DNA of 64,000 bases from Thermoplasmata archaeon. Its GTDB lineage: Archaea; Thermoplasmatota; Thermoplasmata; Thermoplasmatales; Thermoplasmataceae. A program made the position numbers and the translations under genes. Shown here piece after piece: positions 1 to 64,000 of this stretch. The notes beneath the pieces are model-generated. The model had not been told where the DNA came from, searched no databases, and saw nothing but the letters and a program-made list of their open reading frames with translations. The number at the start of each line of letters is the position of its first letter. Position 1 is the stretch's first letter. The DNA is taken from NCBI GenBank assembly GCA_021797555.1, contig JAJZZM010000001.1, positions 1 to 64,000 of the forward strand. The letters run 5' to 3'.

Positions 1-66
1 GGTTATTTTAATTCTAAAGGTTCTAAATTCTGCATAATGTGTGGTTCTTCCCTGGAGGATGATTAA
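1..66 (+). CDS. C-terminal end of a zinc-ribbon protein (truncated by window edge)
   Basis: Open frame from base 1 reads GYFNSKGSKFCIMCGSSLEDD*, with a FCxxCG zinc-ribbon-like tail; the stop abuts the next ATG at 67. Confidence 0.6.
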   Translation, partial: GYFNSKGSKFCIMCGSSLEDD

Positions 67-444
67 ATGAAACAGGCAATAAGAATGCAGCAGCCGGATG
101 GTTCCTTTAAAATCGTTTTCAGGGAAACAGACAATAAAAACAATGAGCCCAATAACAATATTAAACAGGAATCCAAGGAAATAAAGGATAACAACGATAA
201 CAAAAAACATGAAAAAAAGAAAAAAGAAATCCAGGATCCAAGATATTTTAATCCCTTAAATCCTGATCATATCGATATCTTTGGTAAGGATCTATTAAAC
301 AGAGAACTTATTTTTTCTCTAGTAAACGGTGAATCAATAAAGGGCAAGATGATAGGTTTTGGCCAGTATGAGATTTTAATAGAATCTGGCAGTAAGAAAT
401 TGATATTGCTAAAGCAGGGAATAATAAAAATAGAGGTGTTATAA
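67..444 (+). CDS. Sm/Hfq-like protein with charged, low-complexity N-terminal extension
   Basis: C-terminal ~50 aa LLNRELIFSLVNGESIKGKMIGFGQYEILIESGSKKLILLKQGIIKIEVL resembles Hfq Sm1 (NGxxxxGxIxxFDxFxILL) and Sm2 (YKHAI-like LKQGI). Confidence 0.6.
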   Translation: MKQAIRMQQPDGSFKIVFRETDNKNNEPNNNIKQESKEIKDNNDNKKHEKKKKEIQDPRYFNPLNPDHIDIFGKDLLNRELIFSLVNGESIKGKMIGFGQYEILIESGSKKLILLKQGIIKIEVL

Positions 445-445
445 A

Positions 446-928
446 ATGTTTGAATTAAAAGATTTAGGAAAGTATAAAATTGATAAAACAGAGGATTATG
501 AATGGGCTAAAAGCACAGGAGAGGATCTTAGTTATTATGAGATGATAAGGATTAAGGGATCCAAACCGGAAAAATACTTTAATGTGCCTTCAAATTTATA
601 CAAATACAGTGATAATGAGCTTGCATTATACCTTAAGGACCATAAAAATTACTGGAGGCCGTTATCTGAATTATTAAACCAGAAAATAGACATTAACGAT
701 GAGGAAGCAGTTTTTAAATTTTCATTAGATAAATTCGATGATGTTTCTAAAATAGTTAAATTTGTAATGAAAAAAGGTTCAGGAGAATTATCGGATAATT
801 TTATCCAGGCAAGAGAAAAATCATACTTTAAACACGGTGTAAAAATTAAGAATAATAATAAAAAATTAAATGAAAATGCATCCAGTGATATAATTACATT
901 AGAACATTTTAACGGTGATAAAAAATGA
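446..928 (+). CDS. Hypothetical protein, 160 aa
   Basis: Intact ORF in an apparent operon; no family recognised. Confidence 0.6.
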   Translation: MFELKDLGKYKIDKTEDYEWAKSTGEDLSYYEMIRIKGSKPEKYFNVPSNLYKYSDNELALYLKDHKNYWRPLSELLNQKIDINDEEAVFKFSLDKFDDVSKIVKFVMKKGSGELSDNFIQAREKSYFKHGVKIKNNNKKLNENASSDIITLEHFNGDKK

Positions 929-1025
929 ATTTTAATAACATAACTAATTTTGATTACAGCAATTTATTTTTTATCAATTTTAACGGTGCAAAAATTAAGA
1001 ATAATAATAAAAAATTAAATGAAAA
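834..1025. repeat. 43-nt direct repeat (834-876 and 983-1025), one mismatch
   Basis: acggtgYaaaaattaagaataataataaaaaattaaatgaaaa occurs twice, 149 nt apart, in the same relative reading frame. Confidence 0.85.
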
Positions 1026-1299
1026 ATCAATTAAAGGTATAATTATAACCTTAATAGATATTATAAACAAAAATCACATATTAAAACAATTTAAAAAATC
1101 AATTGGAAGGTCATTATATAATTTTGGCCTTAATGTTGATAAAAAAATAATGTCCATATATTATGTTTTTAATCAAAAAGATAATTTTCTTTATATACTT
1201 TTCAAAATGAAGGCATTAAATGGTATAATTATGCCTAAAGCATATTTCATGTTCTTAAATCACAGGCTACAGATTAATTTTTATTTTAAAATGAGGTGA
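925..1299 (+). CDS. Hypothetical protein, 124 aa, shares KIKNNNKKLNE block with upstream ORF
   Basis: Overlaps the previous ORF by 4 nt; carries one copy of a 43-nt direct repeat. Confidence 0.45.
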   Translation: MNFNNITNFDYSNLFFINFNGAKIKNNNKKLNEKSIKGIIITLIDIINKNHILKQFKKSIGRSLYNFGLNVDKKIMSIYYVFNQKDNFLYILFKMKALNGIIMPKAYFMFLNHRLQINFYFKMR

Positions 1300-1303
1300 T
1301 GAA

Positions 1304-1519
1304 ATGATAGTTGAGCTACCTGATGATTTTATTAAAATAATAAAGGAATTAAGAATAAGGCCAATGAATATCCATGAATTAAGAAATGCAACAGGCCTTG
1401 ATGAGAAGAAATTAAGGGATGCATTAAGCCGCATGAGAGCATTGAATATAATCTCATATGATGAATATTTTAACATTTCGCTGGTTGAGAAAACTTATAA
1501 ACCGAGGAGGTTAAGATGA
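1304..1519 (+). CDS. Small winged-helix-like DNA-binding protein, 71 aa
   Basis: FIKIIKELRIRPMNIHELRNATGLDEKKLRDALSRMRALNIISYDEYFNIS resembles a wHTH. Confidence 0.55.
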   Translation: MIVELPDDFIKIIKELRIRPMNIHELRNATGLDEKKLRDALSRMRALNIISYDEYFNISLVEKTYKPRRLR

Positions 1520-1773
1520 TAAAATCAGTTCTTGATGATAAACAGAAAAGACTGGATGATTATCACCAGATAATATACAAAAATATCTATAGGGAATTTG
1601 ATTATTTAATCTCAGAATATAAAAAGGCCTATAACACAGATAAATATGACAAATACGATTTATATGACTTTACCTGGCAATGCCCAGGAAGGCTTAAGAT
1701 AAAAAACTTTCAAAGAAACGGATTCTATTCAGCATATAAATTATATATAAAAATAAAAGAAAAAATTCATTAA
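1516..1773 (+). CDS. Hypothetical protein, 85 aa
   Basis: ORF overlapping upstream stop by 4 nt. Confidence 0.45.
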   Translation: MIKSVLDDKQKRLDDYHQIIYKNIYREFDYLISEYKKAYNTDKYDKYDLYDFTWQCPGRLKIKNFQRNGFYSAYKLYIKIKEKIH

Positions 1774-1904
1774 AATTTTATATTAATTATAATCATTAAA
1801 TTATATAATGTTATTTTTATATTATAAAATCTGGATCATGAGTATATAAATAAGGCTGTGATATTATCAATTATGATTTACAGGGATTTAAACAATTATA
1901 TAAA

Positions 1905-1977
1905 CGCCCCGAGCGGGATTTGAACCCACGTCACAGGCTCGACAGGCCTGTATGATAGGCCGCTACACTATCGGGGC
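1905..1977 (-). tRNA. tRNA-Asp (GTC)
   Basis: Reverse complement GCCCCGATAGTGTAGCGG...CAGGC CTGTCGA GCCTG...GGGTTCAAATCCCGCTCGGGGC(G); acceptor GCCCCGA/TCGGGGC, anticodon loop CUGUCGA. Confidence 0.93.
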
Positions 1978-2030
1978 ATATGCCTTCTTCATAATTATAT
2001 TGTTTTATATAAACATTTTTTATTTTTTAA

Positions 2031-2276
2031 TTATCTTTTATTTGCTTCATATAAATTATATAAGAACCATGTAAAGAAAGCGGTCATTGAAATTCCTGAT
2101 ATTATATTAAATACTAATCTTATGAATAAGGAATTTGACCTTATTGAATATAAAAATAGTATAACATTTAGTGTTATCACGCTTATAAGCAAAATCATAA
2201 ATTTCGACTTTGAAACTTTTTTATAGCTATTATTTTCATCGTATAGTTTATGGATTTCATAATCTATATTATCCAT
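2031..2276 (-). CDS. Small membrane protein, two predicted TM segments
   Basis: 81 aa ORF with two hydrophobic stretches. Confidence 0.45.
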   Translation of the reverse strand: MDNIDYEIHKLYDENNSYKKVSKSKFMILLISVITLNVILFLYSIRSNSLFIRLVFNIISGISMTAFFTWFLYNLYEANKR

Positions 2277-2414
2277 TAATAAGATAATGTAATGTTTAAT
2301 AAATTTTTTTCTATTTTAAACTGCATTATGATTTAGTAAAAAATTATTTACTTATATACGTTTCTCTAAATCAGTTTATTTATATAATAAAATACAATTA
2401 TAGATTGTGGTTCA

Positions 2415-3617
2415 ATGGCGGATATTAATTTACTTACATGGAATTATAAAGATACCCCGGATACTTTTGATAAAATTATAAAATATGATTATTCATATTT
2501 CGATGATTTAATGTATAAAAATAACATAAAATATTATGTTATATTGATAACATGCAATAGAATTGAAATATATTTTGAAGGAAATATAGATAATAATTAT
2601 AATGCACTTTTCTTAAAATATCCTGAATCAGTACAGCATTTGTTCTATGTTTCATCAGGGCTTGAATCAATGTCGATAGGAGAAAATGACATTTTAAGGC
2701 AAATAAAAGATTCACTGGACCTTGCAAAAAAAAGAGGGAATACGGATAAATTTTTATATTTCACTTTTCAAAAGGCGTTAAGCATCGGAAAGGATGTAAG
2801 AACAAAAACATCTCTATCAAGGGGAAAAACATCAATATCAACAATATCGCTTGATATACTGGAGAAAAAGTATGGAATAGATAATAAAAAACTATTAATC
2901 ATTGGAACAGGCAAAATGGCTGTTTCTTTATTAAATTATTTAAAAGGGTCCAGAGTTATAACAACCGTGGCCGGCAGAAATAAGAGCAATGCAGAATCAC
3001 TTGCAATAAAATACGGGGCATTTTATTCTGATTTATCAGATATTGAATCCCTGATAAAAAATAATGAGATAATAATTACAGTTACATCCTCAAAAAATTA
3101 TATAATAAAAAATAAAGATTTGAATAACATAAACGATAATAAAATATTAATAGATTTATCAAACCCCGCAAATATAGAAAAGATAAATAAAAACAATATA
3201 GAATTGTATGATCTTGATTCAATATATAATATTTCAAAAATAACCAACGAAGGGAGAAAAAACGAAATAAAAAAGGCTGAAAAAATAATAGATGATGAAT
3301 TATTTTTATATAAACAAAAAATAAATGAAATGAAATCTGATGATATAATAAGTATATTTTATAAATTTGCAGAAAATATAAAGGATGAAGAAATTGATGA
3401 ACTGAAACGCAAGGTGGATTTAAATGACGAACAGCTGAAAACAATAAATATAATGATGAATTCATTTGCAAATAAAATTTTGGCCCCATATACAAATTCT
3501 GTAAAAACATTCATAAAAAACAATGAAAAATATTCCTATATACTTCAGGAATATGATAAAATGCTTGAAAAGTTATTAAAAACCGATAAAAGAATTAAAA
3601 TAAAACAAAAAAATTAA
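2415..3617 (+). CDS. hemA: Glutamyl-tRNA reductase
   Basis: TCNRIEIY, GLESMSIGENDILRQIKDSLDLA and ALSIGKDVRTKTSLSRGKTSIS motifs; Rossmann segment LLIIGTGKMA. Confidence 0.93.
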   Translation: MADINLLTWNYKDTPDTFDKIIKYDYSYFDDLMYKNNIKYYVILITCNRIEIYFEGNIDNNYNALFLKYPESVQHLFYVSSGLESMSIGENDILRQIKDSLDLAKKRGNTDKFLYFTFQKALSIGKDVRTKTSLSRGKTSISTISLDILEKKYGIDNKKLLIIGTGKMAVSLLNYLKGSRVITTVAGRNKSNAESLAIKYGAFYSDLSDIESLIKNNEIIITVTSSKNYIIKNKDLNNINDNKILIDLSNPANIEKINKNNIELYDLDSIYNISKITNEGRKNEIKKAEKIIDDELFLYKQKINEMKSDDIISIFYKFAENIKDEEIDELKRKVDLNDEQLKTINIMMNSFANKILAPYTNSVKTFIKNNEKYSYILQEYDKMLEKLLKTDKRIKIKQKN

Positions 3618-3633
3618 AATTTATAAAAATTTT

Positions 3634-5871
3634 TTAATAAAAGAAATAATAGAAAAATGAGTAATATAATGGCACATAGTCCCCACCATATGCAATTAAT
3701 CCATAATCATTATATGGTATTGTACCATTGAAATTATACCAGTAATTGCCACCCTGGTAATATGTATATATTATGCTGCCTGACAGTGGGAATCCATTGA
3801 AATAATGAACCATATATGCCGGCTGCCTGCTTATATTCCATCTGTTCATATATATTGCAGGATTTCCTGAGTATATTGAATAATTAGGGCTATATGCTGT
3901 TATTTCAACATTGAAATAATTATTGTATATTGTATCCCCTGAACTGTATTCAGCTATTCCAAGAGGTGCGCCCCATATATCCGTTGCATCATAGAATGTG
4001 CTATTATATGTCTGCGGGGCATTTATGAAGTAATTCCCCCATACCGTTATATTTGGGCTTTTATATACAAGTATGCCACTGTCCATTACATTGAATATAT
4101 TTGAATCTACAAGTATTCTTGTTGAATTCCATATTAAAAGATTTGCAACAGGGAATCCAGATAAGCTATATGAGAAATAACCTGATATGTCATTTGATTT
4201 TAGTATAGTTATATTTGATGCATTGTATATTTCATAGTTTAAGAAATTATATGATGGTAATCCGTAAAATGATAGGAATGGAATATATACCGGATTGCTA
4301 TAATCTATAAACATTGATGGCATTTTATACATAACGGTGCTTGCATTGGTATTCATGATTAATACTCCTGAGAATACGGGGAATGCATAGTCATTGAATT
4401 CTTCAAATAGTGTATTTACCGGCATCCTCTGTGAATTGAACAAAACATATGGGTTATTTACTGTACCATTACCGTACATAGAAATATTTTTTAACTGCGA
4501 ATTATCAAATGCATATAATGGTGTATATATCCCTTTATGCATATTATATTTTAAATTAACATTGCTGCCTAATGTGAAGAATTCATTGTTATGGTAGCTC
4601 ATTAATGCTTCTGCAGAGTATTGATTAGAGGGCAGCACGAAATTATACGTTCCGTTTAATGATAATGGAGACCAGGCGGCACTATCTGCATTGAAATTGT
4701 TCCCCTCTGAAACAAACATAAATGCATTTGATGGCGATATTTTACCCTTATAATCGTGCATCACATTATTTTCAGATATATTCCACATTCCATAAACAAA
4801 TGATGGCCCGGGGCTTAAATATGCGGTTTCACCATGCCATGCAACAGAAATGCCCTCCGAAGTTTCACCTGTTTCCGATGCAACATCATATGCTGATGGC
4901 ACATTGTAATATTTGCCTGATTTTTTATACATTAAATTCATTGTTGCGTTTATGTTATACATTGATGTTGTACTTCCTCCTCCGGGGCCACCTACCATTA
5001 TTTCAAAGTCATATGGTATATAACCTGTTGGGGTTACCTGTGTACCGCTTGCCAAATATTCCGGATTCTTTGCTACAAAGCTTGATGACTGATTATATGT
5101 TGAATTAAATAATACCTGATCATATGACCCTGATGTTACCTTATTGCCTGAATTTATGGAATAATTGAAGTAAACAGCACTGTCGCGGTTAACAACTGTT
5201 GAATTTAAATATAAATTCAGTGTAAATGGATATGTTACTGTTATGGTTGGCCCTATATCATAATAAAATGTAGGTGCAACCAGATGACCATCGTACGAAT
5301 GAAATACATTGCTGCTTATGCTTATTGCAGACGATGAAAAGTTCCATATATTGTCAAGAAATTCTAATTGATGCGTTCTTGCAGAATAGAATGCAACATT
5401 CTGTGTCCAGAAAGTATAATTTGAATTGCCGAATAAGGTAACATTTGTAAGTATTGAATTTAACTGGAACGTCATGCTTGTAGAACCGTCATTTAATAAA
5501 TAGAAATCACTCAGATTATTTATCTGTATTGAAGCCATAACGCTGCTTGTTGTCAGATTGTAGCCAGTTAAATGGCCGTTGACATCTTTGGTTCCATAAA
5601 AACCTATTCCCATGGGTGCAGGGGCAGAACTATATGATGGCTCTATAACATTGCCCACCTTCTTTATATCTGTATGATATGCTGGAAAACTTGCATATTT
5701 TAACGGTATTCCCTTGGATTTTAACTGATTTTCCATATTTAGCAATTTTGAGGTATTGCCTGTATTAATATGGGAACTGTCAACATTTGCGGGAGATGCC
5801 TGCGATGTTACTGTTGAGAAAGCTATTGCTATAAATATCATACTTACCAGTATAACTAACAATTTTTTCAT
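3634..5871 (-). CDS. Thermopsin-family (A5) secreted acid protease-like protein
   Basis: Signal peptide; PAPMGIGFYGTKDVNGHLTGYNLTTSSVMASIQINNLSDFYLLNDGSTSMTFQLNSILTNVTLFGNSNYTFWTQNVAFY is thermopsin-like; many N-glycosylation sequons. Confidence 0.85.
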   Translation of the reverse strand: MKKLLVILVSMIFIAIAFSTVTSQASPANVDSSHINTGNTSKLLNMENQLKSKGIPLKYASFPAYHTDIKKVGNVIEPSYSSAPAPMGIGFYGTKDVNGHLTGYNLTTSSVMASIQINNLSDFYLLNDGSTSMTFQLNSILTNVTLFGNSNYTFWTQNVAFYSARTHQLEFLDNIWNFSSSAISISSNVFHSYDGHLVAPTFYYDIGPTITVTYPFTLNLYLNSTVVNRDSAVYFNYSINSGNKVTSGSYDQVLFNSTYNQSSSFVAKNPEYLASGTQVTPTGYIPYDFEIMVGGPGGGSTTSMYNINATMNLMYKKSGKYYNVPSAYDVASETGETSEGISVAWHGETAYLSPGPSFVYGMWNISENNVMHDYKGKISPSNAFMFVSEGNNFNADSAAWSPLSLNGTYNFVLPSNQYSAEALMSYHNNEFFTLGSNVNLKYNMHKGIYTPLYAFDNSQLKNISMYGNGTVNNPYVLFNSQRMPVNTLFEEFNDYAFPVFSGVLIMNTNASTVMYKMPSMFIDYSNPVYIPFLSFYGLPSYNFLNYEIYNASNITILKSNDISGYFSYSLSGFPVANLLIWNSTRILVDSNIFNVMDSGILVYKSPNITVWGNYFINAPQTYNSTFYDATDIWGAPLGIAEYSSGDTIYNNYFNVEITAYSPNYSIYSGNPAIYMNRWNISRQPAYMVHYFNGFPLSGSIIYTYYQGGNYWYNFNGTIPYNDYGLIAYGGDYVPLYYSFFYYFFY

Positions 5872-6002
5872 AAAAACGTAATATAAAAATATATAAAAAG
5901 TTTGTGTTATTCATGTATATAATATTATTTAATTTAAATGTCTAATAATAAATTACCAAGTTAATCTATAAATTAATCTATTTTTAAGTAATATTATTAG
6001 AT

Positions 6003-6347
6003 ATGAGCAAAAAAATGGAGGAAGCTGTCGCAGGTTTAAGATGCGTAAATAAACCGGTAAAATCAATAGCGAAAACACTTGGTGTAAAAAAGGACGAAAT
6101 AGAAAAAATTATAAAACACTGGATAATTGATACAGAGCCGTTCATAGAAAATTTAATAAAAAATAGGAAAACTGGCAAAAAACCCACAACCGATGAAATG
6201 TTAAAACTTGTGAAAATGAATGTAGCTGACCTATTAAAAAATGAAAAGGTCCTTGATTATATAGCAATAAAAAGGTCTGATTACCATGACAGATTTATGG
6301 ATTGCATAAGATATAAAATAGATGAAATGTTAAAAAATCAAAAATAA
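6003..6347 (+). CDS. Hypothetical protein with HTH-like N-terminus
   Basis: 114 aa; VNKPVKSIAKTLGVKKDEIEKIIKHW resembles a helix-turn-helix. Confidence 0.45.
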   Translation: MSKKMEEAVAGLRCVNKPVKSIAKTLGVKKDEIEKIIKHWIIDTEPFIENLIKNRKTGKKPTTDEMLKLVKMNVADLLKNEKVLDYIAIKRSDYHDRFMDCIRYKIDEMLKNQK

Positions 6348-6357
6348 AAAAATAAAT

Positions 6358-7845
6358 TTATTTTGCTATTAAATCATTGTTGTCTATTGTGCCCTCATTT
6401 TTTATGCTCTTTGTTAGATACATTATAACCGTAATTAAGCCTATGACACCAAGATTTATGAACAAACCTATTAATCCAACATACATTCCAAAGAAATATT
6501 TGTAAAATGATACTGTGAAATGCATCTGTATAAGCATTATTACCGTTACAACAAGTCCAACAAACCATCCAATGCCTATTGCGTATTTATTCATTTTTCT
6601 TGTGTATAATGATAAAAATACTGCAGGGAGTGTCTGTAAAACAAATGCACCTCCAAATGTCTGTAAAAATAATATCTGCTTTGATGCTGCAGGAACAAAT
6701 GAGAATAACAATGCCCCTATTATTACAACTAAAACCATTATCCTTGAAACATTTGACTGCCTTGCTGATGATGCCTTTGGATTAATATACTCTAGATATA
6801 TGTTTCTTGTTATTAAATTAGCCGATGCAAGGGCCATTATAGATGATGGTACTATGCTTCCTATTACAACAGCGGCAAATGCAAATGACGAGAACCATGG
6901 AGGAAATTCGGCAGTTATTAAATCGGGAAATGCGTAACTGCTATTTGCAGATGTGTATGGGAGTCCTATTATTACAACTGCAGCAACACCCAATAATGTA
7001 ACAAATAAAAGAAGCACACTGTATAAAGGCAATAATGATGAATTCTGCTTTATTGTTGTTGAATCCTTTGAGCTTATTGCACCTGTAAATGCATGAGGAT
7101 ATAAAAATAATGCAAATGCGCTTCCAAGGGCCAAGGAAACGTATCCTATTTCAAGTGATGGTGATATTTTAAGATTTAATCCATCTGCTGCGGCCTTTGT
7201 AAATATTGTTCCGAAACCTCCCAATCTCAATGGGACAACTATTATTATAACAAGTATGGCAGCCCATATTAGCACATCCTTTACTATTGCTGTCAATGCT
7301 GGCCCACGTAAACCGCTTACAAGAGTGAAACCTGCAACAAATAAAAATGCTATTGTCAGGCTTAGTGTTATTGGTATTTTCATGGATGATAATAGTACCT
7401 CTATTCCAACTATTTGAAGTGCTATATAAGGCATTTCTGCCACAACACCGGTTAATCCAACAAGGGCTGCAAGTGATCTTGACGAAAATCTATCCTTAAC
7501 ATAATCACCGGCAGTTATGTAGCCATTTTTCTTTGATATGTTCCATAATTTTGGCATAAATATATATACAAGTGGATACACCAGAACAACGTATGGAACA
7601 GCAAACATTGCAAGGCCACCGGCAGATGCTTCAAGCCCCGGAACTGCTATTAATGTATATGCTGTGTATATATCTCCGCCTATTAAAAACCATACTATTA
7701 CTGTACCAAATTTCCTTCCGGCAAGACCATATTCAAGCTCATTTTCCAGGGATGCTGCACGCTTCCAGAAAATTGCTAAAAATCCAACAACTATTGAAAA
7801 ACCTATAAGGCCGAAAAATATTATGTAATCAAGTAAATCAAACAT
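6358..7845 (-). CDS. Sodium:solute symporter (SSS family)
   Basis: 495 aa multi-TM; GLAGRKFGTVIVWFLIGGDIYTAYT, ITAGDYVKDRFSSRSLAALVG. Confidence 0.85.
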   Translation of the reverse strand: MFDLLDYIIFFGLIGFSIVVGFLAIFWKRAASLENELEYGLAGRKFGTVIVWFLIGGDIYTAYTLIAVPGLEASAGGLAMFAVPYVVLVYPLVYIFMPKLWNISKKNGYITAGDYVKDRFSSRSLAALVGLTGVVAEMPYIALQIVGIEVLLSSMKIPITLSLTIAFLFVAGFTLVSGLRGPALTAIVKDVLIWAAILVIIIVVPLRLGGFGTIFTKAAADGLNLKISPSLEIGYVSLALGSAFALFLYPHAFTGAISSKDSTTIKQNSSLLPLYSVLLLFVTLLGVAAVVIIGLPYTSANSSYAFPDLITAEFPPWFSSFAFAAVVIGSIVPSSIMALASANLITRNIYLEYINPKASSARQSNVSRIMVLVVIIGALLFSFVPAASKQILFLQTFGGAFVLQTLPAVFLSLYTRKMNKYAIGIGWFVGLVVTVIMLIQMHFTVSFYKYFFGMYVGLIGLFINLGVIGLITVIMYLTKSIKNEGTIDNNDLIAK

Positions 7846-8049
7846 TTAGCTCACCGTCTTATTTTTTTCTTTTCTTTCATTTAAATAAACTATGCTTGTC
7901 AGTATTGCGGTTAAAAATATCCACAGCATCTGAAACCAGTAAAAGAATGGAAAACCACCAAGCTTAGGATTTGTTCTATTATATAATGTTATACCAAATA
8001 TTAAAAAAGCAAATGGTATAGCGAGTAGTATCATATTTATTACTTTCAT
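7846..8049 (-). CDS. DUF3311-like small membrane protein partnered with symporter
   Basis: 67 aa, FPFFYWFQMLWIFLTAILTSIVY; directly upstream of the symporter in the same orientation. Confidence 0.75.
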   Translation of the reverse strand: MKVINMILLAIPFAFLIFGITLYNRTNPKLGGFPFFYWFQMLWIFLTAILTSIVYLNERKEKNKTVS

Positions 8050-8101
8050 TAGTAGGTTAAGGTATTTATTATATTTAAATATTTCTATATCTTATTTAGT
8101 C

Positions 8102-8404
8102 AGTTGCATAATTGATTTTGTCAAAAATTTCAATTATAGAAAGTGTTATTCAGAAAACTATATACCTGCCATGGATGATTTCCTTGACAAAAGCGTATTC
8201 TATAGATGGATGAAACTATTAGAAGAGAACAATTATGGCAAGAAAGGAAGTCCTTTCATGATACCTGGGATATTCATACTGTATTTGGCAAAGTTAAGGG
8301 AGTTTAGGGGAATATCATTCAGGCAATTGCAGTCAGAACTGCATAATCTATTAAGAATATTCAAATTCCCTGAAATAAATAATGAGAACAGCATCATTTT
8401 ATAA
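8102..8404 (+). mobile_element. Truncated IS: left-end sequence plus N-terminal transposase fragment
   Basis: 8102-8130 matches 61892-61920 at 25/29 positions; ORF 8171-8404 MDDFLDKSVFYRWMKLLEENNYGKKGSPFMIPGIFILYLAKLREFRGISFRQLQSEL is homologous to a decayed copy at about 62064-62220. Confidence 0.6.
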
Positions 8405-8728
8405 ATATTTTTTGTCTCTTAAATTGAAATTTCAGTAAAGATAATGGTTATATAAAAACATGTTAAATTACACATATCATAAAAGTCTTAAAATACAGCT
8501 TTTAATTAACATAATAATTATAATATAAGGTGGATATATTTCCTTTTAGCCCTGTTTAATGATCATTATTCAACATAACAAGTGACGATATATTATTTAA
8601 TAAATGTTATTATATAACAAAATAATTATTATAAAAACAAATAAATAAAAATTTTGTAATTAATTACAATAATTTTATAATATAAAATTTAACTAAATAT
8701 TTATTTAATTATATTTTATTATCCAGTA

Positions 8729-9448
8729 GTGATGAATATATATAGAGATAAAATAAATGAAATAAAAGGTTTTTTGAGTGATAATACACGTGATAGATTC
8801 GCTGTTTTAGGCACAAGTTCCGGTATAGACAGTTCTTTAGTGCTTGCATTGCTGTCCATGTCAGTAAATAAGGATAAAATAAAGGCAGTATTTATGCCAG
8901 ATAAATTTACAAAGGAAGATGATTATAATGATATAAAGTTACTGTCAGAATTTACAGGAATAAAAATAGAAACCGTAAACATAGAAAATATATTCAATTC
9001 ATATAAAAATACATTAAAAACCGGGGATGTTAAAATTGAAGGCAATATAAGGTCAAGGATAAGGGCGAATATATTATATTATTATGCAAATAAATTAAAC
9101 GGTTTAGTAATAGGAACAACAAATAGGACAGAATATTTACTGGGTTATTATACAAAATACGGTGATGGGGCATGCGATATAGAACCTATAGAAAATTTAT
9201 ACAAAACTGATGTCAGGGAAATATCAAAGGAATTGAATTTGCCGGAATCTATAATAAATAAGAAACCGTCTGCAGGGTTATGGGATAACCAGTATGATGA
9301 GGATGAATTTAAAATGACATATAATGAACTTGATTCTATTCTAAAAGATATTTTCGATAAAAATATAATTAATAATGGCTATGAAAAGGTGATTGAAACA
9401 TACATAAAATCCATGCACAAAAGGGAAATGCCGAAATCATTGAAATAA
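8729..9448 (+). CDS. nadE: NAD+ synthetase
   Basis: N-type ATP pyrophosphatase fold; GTSSGIDSSLVLALLS, GTTNRTEYLLGYYTKYGDGACDIEPIENLYKTDV, KKPSAGLWDNQYDEDE. Confidence 0.92.
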   Translation: MMNIYRDKINEIKGFLSDNTRDRFAVLGTSSGIDSSLVLALLSMSVNKDKIKAVFMPDKFTKEDDYNDIKLLSEFTGIKIETVNIENIFNSYKNTLKTGDVKIEGNIRSRIRANILYYYANKLNGLVIGTTNRTEYLLGYYTKYGDGACDIEPIENLYKTDVREISKELNLPESIINKKPSAGLWDNQYDEDEFKMTYNELDSILKDIFDKNIINNGYEKVIETYIKSMHKREMPKSLK

Positions 9449-9449
9449 A

Positions 9450-10736
9450 ATGATAATTTCAGAAATAACATATGAGTATTATGAAATAAGCTTTATTTTG
9501 ATATTAGCAGCGTTTTCTATCCCAATTTCACGTAAGGCTTCTATTGTATATATACCTGTATTAATAATACTTGGATTAATTTTCGGCCCGATTCTTGGAT
9601 TGGTAAACCATAGTTTCGCAATATATTTATTGTCTTCTTTCGGTACCGTTGGCCTTGGATTGCTGGGATTGATAATTATACTTTATTATGAATCACATAA
9701 TATAAATCCCAGAATTTTAAGAAAATATTTGGTTAAAATTGCATCACTGGATACTATAGGAATGGTCATAACTGCCGTTGGTGCCGGAATTTTCTTTTCT
9801 ATTATGACTGGCGCACCTTTTATAATAGGTTTCATTTTTGGTGCCATAATATCACCTACGGACCCCGCATCATTAATACCAACATTTAAAAAACTCAATA
9901 TAAGAGAGGACATATCCGGAACATTAATAGGCGAAAGCCTTTTTAATGATCCTTTAGGAATAATATTATTAAGCGTGGGCATTGCCATATTGGCTCCCAA
10001 TGTTTCCTATTCATCCTTTTTTACATTATTGTCTTCACATATAGGCATAATATTAGGTTCTGTATCATTTTTAATATTAGAAATAGCTATACCTGCGGCA
10101 ATAGGGATAGCTTTTGGTTTCTTTGTTATAATATTAAATAAATACTTTAATTTTGAAAGCCTGTTGGTAGTATTAACTTTGGGTATTATATTATTTGAAT
10201 TTACATCAATGGAAGCAACAGGAATAACACCTTTTCCAGCAATTATTGCCACCGGTGCAATAGTAGGCAATTACTCGGATAAAAGCATATTCTGGGACAG
10301 GGAGAAAAATTTTAATGAAAATTTATCCTTTATGGCAACCGCAATAATATTTATACTCATGGGAAGCATATTAACAAAAGCACAATTGGTAAATTATGTA
10401 ATTTTTGGCTTTATAATATCACTGATCGTTATATTTATAATAAGGCCGATAGCAGTATTTATTTCCATGGGAATAGCGGATATAGGCAAAAATGTGATAA
10501 AATTTGACAATAAAACAAAGGTTTTTATGTCACTTGTTGGCCCCAGGGGCATTGTACCCGTTGTATTATCAACGATCCCATTTGTTATAGGCACAACGGA
10601 CCACGTACCCTTATTAATAGAGTATGGAACAATAATATATGCTTCTGTATCATTTGTTGTTTTAATATCGATAATATTGCAGACGGCTTATGTACCATAT
10701 GTAGGTAAATACCTGTTTGGAGATAAAGATAAATGA
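9450..10736 (+). CDS. Na+/H+ antiporter (CPA1/NhaP-like)
   Basis: SPTDPASLIPTFKKLNIREDISGTLIGESLFNDPLGIILL; VGPRGIVPVVLSTIP. Confidence 0.88.
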   Translation: MIISEITYEYYEISFILILAAFSIPISRKASIVYIPVLIILGLIFGPILGLVNHSFAIYLLSSFGTVGLGLLGLIIILYYESHNINPRILRKYLVKIASLDTIGMVITAVGAGIFFSIMTGAPFIIGFIFGAIISPTDPASLIPTFKKLNIREDISGTLIGESLFNDPLGIILLSVGIAILAPNVSYSSFFTLLSSHIGIILGSVSFLILEIAIPAAIGIAFGFFVIILNKYFNFESLLVVLTLGIILFEFTSMEATGITPFPAIIATGAIVGNYSDKSIFWDREKNFNENLSFMATAIIFILMGSILTKAQLVNYVIFGFIISLIVIFIIRPIAVFISMGIADIGKNVIKFDNKTKVFMSLVGPRGIVPVVLSTIPFVIGTTDHVPLLIEYGTIIYASVSFVVLISIILQTAYVPYVGKYLFGDKDK

Positions 10737-10742
10737 TATAAT

Positions 10743-10752
10743 AAAATTTATA
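10743..10752 (+). promoter_or_regulatory. Candidate box A/TATA element upstream of first tRNA-Ala
   Basis: aaaatttata ends about 26 bp before the tRNA; a near-identical element precedes the second copy. Confidence 0.4.
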
Positions 10753-10778
10753 CGCTATATTATAATCAATGTTTACAT

Positions 10779-10850
10779 GGGCTCATAGATCAGCGGTAGA
10801 TCGCTTCCTTGGCATGGAAGAGGGCAGGGGTTCAAATCCCCTTGAGTCCA
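10779..10850 (+). tRNA. tRNA-Ala (GGC), copy 1
   Basis: GGGCTCATAGATCAGCGGTAGATCGCTTCCTTGGCATGGAAGAGGGCAGGGGTTCAAATCCCCTTGAGTCCA; G3:U70 identity pair; anticodon loop UUGGCAU. Confidence 0.95.
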
Positions 10851-10929
10851 TTTAATTAATGTTCATATATAAAAGCAAAAAAATTTGCTTGCATTAATAA
10901 TACGATATGGAAATAAAGTTAACTATAAC

Positions 10930-10939
10930 AAAATTTATA
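10930..10939 (+). promoter_or_regulatory. Candidate box A/TATA element upstream of second tRNA-Ala
   Basis: aaaatttata shared with the first copy although the rest of the upstream DNA differs. Confidence 0.4.
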
Positions 10940-10962
10940 CATGATTTGGCAATATAGGATAA

Positions 10963-11034
10963 GGGCTCATAGATCAGCGGTAGATCGCTTCCTTGGCATG
11001 GAAGAGGGCAGGGGTTCAAATCCCCTTGAGTCCA
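10963..11034 (+). tRNA. tRNA-Ala (GGC), copy 2 (identical to copy 1)
   Basis: Same 72-nt sequence repeated 184 bp downstream. Confidence 0.95.
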
Positions 11035-11254
11035 TTGTATATTGTGGTACACTTATTATGGAATTTTTGCGATTTATTTCCATACCTTCTGATGCTATTT
11101 TGTACCAATATTTGCCTTATGATTTTTAAATATGTATAATTTAATAGTTTATTTACATTATAAAACCATAAATTGGTATATTTAACCATTGCGCTTTTAA
11201 TGCATAATTTTTATCTTATAAATAGAATTTAATATAAAAGTTGCATAATGAATT

Positions 11255-11623
11255 ATGAAAACTTATGCTTATGATCAGTTTCTAAATGATTTCAACAGTA
11301 ATAGGTTAAATGGAATATATTTAATAAAAACACCTGGCATGGCATATACCGGAACCATCAGGTCTGTTTCTATAAATGAGATAATAATGGATTTGCCATT
11401 AAAATTTTATATTAAGGATAACCCAATGCATACACCTGCAATAATAAATAAAAGTGAGATTTCCGAAATAAAGGAATTGCCACTAATGGGAAACATAGAA
11501 ATAAAGACAAAAAAGGATGGCGTCAAAAAGGGCGAAATAAATGAAATATTTGATAACCGTATAATAATAAGTGGGAATGAACTGATTACAGTTTATTTTC
11601 AGGACTTTGATGATATAGATTAA
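11255..11623 (+). CDS. Hypothetical protein, 122 aa
   Basis: Intact ORF, beta-rich appearance; no family recognised. Confidence 0.55.
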   Translation: MKTYAYDQFLNDFNSNRLNGIYLIKTPGMAYTGTIRSVSINEIIMDLPLKFYIKDNPMHTPAIINKSEISEIKELPLMGNIEIKTKKDGVKKGEINEIFDNRIIISGNELITVYFQDFDDID

Positions 11624-12567
11624 TTATAATCCCTGCTCTTCTTATTATTTGATGATACATAATTTTTTGCCTTTTTAATGCTTCTTGATGCATTTTTCCA
11701 GTCCTGCGAAAAGGAATCCTTTAAAATTGAAATAGAATGATGCTTATTTATTATAACACCAACCTCCCTGTTTCTGTTCAAACTTGATTTCGTGAAGTTT
11801 TCCGATCCGATGAATGCCCTTTTGCCTATTATTGTTTTTGCATGCATGTATAGTTTATTCGCCGGCATATACTTTATTTTTACACCGGCCTTTTTTAACT
11901 TCCTTAAATTTGATAAATCAGTTGGTGAAACAGTATCAGGGACTATTACCTTGGCCTTTTTTCCCTTTTTCATTATTGTATTTATAATATTTTCATCATC
12001 CCCCATTTCTTCTGTTTCAATAAAAACTTTTTTCTCTTTTTCAATAAAATCCTGTAAATTCTTTTCAGACCCGGGTGATACTATAAGATATTTCCTCGGG
12101 TCCTTGCCTGCGTGCTTGTCACTAAAATCTGACAAAAATATTTTTTCCAAACTTTTTATTACATCTTTATTATTGGTTATAAAGAAGTATTCCCTATTTT
12201 TTGAAAATGCCGCTTCGGTTAAATTTAACGTTCCTATATCGGCTTTATTGTATGTAACCATATATTTTGCATGGTCAAAGACATTCTTTATTTCAAACCT
12301 TGGCGGCGCTATTTTTACATTGGCACCGGTATCCTTTAATATTTTTATTTCATCGTGTGTGCCATCATCACCGTTTATTCCATATGGCCTGCCATCAACA
12401 ATTATTTTAACATTTATTTTATGCTTAACCGCATTTCCAATGGCATCAAGAATTTTTGGGTCGTCAATTAAATAGGAATTTATATATAAAAATTTTTTAC
12501 TTTTTTTAATAAAGTTTATCAGTGGTGCTATACCGGCATCAGGCTCAGCATATAATTTATTTACCAT
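11620..12567 (-). CDS. Phospholipase D-like domain protein
   Basis: Duplicated motifs HAKYMVTYNKADIGTLNLTEAAFSKNRE and HAKTIIGKRAFIGSENFTKSSLNRNRE. Confidence 0.85.
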   Translation of the reverse strand: MVNKLYAEPDAGIAPLINFIKKSKKFLYINSYLIDDPKILDAIGNAVKHKINVKIIVDGRPYGINGDDGTHDEIKILKDTGANVKIAPPRFEIKNVFDHAKYMVTYNKADIGTLNLTEAAFSKNREYFFITNNKDVIKSLEKIFLSDFSDKHAGKDPRKYLIVSPGSEKNLQDFIEKEKKVFIETEEMGDDENIINTIMKKGKKAKVIVPDTVSPTDLSNLRKLKKAGVKIKYMPANKLYMHAKTIIGKRAFIGSENFTKSSLNRNREVGVIINKHHSISILKDSFSQDWKNASRSIKKAKNYVSSNNKKSRDYN

Positions 12568-12646
12568 AGAGCCATATAAAAACCATGAAATATTAACCTT
12601 TCTATGTTAAGCATAAAATATAATATATTATATATAATATGCACAA

Positions 12647-13798
12647 ATGGATTCGATGTATTATATAGAAAAATATGATGAATACAGGAAAAATGTTTTG
12701 AATATGCAGGCATCTGAAAATGTTTTAAGCCCAAATGCAAAAAGGGCATTGTCCTCTGATATGGCATCAAGGTATTCATTGAAAATTGATAATTATAATG
12801 CCTACGGTGGAACGCTTTATTTTGATGAACTATTAAAACTCCTTGAAAACAATGTTAAAAAATTATTTGGTTCAAAATTTTCTGAATCAAGGCCGTTAAG
12901 CGGGCATATAGCCTCTGAAATATCATTATTAAGCATTATAAATAAAAATAAAAATGCCATTGCCATTTCAGAAGAAGACGGTGGATACCCTGGATATGCA
13001 AACAATAACCTTGAGGATATAATAGGGTTTAAATCGTATAAAATGCCGTATAAAAATTTTAATATTGATTATGATAACCTTGAAAAATCTATAAAAACCA
13101 ATAATATAGGCACAGTAATTTTAGGACAGTCAATGTTTATAAAGCCATATGATATGAAAAGGATAAATGAAATATCTAAAAAATATGATTCAAAGGTTAT
13201 CTATGATGCATCGCATGTTCTTGGATTAATAGCCGGAAGGCAGTTCCAGGATGATGCTTTAAAATACTCTGATATATTATTCGGGTCAACACACAAAACA
13301 TTTTTTGGCCCACAGGGTGGAATAATATTAACCAATAATGATGAGATATATAATAAAATAGAAGAAAATACAATATTTAAAACCATGGATAATATAAACC
13401 TATCAAGAATAGGGTCATTGTCTGTAGCCGTTGAAGAAATGCTAAAATACGGCAGTGAATATGCAAAAAATGTTATAAAAAACACCAAAGAATTAATAAA
13501 AAGTTTAATTGAATTAAGATTCGGATTATTATCAGAAATAAGTGAGAGCCACCAAATATTATTGGACCAGAACTTTTTGAATCAAAAAAATTATAATTTC
13601 CTAACATTTTCAGAGGAATTGGAAAAAAACAAAATAATAATAGACAGGTTTGGAAGAATAGGTACCCAGGAAATAACGAGATCAGGCATAAGTGATATGC
13701 ATAAAATTGCAGAGATAATTAATGGGATATGCAATAAATTAAATATGATAAATGAAATTAACAATATAATAGGTGAAAAAACTATTAAATACTGGTGA
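12647..13798 (+). CDS. glyA: Serine hydroxymethyltransferase-like PLP enzyme
   Basis: MQASENVLSPNAKRALSSDMASRYS, YGGTLYFDELLKLLENNVKKLFG, FGSTHKTFFGPQGGIIL (PLP lysine motif). Confidence 0.75.
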   Translation: MDSMYYIEKYDEYRKNVLNMQASENVLSPNAKRALSSDMASRYSLKIDNYNAYGGTLYFDELLKLLENNVKKLFGSKFSESRPLSGHIASEISLLSIINKNKNAIAISEEDGGYPGYANNNLEDIIGFKSYKMPYKNFNIDYDNLEKSIKTNNIGTVILGQSMFIKPYDMKRINEISKKYDSKVIYDASHVLGLIAGRQFQDDALKYSDILFGSTHKTFFGPQGGIILTNNDEIYNKIEENTIFKTMDNINLSRIGSLSVAVEEMLKYGSEYAKNVIKNTKELIKSLIELRFGLLSEISESHQILLDQNFLNQKNYNFLTFSEELEKNKIIIDRFGRIGTQEITRSGISDMHKIAEIINGICNKLNMINEINNIIGEKTIKYW

Positions 13799-13802
13799 GA
13801 AA

Positions 13803-14882
13803 ATGGAAGTAAAAGATATAATGAAAAAAGATTTAATAACAATAGACAGTGATGCAAAGATTTCTGAGGCTATTTCAAAAATGAAGGATAATGACATACA
13901 GCAATTGCCTGTAACGTCAGGAAATAAATACGTTGCAATGCTAACATACAAAAATATATTAAGAAGGGGCAGCGTAAGAACAAATTCAAAGGTTTATAAC
14001 TTTTCAATCAATGCGCCCAGGATTAATGAGAATTCGGACGTTATGGATGCTGTTAAGCTTATAAAGGAAAGTGGCTTAAATTCATTGCCGGTGTTTAATA
14101 AGGATAAATTGACAGGCATTGTAACAAGAATGGATATAATAAAAAATTTAAATGAAATAATTAATAAAAATAAATTGATAAAAAATTATGAAATTATGAA
14201 TGCGTATGTAGTAACCGTTGACGAGGATGACGATATAGAGAATTCAGCAGAAAAAATACGCAATTTGGATGAATATGAAATACCTGTAACAAAAAATGAT
14301 AAATTAACGGGAATATTGAGGTTAAAGGATGTAATAAATAATATAATACTGGATAAGGAAAGAATAGGTTATGGTGAATTTACATCCGGAAAATCAAAGG
14401 TTGAGATAACTGTAAAATCATTGATGGACAACCCTGTAAGCTCAACAGAGGATGCCAATATCATAGAAACAGCCAATTTAATGATAAAGAATCATTTGCA
14501 TATTATTCCAGTAACAGAAGAGAATTCCAGAATAACCGGTATAATTGGAATAACAGACCTGTTGAATTCAATTGAAATTGAAAATGAGGAGGGTTTTTTC
14601 ATAGAAATATCAGGTTTAAATGAGGAGGACCGTGATTTATACGACATAACATATTTTATGGCGGACAAATTCATAAATAATGTTTCGAGAATAATAGGGA
14701 ATAACGGCAAATTATTATTTAATATAAGAAAATACAAAACAGAGGGGAAAGGCAAATACTCAATAAGGACAAAACTCCTGACGCCAAAAATGCATATGGA
14801 CCTGGATGATGCCGATTATAACTATGGAAGGTGCATAAGTAGCATATTAAATAAATATGAGACAAGGTTGAAGGGAAAATAA
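13803..14882 (+). CDS. Four-CBS-domain protein
   Basis: Repeated DIMKKDLITIDSDAKISEAISKMKDNDIQQLPV, ...SLMDNPVSSTEDANIIETANLMIKNHLHIIPV units; start moved to ATG 13803 because ATG 13773 overlaps the upstream gene. Confidence 0.85.
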   Translation: MEVKDIMKKDLITIDSDAKISEAISKMKDNDIQQLPVTSGNKYVAMLTYKNILRRGSVRTNSKVYNFSINAPRINENSDVMDAVKLIKESGLNSLPVFNKDKLTGIVTRMDIIKNLNEIINKNKLIKNYEIMNAYVVTVDEDDDIENSAEKIRNLDEYEIPVTKNDKLTGILRLKDVINNIILDKERIGYGEFTSGKSKVEITVKSLMDNPVSSTEDANIIETANLMIKNHLHIIPVTEENSRITGIIGITDLLNSIEIENEEGFFIEISGLNEEDRDLYDITYFMADKFINNVSRIIGNNGKLLFNIRKYKTEGKGKYSIRTKLLTPKMHMDLDDADYNYGRCISSILNKYETRLKGK

Positions 14883-14883
14883 T

Positions 14884-16260
14884 ATGATAATAGATGAAAT
14901 TTTAAATTATTTAATGGAAAGATCAAATTATTCCGATGTCAGGTATATGGAAATTGAAGATAATTCCATGGCATATAAAAATGGGGAGTTCATGGGGATA
15001 GATTTCAACAAAGACCATGGTTATGCAATAAGATGTGTTAATAACTCAATATCCATGGGATTTATTTCAACAGAGAATTTTGATGAGGCGAAACCTATTA
15101 TTGACAATATCATAAAAAAATCATTATTAAATGGAAAAAACAGGATAAATAAAAATGGTAATATAAAATATTCATGGTCAAAAAACGGGATAAAAAAGGT
15201 TGAAAATGTTTCCGATGAGGATAAAATAGAACTTTTAAGGGATAATGATAAATTGATGGAATCATTGGATGCAAGGATAAGAATAAACAGTTTAAGTGAT
15301 AAAAAAGTAAAGCAGATATATAAGAACTCATACGGTGCAGATATAAAATCCGAATATTCAAGGATCTTTTATATTTATATGCTTGGTGTAATGGAAAATA
15401 ATGAGTTTGAGCAATCCTCTGAAGAATATGGGGCCACAACAGGATATGAATATTTTGATAGCATTGATTTAAATAATGATATAAAAAACGATATAAAAAG
15501 CTTAAAGAATTCAATAAAGGCAAAACATATAAAACCGGGTAATTATGATGTAATTGCCGGCCCTGAAATTTCTGGCATAGTGGCGCATGAATCATGCGGG
15601 CATCCCATGGAATATGACCGTATAGTAGGTAGGGAGGCTGCACAGGCCGGAGAGTCCTTTATAAAGTTAAATAATTATCCTGTGAAAATAGGCTCTGATA
15701 TAGTAAATGTCGTGGATGACCCGACAATGCATGATAGTTATGGATATTATTTATACGATGATGAGGGTATAAAGGCTAAAAAAAGGTATTTATACAAAGA
15801 TGGGTATACAAACGAATTCATATTAAACAGGGAAAGTGCTGCCATAAGTAATTCAGACCCGAATGGCGGTGGCAGGTCATCATCATGGGATATGGAACCA
15901 TTGGCAAGAATGAGCACAACATATATAGAGCCTAAAGATTATAAATTCGATGAATTGATCAGGGACATAAAGCACGGAATTTATATGAAAAATTTTACAG
16001 AATGGAATATCGATGATATAAGATTCAATGAAAAATATGTAGGCAAGGAAGCATACTTAATAGAAAATGGCGAAATAAGGGAACAGATAAGAAGGCCGGT
16101 GCTGGAAACAAATACTATTAAATTTTATTCATCAATAGACGCAATAGGAAATGATTTAAAATTCAATGCCGGCACATGCGGAAAAGGTGACCCGGAGCAG
16201 GGAGTGGAGGTATGGATGGGCGGTCCACACATAAGGTTAAGGAACGTTTTTATGAAGTGA
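14884..16260 (+). CDS. tldD: TldD-like metalloprotease subunit
   Basis: HESCGHPMEYDRIVGREAAQAGESFI, DDPTMHDSYGYYLYDDEG, GTCGKGDPEQGVEVWMGGP. Confidence 0.9.
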   Translation: MIIDEILNYLMERSNYSDVRYMEIEDNSMAYKNGEFMGIDFNKDHGYAIRCVNNSISMGFISTENFDEAKPIIDNIIKKSLLNGKNRINKNGNIKYSWSKNGIKKVENVSDEDKIELLRDNDKLMESLDARIRINSLSDKKVKQIYKNSYGADIKSEYSRIFYIYMLGVMENNEFEQSSEEYGATTGYEYFDSIDLNNDIKNDIKSLKNSIKAKHIKPGNYDVIAGPEISGIVAHESCGHPMEYDRIVGREAAQAGESFIKLNNYPVKIGSDIVNVVDDPTMHDSYGYYLYDDEGIKAKKRYLYKDGYTNEFILNRESAAISNSDPNGGGRSSSWDMEPLARMSTTYIEPKDYKFDELIRDIKHGIYMKNFTEWNIDDIRFNEKYVGKEAYLIENGEIREQIRRPVLETNTIKFYSSIDAIGNDLKFNAGTCGKGDPEQGVEVWMGGPHIRLRNVFMK

Positions 16261-16264
16261 TATA

Positions 16265-17563
16265 ATGATAGAAGAATTAACAAAAAAATTAAAAAATGTT
16301 TGCGATGAATTTGCAGTATCTGAAAATTATGAAAATATTAAGGAACTAAGATTCTCAAATAATTCAATGGATTTATTTAATAACTGGGAGGAATCGTATA
16401 TAAATGTATTTGCATCAAGAAATAAAAAAACAATGGATATTTTAATAAAGGATTATAACAACATAGATTATTATATGGAAAAAATAGATAAAACATTGAA
16501 TATTATTCCGGACAACCCATCATATTATGGCATAAATACAGAACATTATAATTATAATTCAAATGAGGAAGATATTGAAGATATTGATGATAATGATATA
16601 TATGACCTGTCCAGGCAATTGATAGATGCATCATTAAAAAACGGAAGTGACAAAAACGCGGGATTGATTTATAAAAATTATGCAAAAACAAGAATAAAGA
16701 CAAATTATAATGATGAAACATATTATAACTCTGGAATAGAGATAGTTTTAAGATCATTCCATGGAGATTACTCGGGCCAGGAAGGTCTGCATTACGGCAT
16801 AAAATCGGCAAAAAACATAGACCCATATAAAATCGGTGAAAATGCTGCAAAAACAGCATTAAAGGGTAATAATAAGATAAATATAGATGAGGGCAAATAT
16901 GATATTTTGATGTCGCCATATCTTCTTGGAACTATATTAACATACAATATCGGATTTTTATCGTATTTTGATATAGATTCCGGATTAAGCCCATTCATTG
17001 ATAAACTGAACGAGGACATTGCATCAAAAAATGTTAATTTATATGATGACCCGTTGAATAGGAACGGCATGGGATTCACTCCCGTGGATGAAGAGGGGAC
17101 AATGACCAAAAAACTTGATTTGATAAATAATGGAACATTGAAAAATTATATGCACTCATATTCAACTGCAAAAAAAGCCGGAGCAAAAACTACGGGGAAT
17201 GCGGGTATAATAGCACCGGTACCGTGGCAGATCCATATGGAAAAGGGGAATAAAAATGTTAATGATATGATAGGGTCGATAGATCATGGATTGTATATAA
17301 ATAATTCCTGGTATACAAGATTCCAGGATGAGAGAACCGGTACATTTTCAACTGTTCCACGTGATGGCGTTTTTCTTATAGACCATGGAGAAATAAGGGG
17401 TACTGTGTCAGGAATAAGGATAAGCGATTCAATACTAAACATATTGAAAAATATAACAGAAGTATCAAATGAAGAAAAATATGTAAAATGGTGGGATGAA
17501 ATACATTCATCAATAATGCCATCGGTTAAGGTCGAAAATGTAAATATAACAAAGGGTTTTTAA
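16265..17563 (+). CDS. TldE/PmbA-like subunit
   Basis: LLGTILTYNIGFLSYFDIDSGLSPFIDKLNEDIAS, DEEGTMTKKLDLINNGTLKNYMHSYSTAKKAGAKTTGNAG; adjacent to tldD. Confidence 0.85.
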   Translation: MIEELTKKLKNVCDEFAVSENYENIKELRFSNNSMDLFNNWEESYINVFASRNKKTMDILIKDYNNIDYYMEKIDKTLNIIPDNPSYYGINTEHYNYNSNEEDIEDIDDNDIYDLSRQLIDASLKNGSDKNAGLIYKNYAKTRIKTNYNDETYYNSGIEIVLRSFHGDYSGQEGLHYGIKSAKNIDPYKIGENAAKTALKGNNKINIDEGKYDILMSPYLLGTILTYNIGFLSYFDIDSGLSPFIDKLNEDIASKNVNLYDDPLNRNGMGFTPVDEEGTMTKKLDLINNGTLKNYMHSYSTAKKAGAKTTGNAGIIAPVPWQIHMEKGNKNVNDMIGSIDHGLYINNSWYTRFQDERTGTFSTVPRDGVFLIDHGEIRGTVSGIRISDSILNILKNITEVSNEEKYVKWWDEIHSSIMPSVKVENVNITKGF

Positions 17564-19950
17564 TTATTATTTATTTTCTGCAGTAAATTGTTGTATATAT
17601 TTAAGTATTCCATGCCCTTTTTTATTCCCCTTGATATCTCCTTTATGCCAAGCTTGTTTAATTTTGATTCAATTTCATCCACATGGTTTAACCCTACCAT
17701 TGGTATTAGCTCCTCTACAAGCCTTGATGTGCTTCCGGAACCGGCAAAGTATTTATAATGATTATTTATTATTTTTTCAAGGTTATTATATATGTATTCC
17801 CTTAAGTTTTTGTTTAATGATGCGGAGAAATAATATCTCATTGAATCCTGTATTTTTATTGCGTGGGTTTCTATTAAATTGTTTATTTCATTATAATTGC
17901 CCTCGCCGTTAAGCCATGCCATTGCGTTGATTATCCGTACTTTGTCCTCATCGTTTTTTGATTTTTCAAGCAGTTCCGTTAATTTTTTAATATCATTTGT
18001 TGCAATTGCATATGATGCAAGAATAACTAATTTCATATCAGGGTCTATATTATCAAGATTGTTAATATCATCCTTTAATTTTTCTGCATATTCCCTATTT
18101 ATTATTGCATATCTGTAGCTTAGTGTTCCCCTTAATATGGATATATTGATATCTTCGCTTTCTTTTTTAGATGATAATTCCTTTATTTTACTGCTTAAAA
18201 ATTCGTTGTTGATTTCAATAATTTTTTTATTGTCCGATAATGTATATAATGAAAATAGTTCATTTGATATTTCAGTTACAATTAATGGATTATTTAAATT
18301 TATAAAGCGCCTTACGGTTTCTATATATTTATCAAGATTTATCTTTCCTGATAATAAAAATGAATAATAATCATTTAATATTCCGAATATATCCTTGTTG
18401 CTCAATAAATCTATTTTATTTAAAATATTTTTATACAGCTCGTCTGAGTATAATACACGGTAAAATCCTGTTTCGTCATCGTTTAATTTTATGAAATTAC
18501 TGTTATAATCAAGGTCCATTGTTTCATTATCAAATAAAATGCTCTCACTGCCGCTGTCATATTTTACCGTTAATGGTATTTTCCATTTCATCATCTGCTT
18601 TTTGCCGTTTAATAAAAACCTGTACTGGTTTAATTTTATTTTATTATCATTCAGGCTAGCCTCTATTATAGGGTACCCCACCTGCTTTATAAATGATTCC
18701 ATTACACCGCGGACAGGCTGGTCTGAAACCTTGCCTATGTATTCCCATAAATCAGAGCCCTCTGCATTTTTATATTTAAAATTATTTAAATATAAATTCA
18801 GGCCCTTTTTAAACACATCATCAGTTACAAATGAATTGATCATTCTTAATATGCTGCCTCCCTTGCCGTAACTGATCTCATCGAATATCTGTGAGATATC
18901 ATCGGGCTTTTTAACCTCAACTTCTATGGGATGCGAATTTACTAGAGAATCACCCAATAAAGCGCCTGATGTTTCCATTGCCAGGAAATCAGAGAACATA
19001 TCATATTCTGGATAAAGATGGTCTATGGTTTTATATGCCATAAATGTCGCAAAGCTTTCGTTCAGCCATAAATCATCCCACCATTTCATTGTTACCAGAT
19101 CACCGAACCACTGATGTGCAAGTTCATGTGCTATAACTTCGCCAATTAATTTTTTGATCCTGCTGCCACTGTATTCATCTAAATATAGAAAGATCTCACG
19201 GAATGTTATTGCCCCCCAGTTTTCCATTGCACCTGCAGCGAATTCAGGTACGGCTATTAAATGCTCTTTTGGTAAAGGATATTCAATATCAAAATATTTT
19301 TCATAGAATTCTATTGATTTTTTGCCAACTTCAAGTGGATAATCTGATTTTGTCAAATGATTTTTAGGTGCCGCAAGGATTAGATCCTTACTGTTATCAA
19401 ACTTTATCGATCTTTCATCAAAATCGGCTATGCCCAGATATAGCAAATATGTGGACATTCTCGGTGTCTGCGCAAATTTTATTTTTTTTCTATCATTTAT
19501 TATTTCTTCCTTTTCTACAGGCATATTTGAAATTGCCTTCAAGTTTTTATCAATTGTTACCGAAATATCAAATGTGGCCTTGTATGATGGGTTGTCTATG
19601 CAGGGAAATAATCTCCTTGCGTCGCTGGATTCGAACTGTGTTGAAAACATATATCCGTTATCTGTTTTTGACCTGTAAAAGCCCTGCAATTCTTCAGGTA
19701 TTTTGCCCGCAAACTTTATTTGAACTGTTGCATCCGATGTTATTATGCCATCAACCACAATTTCCTGATTTTCTTTTATCCCCTTAAAATTTTTCAGTAC
19801 TTTATTTACTGTTATTTTTTTAATATCAAGGTTTATTGTGTTTAAAATTAATTTTTCCTCATTTCCCTTTAATTTTATAATTTCATCGCATGTATATGTA
19901 AAATCATTGCTGTTTATATCAAAATCCAGATTGTAATTTAATATTTCCAT
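17560..19950 (-). CDS. M1-family aminopeptidase (tricorn interacting factor F2/F3-like)
   Basis: GAMENWGAITFRE and HELAHQWFGDLVTMKWWDDLWLNESFA. Confidence 0.92.
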   Translation of the reverse strand: MEILNYNLDFDINSNDFTYTCDEIIKLKGNEEKLILNTINLDIKKITVNKVLKNFKGIKENQEIVVDGIITSDATVQIKFAGKIPEELQGFYRSKTDNGYMFSTQFESSDARRLFPCIDNPSYKATFDISVTIDKNLKAISNMPVEKEEIINDRKKIKFAQTPRMSTYLLYLGIADFDERSIKFDNSKDLILAAPKNHLTKSDYPLEVGKKSIEFYEKYFDIEYPLPKEHLIAVPEFAAGAMENWGAITFREIFLYLDEYSGSRIKKLIGEVIAHELAHQWFGDLVTMKWWDDLWLNESFATFMAYKTIDHLYPEYDMFSDFLAMETSGALLGDSLVNSHPIEVEVKKPDDISQIFDEISYGKGGSILRMINSFVTDDVFKKGLNLYLNNFKYKNAEGSDLWEYIGKVSDQPVRGVMESFIKQVGYPIIEASLNDNKIKLNQYRFLLNGKKQMMKWKIPLTVKYDSGSESILFDNETMDLDYNSNFIKLNDDETGFYRVLYSDELYKNILNKIDLLSNKDIFGILNDYYSFLLSGKINLDKYIETVRRFINLNNPLIVTEISNELFSLYTLSDNKKIIEINNEFLSSKIKELSSKKESEDINISILRGTLSYRYAIINREYAEKLKDDINNLDNIDPDMKLVILASYAIATNDIKKLTELLEKSKNDEDKVRIINAMAWLNGEGNYNEINNLIETHAIKIQDSMRYYFSASLNKNLREYIYNNLEKIINNHYKYFAGSGSTSRLVEELIPMVGLNHVDEIESKLNKLGIKEISRGIKKGMEYLNIYNNLLQKINNN

Positions 19951-20147
19951 AATTGCATATTATAAAGTATAATATAATTTTTTGTTTTGGATTAATTTAT
20001 AATAATATTTTTATTGGCATTTGCATAGTTTATTTTATTTATGCAATAATATTAATTTGTGGATATTTAATATATAAAACTTTAAAAGTTATCCGGTTGC
20101 AAGAATTTATTTTAAAATTATTATAAATTATAGATTTAAATAAAATA

Positions 20148-21206
20148 TTGCAATATATAAACATGACATGTATATTAAATGCTGATGATGCACATTTGAA
20201 TGGTTCAATACATAAAGCAGCCTTAATGATAAAAAATGGCGGCACCGTTGTATTTCCAACAGAAACCGTATACGGCCTTGGCGCAGATGCATTCAACCCC
20301 GATGCCTGCAAGAAGATATACATGGCCAAGGATAGACCTGTAGACAACCCTTTAATCGTTCATATATCAAGTTTTGATATGCTAAATGATGTTGCCTATA
20401 TTGATGATGATTTATTGAATAAAATGAAAAGTATATGGCCATCCCCATTGACATTATTATTAAAAAAGAAAAATAATGTTCCTGATATAGTTACTTCTGG
20501 CCTGGATACTGTATGCATAAGATTCCCGGATAATAAAATAGCATTAAAATTGATAGATGAAGCAGGGCCTATAGCAGCTCCAAGTGCCAATCTGGCAACA
20601 AAGCCAAGCATAGTTGATTCCGAAACTGCAATAAAGGAATTGAATAACCGCGTGGATGCAATAATAGATGCTGGAAGGGTTAAATATGGCGTAGAATCCA
20701 CAATTATCGACTGCACAAAAAAGCCTTACGAACTGTTAAGGCCCGGAGCATTTTCACTTGAGGATGCCATATCAATTCTGGGCAATGTACATGCAAGCGA
20801 ATACGTCGAGGGCTACAATGAATCCAAAATAGCCTTGACACCGGGATTGAAATACAGGCATTATGCACCGTCAAAAAAACTATTTTTAATTGAAAATGAA
20901 AATGAATTTATAAAATTTATATCATCAGATAAATCAAAGGATTTCCTTGCATTGTGCTCATATGACAATGCAAAATATGCCAGGTATGATAAGATAATTC
21001 TTGGAAAGGATATATATGAAACTGCACATAATTTATTTTATGACTTCCGGCTGTTGGATAATTCAGATAAAAAATATGGGGTTATACAGTCCTTTGATGA
21101 GAAGGGCATTGGCCTGGCCGTAATGAATAGAATAAGAAAAGCAAGTTTTATGGCAGTAAAGGATAAAGAAAATATAGGTAAAATAAATATGGCTTTATAT
21201 GAATGA
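20148..21206 (+). CDS. Threonylcarbamoyl-AMP synthase, Sua5/YrdC family
   Basis: GGTVVFPTETVYGLGADAFNPDACKKIYMAKDRPVDNPLIVHI; PSANLATKPS; C-terminal PGLKYRHYAPSKKLFL Sua5 domain. Confidence 0.92.
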   Translation: MQYINMTCILNADDAHLNGSIHKAALMIKNGGTVVFPTETVYGLGADAFNPDACKKIYMAKDRPVDNPLIVHISSFDMLNDVAYIDDDLLNKMKSIWPSPLTLLLKKKNNVPDIVTSGLDTVCIRFPDNKIALKLIDEAGPIAAPSANLATKPSIVDSETAIKELNNRVDAIIDAGRVKYGVESTIIDCTKKPYELLRPGAFSLEDAISILGNVHASEYVEGYNESKIALTPGLKYRHYAPSKKLFLIENENEFIKFISSDKSKDFLALCSYDNAKYARYDKIILGKDIYETAHNLFYDFRLLDNSDKKYGVIQSFDEKGIGLAVMNRIRKASFMAVKDKENIGKINMALYE

Positions 21207-22116
21207 AAATAATTATAAAATTAACTGGGAATTAATACTTAAAAGGGAAATAGATTATCTATCAAAGAAATTCCCTGACCTTGACGTTAAAAATAATTAT
21301 CAGAATATAATAGACCTATTAAACAATAATAAAATAAAATATAAAATAATGTTAAATAAAAATGATTTTATAGGTTATGCATACATAATGGATTCAGTAG
21401 AGAAAAGTGATAGGTTATATGCCGATATAGGCTTTATATCATCCAAAAAAATTAATGAAGTAAGATTGAAGGAATTTTTCGACTGGATAGCTGATATTGC
21501 AAAAAAATCAGGTAAAAAATTAATGTTAAATCCTGTATTTAATGGAAATGACCTGACTGAAAAATATTTAGAAAACATTGGATTCAAAAAAATAGTAAGA
21601 AAAAGAATGGTTATTGATTTAAATGAATATAAATATAACAGTATTGAAATAAATTATAATATTTCAGGCATAAAGGACATCAATGAAGACCTATATGCAG
21701 ATGCCGAATATGAATCGTTTAAGTATACCCCGGACAAAATATTGTTCAGCAATAAAAGGGAGGACAGATTAAAATCGGTACATAGTTTATTTGATGGTGA
21801 ATATGGGGAAATATTAAATGAAGCATCATTAATAATTAAAAATAAGGGCAGGATAATTGCAGCCCTGATATCCGCACAGCTTGGCTTTGACAGGGCATTT
21901 ATTGTTTCATTGTTTGTAAAGCGCGAATACAGGAAAAAAGGCATTGGAAAGTATTTATTATTATCCGCGCTTAATAGGTTAAAGGCTTTATCATTCCATT
22001 ATGTTTTTTTATGGGTAAACAATGAAAATTTTGCAAAGGACTTTTATTTAAAAAACGGATTCAAACTTGATAATTATCCTGAGGAGATTATTTATTACTT
22101 AAATTATAAAAAATAA
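21199..22116 (+). CDS. GNAT-family N-acetyltransferase
   Basis: AFIVSLFVKREYRKKGIGKYLLLSALNRLKAL...LWVNNENFAKDFYLKNGFK. Confidence 0.8.
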   Translation: MNENNYKINWELILKREIDYLSKKFPDLDVKNNYQNIIDLLNNNKIKYKIMLNKNDFIGYAYIMDSVEKSDRLYADIGFISSKKINEVRLKEFFDWIADIAKKSGKKLMLNPVFNGNDLTEKYLENIGFKKIVRKRMVIDLNEYKYNSIEINYNISGIKDINEDLYADAEYESFKYTPDKILFSNKREDRLKSVHSLFDGEYGEILNEASLIIKNKGRIIAALISAQLGFDRAFIVSLFVKREYRKKGIGKYLLLSALNRLKALSFHYVFLWVNNENFAKDFYLKNGFKLDNYPEEIIYYLNYKK

Positions 22117-22150
22117 CTAAAATTTAAATTCATATAATAATTATCCTGCT

Positions 22151-23092
22151 ATGATAAAAAATATAATATATCTAATTTTGTTCATTATCCCTTTAATATA
22201 TGTTTTACTTAAGGACCGTGAATTGTTCCAGTTAAAATTAATAGCATCAATACCAATATTATTAATAACATTCTATTTTTTAAGGACTCTGATATTTTTG
22301 CCTATATATATATTTTCATTAATAACAGCAACGTATCTGTATACAATATTTTTTTATATACCATTCTTCATAGACCTTGGTTTTATTGTATATTCATTAT
22401 TATTCCATATACTACCGATGAAATATTTACTATTTTCCATATCAATAGCAATATTATTATCAATGTTTCTTGATAAGAATATGGAATCATATGCAAGAAC
22501 AAACAACGATAAAAAAGGCAAAAACATTAAAAAGGAATTTTACAGGGATTACTTCCAGATAGGGACCGGCGTTATAACAATACTGGTTTTTTTGTATTTC
22601 GGGGCCAATGCTAAAATTATTATTCTTTTTTCAATATTAATGATATATTTATTCGGCAATATGCTGTATTTACATGGACAGAATAAGATAGCATACCTTG
22701 TTTATAAAATGGAGAGGGATGATACAAAGCTTGGCCTCGGGTCCATGTATCTTGCATCCGGCTTCATGCTTGTTCTTGCCTTTGTGAATTCTTTATCTTT
22801 AATACTTTTATCGGCATTTATATTAATGATCGGCGATTCACTGGCCACAATATTTGGAATGAAAATAAGGAGCAAAAAATTATTTTATAATAAAAAGAAG
22901 TCCATAGCAGGTTTTGCTTTTATGCTCATACCATCAATAATATTTGGCGTATTCTTTATATTATACTATTATTCCATAATTTACTCATTGATAGGAACTA
23001 TTTCCGAATCATTATCGAATAGAATTGCGGACGATAATATCACAATACCTGTTTCAATAGTTTTGATACATTTTATTATAACAGTATTATAA
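22151..23092 (+). CDS. Polytopic membrane protein, dolichol kinase/CDP-DAG synthase-like
   Basis: LMIGDSLATIFGMKIRSKKLFYNKKKSIAGFAFML resembles the SEC59/VTE5/CdsA C-terminal motif. Confidence 0.55.
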   Translation: MIKNIIYLILFIIPLIYVLLKDRELFQLKLIASIPILLITFYFLRTLIFLPIYIFSLITATYLYTIFFYIPFFIDLGFIVYSLLFHILPMKYLLFSISIAILLSMFLDKNMESYARTNNDKKGKNIKKEFYRDYFQIGTGVITILVFLYFGANAKIIILFSILMIYLFGNMLYLHGQNKIAYLVYKMERDDTKLGLGSMYLASGFMLVLAFVNSLSLILLSAFILMIGDSLATIFGMKIRSKKLFYNKKKSIAGFAFMLIPSIIFGVFFILYYYSIIYSLIGTISESLSNRIADDNITIPVSIVLIHFIITVL

Positions 23093-23142
23093 ATTAATTT
23101 TAACCATGATATTTAATTTAAAATTAAAAAAATTATTATAAA

Positions 23143-23427
23143 TCACTGTGATATAAATTTATACATAAAGGATATCCCGATCAATCCTATGATGTTTATT
23201 ATCAACAGTGGCAGTGATACGTCCAGGCCCAGAAATCTTGAAAAGCTGTAATATATATACAGTGTCATTACGCTCTGTACCATAAATATAAAAATGAATA
23301 CAAATATCTGGTTATACAATTTTATTCCCGTTTTTTTGTAATGCCTTACATAGCTAAGGCTAAGCATTAGAAATAATATAAATTCGATTGCAATTATTCC
23401 CATATTTGTTATCCATACATATTCCAT
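23143..23427 (-). CDS. Small membrane protein, 94 aa
   Basis: Three hydrophobic segments. Confidence 0.5.
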   Translation of the reverse strand: MEYVWITNMGIIAIEFILFLMLSLSYVRHYKKTGIKLYNQIFVFIFIFMVQSVMTLYIYYSFSRFLGLDVSLPLLIINIIGLIGISFMYKFISQ

Positions 23428-23495
23428 TGTATACCCTATATATTTTTATTATTAAATCTTATTATTAAAATAAATAAAAAATAAAATTATTTGAT

Positions 23496-24956
23496 TTATT
23501 CCAGTTTTGTTATGTTGCCTGAACCTATTATATGGAATGTTTCATTGACAATTTTATAGTTGTTTTCTCCTGTGTGCATATTGAATCCGGAATTATAATA
23601 TGTTATCGAATATGTTGTGTTTATATACTGGAAATAGTGTGTTGTTGCATTCTGTACTATAAACTGTGTGAAACTTGCTGTTACAGTTGCGGTATTGCCA
23701 TTTATTGCTATTAACGGATTATTTGTTGTGCCTGTTGATGCATAGAACCATACTGCCTGCCATGCAGTGAAGAATTTGTTCCATGTGGAGTTTATTGCTG
23801 CATAGCCATTATATATTCCATTTAATGGGCCGCCTATCCAGTGCAGTGTTGCATTGTTATCATATTCTCCCATTATTAATGTTAGATTTTCTATTGCTAT
23901 CTGATTCCAGTGCTGCAATGACAGTGCATTTATTTCATTGTATTCAACAAATTCCTGTGCAAATGATATATATCCTGATCCTGTTATATGCCATATTTCA
24001 TTGTATATATGCCAGCTATTGTTTGAGAATGCCATATCCAGTGTATAGCTGATATTAAGGTACTCTACCTGTGATTGATTATTAAACGGTGTCAGTATAA
24101 ACTGGTTCATTGATGTTACATTTGCATAATTTCCATGCACGTTAACTGCCGGAGGCATCTCTGCATAGAACCATACCGCTGACCATAGAGTAAAGAATTT
24201 ATTCCATGTTGCTGTTATGCTGCTTACACCGGAATATGTCCCTGTTAATGGGCCGCCTATCCAGTGCAGTGTTGCGTTGCTAGCATACTGTGGTGCCAGT
24301 AATGATGAATTTTCTATTGTTATATCATTCCAGTGCGAAAATGCTGCCTCCAGTGCCGCATCGGATCTTAATTGATCTACATGTGCTGCAGTGTAAGATA
24401 TTGCACCTGCTCCTGTTATATGCCATATTTCATGGTCTATTAACCATTTTCCATGCATAAACATAAAGTCTAATGTATAACTTACATTCAGGTACTGAAC
24501 CTCCTTAGGATCTGCGAAACTTGTTAAAACAAACTGGTTTGCCGATGTTACAACAGAGCTGTTTCCATGTACATCAACCGTTGGCGGTGCCGTTGCATAG
24601 AACCATACTGCCGACCATAGAGCAAAGAACTTAGTCCATGTTGCATTTATCTGTGATATCCCGGAATATGTCCCTGTCAATGGGCCACCGACCCAGTTCA
24701 GTGTTGCATTATTTGTATATCCTGCAGAAACAAGGCTTAAATTCTCTATTGTTATATTGTTCCAGTGTGCATATGCAGCTTCCAAAACAGACGATGCTTT
24801 CTGATTATCGTATGCTTCCTCTGAGTTTTTTATCTGTGTGTTTTTATGTGCTATTGTTGAACTATCTACAGCATAAAATCCTATAAACAGCCCTGCAAAG
24901 ATTATTGTTAGGGCAACAAATATAGCCGCTATAATTTTCATATTCATATTAATCAA
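23496..24956 (-). CDS. Secreted/membrane-anchored protein with three tandem SnoaL/NTF2-like repeats
   Basis: N-terminal TM/signal; three ~140-150 aa repeats with shared HWNxIxIENxSL...NATLxWxGGPLxGxYxG...TWxKFFxxWxAVWFYA...EIWHITGxG. Confidence 0.75.
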   Translation of the reverse strand: MINMNMKIIAAIFVALTIIFAGLFIGFYAVDSSTIAHKNTQIKNSEEAYDNQKASSVLEAAYAHWNNITIENLSLVSAGYTNNATLNWVGGPLTGTYSGISQINATWTKFFALWSAVWFYATAPPTVDVHGNSSVVTSANQFVLTSFADPKEVQYLNVSYTLDFMFMHGKWLIDHEIWHITGAGAISYTAAHVDQLRSDAALEAAFSHWNDITIENSSLLAPQYASNATLHWIGGPLTGTYSGVSSITATWNKFFTLWSAVWFYAEMPPAVNVHGNYANVTSMNQFILTPFNNQSQVEYLNISYTLDMAFSNNSWHIYNEIWHITGSGYISFAQEFVEYNEINALSLQHWNQIAIENLTLIMGEYDNNATLHWIGGPLNGIYNGYAAINSTWNKFFTAWQAVWFYASTGTTNNPLIAINGNTATVTASFTQFIVQNATTHYFQYINTTYSITYYNSGFNMHTGENNYKIVNETFHIIGSGNITKLE

Positions 24957-24993
24957 TATGTAATTTAGAAAAAAAGTATTTAAGCATATTTCA

Positions 24994-25026
24994 AAATTAT
25001 ATACAAATTATATACAAATTATATAC
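24994..25026. repeat. Three tandem copies of 11-bp aaattatatac
   Basis: Direct inspection; upstream of the 24956 start. Confidence 0.85.
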
Positions 25027-25309
25027 AAATTTGTTTTATGATTAATTAAAATATTTTTAAACCTCAAATAGCTAATTCTCGGACAATATGCCATATTTAT
25101 TTTATATATCAGTGATTCAGACCTCAATCGAAAAGGATTAAATAAAGCCCGTATTAAATAAAAAATTAAAAACCAATATAATTATTATATTAATATGAAA
25201 ACATGGCTTTAATACTTTATTAAATAAGAACTTAAAAATATAATTAACTTTAATATATTTATGTAATTTATATTAAAATATATATACTGTAATGTATTTT
25301 GGATATAAG

Positions 25310-25382
25310 GCGAGTGTGGTGTAGTCTGGTAACACGCGACCTTGCCAAGGTCATGCCCCGGGTCCAAATCCCGGCTCTCGCA
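25310..25382 (+). tRNA. tRNA-Gly (GCC)
   Basis: GCGAGTGTGGTGTAGTCTGGTAACACGCGACCTTGCCAAGGTCATGCCCCGGGTCCAAATCCCGGCTCTCGCA; anticodon loop UUGCCAA; T-stem CCGGG/CCCGG. Confidence 0.88.
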
Positions 25383-25742
25383 TTATTTGTTTTTTGATTC
25401 CATTTTCTTTACGATTAATTTTAAGCCTGTCCTGCCTGTAACAAGAACCTTGTCATATTTTTTTATGTCCTCATCGCCCTTATTGATGACCTCCCATGAA
25501 ACGCCATCCAGTGTTATAAATCCGGATCCGTTTTTCACAATATCCTTGGATGCTGTGCCAATAGAATTTAGAAGTGATTCATAACCTGTGTATTTTTTTC
25601 GCCTCTGTGATGATATTATTGCGTGTACATAGTATATAATTACAGTAACAATAAGAAGGAATGCGGCAAGACTTATAGAAAAAACTATTACAAACATTGA
25701 TAAAAAGTAAACGCTGTCCATACCGAATAAATTCATAAACAT
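25383..25742 (-). CDS. NfeD-like membrane protein with OB-fold C-terminus
   Basis: TM segment followed by LLNSIGTASKDIVKNGSGFITLDGVSWEVINKGDEDIKKYDKVLVTGRTGLKLIVK. Confidence 0.75.
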   Translation of the reverse strand: MFMNLFGMDSVYFLSMFVIVFSISLAAFLLIVTVIIYYVHAIISSQRRKKYTGYESLLNSIGTASKDIVKNGSGFITLDGVSWEVINKGDEDIKKYDKVLVTGRTGLKLIVKKMESKNK

Positions 25743-25778
25743 ATATACATAATTATTTTCATTATTAATAAGTTTTTA

Positions 25779-26387
25779 TCACTGGTACATATTTTTTGGA
25801 ACACCGTCATCGTTGAGCACCTGGCTTATAAGTTTATCTGCATCTTCGTCCCTTAAGCCAATCGTTGTTTTCAGGTAATTTTTAATTTCTTCCCTGGTTT
25901 TACCCTGGTTTAGCATATCCTTTATCATCGTATATGTCCTCTCCACAATCTGCTGGTTGAATTCATCCTGAAGTTTCAGTGCCTGAACCATCAAATAGAA
26001 TGCTGTAATTAAGGTATTCAATGCGGTATTTAGATCATCCTTTGTCAGTGAATCTACTGTAAAATCCTCCCTTGCCACTATTTCCTCATTTATGCCATCA
26101 AGCATGAATTTGACTAATTCAACACGCTGATTCAGTATTAATAAGGTTCTGTATATTGTCAACCTCGGCTGATTTTCTATTGTTGCCGTTTCAATGCCTG
26201 TCCTTACAAGCAAATGCATTGTATTTTTATTATCTTCAAAATTTAAGAATAATACAAATGGTATTTTATCATTCTGCAATAATGTATAGCCGCCTGCATT
26301 TGTTAAATTCCATTTTAAATCAATCAATGCCTGTGATTTTTCATCCCCGGTTTTAAACCAGCCCATTATATCGTCAATTGTTGCCAT
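25779..26387 (-). CDS. Conserved-looking hypothetical protein, 202 aa
   Basis: Intact soluble ORF next to the RPA operon. Confidence 0.55.
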   Translation of the reverse strand: MATIDDIMGWFKTGDEKSQALIDLKWNLTNAGGYTLLQNDKIPFVLFLNFEDNKNTMHLLVRTGIETATIENQPRLTIYRTLLILNQRVELVKFMLDGINEEIVAREDFTVDSLTKDDLNTALNTLITAFYLMVQALKLQDEFNQQIVERTYTMIKDMLNQGKTREEIKNYLKTTIGLRDEDADKLISQVLNDDGVPKNMYQ

Positions 26388-26439
26388 ATATTATAATAAC
26401 ATAAATATATTTAAAATATTAGTTTATAGAATATAAAAA

Positions 26440-27291
26440 TTATAATGCCTTGTATCTTTTTAAGGACACCTCGTATATATCACCATTTGATCCGAGGACG
26501 TTTAAAATTTCATCCAGTTTATCACGGTTTATTCCGGCATTTGATGCTGCAATAACTATATCATCATATTTGCATCCCGGGCCGAAGTCATTATTTTTTA
26601 TATAATCGAGAACAAAACTGTCAAGGTTTAATGTCACTGTACTCCCGTTATTAACAGTTTCTTCTGCATTGCTTTCCTCAGGAGTTTCATAATTTATTGA
26701 TGATATTGTATTCAAATATGATGCATAATCATAATCCTTATAATATTTTTTAGACCTTATTGCATCTGCTGCTTCATCCTCTGTATAACCAAGTTTTACC
26801 AATGTTTCTTCCGTTGCGTTTTCATCCTTGTGTGCCTCCGTAATTGCATATATTTTCCTTTTTGATACATATGCTGTTCTGATGCCCCAGAAAAATCTTT
26901 CCAGCTCTGATATTTGCCTTATCATTTCCGGATTTATTGAGAAATAAAAAATACCCTCATCGTTTTTAAATGAACTGCTCTTGCCCATAACAACCACTGT
27001 ATCATTTACGTTGAATTTATCCATTTCTTCTGCTATTTCACTGCTGAACCCTGTTTTAAACCCGGTAAGGTAAAATGACCCTATATAATCCATAACAGTA
27101 ATTTTCACCATTTTGTCATCGCTATTTTTATATGTAATTTTGCCTGTTATTAAAACCCTTTTTAACTTTGTGCCCAATGGTGTTATTATGTATGGTCTTT
27201 TATCCTCGCCTTCCAGTATATTTGAATCTTTCAACTCCCTGGAGAATACCCAGTAAGAGTTTTCCCTTTTTACATATGCCATTTTAATCAC
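26440..27291 (-). CDS. RPA-associated protein (COG3390-like, OB fold)
   Basis: YVKRENSYWVFSRELKDSN...GTKLKRVLITGKIT; 8-nt overlap with the upstream RPA gene. Confidence 0.75.
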   Translation of the reverse strand: MIKMAYVKRENSYWVFSRELKDSNILEGEDKRPYIITPLGTKLKRVLITGKITYKNSDDKMVKITVMDYIGSFYLTGFKTGFSSEIAEEMDKFNVNDTVVVMGKSSSFKNDEGIFYFSINPEMIRQISELERFFWGIRTAYVSKRKIYAITEAHKDENATEETLVKLGYTEDEAADAIRSKKYYKDYDYASYLNTISSINYETPEESNAEETVNNGSTVTLNLDSFVLDYIKNNDFGPGCKYDDIVIAASNAGINRDKLDEILNVLGSNGDIYEVSLKRYKAL

Positions 27292-28345
27292 CTGAATTAT
27301 TCAATATAATATCATTTTTTATGTCTGCCTCGGTTATATTATTAATAGTGTTGACCCTTGCAGATAATTCATTATCATTTTTTATAAAATCCACATTCAT
27401 TTTAACTGCGTGCCCATATAAATTATCATTTAATTTTGTGTATATATCCCCGGCGTATTTTGCAATTTCATCATTTTTAATATTTAAAAATGGCAGTATT
27501 GCATTTTTGCCTGCGATGCACTGCAAATATTTTGTACCGTCATCTACTGTGAAATATGAAAATATATCCAGAATTGTTTTTGCATCGGGATGATCCGGGC
27601 ATACACCTGTTGTCAAGGGTTTATTGCAGACGGAACATTTTTTTATTATACCGCTTTTTGTACCCAGGGTGATTATAAATCCCATTATGTTTATACTCCC
27701 TGCCGGGTTTGTTATTTCTGCTATTTTATAATTCCTTTCAAAATTTATATTTTCATCATTAACTAAAAATACCTCTGTTTTGTCACCTATTGATAATTCC
27801 ATCTGTTTATTAAATTCGGAGACCTTTGCACCCTTTATTTTATAGATTTTCCCATTTTCAAGTTCCTTTCCGAATGATGATAATCTTACCCTTGATGTGT
27901 CATCCTCTATAAAACCATTATATATTACCAAAAGCCTGCCATCCTTATTGTATTCCTTTTTGGCCATGCCAGTAACCTTTCCTGTTACCGAAACAAATGG
28001 CTCTTTTAAGGATATGTCCTGCAATTTTTTTTCCCTGTACGTATTTTTTACGTCCATGCTTTCTCCGGGCTTTAGAATAATTTCTGTTTTTGAATCAAAA
28101 TACAGCCTGATCCTGCCATTATATTCCTTAGACCTTGCATATTTTATTTCAACAACGTCACCGGTTTTTATAGGTGCAGGGAATTCCCACGCAGTGTAAG
28201 ATAAAACACCGGTTTCATCGCCAACTAAACCGTAATGATATATTGTATTGCCCTTTGAAGTTGTAACCTCACGTTTATCTACAGAGAGTATTTTGACCTT
28301 TAGATCAATATTATTATTTTCATTTAATATTTCATCTATTTTCAT
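27284..28345 (-). CDS. Replication factor A, multiple OB folds with zinc finger
   Basis: OB-fold repeats; GIIKKCSVCNKPLTTGVCPDHPD zinc motif. Confidence 0.85.
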   Translation of the reverse strand: MKIDEILNENNNIDLKVKILSVDKREVTTSKGNTIYHYGLVGDETGVLSYTAWEFPAPIKTGDVVEIKYARSKEYNGRIRLYFDSKTEIILKPGESMDVKNTYREKKLQDISLKEPFVSVTGKVTGMAKKEYNKDGRLLVIYNGFIEDDTSRVRLSSFGKELENGKIYKIKGAKVSEFNKQMELSIGDKTEVFLVNDENINFERNYKIAEITNPAGSINIMGFIITLGTKSGIIKKCSVCNKPLTTGVCPDHPDAKTILDIFSYFTVDDGTKYLQCIAGKNAILPFLNIKNDEIAKYAGDIYTKLNDNLYGHAVKMNVDFIKNDNELSARVNTINNITEADIKNDIILNNSGD

Positions 28346-28689
28346 AATATCAATATTATTAAACTTTATTTAATGTTTTTTTATTTTAATTTTTTTGAGC
28401 CAACTTATAATAAAGGGTTGAAACTCTAAATGGTTTATTGAATCCACCAACTTATATTCCATTCCATGATGTTGTTATAGCTAAAGGCATGGATTCCATA
28501 TAATCCACAGAATGGTTAAAAATCATTATAATCATTTATCAAACATGAAATATTTTTTAATGTTAATAATATTTTAGGATGCCCAAACGGTCGATGATAA
28601 ATGTCTCATGAACCGGAAAATCATAACACTTGTCTAACATTTTATCAAAGTTTGGATAGTCTATATTAAAAATATATTGTTAGATATTT

Positions 28690-29705
28690 TTATTCTGCCT
28701 CAAGTTTTGCCTTTAATTCTTTCATTTTAGCTGTTTCTTTTACAGTGAATGTTAGAATAATAGCAACCACCACCATGGTAGTATCGAAGAGATATGATAT
28801 TCTCCAAGAGGAAATTACGGCAAGAGAGAGCATAATAGTGGGACCAAAAGCCAATGCAAGTGCTATAAAGCTAAACTGTAATCCCAATGCCCTTCCTAGA
28901 ACAGCTTTTCCGAAATATTCAGCTGTATACGAGAAGAATGGTGGGAAGTACAGAAGTATACCAAAAAATCCGATTGCTGTTATTGGTAGTATTACATCGG
29001 CTGACACACCGGGATCTACAAAAACTAGAGGTATAGTTGCTACAAGGCTAACAATCACCCCTATTTTCATGATTAATAGTTTATTATATCTTAATGTCAA
29101 TATACCACTTACCACGGCACCTAGAAATCCAGCAAAATATGTTATGGTTGTGAAAAGGCCAAGAGTTGATATAGAATATAACAGGTAATCAGAGAAATAT
29201 GTAGGTAGTACCTCAGAATAACTAGCCCATACAAGGTTCATAACACCAATTCCAAGAATTAATCCAAGGTTTTCCTTACTGCTAAATAAATATTTAAAAG
29301 CCTGCTTAAATGTTATAGAATTGGACCCTTTAATTTTATTAGTTATAGAATCGAGAGGGACGTGTCTTTTTATGGCCATATCTAAATCTTCCTGTGATAC
29401 TAATCCGGATTGTAGTTCATCCTTATATATTATCCTCAATTCATCCATTGTTATCAACCTTGATTGTTCTGGCCTATCATAAATGAAAATTATCCACAGT
29501 ATTATTAACGGAATAGAAAATATAGCAAAAAGCAGGAAAACATCATGGAAGTTATCATGGTAAAATAACAGTAGTGGTATAGCAACTGCTGGGGCAAGAA
29601 AAGTAAAGAAAGGTGATGCCGAATTTGTGACACCTGCACCAAGCCCCCTCTCATGTTTACCAAACCAATTTCCAGTTAATTTGTATACTACTGTATTTGT
29701 GAGCT
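28690..29705 (-). pseudogene. 5'-truncated MFS transporter
   Basis: ORF 28690-29457 continues open upstream without a start as ...TNTVVYKLTGNWFGKHERGLGAGVTNSASPFFTFLAPAVAIPLLL...IYDRPEQSRLITMDEL, cut off at about 29705. Confidence 0.7.
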
Positions 29706-29708
29706 ACC

Positions 29709-29867
29709 TCATGCCAAGGCGATGAGGCTTCCTGATTCATGGACCATGCTTACCCTTACATACGAACTTATATTTAATCCTTCAAGGGCAGAGGCATCAA
29801 TCTCCACAGGCGTATATTCCCTTAAGCGCTCCGCAGGTATTTTATTTATAAGAGCTGAAGCCTTAAT
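29709..29867 (-). mobile_element. 3' remnant of a TnpB-like (IS200/IS605-type) gene
   Basis: Minus-strand frame KASALINKIPAERLREYTPVEIDASALEGLNISSYVRVSMVHESGSLIALA*, resembling TnpB C-termini. Confidence 0.45.
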
Positions 29868-29884
29868 TTAAGAGCTTCTATTAT

Positions 29885-30060
29885 TTCTCTTATTATTATT
29901 GTTATTAAAATATATTATATAAATATTTTTATCCCAGAAATTCATCCACATCATAAACTCAGTGGCTTTCTTTCTGGTATGTTGATTTGTAAAGGATTCA
30001 AAAACTCCGAAAACTATAATTGCCGAAGCAAGTTCAAGGTATGTAGAAGATAATCCGATA
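29885..30060 (-). mobile_element. C-terminal relic of a DDE-type transposase
   Basis: Minus-strand frame GLSSTYLELASAIIVFGVFESFTNQHTRKKATEFMMWMNFWDKNIYII...; a related decayed block lies at about 57208-57270. Confidence 0.4.
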
Positions 30061-30287
30061 CAAACAGTTATGACTGTAACAGTAAATATACTTATTTATA
30101 TTTAAGATGAATTATTTATATCTCCTAGGTTTTGTTTAAACTATAATAACCATAACATTTTACATTATCTATTATTAAATATTTAGAAGTGTATATTTTT
30201 ATTTCTGTAATTGATACAAAAATGGAAATAGAAATTATTAATGGGAGGCAATTAACTAAAATTAGGCACAAATCTATTTATAATTAA

Positions 30288-31385
30288 ATGACTTACAATT
30301 TTATGAAATTAAGCTATAAAAAACTCAAAATGCCACTGATAAGCCCTTTTACAACCAGTTTTGGAACAGATACAGATAAGGATGTTTATATATTTATTCT
30401 TGAAGATAATGGTATAAAAGCTTATTCAGAGAGTGTAACAGACGAGAATCCGTTTTATGGCCCTGAAGATAATTATACTGCATTTCACATTATAAATAAT
30501 TATCTTGCACCTATTGTAAAAGGACTGCCGAAACCTGAAGAATTCAATGAAAAATCGGGATTTATAAGGGGCAACAATATGGCAAAGGCTGCCATGGAAA
30601 TGCTTCTTTATGATTATTATGCAAAACTTGATGGAAAGCCTTTAAGCAAATATATGGGCAAAACTAGAGGCTATGCAGATGTAGGTATATCCCTCGGTAT
30701 GGATGACATTAATATAACTCTCAAAAAAATACAGGATGCACTTGACAGGGGATATAAAAGAATAAAAGTAAAGATAATGAAAGGAAAAGAAACAGAAATT
30801 CTCAGCTCTGTTCGCGATAGTTTCCCGGAAATAGTACTTAGTGCTGATGCGAACAGCGATTACACTGAAAAAGATTTTGACCTTGTTAAAAAAATTGATA
30901 AATATGATCTGGTTTATCTGGAGCAGCCACTTTACCATGATGATATCATCTACCATTCAAGGCTGGCAAGGCAGATGTCCACGCCTATATGCCTTGATGA
31001 ATCAATAACATCTCCGGAAAAAGCGCAGAAGGCATTTGAAATAGAGGCCTGCAGGGTTATAAATATCAAGGAAGGGCGTCTGGGTGGTATTGAAAATTCA
31101 TTGAAAGTTATTGATATAGTGAAGACCTTCAAGGGTCATGTATGGATAGGCGGAATGCTTGAAACCGGGATCGGGAGGGCATTCAACGTTTCTGTTGCAT
31201 CGCTTGAAGACATAAACTATCCCGGCGATACATCTCCAAATGATAAATATTTCACACAGGACATTGTTAAAAACCCATTTAATATGATTAATGGAACAAT
31301 AAGACCCAATGAAGGCAATGGCATCGGAGTAGAAATTGATGAAGAATATTTAAAGAAGTATACAGTAGATGAGGGTGTTTTATAA
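30288..31385 (+). CDS. Enolase-superfamily enzyme (N-acylamino acid racemase / o-succinylbenzoate synthase-like)
   Basis: RIKVKIMKG, LSADANSDY, LEQPL, CLDESITS, INIKEGRLGG and HVWIGGMLETGIGRAFNVSVASLEDINYPGDTS. Confidence 0.85.
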   Translation: MTYNFMKLSYKKLKMPLISPFTTSFGTDTDKDVYIFILEDNGIKAYSESVTDENPFYGPEDNYTAFHIINNYLAPIVKGLPKPEEFNEKSGFIRGNNMAKAAMEMLLYDYYAKLDGKPLSKYMGKTRGYADVGISLGMDDINITLKKIQDALDRGYKRIKVKIMKGKETEILSSVRDSFPEIVLSADANSDYTEKDFDLVKKIDKYDLVYLEQPLYHDDIIYHSRLARQMSTPICLDESITSPEKAQKAFEIEACRVINIKEGRLGGIENSLKVIDIVKTFKGHVWIGGMLETGIGRAFNVSVASLEDINYPGDTSPNDKYFTQDIVKNPFNMINGTIRPNEGNGIGVEIDEEYLKKYTVDEGVL

Positions 31386-31426
31386 CGAATAATATAATAG
31401 AATATTTCCAGGAGCAGAAAGATTCA

Positions 31427-32509
31427 ATGATTTCCGATCTGAAATCAATCATCGAGATAGAAAGTCCCTCCACAGATAAAGATAGTTTAGATGTATTTGC
31501 CTCCTTTATGAAAGGATATATAAAAAAGCAACTTGGGCTGGATGCTGAAATTCTTGAATCAAACGATGCAGGCAACGATTTACGTCTCCGTATAAAAGGA
31601 AGAGGGGAAAAACAGGTGCTCCTATTATGCCATTATGATACTGTGTTCCCCAAAGAAACACTTAAAAGTAGACCGTTCAGGATAGTTGATGGCAAGGCAT
31701 ACGGCCCCGGTATTTTTGATATGAAAACAGGGATTATACAGACAATTTATGCATTGAAAGCACTGATAAAAAACAACGAATTATTAAATTCCGTTGTTTT
31801 ATTGATTACGTCTGATGAAGAAATTGAATCTAAGTCATCAAAGGATATCATAATAAATGAGGCTAAAAAGTCACTGTATACTCTTGTAATGGAGCCTTCT
31901 CTGAACGGGGCACTGAAGACTGAGAGAAGCGGTGTTGGAACTATAACGGTTAATGTTTATGGTAAGGCTTCCCATGCAGGTCTCGACCCTGAAAATGGTG
32001 CCAATGCGATATATGAAATGGCGTATATGATTCCTGAAATTATTGGACTGAATAATAAAAGTAAGGGTACATCATTGAACCTTGACGTCATTAAAGGAGG
32101 TGACAGAACCAACGTAATTCCTGACTTCTGCCAGGGCATCATGGATATACGCTACCGCATTCCCGAAGAATCAGATAGAGTTTTAAAAGCACTGAAAGAT
32201 ATGCCGGCAAAAATTCCTGGAACAAGAAGGGAAATAGAACATATACTCAGGCCACCACTAATAAAAACTGCGGAATCTGAAAAACTTTATGAAAAGATAA
32301 ATAAACTGGGAGCAACCAATGGTATTGCTATCTCACAGGCATCCGTGGCGGGTGGCAGCGATGGAAATTTCTGTTCTTATTACTGTCCGGTTATAGATGG
32401 GCTAGGAGCAGTAGGTAATGGAGCACACTCTGAAAATGAATATGTGCTTGTTGATAAAATCCCTGAAAGGACGGCACTGCTATATTTAATACTGAAGAAT
32501 ATAGATTGA
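31427..32509 (+). CDS. M20-family metallopeptidase (carboxypeptidase G2/ArgE-like)
   Basis: LLLCHYDTVFP, AYGPGIFDMKTG, ITSDEEIESKSS; HAGLDPENGANAI. Confidence 0.88.
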   Translation: MISDLKSIIEIESPSTDKDSLDVFASFMKGYIKKQLGLDAEILESNDAGNDLRLRIKGRGEKQVLLLCHYDTVFPKETLKSRPFRIVDGKAYGPGIFDMKTGIIQTIYALKALIKNNELLNSVVLLITSDEEIESKSSKDIIINEAKKSLYTLVMEPSLNGALKTERSGVGTITVNVYGKASHAGLDPENGANAIYEMAYMIPEIIGLNNKSKGTSLNLDVIKGGDRTNVIPDFCQGIMDIRYRIPEESDRVLKALKDMPAKIPGTRREIEHILRPPLIKTAESEKLYEKINKLGATNGIAISQASVAGGSDGNFCSYYCPVIDGLGAVGNGAHSENEYVLVDKIPERTALLYLILKNID

Positions 32510-32529
32510 AATACCAAAATTCATATCTT

Positions 32530-32712
32530 TTAAAGTATTTTTTCAATAATTTTAGTATCTAGCCAGTGATTGTTTAAAATACCATTATCATCCAATATGC
32601 CCACATGGGAAAAACCTCTTGACAGATAAAGTTTTTTGCTCTTTTATTTCCGGAAATCATTGTAAGTACAATTTTATGGAAGCCATTGTTTCTGGCTTTT
32701 GATATTCAAAGC
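32530..32712 (-). pseudogene. Decayed GNAT acetyltransferase C-terminus
   Basis: Minus-strand ARNNGFHKIVLTMISGNKRA then, after a frameshift, KKLYLSRGFSHVGILDDNGILNNHWLDTKIIEKIL*. Confidence 0.6.
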
Positions 32713-32774
32713 TCCCTGTTATATGTTAATCTATTTTAAACTATCCCAATTCTCCTATTTATGTATATTACATG

Positions 32775-32953
32775 AATTGCATGTGAATCCTCAACTTCTT
32801 TCCACCTTCCAGAAACTGTTACTTCCATTTATAAAATAATGATACTGCTATTCAATGCTCCCTGCATATCTCTGATATAGTAATATTAGGATTAGGGAAT
32901 GACTCCATTATAATATTGTATTTTCCATCATCTGTATATGTTCTTCCAGGCAT
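32775..32953 (-). mobile_element. IS3/IS911-type OrfA relic
   Basis: MPGRTYTDDGKYNIIMESFPNPNITISEICREH*IAVSLFYKWK*QFLEGGKK: HTH OrfA-like with two in-frame stops. Confidence 0.6.
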
Positions 32954-33094
32954 TTACATTACCTCACTTATATATTTATATAAATCATTCGTTATATATA
33001 TACCCTTAGATGTGTTTAAATTTGAACTGTTCAGAACCAATACAATATATATTATATTTTTATTTTAATTTAAAATATAAAATAAATATTCATA

Positions 33095-34147
33095 TTACTC
33101 CGGTATTTTATTGAATTTACCATTCTCTGTATGTTCAATTCTTTTTCCTGATTTATAAAAATTCATTGTTGATTTAATAAAGGATAATTTAACATTATCG
33201 CCCTCATTATGATTATCATCAAATTTATCACCACGTACCTTTATGTTATAATTTCCTATGTCTATATTAAACAGTATCTCGGACCCAAGAAACTGCATTG
33301 ATTTTATTATTCCATTTATTTCCCCATCATCTGAAAATTTGATATCCTCTGATCTTATTTCAAGTAAATCATAATCCATATTATCATTTATATTCAAATT
33401 GTTTTTGGGAATTAAATTAACAGCACCAAGAAGCCTTGCACAGAATATATCATTGGGTTTATTGTACAATTCCCTGGGTGATGATTTTTGAATTAGTTTC
33501 CCATGATGTAGCACTATTACCTCATCGCCTAATGCCATTGCTTCAGTTGGGTCATGTGTAACATGTATTACAGTTAATTTGAATTCTTTTTGTATTCTCT
33601 TTAAATAATCCCTTAAATCTATTCTTACTCTCGTATCCAGATTGCTTAATGGCTCATCAAGCAGCAATATCGTGGGCTTTTTTATTACCGCCCTTGCAAG
33701 TGCAACCCTCTGCTGCTGGCCACCACTTAACTGTGCAGGATATTTGCCGGCCTGGTCCGTCAACTCCATTACCCTTAAAAGTTCATTTACCCTTTTTATT
33801 ATCTCATTTCTGGGCATTTTCATTACATTTAACGGTGATGCTATATTTTCATATACCGTTAAATGCGGATATAACGCATAGTTCTGGAATACCAGCCCGA
33901 GGTCACGCTTCCATGCCGGTGCATTTGTCATTTCATTCCCCGAAATAGTTATTTTACCTGAATCGGGAAATTCTAGACCTGCTATTATTCTCAATAATGT
34001 TGTTTTGCCCGATCCACTTGGTCCAAGCACAACATAATACTTATTTTCTTCTAATTCCAAATCATTTATTTCAAGTGCGGTAAAATTACCGAATTTTTTT
34101 ATTATATTATTAATTGATAATATCATTTTATACCACCTCCACGCCAT
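33095..34147 (-). CDS. ABC transporter ATPase (MalK/UgpC-like)
   Basis: Walker A GPSGSGKTT, signature LSGGQQQRVALARA, Walker B ILLLDEPLSNLD, C-terminal TOBE-like region. Confidence 0.93.
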   Translation of the reverse strand: MAWRWYKMILSINNIIKKFGNFTALEINDLELEENKYYVVLGPSGSGKTTLLRIIAGLEFPDSGKITISGNEMTNAPAWKRDLGLVFQNYALYPHLTVYENIASPLNVMKMPRNEIIKRVNELLRVMELTDQAGKYPAQLSGGQQQRVALARAVIKKPTILLLDEPLSNLDTRVRIDLRDYLKRIQKEFKLTVIHVTHDPTEAMALGDEVIVLHHGKLIQKSSPRELYNKPNDIFCARLLGAVNLIPKNNLNINDNMDYDLLEIRSEDIKFSDDGEINGIIKSMQFLGSEILFNIDIGNYNIKVRGDKFDDNHNEGDNVKLSFIKSTMNFYKSGKRIEHTENGKFNKIPE

Positions 34148-35826
34148 ACCTTATCTATTTTTGATCTCAGAAATATGGCTATCAACACTGCCGGGATCAT
34201 GCTCAAAACACTGGATGCTGCCAGTATTCCATATTCAACCGCCTCATGGCCAAGAGACCCACCTATAAATATTGTCAGTGTCTGTGCCCCTGCAGGATAC
34301 AATATGCTCATGTTATATTCTGAATATGTAAATGCCAGCGGAAATATTAATGCGCCCCATGCAAATATAAAAGCATATAAAAACGCAACAAATATTCCAT
34401 CGTAACTTAATGGCAGTATTATCTTCCTGAATGATTTAAATATTGACATTCCGTCTATCTGCGCCGCCTCATCATATGATTTTGGAAATGTGCTGTAAAA
34501 ATTATATAACATCCATATAATTATTGGCATTACCATAACAGGATATATTATTATCAGGCCAAGCCACGAATTTATTGAATGTATATAATTTAATAGTGAA
34601 TAATCAGGTATCATTAAAATAACCAAGGGTATTGAATATATAAATAAAACAAGGCCTATAAATTTTATTCCGCCTACCCTGTAACGTGCGGCTGCATATG
34701 CTGCCGGTATTCCTATTAACAATGCAAGGAAAGAACCTAGAATAGACACAACAATGCTTGTTATAAAATAAGGTTCACCCTGCTTTATTGAATAAATATA
34801 ATTGGAAAATGTAATTTTTGCAGGTATTATTTCAGGTGGCAATGCAAATATTTCTGCATTGGTTTTAAACGATTCAAATATAATCCATACAAAGGGAAGC
34901 ATAAAGAAAAGCAAATACAAAATGGTGAAAAATAATACAAATGGTTTTGGCATTTCTATATTAGGCCAGTGAATGGACCTGAATTTGGATGCATGCATTT
35001 TATTGTTTAATGTTAATTTTACAAAAATTACTGCTATTACTGTTGATACAACTGTCATTATTGTCATTAAAACAGCTGAAAAGCCTAACTGACCCCCGAA
35101 AAATAATTCATATGAATAATATGATAAATCAAGATTTGCAAATGGTGGTGAAACGCCCAATGATGCGTATATCGGGTCAAATGTAAATGAACCGTATATT
35201 AACATTAAAATAAATGCTGCAAGTATCTGGTATTTTATATACGGTATATCTATGGTTATTAATTTTCTCATACCTTTTATATTATCTATATTATTTGCCT
35301 CGTCAATATTTTTAGGTATGGCCTTTAATCCGGCATATATTATTAATGTTGCAAGCGGCAGGCTTGACCATACATCTATTATTACTATGCTCCATATGGT
35401 TGTAAATAAATCCTTATGGTATATAAAATATATAATTCCGTAGAATGGGTTAAGCATTAAAATCCACATTGTTGCGCCTGTTACCAGTGGTATAAATGCA
35501 GGCAATAAAATCATTGGAAGCAAAAAATTTTTGTTCAATTTTTTTAAAAATGTTGCCAATGGTATTGCAAGCAAAATATCAATAACAGGAACAATAAATG
35601 TATAAATTAAACTGTTATCAATAATTTTGCCAAGATTGGGTGTTTTAAATAATTCCATATAATTTTTTAATCCAACAAAAATATATGAACCGGTGATGGT
35701 TTGCTGCTGAAATGTCAAAATAATATTCTCAATCATTGGATAAATGGCAAAAATTAAAAAATAGATGAGGGCAGGTATAATATATATAATTGCCCGCTTC
35801 TTTAAAGAATAATTAATTCTTTTCAT
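34123..35826 (-). CDS. Fused two-domain ABC sugar-type permease
   Basis: 567 aa; two EAA-loop motifs (DEANNIDNIKGMRKLITIDIPYIK; DEAAQIDGMSIFKSFRKIILPLS) in one ORF. Confidence 0.9.
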   Translation of the reverse strand: MKRINYSLKKRAIIYIIPALIYFLIFAIYPMIENIILTFQQQTITGSYIFVGLKNYMELFKTPNLGKIIDNSLIYTFIVPVIDILLAIPLATFLKKLNKNFLLPMILLPAFIPLVTGATMWILMLNPFYGIIYFIYHKDLFTTIWSIVIIDVWSSLPLATLIIYAGLKAIPKNIDEANNIDNIKGMRKLITIDIPYIKYQILAAFILMLIYGSFTFDPIYASLGVSPPFANLDLSYYSYELFFGGQLGFSAVLMTIMTVVSTVIAVIFVKLTLNNKMHASKFRSIHWPNIEMPKPFVLFFTILYLLFFMLPFVWIIFESFKTNAEIFALPPEIIPAKITFSNYIYSIKQGEPYFITSIVVSILGSFLALLIGIPAAYAAARYRVGGIKFIGLVLFIYSIPLVILMIPDYSLLNYIHSINSWLGLIIIYPVMVMPIIIWMLYNFYSTFPKSYDEAAQIDGMSIFKSFRKIILPLSYDGIFVAFLYAFIFAWGALIFPLAFTYSEYNMSILYPAGAQTLTIFIGGSLGHEAVEYGILAASSVLSMIPAVLIAIFLRSKIDKVWRGGGIK

Positions 35827-35859
35827 ATTTATTTCAGTATTTATTATTGGTTAATAACC

Positions 35860-37299
35860 TTAACTGATTACAGTTTCCCATTCGCTGTAGGCACTGGATA
35901 ATGCTGCTGATGCCGTTGTTTTATCTATGAAGTAATTATATATGTTTTGATTTAAATCAGGTGTCAGTGTTCCGAACAATGATTCAAGGCCTTCATATTC
36001 CTGTACTGCTGTTATATTTATATTAATTGATGATGCTGATTTAAGCATGGCAGGAACCCATGTGAAGTTTTTGTTTGATTCTGCTATTTTTAATGCCGAT
36101 ATCGTTGCAGGAAGATACTGGTATTTATCTATACCCATTTCATATTCCTTATCTGATACTGCGAATTTAAGGAATTTTATTGCCAGAGATGTATTTGCAT
36201 ATGGATTCACACCCATGTATGTTGGTGCATAGCCTGTGCTTCCACATGGCAGTATTGTAACATTGTAATTTCCTGCAACCTTTGATATTGAGCTGTTTGA
36301 ATATCCAGAGAAGAAGCTTGTCCATGCAAGCCCCATGGCAAATTCTCCGGATTCAAACAATGTTTCCTGCTCGCTGTATCCTATTGGTGATGTTGTTATT
36401 GACGGCTCAAACTGTGTTAAATTTTTATACATTTCAAGGGCCTGAACGCCGTATGTATTATTAAATGTTGGCCGGTATTTACCACTTATATTTCCCATAT
36501 ATGTCCAGTATGCAGCCCCGGAATCTTTTGCTATTCCTGTTGCCTTTGTATGGTTATTTCCATATGCATATAACAATCCCATGTATGCATCTATCATTGA
36601 ATGGCGTGATGAATCCGGAAACATTAATGAATGCCTTAATGATGTGTAATTCTTTTCAAGGCTTGCCAGTGTGCTGTTTATATAGTCTGCGGCATCATAT
36701 ACTGCTGTCCAGTTCTTATATGTATTCGGCATTATGGAGAAATGATATTTAGCTTCAAATCCGGTTTGCAGTGTTTTGTTATCAAAAACAGATTTCTGGT
36801 AAACCAGGACATAGCCAAGAACATTATGTATTGGGACTCCAACAAATTTTGATATCCCACCATTATGAAGAACATATGATCCTGAATATAATTCACCGCT
36901 CAAAAAGTTTGATGTGTTAAATCCCTGTGATGATAAATTCATTAAATACGGTGCCAGAGACGGCTCTCCAGATGGATAATACATTATTAGACCCGGTGAA
37001 GAATCCTTGTCCTCTAATGCAGATAATGATGAGGACACCAGATCGCTGTATCCAACGCTATCTATCGTTATTTTAACATTGGGGTTCTCCTTCTCAAATG
37101 TGCTTGCAACAGATGTTAAATATGCCTGCGTATCACTTCCACTGTCAACAAGGACAACAAGTGTGGAAACTTTTTTTGCAGGATGAAGATATAAATAAAC
37201 TCCTACACCTGCGCCGGCTCCAATCATAATTACAACAATGGCAATTGCCAAAATCTTAATACCTCTTTTTTTAGGAGGAACGTAATCGGGGTTTTGCAT
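35860..37299 (-). CDS. ABC transporter solute-binding protein
   Basis: N-terminal TM anchor; STLVVLVDSGSDTQAYLTSVASTFEKENPNVKITIDSVGYSDL...; same-strand cluster with permease and ATPase. Confidence 0.85.
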   Translation of the reverse strand: MQNPDYVPPKKRGIKILAIAIVVIMIGAGAGVGVYLYLHPAKKVSTLVVLVDSGSDTQAYLTSVASTFEKENPNVKITIDSVGYSDLVSSSLSALEDKDSSPGLIMYYPSGEPSLAPYLMNLSSQGFNTSNFLSGELYSGSYVLHNGGISKFVGVPIHNVLGYVLVYQKSVFDNKTLQTGFEAKYHFSIMPNTYKNWTAVYDAADYINSTLASLEKNYTSLRHSLMFPDSSRHSMIDAYMGLLYAYGNNHTKATGIAKDSGAAYWTYMGNISGKYRPTFNNTYGVQALEMYKNLTQFEPSITTSPIGYSEQETLFESGEFAMGLAWTSFFSGYSNSSISKVAGNYNVTILPCGSTGYAPTYMGVNPYANTSLAIKFLKFAVSDKEYEMGIDKYQYLPATISALKIAESNKNFTWVPAMLKSASSININITAVQEYEGLESLFGTLTPDLNQNIYNYFIDKTTASAALSSAYSEWETVIS

Positions 37300-37606
37300 T
37301 TTTTCTCTTCTATAAATTATTTTGGTATTTATAATATTTGCTATATAGATTTTTTATTACTATATAAAAATAAAATTTATAACCTTACTGTAATTTTTTT
37401 AAGAATTATATCATATGCTAGTTAAATAATTTATTATGTCATGCTGATCATTATTTAGATTGTATGATGCCATATATCGAATATGTTTACACAGTATAAA
37501 CTTTATACTATTATCTACCCTCAAGGAAGGAGATTCCTTGCTTTCACGGTTAAAATATATGAATATAAATAAATTATGGCATGATAAGTATTATATGTAT
37601 TCCATC

Positions 37607-39025
37607 TCACCATTTTAGTATTAAATCCCTTGCAGCTTTTAATTCATCTATCCTTGTTATGGATGTGTTTACCGGGGATTTTTTAAGTGTTTCATTATCT
37701 GCTTTTAATGCTTTTACCATAACATTAATGTAATAATCAATATCCTTTTTTGTTACAGATTCTGTGGGTTCTACCATCATGGCCTCCTTAACTATCAATG
37801 GAAAATATGTTGTTGGAGAATGTATTCCATAGTCAAGTATAAACTTTGATATATCCAAAGCCTTTTTTCCTGTGTTTTCAGTGGATAATACAAATTCATG
37901 CTTCTTTAACTTTTTATACGGTATTTTATAATATTCTGATAATCCATTTGACATGTAATTTGCATTTAAAACCGCCCTTTCCGTGTTTTTCCTCAAATTG
38001 TTTCCATTCTTCATTATATAGGAATATGCCCTGAGCAAAATCAAAAATGAACCATAATATGATGAGATTTTTCCTATGCTATTTTTTAAATTGTAAAATA
38101 ATTTATATTTATTATTATCCTCTGTAACGATGGGAACAGGCAGAAATTCCTTTAAAAATGATTTTACTGCCACCGGGCCCGATCCTGGACCCCCACCGCC
38201 ATGTGGTGTTGCAAATGTTTTATGCAAATTAAAATGGACAATGTCGAATCCCATTTTCCCGGGCGTGGTTATGCCTAATATTGCATTTAAATTTGCGCCA
38301 TCATAGTATAATAATGACCCATTTTTATGTATAATTTCAGAAATTTCCTTTATGTTGTCATCAAATATTCCCAGAGTGTTGGGATTTGTTATCATAAATG
38401 CAGCAGTATGCTCTGAAACTGTGGCTTTCAATGCATTAATATCAACAAGGCCGTCACTGTTAGATGGTATTTCTATAACGGTAAATCCCCCCATTGAAGC
38501 CGAAGCAGGGTTTGTGCCATGTGCTGAATCAGGTATTATTATTTCATTTCTTTTACCTAATTCATTTTTCATTTCAAAATATTTTCTTATTATCAATATC
38601 CCTGCAAACTCACCGTGGGCACCGGCTGATGGCTGCAGTGAAGAATAATCCATTCCCGAAATGGTTTTTAAATATTCCTGCAAATTATACATTATTTCTA
38701 AATTGCCCTGAATATTTTCTTCATTTTCCAATGGATGCTTATTAAAATCTTCCATTGATGCTATATAATCACTGTATTTTGGATTGTATTTCATTGTGCA
38801 TGAACCTAATGGATACATTCCTAAATCCACGGAATAATTCATTTCAGATAATCTTGTAAAATGCCTTGAAACATCAACAGACCTGACATCAGGCAATTTT
38901 AGTTTATCCCTTTTTATATAATCCGGATAATCATCACAGGCATCATCCAGATAATAATCATTGCCGGTCTTGTAATTTATTAAAAAATCCTCATCATAAT
39001 ATGCCTGCTTATACATTTTAATCAC
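37607..39025 (-). CDS. gcvPB: Glycine dehydrogenase (decarboxylating) subunit 2
   Basis: LGSCTMKYNPK, QPSAGAHGEFAGI, DSAHGTNPASASMGGF, NLHKTFATPHGGGGPGSGPVAV. Confidence 0.93.
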   Translation of the reverse strand: MIKMYKQAYYDEDFLINYKTGNDYYLDDACDDYPDYIKRDKLKLPDVRSVDVSRHFTRLSEMNYSVDLGMYPLGSCTMKYNPKYSDYIASMEDFNKHPLENEENIQGNLEIMYNLQEYLKTISGMDYSSLQPSAGAHGEFAGILIIRKYFEMKNELGKRNEIIIPDSAHGTNPASASMGGFTVIEIPSNSDGLVDINALKATVSEHTAAFMITNPNTLGIFDDNIKEISEIIHKNGSLLYYDGANLNAILGITTPGKMGFDIVHFNLHKTFATPHGGGGPGSGPVAVKSFLKEFLPVPIVTEDNNKYKLFYNLKNSIGKISSYYGSFLILLRAYSYIMKNGNNLRKNTERAVLNANYMSNGLSEYYKIPYKKLKKHEFVLSTENTGKKALDISKFILDYGIHSPTTYFPLIVKEAMMVEPTESVTKKDIDYYINVMVKALKADNETLKKSPVNTSITRIDELKAARDLILKW

Positions 39026-40328
39026 CTATAATTTCCGATAATTCAATTATATCATTGTCGTCTGTTTTCTCAGTTACTGAAAAAAAGCTTGCGGCTTTAT
39101 ATTTGTTTATATCCGATAATTCAGATAATTTAATTCCTCCCGATATATTATTTTTCCTTAATAATTCCTTATTATCAAAATAAAATAAATTATCAGAGAA
39201 ATTTATGGAATTGAAAACACTTTTTATGCCCCTTTTATTTAATTCGGTTTTTAATCTTTTGCTTTTATTCATTGTAATTAAGGCTATTTTCCTTAAACCG
39301 CCCGGGCCCAAAATTGATAAATATGATAATGCAGCTATCCCCAGCAATGCCTGGTTGGAGCATATATTGCTCATTGCTTTTGCACGCCTTATATGCTGTT
39401 CCCTTGCCTGCAATGTCATTACAAAGGCCTTTTTCCCATTTAAATCATTTGATAGCCCAATCAGCCTTCCCGGAGATTTATGCACATATTCCTTTTTGAA
39501 TGAAAACAATCCCAACAATGGACCACCAAAATTCATTCCTATGCCTAACTGCTGCCCTTCAGCAACGGCTATATCCGAACCATATTCTCCGGGAGGCTTT
39601 AATATGCCCAGTGAAACAGGGTCATAATACGTTATTAATATTGAAGATTTTTTTATCTCATTTAATTTAAATACATTTTCGTCTATTATGCCATAACTGT
39701 TTGGCTCCTCAACTATGATGGCACATGTATTGTTGTTTATTTTATTTTTTAGGTCTTCTAAATCTATTTTGCCATTTTCATCAAAGCTATAAAATATAAA
39801 TTTAAAATTAAGGCCATATGAATAATTTTTTATAATGCTTAATTTTGATTTGTATATGTTTTCAGGTATTAAAATTTCATTTTTCCCATTAATACGGTAT
39901 GCCATCCTTACTGCTTCGGCCAGGGATGTAAAGCCATCATACATTGATGAATTCGTAACATCCATTTCCGTTAAATCAGATATTATGCTCTGGTATTCAA
40001 ACAATGAAAATAAAATACCCTGTGATATTTCTGGCTGGTACGGCGTATAGGACGTTAAAAATTCATTTCTTGATATTATCTCATTTACCAAATTTGGTAT
40101 GAAACGGTCGTATATGCCATTGCCAAGGAAAAACAATTTATTTTTCTTATTTTTACTTTTTATTTTATTGATTTTATTTATTAATTCCATTTCACTTAAG
40201 GGCTTTCCAAGGTCAAGATTAACCATTAAATCAGACGGTATATCACTGAACAATTCATTGACATCACCCAAATTTAATGCTTTTAACATAATGCTATCTT
40301 CATTCATTGGATAACCCATAAAGAACAA
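39018..40328 (-). CDS. gcvPA: Glycine dehydrogenase (decarboxylating) subunit 1
   Basis: TSYTPYQPEISQGILFSLFEYQSIISDLTEMDVTNSSMYDG, GGPLLGLFSFKKEYVHKSPGRLIG; overlaps gcvPB by 8 nt. Confidence 0.93.
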   Translation of the reverse strand: MFFMGYPMNEDSIMLKALNLGDVNELFSDIPSDLMVNLDLGKPLSEMELINKINKIKSKNKKNKLFFLGNGIYDRFIPNLVNEIISRNEFLTSYTPYQPEISQGILFSLFEYQSIISDLTEMDVTNSSMYDGFTSLAEAVRMAYRINGKNEILIPENIYKSKLSIIKNYSYGLNFKFIFYSFDENGKIDLEDLKNKINNNTCAIIVEEPNSYGIIDENVFKLNEIKKSSILITYYDPVSLGILKPPGEYGSDIAVAEGQQLGIGMNFGGPLLGLFSFKKEYVHKSPGRLIGLSNDLNGKKAFVMTLQAREQHIRRAKAMSNICSNQALLGIAALSYLSILGPGGLRKIALITMNKSKRLKTELNKRGIKSVFNSINFSDNLFYFDNKELLRKNNISGGIKLSELSDINKYKAASFFSVTEKTDDNDIIELSEIIGD

Positions 40329-40664
40329 TTATATAATAATTTACATATTGCTTACGCATCTTCAATTAAGTGGGTTAACAGGTGATAATCATATAGCAGC
40401 ATGACCGTTAATTGGCGCAGTACCGAAAGGCTTAAGTTGCCGCAGCAGTATTGGCTATAATTATTATGCAAAATATATACTTAATAATTATACTGTTTAT
40501 TATTTAATATTATGTTATATAAATTATTCATTTTGTTTATAAATATATCAAATTAGATTTCTAAGATCCATTATAACCATTGCTCATAAGCTTGTTACTT
40601 CTTTCTAATGTTTATTTATTCCATTATACAATAAGTTAACACCATAGGAGGTTATAAAAATAGC

Positions 40665-41054
40665 ATTATTATTTTATGCCTCTTTTAATACATCTATATT
40701 ATATGCAACAACGGGCAAATATGCCTTAAATGCCGCTGTTGCAGGCTATGCAACCCTTTCAATGAAATATGTCCATGCGAATAATGGCCCTATCCTGTTA
40801 TGAATCCGCTTCCAGGAAGCATTTAACCTATTTAGGTTTAAACAAGCGTTATTACAATAACTATTACACTGCCCATAATCCATTATAGGATGGATGCAGG
40901 TCCTGCGGCAGCCAATGTAAATAGCTATCCCGGGCTTATTATTCCGCCAAGGCTTAGAAAATACATATTTCATGCAAGATATTTTTTAAGCTTTTTATCC
41001 TCTTTAATTCTGTTTTCCATTAAAGTTTTGGGTATATTGTTATTATCTATATAA
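40665..41054 (+). pseudogene. Decayed integral-membrane protein gene, possibly a permease
   Basis: Broken frames ALLFYASFNTSILYATTGKYALNAAVAGYATLSMKYVHANNGPILL* and ITITLPIIHYRMDAGPAAANVNSYPGLIIPPRLRKYIF. Confidence 0.3.
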
Positions 41055-41270
41055 AATATAAATTTATGATTTTATTTAAATTTTTTATTTAAAATTCTAT
41101 CATATATACAAATAATAAACTAAAAATTGTTAATTAGTATTTTATATTATTTGTATAAAATAAAAATATACATTAAAATTAAAGACATAAATTATTGATA
41201 TATAATGTAAGTATTAAACATACATACAAAAATTTCGTATTTTATTAATAATCAAGAATATTAATAATTC

Positions 41271-42182
41271 ATGGATAATTATATCTCAGTAATTATTACG
41301 GCGTATAACAGGAAAGAGTTTTTATTAGATGCACTCAAAAGTGCCATAAACCAGACATTGGATAAAAAATATTATGAAATTATAGTTATAAAAAATTATA
41401 ATGATGAAATAATAGATAAATTTATAGAAAATAATAATATTAAAAGTATTAATATTGATGGTTATCATGGAGAGCTTTTATACGCAGGAATAAGGGAATC
41501 AAAAGGCAATATAATATCATTTCTGGATGATGATGATTTATTTTTTAACAATAAATTAGAATATGTTTATAATTTATTCAAAAATAATGATGATTTAGTT
41601 TATTACCATAATAATTATATTCCTGTAAATGAAAAAAATGAAAATGTAAATTTTATTAATGAAAATATAGACTTTAACAATTCATGCATGAGCATAAAAA
41701 AAGATATTATTGATTTAAATAAATTAAAAAAAATATCGGCATTAACGGATATATTCATTTATTTATCTGCCATAGATTATGATGGCAAAATAAAACTTGA
41801 TAAAACAAAATTAACATATTACCGGGTTCATAGCAGTGCATCAAATTTTACCGCAGATAATTTTGATGATTATAAAAATAAAAAAATAAGGTTTTTGGAT
41901 GTTTCACTGGCTGAACTTTATAAATTTAAAAATATTTTTAATAATAAAAATGTTGTAAAACATATAACTTCATATATAACAGACCTTAAAATGGATAAAT
42001 TTTTATGGGGTTTTTATAATGAACGCCCATCAAATATTATAAATTTTATTATACACATGGACCGCCCATTAAAAAACAGGTCCATGAAATTATTATATTA
42101 TGCAATAGTGAGATTGAAACCGCATTATTTTATGAGATATGCAATTGAAAAAAGGAAGAATGATTTTGTAAGAATGATTTAA
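41271..42182 (+). CDS. Family 2 glycosyltransferase (paralog A)
   Basis: YISVIITAYNRKEFLLDALKSAINQTLDKKYYEIIVIKN ... ISFLDDDDLFF. Confidence 0.9.
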   Translation: MDNYISVIITAYNRKEFLLDALKSAINQTLDKKYYEIIVIKNYNDEIIDKFIENNNIKSINIDGYHGELLYAGIRESKGNIISFLDDDDLFFNNKLEYVYNLFKNNDDLVYYHNNYIPVNEKNENVNFINENIDFNNSCMSIKKDIIDLNKLKKISALTDIFIYLSAIDYDGKIKLDKTKLTYYRVHSSASNFTADNFDDYKNKKIRFLDVSLAELYKFKNIFNNKNVVKHITSYITDLKMDKFLWGFYNERPSNIINFIIHMDRPLKNRSMKLLYYAIVRLKPHYFMRYAIEKRKNDFVRMI

Positions 42183-42227
42183 ATAAAAAATATGAAACTA
42201 TTATATATATAATTAGGATATATATTT

Positions 42228-43484
42228 GTGAATATAGTTATAACAGGACCTGATATTATAATATCGAAAGGCGGTGCACAAAACGTTGCAGTTAATGTTA
42301 TAAAAATACTGAATAACCATTATAATATAATATATTTACCCGATCCGGAACTTTACAATAAATTTAGAAGCAATAAAAATAATACAATAAAAATAGCAAA
42401 TAATCTTGAAAAATCTGGAATAAAAATAACAAAATATTTTTATGATATATTAGATAATAATTATAATTATGATGAAATAATTAATATTTATTCAAAGGAA
42501 AATATGGATTTTATATTCAATTTTGATTTTATTGGCAATTTTATATTTTCAAAAAATTTTACACTGGAATTAAGCAAAAAAATGAATTTAAAATACGGCG
42601 TTTGCCTTCAGGGCCTGGGCAATTATGATATCCATTTGTTTAAATATATGTACTCAACATTAATGCTAAGCAAAAATTTTCATATTTTTTTATACAGAGT
42701 GTACAATTTTATATACAGGCATTTTTTATTATTTGAGCTTGCAAATTCAGATAATTTATTATTTATTTTAGTTATATATGAAAATTATAATGATAATATA
42801 AATATAAATTTTGAAAATATTGAAATAATAAATCCTGCGGTAGGAGTTATTAATTCAAACATAGATATAAGCATGTACATCAACATGCATAAGGAAAATA
42901 AAATCATATTCTTTGCAAGGTTAAATTATTTAAAGGGGATACTTGATATACCAAAAATATTAAAATTAATAATAAAAAAATATAATACAAAAATAGTTAT
43001 ATGTGGTAAATTCAATCGTGATTTTGAGCGTAAATTATTTTTTAAAATGGTAAATAAATTAAAATTAAATGATTATGTTGTTTATAAGGGATATTTAAGT
43101 GATGATGAATTATACAATGAAATATCAACATCAAAATTAATGCTTTATCCATCGCATGATGATTCTCAGCCCATAGCAGTAATGCAGTCACTGTCATTAT
43201 ATACTCCGGTAGTGGCATACAGTATAGCAGGATTGAAAATATACAATGATTTTAAATCTGTAAAATTGGTAAAGGAATTTGATTACAAATCAATGGCAAA
43301 TGAAGCATTAAAGATATTAAAAATGGAAAATACATATAATTTATTCAATGACAATATAAATGAATTTATAAAAAAACACAACTGGTACAATGTTGCAATG
43401 GAATATAAAAATATTATAGAAAAATACAGTAAAAATGATGCAAAAATAGAAAAAGATGCAAAAGATATAGATTTATATAATTAA
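42228..43484 (+). CDS. GT4-type glycosyltransferase
   Basis: GGAQNVAVNVI, KIIFFARLNYLKGILDIPKIL, YPSHDDSQPIAVMQSLSLYTPVVAYSIAGLKI. Confidence 0.88.
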   Translation: MNIVITGPDIIISKGGAQNVAVNVIKILNNHYNIIYLPDPELYNKFRSNKNNTIKIANNLEKSGIKITKYFYDILDNNYNYDEIINIYSKENMDFIFNFDFIGNFIFSKNFTLELSKKMNLKYGVCLQGLGNYDIHLFKYMYSTLMLSKNFHIFLYRVYNFIYRHFLLFELANSDNLLFILVIYENYNDNININFENIEIINPAVGVINSNIDISMYINMHKENKIIFFARLNYLKGILDIPKILKLIIKKYNTKIVICGKFNRDFERKLFFKMVNKLKLNDYVVYKGYLSDDELYNEISTSKLMLYPSHDDSQPIAVMQSLSLYTPVVAYSIAGLKIYNDFKSVKLVKEFDYKSMANEALKILKMENTYNLFNDNINEFIKKHNWYNVAMEYKNIIEKYSKNDAKIEKDAKDIDLYN

Positions 43485-43734
43485 TATTAAAATAGGGTCA
43501 ATAAATAATATATAATTATTATAACACATATAAAAATTGTATTAATATTTACATCCCGGAAATGGTTTGTACAATAACGCCATGATGAGATGTTCAATAG
43601 GATGTATCCTTTTATAAATACACAAAAATTTTACACGGGCTTATGATAGCTTTATCTAGGTAATTGCCTTATAATCTATTTATTAATTCAAAAAATTTAT
43701 AAAAATAATAATTATATATAAAATTTAAATTGGT

Positions 43735-46700
43735 TTATTTCCTTTTCCTGAATACATATAATATTCCAAGGACAGAGCCTAAAGCGCCTAAAAATACGCC
43801 CACATATGCTATGTCATATACAACTGCATTGCTATGTTTTAAACTATTTATATTATGGTACTGATTTGACAATGTGTTGTTTACATTAAGTGTGGTGTAA
43901 TTATACGATGTTAATCCATCATTTTGCATTGTTTTAACTGTTACATTATATGTTCCCTCAGGAAGTATGTTTGTGTTATAACTGAATTTTATTATTTTGT
44001 CTGTTGTATTATATATAATATGGTTATCTATATATACATCTGTGTATGCAATATTATTGCCTGTGATATTTATATTAAGTGTTATATTGCCTGTATATGT
44101 ACTGTTGTATACCGGTGATATTATATTTATTTCTGGCTTTGCAGGGCTAATTGTTTTATATGATGAGTCATGAAGTACTAACTTTGAAGATACAGAATTT
44201 ATATTATCAATATAACTTGATATCATTATTAATTTACTGTTTTTTAACACAATGTTTGATCCTATTGTTTTATTAAGATAGATTACAGAGTTGTTTACAT
44301 ATAGAGTTCCACTTATTGTTGTGTGTGACAACGAAATTGATGAATTATTTATATAGTTATTTCCCAGTAATATTGAATCCGTTATATTGCCGTTATAACT
44401 TATTTTATCGTTCTTTAATGCAAGGCCATATGTTAGATTTAGATTTGATATTTTTGAGTTCTGTATAATTGTATAAGGTTCTATTTCAAATGATTTCTGT
44501 GCACTGTATGCCGTTGTTGTTGGATATGCATTCTCTGATATGCCCGATATATATATGTTGTATAAGCCGGGGGGCAGTTCTGTATCTTCCCTTAATATAC
44601 CATAATAGTTTATCCCAAAGCTGCCATCCGATGTTGTGGATGGCAATTTGAAGTGTCCAACCCATTCATTTACCATTGAATTATAATTCATTGCTATCTG
44701 TGTAAATTCTGTCATTTCATAATATTCATTATCAAGAAGTGCAGGATAAAATGTCATGGAGTACATACCATACTTTACCTCGGTTCCATTTGGATACTGA
44801 ATATTTGCCATTACTGTTACATTTTGCCCCTCATATGCAACCGAATTTACTGAAATTATTGGTGTTATGGATTTAGTAACATATATCTGGCCATAGAAGG
44901 ATCCATTTATATATTCATTATTAAAATGGCTGAAATAGCTTGAATTTATGAGTATTGTATATAATCCAGATGATGCATTGGATGGCACATATAATTCTGG
45001 TATGGCATTTGGATTGCAAGAGTCATCAAGCACATTGTATTCAGCAGAGCTAATCATTTTATGTGCAGGGGAATACAATGAGAATGTTATATTTGAACAT
45101 AGGTCTGCAAAGGGTGAAAATTCATTATCAGGACCTGTTACACTTCCTTCAATGTATATATACTGACCAGCGCCAACAGCACCCGGCTCAACCACATTTG
45201 GCCCAAGTATGACTGAATCCTGTAAATAAGGCCCATTCATAAATGGAAGGTAGGCATATGATCCAACACCTTTTATTAATGATACTGTATCAGGAAGTTT
45301 TAATGATGCCGGTATATCACCAATTAAATATGTTGCGTTCTTTGCATATAATCCTGTTGTAGTATTTATGGCATACAATTCTGTTGTATAAACCATATAA
45401 TATGTATTGTTCATTATTGAATATGAATACATGGATATTGTTGCGTTATGGCCCTGCACCAGGGTTCCATTAAGATATGACATTTCAGCCACAATTGTTA
45501 AACCGCCAGGAGCATTTGTGGAAAACGGTTCTGCCGCAGAAGGTTCTATAATATTAAGGAAATCGCCTATAAATATATTATCCACATTCATGCCATATTT
45601 TGTTCCATTATGGCCGTAAACCTCAAAATATGATGGGCCGCTTACATTATCAGGTATTGTTACCTCTGCGGTCCAATCCTGATCTGTAGTATTGTACGTC
45701 ATTTGAGTGGTTGTTATATTTCCAGATAATGTAATAAGCGATACATTAAAAGAGCCAGTTACCACATTGTTTGAGTAATCCGTCATATTTTTTATTACAG
45801 AGCTGCTATTTATATAGGCATATACCAATACTGACTGACCCGGCTGGTATTCGGAAAATTCCGTTTCATTGCTTGATAAATTCATATTTGCTGTATTCAT
45901 ATAACTGCTGCCTACAAGTACTGATAATTTCTTTAATGACTTCATGGTTTTATATGCCTGTGCAAATGCAGATATATTAAGTGACCCCCATCCATTTACA
46001 AGATTGTATCCATAATGATCTGTAAAAGGTATATTATATCCAAGGTTTACAGGTATGAATACATTTTTATAGTCATGCCCACCTAGATAGTATAATGACG
46101 GCTCTATCATGCCAATTTTATGCCCTATTTCCTCATCTGCCAATGTTATTAAGCCTGCAAGTATGGGACTTGCCTCGCTTGTGCCTCCTGTTATCTCGGT
46201 TACATTTCCTGGCATAACGTAAAGGAAGCCGGGGAAAATCGATGCCTCAAATGAAAGGTCTGGAACGGTTTTCCCATATGGGAAACCTTTTGGAATTATG
46301 GAGGAATTCTGATAGGGCATTATTGGCTGCGTATAACTTATGCCTCCGGTTGAACCACCATAATTTATCTCAGGTGGAACAAAACCATAGTTGGACCATG
46401 CTGTTTGATAGAATGATGATAATAAAGTGCCGTTAAAATCAAGATATGTGGTTGTTCCTCCCACGGAGGTTACATATGGCGATGTTGCAGGATACCCCAC
46501 GGTTCCAAGAGGACCGGTACTGAATCCACTTGCACCTACATCACCGCTTGATGCTGAAAATGTTATGCCCTCCAATGATCCCATTGCATACATTTCATTT
46601 GTTACCTGCTCACACGTGTAATATGCACCTGATGATGTTAAAAATGATTCTGGAAGAGAAAAGCTCTGTGATAGATCGTTTACCCTATTCTGTGAATCTA

Positions 46701-47706
46701 TGAATGATATTAATGGTGTTAGATCACAATCTAAATTGCCTATATACAATGTTATATTGGCACCGGGTGCCATTGTATGGGATGATTCAACATCCAGGCT
46801 TATTTCACCGGCCCAGCCCGAGATTAATCCACACACGGGTTGATAAGGCCCTATGGGAACTATATTAAAATGCGGCGGGGCACTTATATTAAACTCTCTG
46901 TCATAATATGATAGCTGTGCTTTTATGTATGGATCGCCACCAAAATCTAATATTCCTATTGTTTGGCCACTTCCATTATAGCCTTCCTTATACATTGTTG
47001 TGGCATTATAAACGCTTTCAAGGTATTTTGGAGAATAGCCAACAAGCGGTAATGTTTGGTTCTGCTTCTGTGCAATTTTTGATAATGATGAAATCTGTTT
47101 TTCACCTATTAATGTTGTTGGATGTGCCATTACAATGCTGGATATATTATTAACCATTATCTCTGAATTAAGCAATGTTGGAGTGCCGAAACCATAATAA
47201 TACATTGCGGTTCCATTACTATAATAATTTGTCTTTAGTCCCAAAAAATGTGATATCTGGAATTCTGTACCCTCAGCAGATATTATGGGATTAGTTTTAT
47301 ATAATATTTTAAAACCGTCATTTTCTAGTATTTTTAAATCATTAGTATAAGTATTTGTATTCATAAATTCCTTTTCTATTTGGGAATATGTCATGGTTTT
47401 ACCGAATAATGGAGTACCGGGTGTTGAAACCTGATTCGCTAAAGAATTTAAAATTGATTGATCCTTTAATGGAACATAAACAATAAAATGTAATTCTGTG
47501 TTGCCAGGAACTTTACCATAATATGAAAAACCTTTTGCAGTAGTATTCTGCACCGGATATAACTTTCCAGTGGATGCAGGATTATAATTATTTGCGGTTA
47601 CATTTGCTCCTGGGGAGTTATTTAAACCTGACGGTAATATTATCATGGAAAAACCAATAACTGACATTAAAACTACAAGTATAACCATAGACTTTTTAAA
47701 TTGCAT
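43735..47706 (-). CDS. Large S53 (sedolisin/kumamolisin-like) secreted protease with C-terminal membrane anchor
   Basis: 1323 aa; GEISLDVESSHTMAPGANI (E/D catalytic region), GGTSEASPILAGLI (Ser region), prodomain, C-terminal TM then RKRK. Confidence 0.88.
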   Translation of the reverse strand: MQFKKSMVILVVLMSVIGFSMIILPSGLNNSPGANVTANNYNPASTGKLYPVQNTTAKGFSYYGKVPGNTELHFIVYVPLKDQSILNSLANQVSTPGTPLFGKTMTYSQIEKEFMNTNTYTNDLKILENDGFKILYKTNPIISAEGTEFQISHFLGLKTNYYSNGTAMYYYGFGTPTLLNSEIMVNNISSIVMAHPTTLIGEKQISSLSKIAQKQNQTLPLVGYSPKYLESVYNATTMYKEGYNGSGQTIGILDFGGDPYIKAQLSYYDREFNISAPPHFNIVPIGPYQPVCGLISGWAGEISLDVESSHTMAPGANITLYIGNLDCDLTPLISFIDSQNRVNDLSQSFSLPESFLTSSGAYYTCEQVTNEMYAMGSLEGITFSASSGDVGASGFSTGPLGTVGYPATSPYVTSVGGTTTYLDFNGTLLSSFYQTAWSNYGFVPPEINYGGSTGGISYTQPIMPYQNSSIIPKGFPYGKTVPDLSFEASIFPGFLYVMPGNVTEITGGTSEASPILAGLITLADEEIGHKIGMIEPSLYYLGGHDYKNVFIPVNLGYNIPFTDHYGYNLVNGWGSLNISAFAQAYKTMKSLKKLSVLVGSSYMNTANMNLSSNETEFSEYQPGQSVLVYAYINSSSVIKNMTDYSNNVVTGSFNVSLITLSGNITTTQMTYNTTDQDWTAEVTIPDNVSGPSYFEVYGHNGTKYGMNVDNIFIGDFLNIIEPSAAEPFSTNAPGGLTIVAEMSYLNGTLVQGHNATISMYSYSIMNNTYYMVYTTELYAINTTTGLYAKNATYLIGDIPASLKLPDTVSLIKGVGSYAYLPFMNGPYLQDSVILGPNVVEPGAVGAGQYIYIEGSVTGPDNEFSPFADLCSNITFSLYSPAHKMISSAEYNVLDDSCNPNAIPELYVPSNASSGLYTILINSSYFSHFNNEYINGSFYGQIYVTKSITPIISVNSVAYEGQNVTVMANIQYPNGTEVKYGMYSMTFYPALLDNEYYEMTEFTQIAMNYNSMVNEWVGHFKLPSTTSDGSFGINYYGILREDTELPPGLYNIYISGISENAYPTTTAYSAQKSFEIEPYTIIQNSKISNLNLTYGLALKNDKISYNGNITDSILLGNNYINNSSISLSHTTISGTLYVNNSVIYLNKTIGSNIVLKNSKLIMISSYIDNINSVSSKLVLHDSSYKTISPAKPEINIISPVYNSTYTGNITLNINITGNNIAYTDVYIDNHIIYNTTDKIIKFSYNTNILPEGTYNVTVKTMQNDGLTSYNYTTLNVNNTLSNQYHNINSLKHSNAVVYDIAYVGVFLGALGSVLGILYVFRKRK

Positions 47707-47889
47707 AAATAATTATAAAATTCTAATATAAATATTTATATCATATTTATATCATATTTATTATATGAAATAATAGTTTTAAAGTAAAATATATATGTAT
47801 TTACTTTAGATATAAATGCAATAATAAAGAAGAGATATATATCATTAATAGTGTAATTGCTGTAATTATAGCCAAAATAGCTATAATAG

Positions 47890-48990
47890 GTAGTAGTATA
47901 CCATTAAAAATCAGGTTAATGTAACTGTAAATAAAACAATAGAAGATCATGCTGATGAGGTTTCAGCAGATCATTCTGGAGATACAGCATATACATTTAA
48001 TGTTGCAATTAAATATACACACAGTGTAACCCTATCTGTAAATCAATTTAATTTCTGCATTGTTACATTCAATGGAACGGTAAATGGAAATACTATTGCA
48101 TGGACATATATTTTTATTCCATTTGATCCACCCTGTAACTGCCTGAACCATTTATAAATATCCTAATAAAAGTAGAATCTATTGCCAATAAACGCATGTA
48201 TTTGCTATATACCCTGTAATCATGTGCCCTTATATATGGTTTTAACAATTTATAAAAACAGTTCAATGAATGGAATGTATGATCTACTGTTATTGAGTCT
48301 ACTGTTATTGAGTTTTGACAACCATGATTTGCCTATTCCGCTGTCAATGAATGTATCTGTTAGATCATACTTATGCAGTGCACTGTAGATTAAAGCATAT
48401 AAATGGTCAATGAATTTAATCTTCTTTGGTTTAGGTCAATATTCATTGATTCTGATATTTCATTTGCAGGTTTATTTAGTATGCCTTTAACTGTTTTCAT
48501 AATAATTGAAAATTAAATTATCATATAAATATGACATGGCATGACAATATTTAAGTATTGGAAACTGGTAAGTAATATAACAAAAAATACTGTAATAAAT
48601 TATAATTTAGATTATAATAATATAAAATAATTTAACATCTTATCAAAAACAGTTAATGGTACGGTTAATTTAAAGTATAATTTAATATCATTAAACTATA
48701 AACCGGATAATAATTTTCTAATGGAGGAACCATATGCTATTCTTGGAATTATAATTTTATCCTCGTTACTAATTTATCCTTTAGTAAATATTGCTGTAAG
48801 ATCAAAATTAATTTTAAATTTAAATATTATAAAAATAAATTTAATTTTATTTTTAATACTATTTTATACCACGTTTATATTATATTATTTTAATTATATA
48901 AATATAAATTTATTATTCTTTAAGATATTTGGAATAATAATAACAATTTTACTGTTTTTATATATAATTGAATTTAGAAAAACCAAATAA
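47890..48990 (+). pseudogene. Membrane/surface protein gene interrupted by a truncated IS
   Basis: 5' part NQVNVTVNKTIEDHADEVSADHSGDTAYTFNVAIKYTHSVTLSVNQFNF...; 3' part NGTVNLKYNLISLNYKPDNNFLMEEPYAILGIIILSSLLIYPL... (includes ORF 48721-48990); IS remnant between them. Confidence 0.45.
48060..48572 (-). mobile_element. Truncated IS copy with transposase pseudogene
   Basis: Nucleotide similarity to 53420-53908; ends with tattggaaactggtaag at 48556-48572, exact reverse complement of the left IR at 53040. Confidence 0.8.
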
Positions 48991-49007
48991 ATTTAATCTT
49001 TATAAAT

Positions 49008-50263
49008 TTATGTAATATTTTCTATATTTTTTATATCCTTCTTTATTTTTATACCGTTTTTACTGTATTTATCAATAATGTTTTTATATTCCATTGCAAC
49101 ATTGTACCAGTTGTGTTTTTTTAATAAATCCATTAATATTATCATCAAATAAATTATATACATTTTCCATTTTTAATATCTTCAATGATTCGTTTGCCAT
49201 TGCCTTATAATCAAATTCCCTTACCAGTTTAATAGATTTAAAATCATTATATATTTTCAGTCCCGCTATATTGTATGCCACCACCGGAGTATTCAATGAT
49301 AATGACTGCATAACTACTATGGAAAATGTATCATTGTGTGACGGATAAATCATTAATTTTGATGTTGATATTTCATTGTATAATTCATCATCGCTTAAAT
49401 ATCCCTTGTAAACAATATAATCATTTAATTTTAATTTATTTACCATTTTAAAGAATTTATTCTTTTCATTTTTATAGACAAATTTACCTGCAATTATTAA
49501 TTTTGTATTGTAATTTTTATAATATATTTCATTATTTTTGGTATTTCAAATATTCCCTTATTGTAAATTAACCTTGCAAAGAATATTATTTTATCTTCTT
49601 TTTTGTTTTTATTATATTTTAATATATTTATATTAGAATTATTAATTCCATTGCTTATATTCAATACATTTATATCTTTGAATTTTATTTTTATGCTTTC
49701 ATAATAATATTTATTTACTATACATAAAAATTTAAGATTTTTATACCTTTTTAAACTATGTAATATCAAATTGTAATTAAAATAATGATATATTCTATAT
49801 AAAAATATATGAAAAGTTTTGCTCAATTTAATTGTGGAATATATATAATTGAAAATATGGAGGTCAAAATTGCCAAGTCCCTGAAGGCAGACTCCGTACT
49901 TTAAATTCATTTTTTTGCCGAATATCAATGTAAATTTTTAGAAAACACAGAGTTTTCTATGAATTCAAATGCAAATATAAAATCTATTTTTTCTTTTGAA
50001 TAAATATTGATTATTTCATTATAATCATAATTATTATTTAATATGTCATAAAAATATTTTGTTATTTTTATTCCAGATTTTTCAAGATTTTTTGATCTTT
50101 TAATTATATTATCGTTATCTTTTCTGAATTCTTTATACAGTTTTGGATCAGGTAGATAGATAATGTTATAATAATTATTTAATATGCCTATAACGTTTAT
50201 TGTATGGTTCTGGGCACCGCCACTACTTATTAATAAATCTGGGCTAGTTATGCCTATATTCAT
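49008..50263 (-). pseudogene. GT4-type glycosyltransferase pseudogene (paralog of 42228-43484)
   Basis: Three consecutive ORFs (49925-50263, 49497-49928, 49084-49446) in different frames align end to end with the intact paralog. Confidence 0.85.
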
Positions 50264-50807
50264 AAATGTGTAAATGAGTAATATGTATAAAATATCAAAG
50301 AATAATTATTTAGTATATTTTATTTCGATTATTTTTACGACATAGTTTTCCTTTTTTTAATTGTATATTTTCATAAATTAATTAAACCATATTTTAACAT
50401 TATATAATAATTTCATCGATCTATTTTTAGTAATATATGCAATAAAATTTACAATATTTAAATTATATTCATTATAAAACCTGATAAGAATTTATGTATT
50501 TTTAGAATTTAAAGATACTATATATTAAATATTAATAAATTATAAATTAAAATATATTTTGAATTTATAAATCTTTTATTTTTATCCTTTGTAATGCAAA
50601 CGATAAAAAAAATAATATAAAATCATATCTGTAATTACCCAGCCCTGCCAGTACTATATATTTCAAAATTATATTTTGTATATAATGTTAAATTTGTAGG
50701 CCATTCATTAAAATTTAGTTACTATAATTTATCATATAAAATATATAGTAATATGTATAATTAGGATAACATTGAAAATATTTTTTGATAAATAATATCC
50801 ACAAATG

Positions 50808-51776
50808 CTATATTTCATCCTTGAACTTATTATTGTAATATCTGTAATTTACAAGTTCCTCAAATATTGTTATGCCCTTTTTATCAAATTTGAAATTGTT
50901 AGTCAAATTCTCTACATAATCTACATCATCAAGATTTAAATACTTAATTATGCCATTATTCTTTATTATACCCTTATTTATCTTAATTAATTCGTCTCTA
51001 TTTGACAATTCCACAAAATATTTATACTTGGTTAAAGTATATTTAAATAAAAACCACTCATTCCTATATGTTTTGTATTTTATGGAATTTATATTGAAAG
51101 ACCTTAGGAATAGAAGAAACCAGAGCAATGTTACAGTATGTCTGCCAAGAATTTTATTTTTATTTCTGAATAGATTAAATAAGGGTGATTGCGTGGAAAG
51201 ATATGAGGCCGTAAATGGTCTTTCATATGCTTCTATAGTTAAATAAGGCCCCCTTTTTTTTAGATAATTGCTGAAGTCTGCGTGATGAATTATGTAACAT
51301 TGTTTATCCATTTCTTTCACAATTCCATTTATGGGAGGAATTTCATGAATCATGCCATTATAAACAATACTATCTTTCTTATAAAGCCGAAGCTGATAGT
51401 CGTAGCACTTAAGTGTTTCTTCGTACCTAAGGATAGTATACGCTGAAGCATTTTTTAAATCTATATTTTTTAAATTATTAATAAAACTTTGATTTGGCCC
51501 CTCATCAGCATCAAGATATAGAACCCAGTCTGATGCTATTTTTTTTAAAGCATACATCCTGAAAGGCTCTACATACCCGATAGGGAACATCCTTATTATC
51601 CGAACTTTTTCAATATTTTTGTATTTATCGGACAATTCATTATACTTTCCAATGTCTGAAGAATCTATTATAAGTATTTCATCAACAATATCCATTAACA
51701 GTTCTATATTGTGGTTTATACCTCCATTCTCGTTATAGTTGAACATCAGCAATGCCAGGGGAGGTCTCCCTTCCAT
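50808..51776 (-). CDS. Glycosyltransferase, GT2-like
   Basis: ALLMFNYNENGGINHNIELLMDIVDEILIIDSSD ... DWVLYLDADEGPNQSFI. Confidence 0.75.
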   Translation of the reverse strand: MEGRPPLALLMFNYNENGGINHNIELLMDIVDEILIIDSSDIGKYNELSDKYKNIEKVRIIRMFPIGYVEPFRMYALKKIASDWVLYLDADEGPNQSFINNLKNIDLKNASAYTILRYEETLKCYDYQLRLYKKDSIVYNGMIHEIPPINGIVKEMDKQCYIIHHADFSNYLKKRGPYLTIEAYERPFTASYLSTQSPLFNLFRNKNKILGRHTVTLLWFLLFLRSFNINSIKYKTYRNEWFLFKYTLTKYKYFVELSNRDELIKINKGIIKNNGIIKYLNLDDVDYVENLTNNFKFDKKGITIFEELVNYRYYNNKFKDEI

Positions 51777-52062
51777 ATCTCTAAATGTTGTAAGAGTATA
51801 TTAATTATTTGTAGATTTAACTGCAGACACTAAATTATCTTTTTATTTCATATTATTTATAATTTTTTAATCTTCTCATGATTTCTATTTAGTAAGGTAA
51901 TAATATCTATAATGTTTGAAAATATAATCCAAGAAATGAAATTAAAAGTATTTTCTATAACGGATTCAACATGTTAAAAGAGGAAAATTGAGTTATTTTA
52001 TTATCCAATAAATTATTTAAAAATTTATAAGATTTATTATTCGTATATATTAATATTTATGT

Positions 52063-52998
52063 GTGATTTATCAATTTATGGATAATTATATATCAGTTAT
52101 AATTACAGCGTATAACAGGAAAGAATATATATTAAAAGCTATTAAAAGCGCTTTAAATCAAACATTAGATAAAAAATATTATGAAATAATTGTTGTTAAA
52201 AATTTTAATGATGATGAAATAGATAATTTTATAAATAAAAATAACATAAAATCCATATTAAGCAATAATAAATTATTAATCATTGATGGAATAAAATGTT
52301 CTCAAGGAAATATAATATCTTTTTTGGAGGATGATGATCTATTTTTTAACAATAAATTGGAAACTGTTAATAAAATTTTTAATGATAAAAATATAGTATA
52401 TTATCATAATTATTATTATCCAATAAATGATAGTGATGAATATACCAATTTTAATAACCAGGATATAACTTTTAATATGTCCTGCATTTCAATAAGTAAA
52501 AATATAATAGAGATAGATAAACTAAAAAATATAAAAACAATTACAGATCTATTTATGTATTTATCTGCTTTAGATTATGGTGGTGAAATAAAAATTGATA
52601 AAGCAAAATTAACTTATTACCGGTTTCATAATAGTGTATCCAATATAATCATAAAAAACTTTAAGGAATATGAAAATAAAGCAATATTGTTTAGATATAA
52701 CTGTATTAATGACCTTACTGCATTTAAATCTATGTTTAAATCAAATAAATCACTAAAATGTATAGATTTATACATAATAGATAATAAAGTAGAATTATTG
52801 CTACTAGGCAAAAATCAAATAACCATAAAAGAAATATTAAAATATACAATATACAGAAAAGGTAGATTTATTAATAAATCCATGATAATAATATTATATC
52901 CATTATCAAAAATATTTCCAATAAAATCATTAAAATTAATAAAATATTTTAAAAAAATGCATTTTAAAAAAGTTGTGTCTAATAAAGGATACAAATAA
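52063..52998 (+). CDS. Family 2 glycosyltransferase (paralog B)
   Basis: DNYISVIITAYNRKEYILKAIKSALNQTLDKKYYEIIVVKNFND ... ISFLEDDDLFFNNKLE. Confidence 0.9.
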   Translation: MIYQFMDNYISVIITAYNRKEYILKAIKSALNQTLDKKYYEIIVVKNFNDDEIDNFINKNNIKSILSNNKLLIIDGIKCSQGNIISFLEDDDLFFNNKLETVNKIFNDKNIVYYHNYYYPINDSDEYTNFNNQDITFNMSCISISKNIIEIDKLKNIKTITDLFMYLSALDYGGEIKIDKAKLTYYRFHNSVSNIIIKNFKEYENKAILFRYNCINDLTAFKSMFKSNKSLKCIDLYIIDNKVELLLLGKNQITIKEILKYTIYRKGRFINKSMIIILYPLSKIFPIKSLKLIKYFKKMHFKKVVSNKGYK

Positions 52999-53039
52999 TT
53001 ATTACATAAAAATTTATTATTACTAATAAAGAGTATTTA

Positions 53040-53908
53040 CTTACCAGTTTCCAATATTAATATTTTTGCTTACAATTCCCACAGTAATCTATTATCATTT
53101 AATCCATAACCAATACTTATATTCAATTCCATCAACATTCACCCTTACAATCCTTAAATTCAATCCTTAAATTCAATCCATTATTCATTTCAACCATTCC
53201 ATGGCCATTGACTATTCCCGATTCATAATAAATGGCATTCCTCTTTATTCTTGATACAAGTAATATATTTTTATCAGCAAGTAATTTAAACCTCTCCAAA
53301 TTATAATACCCCAGATCAAATACCAATATGGATGAGTACAGCATTTTATTATCTATACTTTTTATAATATTATCAAACAGTGACGAATCATTTACATTGG
53401 CAGATGATATGTATGCATTCAGTGGAACAGTGAACTGGAATACTATTGCAGGAACATGCACCTTCATCCCATTTGATTTCCCTTTATAACTTCCTGAACC
53501 ATTTATAAATGTTTTTATGAATGTAGAATCCATTGCAAGCACACGCATGTATTTGCTGTATACTTTATAATCATGTGCCATTATATATGGTTTTAACAAT
53601 TTATAGAATAGTTCAATGAATGGAATGTATGATTTATTGTTATTAAGCTTTGATAACCATGATTTGCTTATTCCATTGTCAATGGAAGGAGCGGTTAAAT
53701 CATACTTATGCAGTGCACTGTAGATTATAGCATATAAATGGTCAATGAATTTAATCTTATTTGAATTTATATCAATATTCATTGATTCTGATATTTCATT
53801 TGCAGGTTTCTTCAGTATATCTCTAACTGTTTTCATAATGATTGAAAATTAAATTATCCTATAAATATGACTTGGTATGACAAAGGTTAAGTATTGGAAA
53901 CAGGTAAG
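53040..53908 (-). mobile_element. Insertion sequence, ~869 bp, with 17-bp imperfect terminal inverted repeats
   Basis: Left cttaccagtttccaata (53040-53056), right tattggaaacaggtaag (53892-53908), one mismatch; encloses a transposase ORF. Confidence 0.85.
53132..53836 (-). CDS. IS4-like DDE transposase, C-terminus probably altered by frameshift
   Basis: MRVLAMDSTFIKTFINGSG...KGKSNGMKVHVPAIVFQFTVPLNAYISSANVNDSSLFDNIIKSI..SSILVFDLGYYNLERFKLLADKNILLVSRIKRNA. Confidence 0.8.
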   Translation of the reverse strand: MKTVRDILKKPANEISESMNIDINSNKIKFIDHLYAIIYSALHKYDLTAPSIDNGISKSWLSKLNNNKSYIPFIELFYKLLKPYIMAHDYKVYSKYMRVLAMDSTFIKTFINGSGSYKGKSNGMKVHVPAIVFQFTVPLNAYISSANVNDSSLFDNIIKSIDNKMLYSSILVFDLGYYNLERFKLLADKNILLVSRIKRNAIYYESGIVNGHGMVEMNNGLNLRIEFKDCKGEC

Positions 53909-54119
53909 ATACTTTCAACAAAGTTATTTTCAATATTTTCATATCCCCAATATCCTTAGATATTAGAAATAAAATATAATCATGGAATTCTTTGAAATTA
54001 TCATAATCAAGATACAAATACTCGTTGTTCCCTTTAATCTGAGATTTTTCAATGTTGTTTGTCTCTTTGTCTATGTCAATTATCCTATCGACAATTATGT
54101 GCTTCCTATTTTTAGGCAA
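53909..54119 (-). pseudogene. Gene fragment cut by the IS right end
   Basis: TTG-initiated ORF 53859-54119 runs into the IS inverted repeat, so its C-terminus is IS-derived. Confidence 0.4.
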
Positions 54120-54179
54120 TTAGGAGAATAAAGTTACTAATTTTAGCTACACCGACATAATTTTTAAGAACTACTCTCT

Positions 54180-55220
54180 TCATTTCTTTAATATAATTGC
54201 AAAACATCCCTCTTCCTTTTTATGGATGAATTTAAAATAAAACATATTTGAAAGATAACACACCGTCTTAGAAGTTGCAACTCGCTTCATAGTACTCTTA
54301 AAAAACCCGATATGATAATTTGTTTCAACACAACCACGGAGGTCGCTGGTTAAAGTAGATGTAGGTAATTTAGGTAATTTATTGGAAAAGTGTTTATCTA
54401 TAATAAAATTTACAAGTAAATTTGAATGGTTAAAATTGAAACAACCCTTATCTGGAAAAATAAAATCGACTTTTAATCCAAGGCTTTTAGAAATTGTTTG
54501 AAAAGATTTTTTACTAAACCAAAATCTATGTACTGGAGGTAACTCAGTTTCCCATACCTTATTAACGTTATAATAATGAGGAGTAGTCAATAAAATAACA
54601 CCTGTTTCATTTAATAATGGTAAACACCCGCTTATAAGCCCAAGAGGATTATTAACGTGTTCTATCACCTCCGTCATTACAATTAAGTCAAACTTTTGTT
54701 GTGAACTGCTACTTAGTTTCTCTAAACTAATAGCCTTATAAAAAGAGCCAAATAAATTGATGGCATTTCTAACACTAGTTTCTGATATATCAATCCCAAG
54801 TGTTGAATAGCCAGTTTTGTTTAAAGCATAAGTTAGATACCCAAGGCCAGTTCCTACTTCTAATATAGATTTTACTTTTTCCTTTTTATCATTTAGGTAA
54901 TTATAAACGGCTTCATAAGCAAATTCCTGTTTAGAAAGGAATTTAAAAGGTTCTTTTTCATAAATCACTGATTTTGCGTATTTTTTATACCTATCGTAAG
55001 CTGGAACACATTGGAGATTATAAATGGCATTGTATACTTCTTCTGAGGTGCCAGGGGCAAGAATGAATTCTGTAATGCAATTATTACATTTAAAAATATC
55101 ATAACTCGTTCCATCCACGTATCCTGGATAATTAGAGTAAATTTTCTCTACATTATAGCTTTGACATATTGGACATTCATAATTGGAATTCTTATTAGAA
55201 ACATCTTCAACGCTTTCCAA
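54180..55220 (-). CDS. SAM-dependent methyltransferase with N-terminal zinc ribbon
   Basis: YECPICQSYNVEKIY...FKCNNC zinc ribbon; ILEVGTGLGYLTYALNKTGYSTLGIDIS motif I; FDLIVMTEVIEHVNNP. Confidence 0.88.
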   Translation of the reverse strand: MESVEDVSNKNSNYECPICQSYNVEKIYSNYPGYVDGTSYDIFKCNNCITEFILAPGTSEEVYNAIYNLQCVPAYDRYKKYAKSVIYEKEPFKFLSKQEFAYEAVYNYLNDKKEKVKSILEVGTGLGYLTYALNKTGYSTLGIDISETSVRNAINLFGSFYKAISLEKLSSSSQQKFDLIVMTEVIEHVNNPLGLISGCLPLLNETGVILLTTPHYYNVNKVWETELPPVHRFWFSKKSFQTISKSLGLKVDFIFPDKGCFNFNHSNLLVNFIIDKHFSNKLPKLPTSTLTSDLRGCVETNYHIGFFKSTMKRVATSKTVCYLSNMFYFKFIHKKEEGCFAIILKK

Positions 55221-55718
55221 GATTACTCATCCTATACCTTAATCCATTTCCATATTTAATCTTTTTTTGCTAATACCATAACATAGATTTGTTTATCTGC
55301 AATTGGTTATGGATAGTATATTATATTAATTTTATTAAAATTTTACGTTGATTTAAATTCATCTAATTTTAAGCATAGAATTTATTGGTTTTATTAAACT
55401 AAAATTATAAATTTTAGATTAAATTAAGAATTAATGTTCTAATTATAGCAAGTAGTATTTTAAAAATATATTAATGAATAATTATTAGATTTATTTTTAA
55501 ATATATATAAAATTAAATGAAAATAATTATAATAAAAATATTTATTTTAAAACATATAAAATGATAATTTTACAAAGAAAATCAAATTAAAACATAATAT
55601 AAATACATACTATAATATTTTATTAACCAGGGTTAGTTTTCCTATATTATAAATAATATTATACAATTGCAAACTTTATAAGGCACCATATTTATTAATA
55701 AATATCATATAATCAGGC

Positions 55719-56684
55719 ATGGATGGAAAACCATTTATTTCAGTAATAATCACGGCATACAACAGGAAAGAGTTTTTATTAAATGCAATTAAAAGCGCAT
55801 TAAACCAGACATTATCCAAGGATAAATATGAAATCATTGTAATAAAGAACTTTAATGACAATAAAATAGATAAATTTATGGATGAAAATAATATAACATC
55901 AATAATTTCTGATGGAATAGAAGGCGAGTATCCATATATTGCATTAAATAAATCCAATGGAGAAATATTATCGTTTCTGGATGACGATGATTTAATGAGG
56001 GAAAATAAGCTTGAAATAGTATATAATATATTCAATGATAAAAACATAGGATACTACCATAATAACTTTGAGGTTTTATTGAATAATAATATTGTGTATA
56101 ATAAATTAATAAATTCGCCTAGATATAAAACAATTGAAATAGACAACAAGGATAAAAATAAGTATATTTATTACATGGAAAAAAAATTATTATATGTTAA
56201 TAATTCGTGCATATCAATTCGCAAGGAAATATTAAAGCCATGGTCACTATATTTAAAAAATCAGGCTGCAAATATAGATCGTTTTATTTTTATAAGCGCA
56301 TTATTATCAAAATTCAACCTTTATATGGATAACAGAATATTAAATTCATACAGAATACATAATGACCAAACAGGAGTTTTAGTATCCAATAATATCAATG
56401 TTCTGGCCAGGAAAAAACTTGAATTCATAAACAAAAGCTTAACAGCATTTAACAATATAATGAAAATGGCTAATAATTCAAGGTTTGAGGGCTATGTAAG
56501 AACCAGAATAACAAATCTAAAACTTGCATATAACTTCTGGTCATTTGAAAATAGATATAAAATAAGTTTAAATGATTATTTGGATTATATAAATAATAAG
56601 GATTTTAATGAGATACCAAGATTAATAATCTATAAAACGCCAAAATTTATAAGGAAAAGATTAATAAAAATTATTTATAGATAG
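55719..56684 (+). CDS. Family 2 glycosyltransferase (paralog C)
   Basis: FISVIITAYNRKEFLLNAIKSALNQTLSKDKYEIIVIKNFND ... LSFLDDDDLMRENKLE. Confidence 0.9.
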   Translation: MDGKPFISVIITAYNRKEFLLNAIKSALNQTLSKDKYEIIVIKNFNDNKIDKFMDENNITSIISDGIEGEYPYIALNKSNGEILSFLDDDDLMRENKLEIVYNIFNDKNIGYYHNNFEVLLNNNIVYNKLINSPRYKTIEIDNKDKNKYIYYMEKKLLYVNNSCISIRKEILKPWSLYLKNQAANIDRFIFISALLSKFNLYMDNRILNSYRIHNDQTGVLVSNNINVLARKKLEFINKSLTAFNNIMKMANNSRFEGYVRTRITNLKLAYNFWSFENRYKISLNDYLDYINNKDFNEIPRLIIYKTPKFIRKRLIKIIYR

Positions 56685-56778
56685 GTAATATAATTTTTAT
56701 ATACTATTTTTATAATGCATCCAAATTGGGAATTTTTATTATATATCTTAAATAATCAATAACTTTTAGTCATCATAA

Positions 56779-57009
56779 TTACATTATTTTAATTTTTTTC
56801 ATTTCATATGAAAGCCTTGCCCTGATGGAAAAAACCAGCCCAATAAGTAAAAGAGAAAGAACAAATATTGAAATATATATGGGATACATTGGACCAACAA
56901 TATACGCAACTCCTGTAAGAATGGTTACAAGAGCTATAAGGTAATACGTAAGCAATGCTATGACTATTGCTATTAGCGGAATGTTAATCTTATTTGGAAG
57001 AGGTTTCAT
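56779..57009 (-). CDS. Small membrane protein, 76 aa
   Basis: Two TM segments. Confidence 0.45.
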   Translation of the reverse strand: MKPLPNKINIPLIAIVIALLTYYLIALVTILTGVAYIVGPMYPIYISIFVLSLLLIGLVFSIRARLSYEMKKIKIM

Positions 57010-57498
57010 AATTTCACCTATTTTATTTAATTTTTATTTATGATTTTATAAATAATTTCCATTATTTTATATTTACGTTTTTATTTGTGTTTAAGCATAT
57101 TCAAAAAATATATGATTTATCGCTCTTTTAAAAATTACCTCATTCATTGATTTGAAAATATTCAAAATGATGATAATTTATTGGCATTTTAAAAATATTT
57201 GATTCTATAAATTCTACATATAATCTCAGTGGCTTTCAGTACATTATATTGATTTGTATAATAAATGATTTTTATTTATATAACAATTATAATATTAGGC
57301 TTGTTTAATAATCAGTATTTAACATCAAGGTCGAAATAAATACACCCATACGGATGGTAGTCAATATGCCATAGTACGTTAATTATTTATTATAGTTTGA
57401 TCCATATAACCACAATGATTTACCCTGGCAACAAAACTATTGCATTAGGAAATAAAGTATAAATATAAGTTATACATTAGTATAATAGTGAGTTATAC

Positions 57499-57747
57499 AT
57501 GCTTGAAGAAGAAATGAGTGTAGGCCCCAAGGGGCAGGTGGTAATACCGGTTGCATTAAGAAAAACATTAAAAATCACGCCGGGTTCAAAGGTGATTTTC
57601 AAATTGGATGGTGATAGAATAATACTGGAAAAACTGAAAACAGATTCGGTAAATATCTTTAGGGAAATTGCCAAAAATGGAAAAAATGTAAATGAAATAA
57701 AATATAATGAATATAAAGACGAAATTTTTAAAAGGAATAAATTATGA
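57499..57747 (+). CDS. AbrB/VapB-type antitoxin
   Basis: VGPKGQVVIPVALRKTLKITPGSKVIFKLDGDRIILEK swapped-hairpin motif. Confidence 0.88.
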   Translation: MLEEEMSVGPKGQVVIPVALRKTLKITPGSKVIFKLDGDRIILEKLKTDSVNIFREIAKNGKNVNEIKYNEYKDEIFKRNKL

Positions 57748-58160
57748 TATATATAGATTCCAATGTATTTATATTTGCCTCACTTAACAATGAAGAATTA
57801 GGTAATAATGCAAGACTTATTTTGGAAGAGGTAGAAAATAGAAATATTGAGGCAATAACAAGTGCATTAACCTTTGATGAGGCCATCTGGATAATAAAAA
57901 AGAATAGAAATTTTGAAGATGCAATATCTGCCGGTGAGGCTTTTTTGAATATGCCCGGGCTTCATTTGGTTGATGTAAATCAGGATTTGCTGGCACTTTC
58001 AATGGATATCATGAAACGATATAAAACCGATCCAAGAGATTCAATTCATGCAGCAACTGCAATAACGCAAAAGGCAAACATCATCATATCTGAAGACTCA
58101 GATTTCGACAGAATAAAGGAATTAAAAAGAAGGGGCATAATGGAATTTAAAATACAGTAA
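57744..58160 (+). CDS. VapC-type PIN-domain toxin
   Basis: MIYIDSNVFIFA, LTFDEAIW, DPRDSIHAATAI, IISEDSDFDRI acidic PIN residues; 4-nt overlap with antitoxin. Confidence 0.88.
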   Translation: MIYIDSNVFIFASLNNEELGNNARLILEEVENRNIEAITSALTFDEAIWIIKKNRNFEDAISAGEAFLNMPGLHLVDVNQDLLALSMDIMKRYKTDPRDSIHAATAITQKANIIISEDSDFDRIKELKRRGIMEFKIQ

Positions 58161-58492
58161 TATGCATTAATTCAATTCATTCAAAAAGCAAATTATAGAC
58201 TTGTTTTATATCTAAATTTTTGTTGGTTTTTGCATTATAATTTTGCTGTTCGATTCTTAACTATTCCGATTTTAAACAGCTCCATAACACGTGTTGCCAT
58301 GATTATCCCGCCCTATTCCAGAATTGATTTTACTATTTTGGTGATTTTTTATTATTCTTTATTAATTTAAGAATAAATATTGTATCATCCTTTAAATAAT
58401 GGTCTGAATATTATAACATTGTTGTAATAACAAAATATAAGGATTTAATGTATAGATGAAAAACATTATTATATATGTAAAGCTTATAATTT

Positions 58493-59280
58493 ATGATAAG
58501 GGCAGTGGCCTTTGTGCCAAATTCTCCAAGCCTCATAGGAAATATTGGCGTGGACCATAAAGAAACAATAAGTGCTCTTGAAAAACTTGGAAAGGAAATA
58601 AAGGATTGTGTTGATAATGTTATAATTATGATACCGCATTTTCAAACATCAGGCGGATTTGGAATTGTTGGCACACCAAGGCTTAAGCAGATTTTGCTTA
58701 TTATGGATTTCCTCCTGAACTCTATAATGTTAAATATGAACCTCCGGGAGACCATGAACTTGCAGAGCAGATAATAGAACTTGGAAATGGCAATGATATT
58801 AATATTGGCATGGTTGATAACTGGGGTCTCGACCACGGTGCATGGTCGCCACTTTTGCATATTTTTAATGATGCATCAGTGCCGGCAATTCTGGTTTCAA
58901 TATGTCCTGATATGGGTGCACAGGCGCATGTTGACCTCGGCAGGCTCATAAGGTCTTTACAAATTAAGGGAAATTTATGCGTTCTTGCAAGCGGTTCTTT
59001 GATTCACAGGCTTGACCTGTTTCAGAGTGGTGTTAATGAAACACCACCACTGGCAATGGAATATCTGGAAAACTGCATATCCTCATTAGAAAATGGAACA
59101 TGGGATAATATATTTGATTCTAAACCCGATATTTTAAGGGTCGCATCCCCTGAGGGTTACAATCTTCCATTGAGGTTCATACATGGCGTGGTTGGAGAGA
59201 AAATTAAGGCAACAATACTTTCAAATGAAATGGAATTCAACGCAGCATCACTGACAACCATAAGGTTTGAGGCTATTTAA
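58493..59280 (+). pseudogene. Class III extradiol dioxygenase-like gene split by a frameshift
   Basis: Frame 1 MIRAVAFVPNSPSLIGNIGVDHKETI...MIPHFQTSGGFGIVGTPRLKQI; frame 2 YYGFPPELYNVKYEPPGDHELAEQIIELGNGNDINIGMVDNWGLDHGAWSPL...; shift at about 58685-58705. Confidence 0.75.
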
Positions 59281-59667
59281 GAGAATGATGCCATATATTA
59301 TCCAGTTGTTATTTTTGGTTAATTTATATTGGTTATCATTTATATTTTATTTATATATTCGGTTAAAACCCAATCATAACATTTTAATGTAAAAATCTAA
59401 TAAGTGAATATCTAATTAAAGTATTGCATGAGAATTTAGATATTAAAAACATTAAATACATATAAGAATTTATTTTTATGTGGTATAATTAATATCATCA
59501 TTTATAAGCATCCTTTAATTTATTATATTAATTATAAAAATAAACCTTTAACATCATTTCCTGAATTATACATTCATGTTTTAAGACCTTATTATTTTAC
59601 CAAATAATATCTTTATGTATTTCACATTCAATCATAATTATAATATATATAAAATATATTAGTAAAA

Positions 59668-60597
59668 GTGGATTACAAAATGCTGGAAAATTTGTGGAGT
59701 TCAAATAATTTGGACAATCTGATTAAATTTTATAAATTTATAAATAATCCTGAGAAGGCATATAATTTCTCCATAAACAGGAAAAAGCCGGACATAAAAA
59801 TATATCACCATAATAATAATTCCAGTATATGTTTTATAATTCCAACTATTAGCATAGATAATTTTTTGAAAACTTCTTATTGGAACCTTGTTTCCAGATT
59901 TGATGCAGTAATCGTTGAATCAGGCGGGCAATATTTTAACTATGCCAGGAGCATAAATAATGGCATATGCAAGGCGTTAAAATATGATTATAAAACACTG
60001 ATATTGAGCAATGATGATATGGAAATTATTGACAACAGTGATAAATTATTAGAAGAAATAGAAAATTTAAGGGAATTTGATATTATATTGCCAACAAAGA
60101 TTAGAAAAGGCAAATCCAATTTCTCAATATCAGATCAATTTAATATTGTTAATTTTAATGCTATAACCAGATATACAAATTATATCAACTGGTTTATTAA
60201 CAAAAATGCCAATTTCAATGAATTCAGAGCCATATTAAAAGGTATTGATGGCTATAAATATACTATATTTGAAGGCAGTGGAAACAAAAAACTGGATAAT
60301 CTTATTTTAAAATTCCTTAAAATAAAATATGGCAAAATTCCATTATTTAACTCCTTTGGTATATTCAAAAGATCGGTTTTGGAAAAAGAGAATATGGATG
60401 AAACCTTTATAAATGGTAAGGAGGATTATGAATTTGTTATAAGACTGGTTAATGATAAATTTTCATTTGGCAAAAGCACATTCAGAATAGCAGACATAGG
60501 TGGTCAATCACTGAACAAATATAATAACAATCTGAGGATTTTAAAGGATTTATTATCAGAATTAATTCTTAATTATTATATTGAAAACTATTTTTAA
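59668..60597 (+). CDS. GT-A-type glycosyltransferase-like protein (GTG start)
   Basis: FIIPTISIDNFLKTSYWNLVSRFDAVIVESGGQYFNYARSINNGICKALKYDYKTLILSNDDMEII. Confidence 0.65.
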   Translation: MDYKMLENLWSSNNLDNLIKFYKFINNPEKAYNFSINRKKPDIKIYHHNNNSSICFIIPTISIDNFLKTSYWNLVSRFDAVIVESGGQYFNYARSINNGICKALKYDYKTLILSNDDMEIIDNSDKLLEEIENLREFDIILPTKIRKGKSNFSISDQFNIVNFNAITRYTNYINWFINKNANFNEFRAILKGIDGYKYTIFEGSGNKKLDNLILKFLKIKYGKIPLFNSFGIFKRSVLEKENMDETFINGKEDYEFVIRLVNDKFSFGKSTFRIADIGGQSLNKYNNNLRILKDLLSELILNYYIENYF

Positions 60598-60969
60598 TGT
60601 AAAATTTTATTCATGAATTATCTTTATTTAATGAGATAAAAAACTATGTTGCACATGTTGATAATGACCATGTTGAAATAATATAACAAAGGCGTTTATT
60701 GAAAACGCAATAAAAATATTTTTATACTTTGATTGTAAATTTTAGCATGTATAACAATTATATGCATTCATAACTAAAAGCATTATAAATATATTAAAAT
60801 AAAGATTTTTATTGATATTATAATTATAATATTAGATTAATTTGTCCTTTAGAAATTGTTTAATTATTAATAAACATCATAAATTTATAAAACAATAAAT
60901 ATCATCATGGGATAATAGAATACGTCAATTAATGGAACCTCAATTCCTGGTTCGTCTTATTCGTCAGTT

Positions 60970-61893
60970 ATGGGTATTGAAATAACATCCATTGCATTCC
61001 GGTTATTAAAAATTCAGGAAATATCAATATTTCTGCTATATACAGGCTTAATTATATATTTATCACTTTCATTAATCTTTTTGTTTAAGATAATACAATT
61101 TACAAAAAATATATCATTTATTAGCAGGAATAAAATATTGGGTTATTTTACATTTTCAGCAGGCAGTGCAGTTCTTGGTACAAGGCTAATCGTGAATGGG
61201 TTATATTTCTTTGCCTATTTACTTTTTTATTTAACAATAGTATCAATTGCTGTTTTTGCAATAATGTATTTCAATGAATACAGAATAAAGATAGATTTAC
61301 ATTTTTACTTCATGCCATTTATATCAATTTTAAGTTTTTCCGTACTATTTTCTCAGATGTTATATATTATAAATATAAGGTCTCAATATTATACGCTGCT
61401 TTTAACATTTTTATTTTTGGCAGGCAATGCCGGATATATTGCAGTAACCGCAAAGGCGTTTAAATCGTATAATAAAATATTCAATTCATCAAAAATAAAT
61501 GGATTTTATATGGTTTATGCCGGGATTGGGTCACTTGCATCCCTAGCCGGGCTAAATGCCATTAAAATTATTTCAAATGTTTTTGTTTTTGCTTTTATTG
61601 AGAAATTATCATATATTGATTATTTCTATGGCATTATAATGTCATTTTTTGTATTGACCCTATTTTTTATTAAATTTATAAGAAATATAAGTCATAAATA
61701 CAGTGTTAGCTGGTGGGGCGCTGTCTTCCCACTGGGGGTTTTATCTGCAGGATCATCAATAGTATGGTTTTTAACCGGTATTCCTGCTGTTAAATATTTT
61801 GCTTATTTTTATGCGTTCATGGCTTTAATTCTGATTATATATGCATTTATACATATTTCATGGATATTTATATCTGAATTGAGGAGTAAGTAG
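60970..61893 (+). CDS. Polytopic membrane protein, unknown function
   Basis: 307 aa, about 8 hydrophobic segments; stop overlaps an IS-end-like sequence at 61892. Confidence 0.6.
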   Translation: MGIEITSIAFRLLKIQEISIFLLYTGLIIYLSLSLIFLFKIIQFTKNISFISRNKILGYFTFSAGSAVLGTRLIVNGLYFFAYLLFYLTIVSIAVFAIMYFNEYRIKIDLHFYFMPFISILSFSVLFSQMLYIINIRSQYYTLLLTFLFLAGNAGYIAVTAKAFKSYNKIFNSSKINGFYMVYAGIGSLASLAGLNAIKIISNVFVFAFIEKLSYIDYFYGIIMSFFVLTLFFIKFIRNISHKYSVSWWGAVFPLGVLSAGSSIVWFLTGIPAVKYFAYFYAFMALILIIYAFIHISWIFISELRSK

Positions 61894-62300
61894 TTGCATA
61901 ATTCATTTTAACAAAATTTTAATTCAACATAAATTCCTTGCATGTTAAATACATGGAATTGATTGGCTTTTTATGATACCAAAACCTTTTATTTTTAGAT
62001 TAAATAACTCTATAAATATAGGTTTTAATTATAGAGGAAATTACTATAAAAATATAATAATCAATGAAAGATTTCTTGGATAATAGTGTATTATAAAGAT
62101 AGAATAAACTATTAAATATATACATTATAATAAAATACGAGGATTGTTTAAGATTTCAGTAATAATATTATATTTGGCTAAATTTAGGGATTATTACAGA
62201 GGATTTTTAAATAAATTAAAGGAAAACCATAAAAGAATAATTATTATAATGGATGATGATAAATGTTTCATGAAATGGAAATATTTTTATTTAATACTTA
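61892..62300 (+). mobile_element. Decayed IS related to 8102-8404
   Basis: Shared left-end sequence and degenerate transposase frame: MKDFLDNSVL*... ISVIILYLAKFRDYYRGFLNKLKENH. Confidence 0.5.
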
Positions 62301-62501
62301 ATATTCAGGATCAATTATTATAATTATTACTTGCAATTATCAATAAATGAAAGTGTAGTAACACTATCAATGGCATATGAAGAAAATTATGGTAATTTAA
62401 ATGTTAAAAATAATAAGTATATATGAGAACTCATTTTAGGATACCTACTTTTAAAAATGCATAACGAAAATTAAAATATAACTATACTATTAAACAAAAA
62501 T

Positions 62502-63557
62502 ATGAAGTCGGCACTAATTACAGGCATAACAGGTCAGGATGGGGCATATCTTGCAAAGTTATTATTAGAAAAAGATTATAAGGTTTATGGATTATACAGA
62601 AGGTTAAGCACACCAAATTTCTGGAGACTCCAAAATCTAAATATATACAATAGGGTTAATTTAATATCCGGTGATTTAACAGATTTATCATCTGTTTTAA
62701 ATGCCTTTAAGGCATCAAATCCTGATGAGGTTTATCATCTAGCAGCACAGAGCTTTGTAGAAGCCTCCTTTGAATCACCATTGGCAACAGCAGAGGTCAC
62801 AGGATTATCAACAACAAGGATTTTAGAGGCGGCAAAATTATATTACCCAAATACTAGGGTATATTATGCAGGCACAAGTGAGATGTTCGGATCATCTTAT
62901 GATGAAAATGGCCTTAATGAAAATTCTATTTTTAAGCCAATGAGTCCATATGCAGCTGCTAAACTATACGGCTACTGGATATCAAATATTTACAGGAATG
63001 GCTATAAATTATTTGTGTCATCTGGAATACTCTTTAACCATGAATCTGAAATAAGGGGTTTGGAATTTGTAACAAGAAAGATAGTAAATGAGGTTGCAAA
63101 AATACATTACGGCCTAGAAAAAAAGATAAGGCTTGGAAATATAAAGGCAAAAAGGGATTGGGGATATGCACCGGAATATGTTGAGGCAATGTACAGGATG
63201 CTACAGCAGGATTCACCTGATGATTATGTAATTGCAACAAATGAAACACATAGTGTAGAGGAGTTTTTACAGCTAGCGTTTGATTATATAAATGAAGATT
63301 ACACAAAATACCTTGAGATTGATAAAAGGTTTTTAAGACCTTTGGATGTTCCTGCATTAAAAGGAGATTATTCCAAGGCTAGGGATAAACTTGGCTGGGA
63401 GCCTAAAATAAAGTTCAATGAAATTGTAAAATTGATGATGAAGGCAGAGCTTAAAAGGTGGGAATTATATTTAAATGGAGAGCAGTTCCCATGGGATGTC
63501 CCCAACTATCCAAATGAGAATGCTTTATTAAAAACTTATTACAAGGTGAAAAAATGA
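62502..63557 (+). CDS. gmd: GDP-mannose 4,6-dehydratase
   Basis: ALITGITGQDGAYLAKLLLEKDYKVYGLYRR, YHLAAQSFVEASFESPLATAEVTGLSTTRILEA, SPYAAAKLYGYWI, DWGYAPEYVEAMY. Confidence 0.93.
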   Translation: MKSALITGITGQDGAYLAKLLLEKDYKVYGLYRRLSTPNFWRLQNLNIYNRVNLISGDLTDLSSVLNAFKASNPDEVYHLAAQSFVEASFESPLATAEVTGLSTTRILEAAKLYYPNTRVYYAGTSEMFGSSYDENGLNENSIFKPMSPYAAAKLYGYWISNIYRNGYKLFVSSGILFNHESEIRGLEFVTRKIVNEVAKIHYGLEKKIRLGNIKAKRDWGYAPEYVEAMYRMLQQDSPDDYVIATNETHSVEEFLQLAFDYINEDYTKYLEIDKRFLRPLDVPALKGDYSKARDKLGWEPKIKFNEIVKLMMKAELKRWELYLNGEQFPWDVPNYPNENALLKTYYKVKK

Positions 63558-64000
63558 TTCCTGTTTCAGAACCAGACATATCTGAAAAAGAAATAGATTA
63601 TGTTACTGATGCTGTAAGGTCTGGGTGGGTTAGCTCCCATGGAAAATATATTGATGAATTTGAATCAAAATTTTCCAAATTTATTGGGACAAAATATGGT
63701 TTAACTGTATCAAATGGAACTGCGGCTTTACATCTGGCATTATCGGCACTTGGCATAAAAAATGGTGATGAAGTTATAGTACCCGATTTAACATTCATAA
63801 GCCCTGTTAATGCTGTTTTATATAATAATGCAACGCCGGTTTTATGTGACGTGACAAAAAAAGACTGGTGCATTGACACAGATAAAATAGAATCGTTGAT
63901 TAATAATAAAACAAAGGCAATAATAGCAGTGCATTTATACGGAAATTCGGCTAATATGGATAAATTAATGGAAATAAAGAAAAAATATAATTTATATTTA
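63554..64000 (+). CDS. DegT/DnrJ/EryC1/StrS aminotransferase (truncated at window edge)
   Basis: MIPVSEPDISEKEIDYVTDAVRSGWVSSHGKYIDEFESKFSKFIGTKYGLTVSNGTAALHLALSALGI; open to base 64000. Confidence 0.9.
   Translation, partial: MIPVSEPDISEKEIDYVTDAVRSGWVSSHGKYIDEFESKFSKFIGTKYGLTVSNGTAALHLALSALGIKNGDEVIVPDLTFISPVNAVLYNNATPVLCDVTKKDWCIDTDKIESLINNKTKAIIAVHLYGNSANMDKLMEIKKKYNLYL

Follow-up and report, generated by a model that had tools for sequence, protein, structure and literature searches.

The analysed window, comprising bases 1–64,000 (64,000 bases) of a 300,088-bp contig, contains the left 23.7 kb (40,348–64,000) of an approximately 62.0-kb island. This island is horizontally acquired, as evident from empty sites in related genomes and from gene phylogenies in conflict with those of the core genes. 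With moderate confidence, the island is best explained as horizontally assembled and as making and exporting a variable surface glycan, most likely an N-glycan transferred by AglB and containing a GDP-perosamine-type sugar. The genome (1.94 Mb, 24 contigs) belongs to a Ferroplasma-type member of the Thermoplasmatales, presumably of the genus Ferroplasma itself. It was compared within a genus sample of ten species' genomes (relatives coded G001–G009, with G002 as sister species) and with more distant relatives, two of which we take to be Thermoplasma acidophilum (G102) and T. volcanium (G105). Glycosyltransferases (GT) and other domains were called with Pfam profiles, and contig coordinates continue past the window end at 64,000.

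The island occupies the gap between the divergently oriented gcvPA and the PEPC gene (at 102447 on the contig). It begins about 20 bp beyond gcvPA (39018–40328), which together with gcvPB forms the left flanking core genes (37607–40328, reverse strand). Both are highly similar (gcvPA 88 %, gcvPB 87 % identity) to their counterparts in G002 and G007, where they directly adjoin PEPC. The gcvPA-PEPC gap measures about 270 bp in G002 and G007 and about 250–300 bp in G001 and G003, so that empty sites of four congeners are in hand; it spans about 3.7 kb in G005, G006 and G008, and the two genes lie apart from each other in G004 and G009. Local alignment to the empty sites of G002 and G007 breaks off after base 40,347 and picks up again at 102,368, placing 62.0 kb of this genome against about 170 bp. 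The initial annotation had bounded the island at 41,271 and 64,000; the actual edges are 40,348 and about 102,368, i.e., the island extends about 38 kb to the right of the window. It is low in GC, the GT genes having 19–30 % vs 31–39 % for most flanking core genes. The island edges were searched for signs of integration at a tRNA or through att repeats, with a negative result: there is no tRNA near the left edge, and the ends share no repeats longer than 11 bp.

Within the window, GT2 glycosyltransferases are encoded on the forward strand at 41271–42182 (PF00535, 4e-16), 52063–52998 (9e-13; 50 % identical to the former) and 55719–56684 (1e-12; 40 % identity), and a GT4 glycosyltransferase at 42228–43484 (forward strand; PF00534, 5e-18). 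These four assignments had been made from the sequence beforehand and are thus borne out by Pfam (1e-12 to 5e-18), as is a SAM-dependent methyltransferase with N-terminal CxxC pairs (54180–55220, reverse strand; PF13489, 2e-18). A supposed further GT copy at 49008 is indeed a pseudogene (49084–50263, reverse strand), since three frame-broken ORFs form an inverted copy (75–87 % alike) of the GT4 gene at 42228. Two other GT predictions proved weaker than stated. The product of 50808–51776 (reverse strand) is a probable GT2-like enzyme, its PF00535 match (8e-4, 19.8 bits) staying under the cut-off of 23.3. The product of 59668–60597 (forward strand) matches no Pfam GT family, and an alignment-based search yielded neither a Pfam nor a PDB match; it is a putative GT-A-like glycosyltransferase by motif, as NDD is invariant and ED conserved across 10 homologues, resembling motifs of GT-A folds. 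AlphaFold2 modelling of this protein from the single sequence gave an uninformative model (pLDDT 35). The proposed expansion of GT paralogs holds insofar as the GT2 proteins are true family members (36–50 % amino acid identity to the 41271 product), but does not amount to a genome-wide excess: the total of 19 PF00535 proteins lies at the top of the congener range (9–19), not above it.

Insertion sequences between the GT genes, likewise noted before, are represented by remnants at 48136–48572 and 53487–53908 (85–90 % alike). The latter lies within a broken DDE transposase region (53132–54119, reverse strand), in which the ORF 53132–53836 matches DDE_Tnp_1 (PF01609, 9e-13) and the second ORF (53859–54119) matches no family. 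The interval also harbours genes unrelated to glycans, i.e., that of a secreted, kumamolisin-like protease of S53 type (43735–47706, reverse strand; PF09286, 3e-11), which carries 47 sequons and is encoded inside the island, a MazE-like antitoxin and PIN toxin pair as passenger genes (57499–58160, forward strand; PF04014, PF01850), a broken LigB gene and a gene for a SLAC1-like protein. A vWA/PP2C/kinase cluster compared with defence models gave only weak, generic kinase/phosphatase matches.

Right of the window, the island continues with GT2 genes at 65052 (followed in the gene list by an rve-type transposase fragment) and 78073, GT2 pieces at 74646/75294, GT4 genes at 68782, 70407 and 76895, FkbM methyltransferases at 66770 and 76154, a TnpB-type transposase at 79153 and a full-length Wzx-type flippase (80460–82040; PF01943, 2e-12, above the cut-off). 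The initial annotation had suggested looking for AglB, a flippase and more sugar genes beyond 64 kb; the latter two are present, whereas AglB is encoded on another contig. A polytopic protein of 1,042 aa (71457) represents a large candidate GT-C. Since profile comparison of its family with AglB revealed no relation, and the family has only a weak carbohydrate-binding-module match in the PDB (E about 0.01), it is addressed here as putatively GT-C-like. No initiating enzyme for the glycan was identified.

The Pfam STT3 model (PF02516) matches in most of the order but in none of the ten genus genomes. A loss of AglB in the genus, as first suggested by this result, is ruled out, because a query with T. 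acidophilum AglB retrieved a giant AglB (41 % identity) from nine of the ten. The protein of the present genome (2,065 aa, WWDYG motif) is encoded on contig C2 and hence not linked to the island, linkage being a common but not required feature. By missing AglB in this genus, the STT3 model can mislead surveys of N-glycosylation. Sequons number 3.1–3.9 per 100 aa in four of the window's secreted or exported proteins vs about 0.3–1.9 in the other window proteins. Relative to shuffles of their own composition, z-scores are 6.0 for the S53 protease, 4.4 for the binding protein 35860, 4.1 for 23496 and 2.8 for thermopsin; the sequon richness earlier attributed to the two proteases is accordingly real. 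N-glycans occur on filaments of related Thermoplasmatales genera (PMC12448462), and AglB/AglD homologues have been reported from mine-drainage Thermoplasmatales (PMC3750248). Taken together, N-glycosylation is therefore likely in this organism, and the island glycan would be linked to it via AglB.

Alternatively, the island may provide an exopolysaccharide or a membrane glycolipid, i.e., a capsule-like coat, rather than an AglB-dependent N-glycan, a possibility of lower probability that deserves consideration. Polysaccharide loci carry the same gene classes, AglB is unlinked, and exopolysaccharide clusters were predicted in Ferroplasma (PMC12350378). Moreover, further clusters with a second flippase and GT genes are present on contigs C22 and C10 (flippase/GT cluster on C22), and an SQD1-like (sulfosugar) enzyme is encoded in the genome, so that the protein N-glycan might be made there, leaving the island to a polysaccharide or glycolipid. 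The sequon-rich secreted proteins and the filament N-glycans of the related genera argue against it, as does the island itself, which has no recognisable gene of polymerase or chain-length type.

The ancestry of the island is mosaic. Core proteins of the contig have a median identity of 70 % to G005 (21 genes). Five island proteins fall into the upper part of the core-protein range: Gmd (84 %), the DegT aminotransferase (76 %), both GT4 enzymes 70407 (80 %) and 76895 (about 86 %), and the GT-C-like protein 71457 (80 %). The other GTs and the flippase share 33–52 % identity with their G005 counterparts. The gene order 76895-75294-74646-71457-70407 is kept in G005, and T. volcanium possesses 71457, 75294 and 76895 in the same order as here. 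The GT4 is 79 % and 71457 64 % identical to the T. volcanium proteins, as opposed to 67 % for gcvPB and 41 % for AglB; the GT4 of the sister species G002 is closest to that of T. volcanium (82 %). Hidden paralogy instead of transfer is unlikely, because the GT4 exceeds gcvPB and AglB in identity to T. volcanium. In the GT4 tree, the present genome groups with G005 and G008 (92/100), and forcing it to G002 is rejected (cost of 56.7 log units, p-AU 4e-7); in the AglB tree, it groups with G002 and G007 (100/100). Exchange across species and genera is the simplest account of these sequence relationships, and recombination between Ferroplasma types is on record (PMC2704941).

The GT4 pseudogene, the IS remnants, the broken LigB gene, the GT2 pieces at 74646/75294 and the very low GC of the GT genes could also suggest a decaying gene repository, grown by IS-driven accretion of GT copies and retaining few working steps. 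This is unlikely, considering that the five proteins most similar to those of G005 are full length and 76–87 % conserved, that the order from 76895 to 70407 is shared, and that the flippase is intact in length.

The gene for GDP-mannose 4,6-dehydratase (gmd, 62502–63557, forward strand) overlaps by 4 bp with that for a DegT-family aminotransferase (63554–64666, forward strand), which is cut by the window end at 64,000. Gmd matches PF16363 over its full length (7e-114; 381 bits vs a cut-off of 27), with 1rpn (1e-104) and 2z1m as best solved matches. The glycine-rich NAD(P) site (TGITGQDGA), TSEMFG and the YxxxK motif (YAAAK, aligned with 1rpn) are intact. The NCBIfam equivalog model TIGR01472 is the top-scoring one, but its 357.7 bits lie under the cut-off of 415; judged from these profiles, the enzyme is of Gmd type and not a certified equivalog. 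The DegT protein matches PF01041 (8e-54 for the portion before 64,000, 5e-125 for the complete protein). Its top solved match is 7b0m, named only "sugar aminotransferase", followed by the perosamine synthetases 3bn1 and 3dr4 (about 1e-90), i.e., GDP-perosamine synthetase is the best characterised match after 7b0m. The PLP lysine is present, unlike in ColD-type dehydrases (SFYGNKTMTTGEGG aligned to SFFGNKIITTGEGG of 3bn1), and the stretches RYW...NYRMTN and HxxPPY are common to DegT and 3bn1/3dr4. Gmd together with a perosamine-synthase-type aminotransferase yields GDP-perosamine. The pair, which had been recognised as such from the outset, would hence supply a GDP-perosamine-type sugar from the predicted PerA-type substrate GDP-4-keto-6-deoxymannose. 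A candidate mannose-1-phosphate guanylyltransferase is encoded on contig C17.

Gmd products have several fates, and scores stay under the NCBIfam equivalog cut-offs for gmd and LegC. Gmd might accordingly feed GDP-rhamnose or GDP-fucose formation, with DegT acting in another pathway. This is quite improbable, since no reductase or fucose synthase gene was recognised beside gmd, DegT aligns well with perosamine synthetase including the lysine, and the adjacency recurs across genera. The two genes are neighbours in all six Gmd-bearing Ferroplasma genomes and in two other genera (G005, G006, G008, G001, G009, G021 and G026 besides the present genome), as well as at 9 of 80 named loci, chiefly where Gmd is most similar; a GT2 and a flippase are found nearby in G005, G008, G001 and G009. 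Only six of the ten genus genomes contain gmd, which is absent from G002, G004 and G007 (each 99 % complete). Together with the IS copies, pseudogenes and mosaic transfers, this patchy occurrence agrees with the earlier view of a rapidly evolving locus. A chimeric assembly, joined at repeated GT/IS sequence, is very improbable. The draft does comprise 24 contigs, with C10 ending inside GT copies and C1 forming a 4.4-kb contig of paralogues; but both joints lie beside core genes with 81–88 % homology to a single shared empty site, and the block contains no N run.

For the favoured AglB-linked surface glycan, we infer the following sugar, order of steps, flippase substrate and acceptor. Gmd would convert GDP-mannose to GDP-4-keto-6-deoxymannose, from which the DegT enzyme would form GDP-perosamine (or its C4 epimer). 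The GT2 and GT4 enzymes would assemble a lipid-linked oligosaccharide, to be decorated by the methyltransferases and moved across the membrane by the Wzx-type flippase. The large GT-C-like protein may attach an outer sugar outside the cell, and the giant AglB encoded elsewhere would most likely transfer the glycan to sequon-rich secreted proteins. Weak points of this scheme include the unlinked AglB, the lack of a recognised initiating enzyme, the second flippase and GT clusters elsewhere in the genome, and several pseudogenes or weak GT calls. The island probably alters the sugar coat of the cell surface. More tentatively, one may speculate that Thermoplasmatales swap glycan cassettes (71457 protein, GT2 and GT4, with or without Gmd-PerA) as blocks between species and genera, resulting in serotype-like coat switching, one of the coats being a GDP-perosamine N-glycan as yet undescribed in archaea; a literature search on perosamine and archaea returned no title on archaeal perosamine glycans. 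Here, the arrival of a surface-glycan island in an acidophilic archaeon without a rigid wall can be placed by synteny; empty sites and donor-like relatives are available, and a testable sugar, of perosamine type, can be named.

Designation as a little-described system, as originally proposed, is too strong: islands of GT, flippase and nucleotide-sugar genes are well known, and so are N-glycans of Thermoplasmatales (PMC12448462). The locus is of a known kind and newly mapped, ordinary in kind and informative in detail. Archaeal Agl clusters (e.g., agl of Haloferax volcanii) similarly combine GTs, nucleotide-sugar enzymes, a methyltransferase and a flippase, with an AglB-type oligosaccharyltransferase in the genome; differences are the unlinked giant AglB, the Gmd-PerA pair, and the mobility and species-specificity of the island at its site. 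The N-glycan system of T. acidophilum stems from the same archaeal family and shares the giant AglB type (40–41 % identity) and an SQD1-like enzyme. However, its known glycan contains 6-C-sulfofucose (Vinogradov et al. 2012, as cited in PMC12448462), and Gmd was not found in the Thermoplasma genome G014. Bacterial GDP-perosamine loci (Caulobacter PerA, E. coli O157, Vibrio O1) likewise unite Gmd, PerA, GTs and export, whereas the present host is archaeal and no N-acetyltransferase was recognised beside the pair. Hypervariable surface-glycan islands resemble the present one in being low in GC, rich in IS and GT genes, mosaic, and present or absent between relatives; here, the empty site is placed at gcvPA-PEPC, and exchange reaches another genus (T. 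volcanium).

The island gene at 71457-74585 of contig JAJZZM010000001.1, right of the window, encodes a polytopic protein of 1,042 aa. Its family contains an invariant YADxxxPLS-type stretch as well as a weak CBM-like match at the C-terminus, and is a candidate for a new GT-C family. The distribution of this family is patchy, extending from Ferroplasma to T. volcanium, and it is absent from T. acidophilum. Paralogues of this gene, of the island GT4 gene 70407 and of the GT2-GT4 pair are also present on other contigs of the same genome, i.e., C1 (L223), the end of C10 (L145) and C22 (L144). Since C10 terminates at such copies, the assembly may break at them.

The genome's own copy of the oligosaccharyltransferase gene aglB is located on contig C2 (77307-83456; L171:3304-9501), its product containing carboxypeptidase-regulatory-like repeats. 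AglB proteins of Thermoplasmatales are giant (about 2,050-2,130 aa), and the Ferroplasma AglB family was not detected by Pfam STT3.

A block comprising genes for an MFS transporter, a racemase-like and a peptidase-like protein (window 28690-32509) shares 86-90 % identity with the congener genome G005, as compared to a core median of 70 %; it likely represents another transfer. Within the island, a LigB/extradiol dioxygenase-like gene is split into two ORFs (window 58493-59280) and is likely a pseudogene. The gcvPA-PEPC gap, occupied by the island here, may be a recurrent insertion point, since the insert that the congeners G005, G006 and G008 (L156, L158, L159) harbour there is not the same: it spans about 3.7 kb and includes an ABC-ATPase-like gene.

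The island also contains four tandem vWA proteins, a PP2C phosphatase and a Ser/Thr kinase (contig 83355-89653; L003:2355-8653). By gene content this cluster resembles a TerY-P type module; PADLOC yielded only weak generic matches. On contig C14, a gene for an SQD1-like UDP-sulfoquinovose synthase (about 155.4-156.6 kb; L265:2203-3342) adjoins an NTP-transferase gene, the two hinting at a sulfosugar as in the N-glycan of T. acidophilum.
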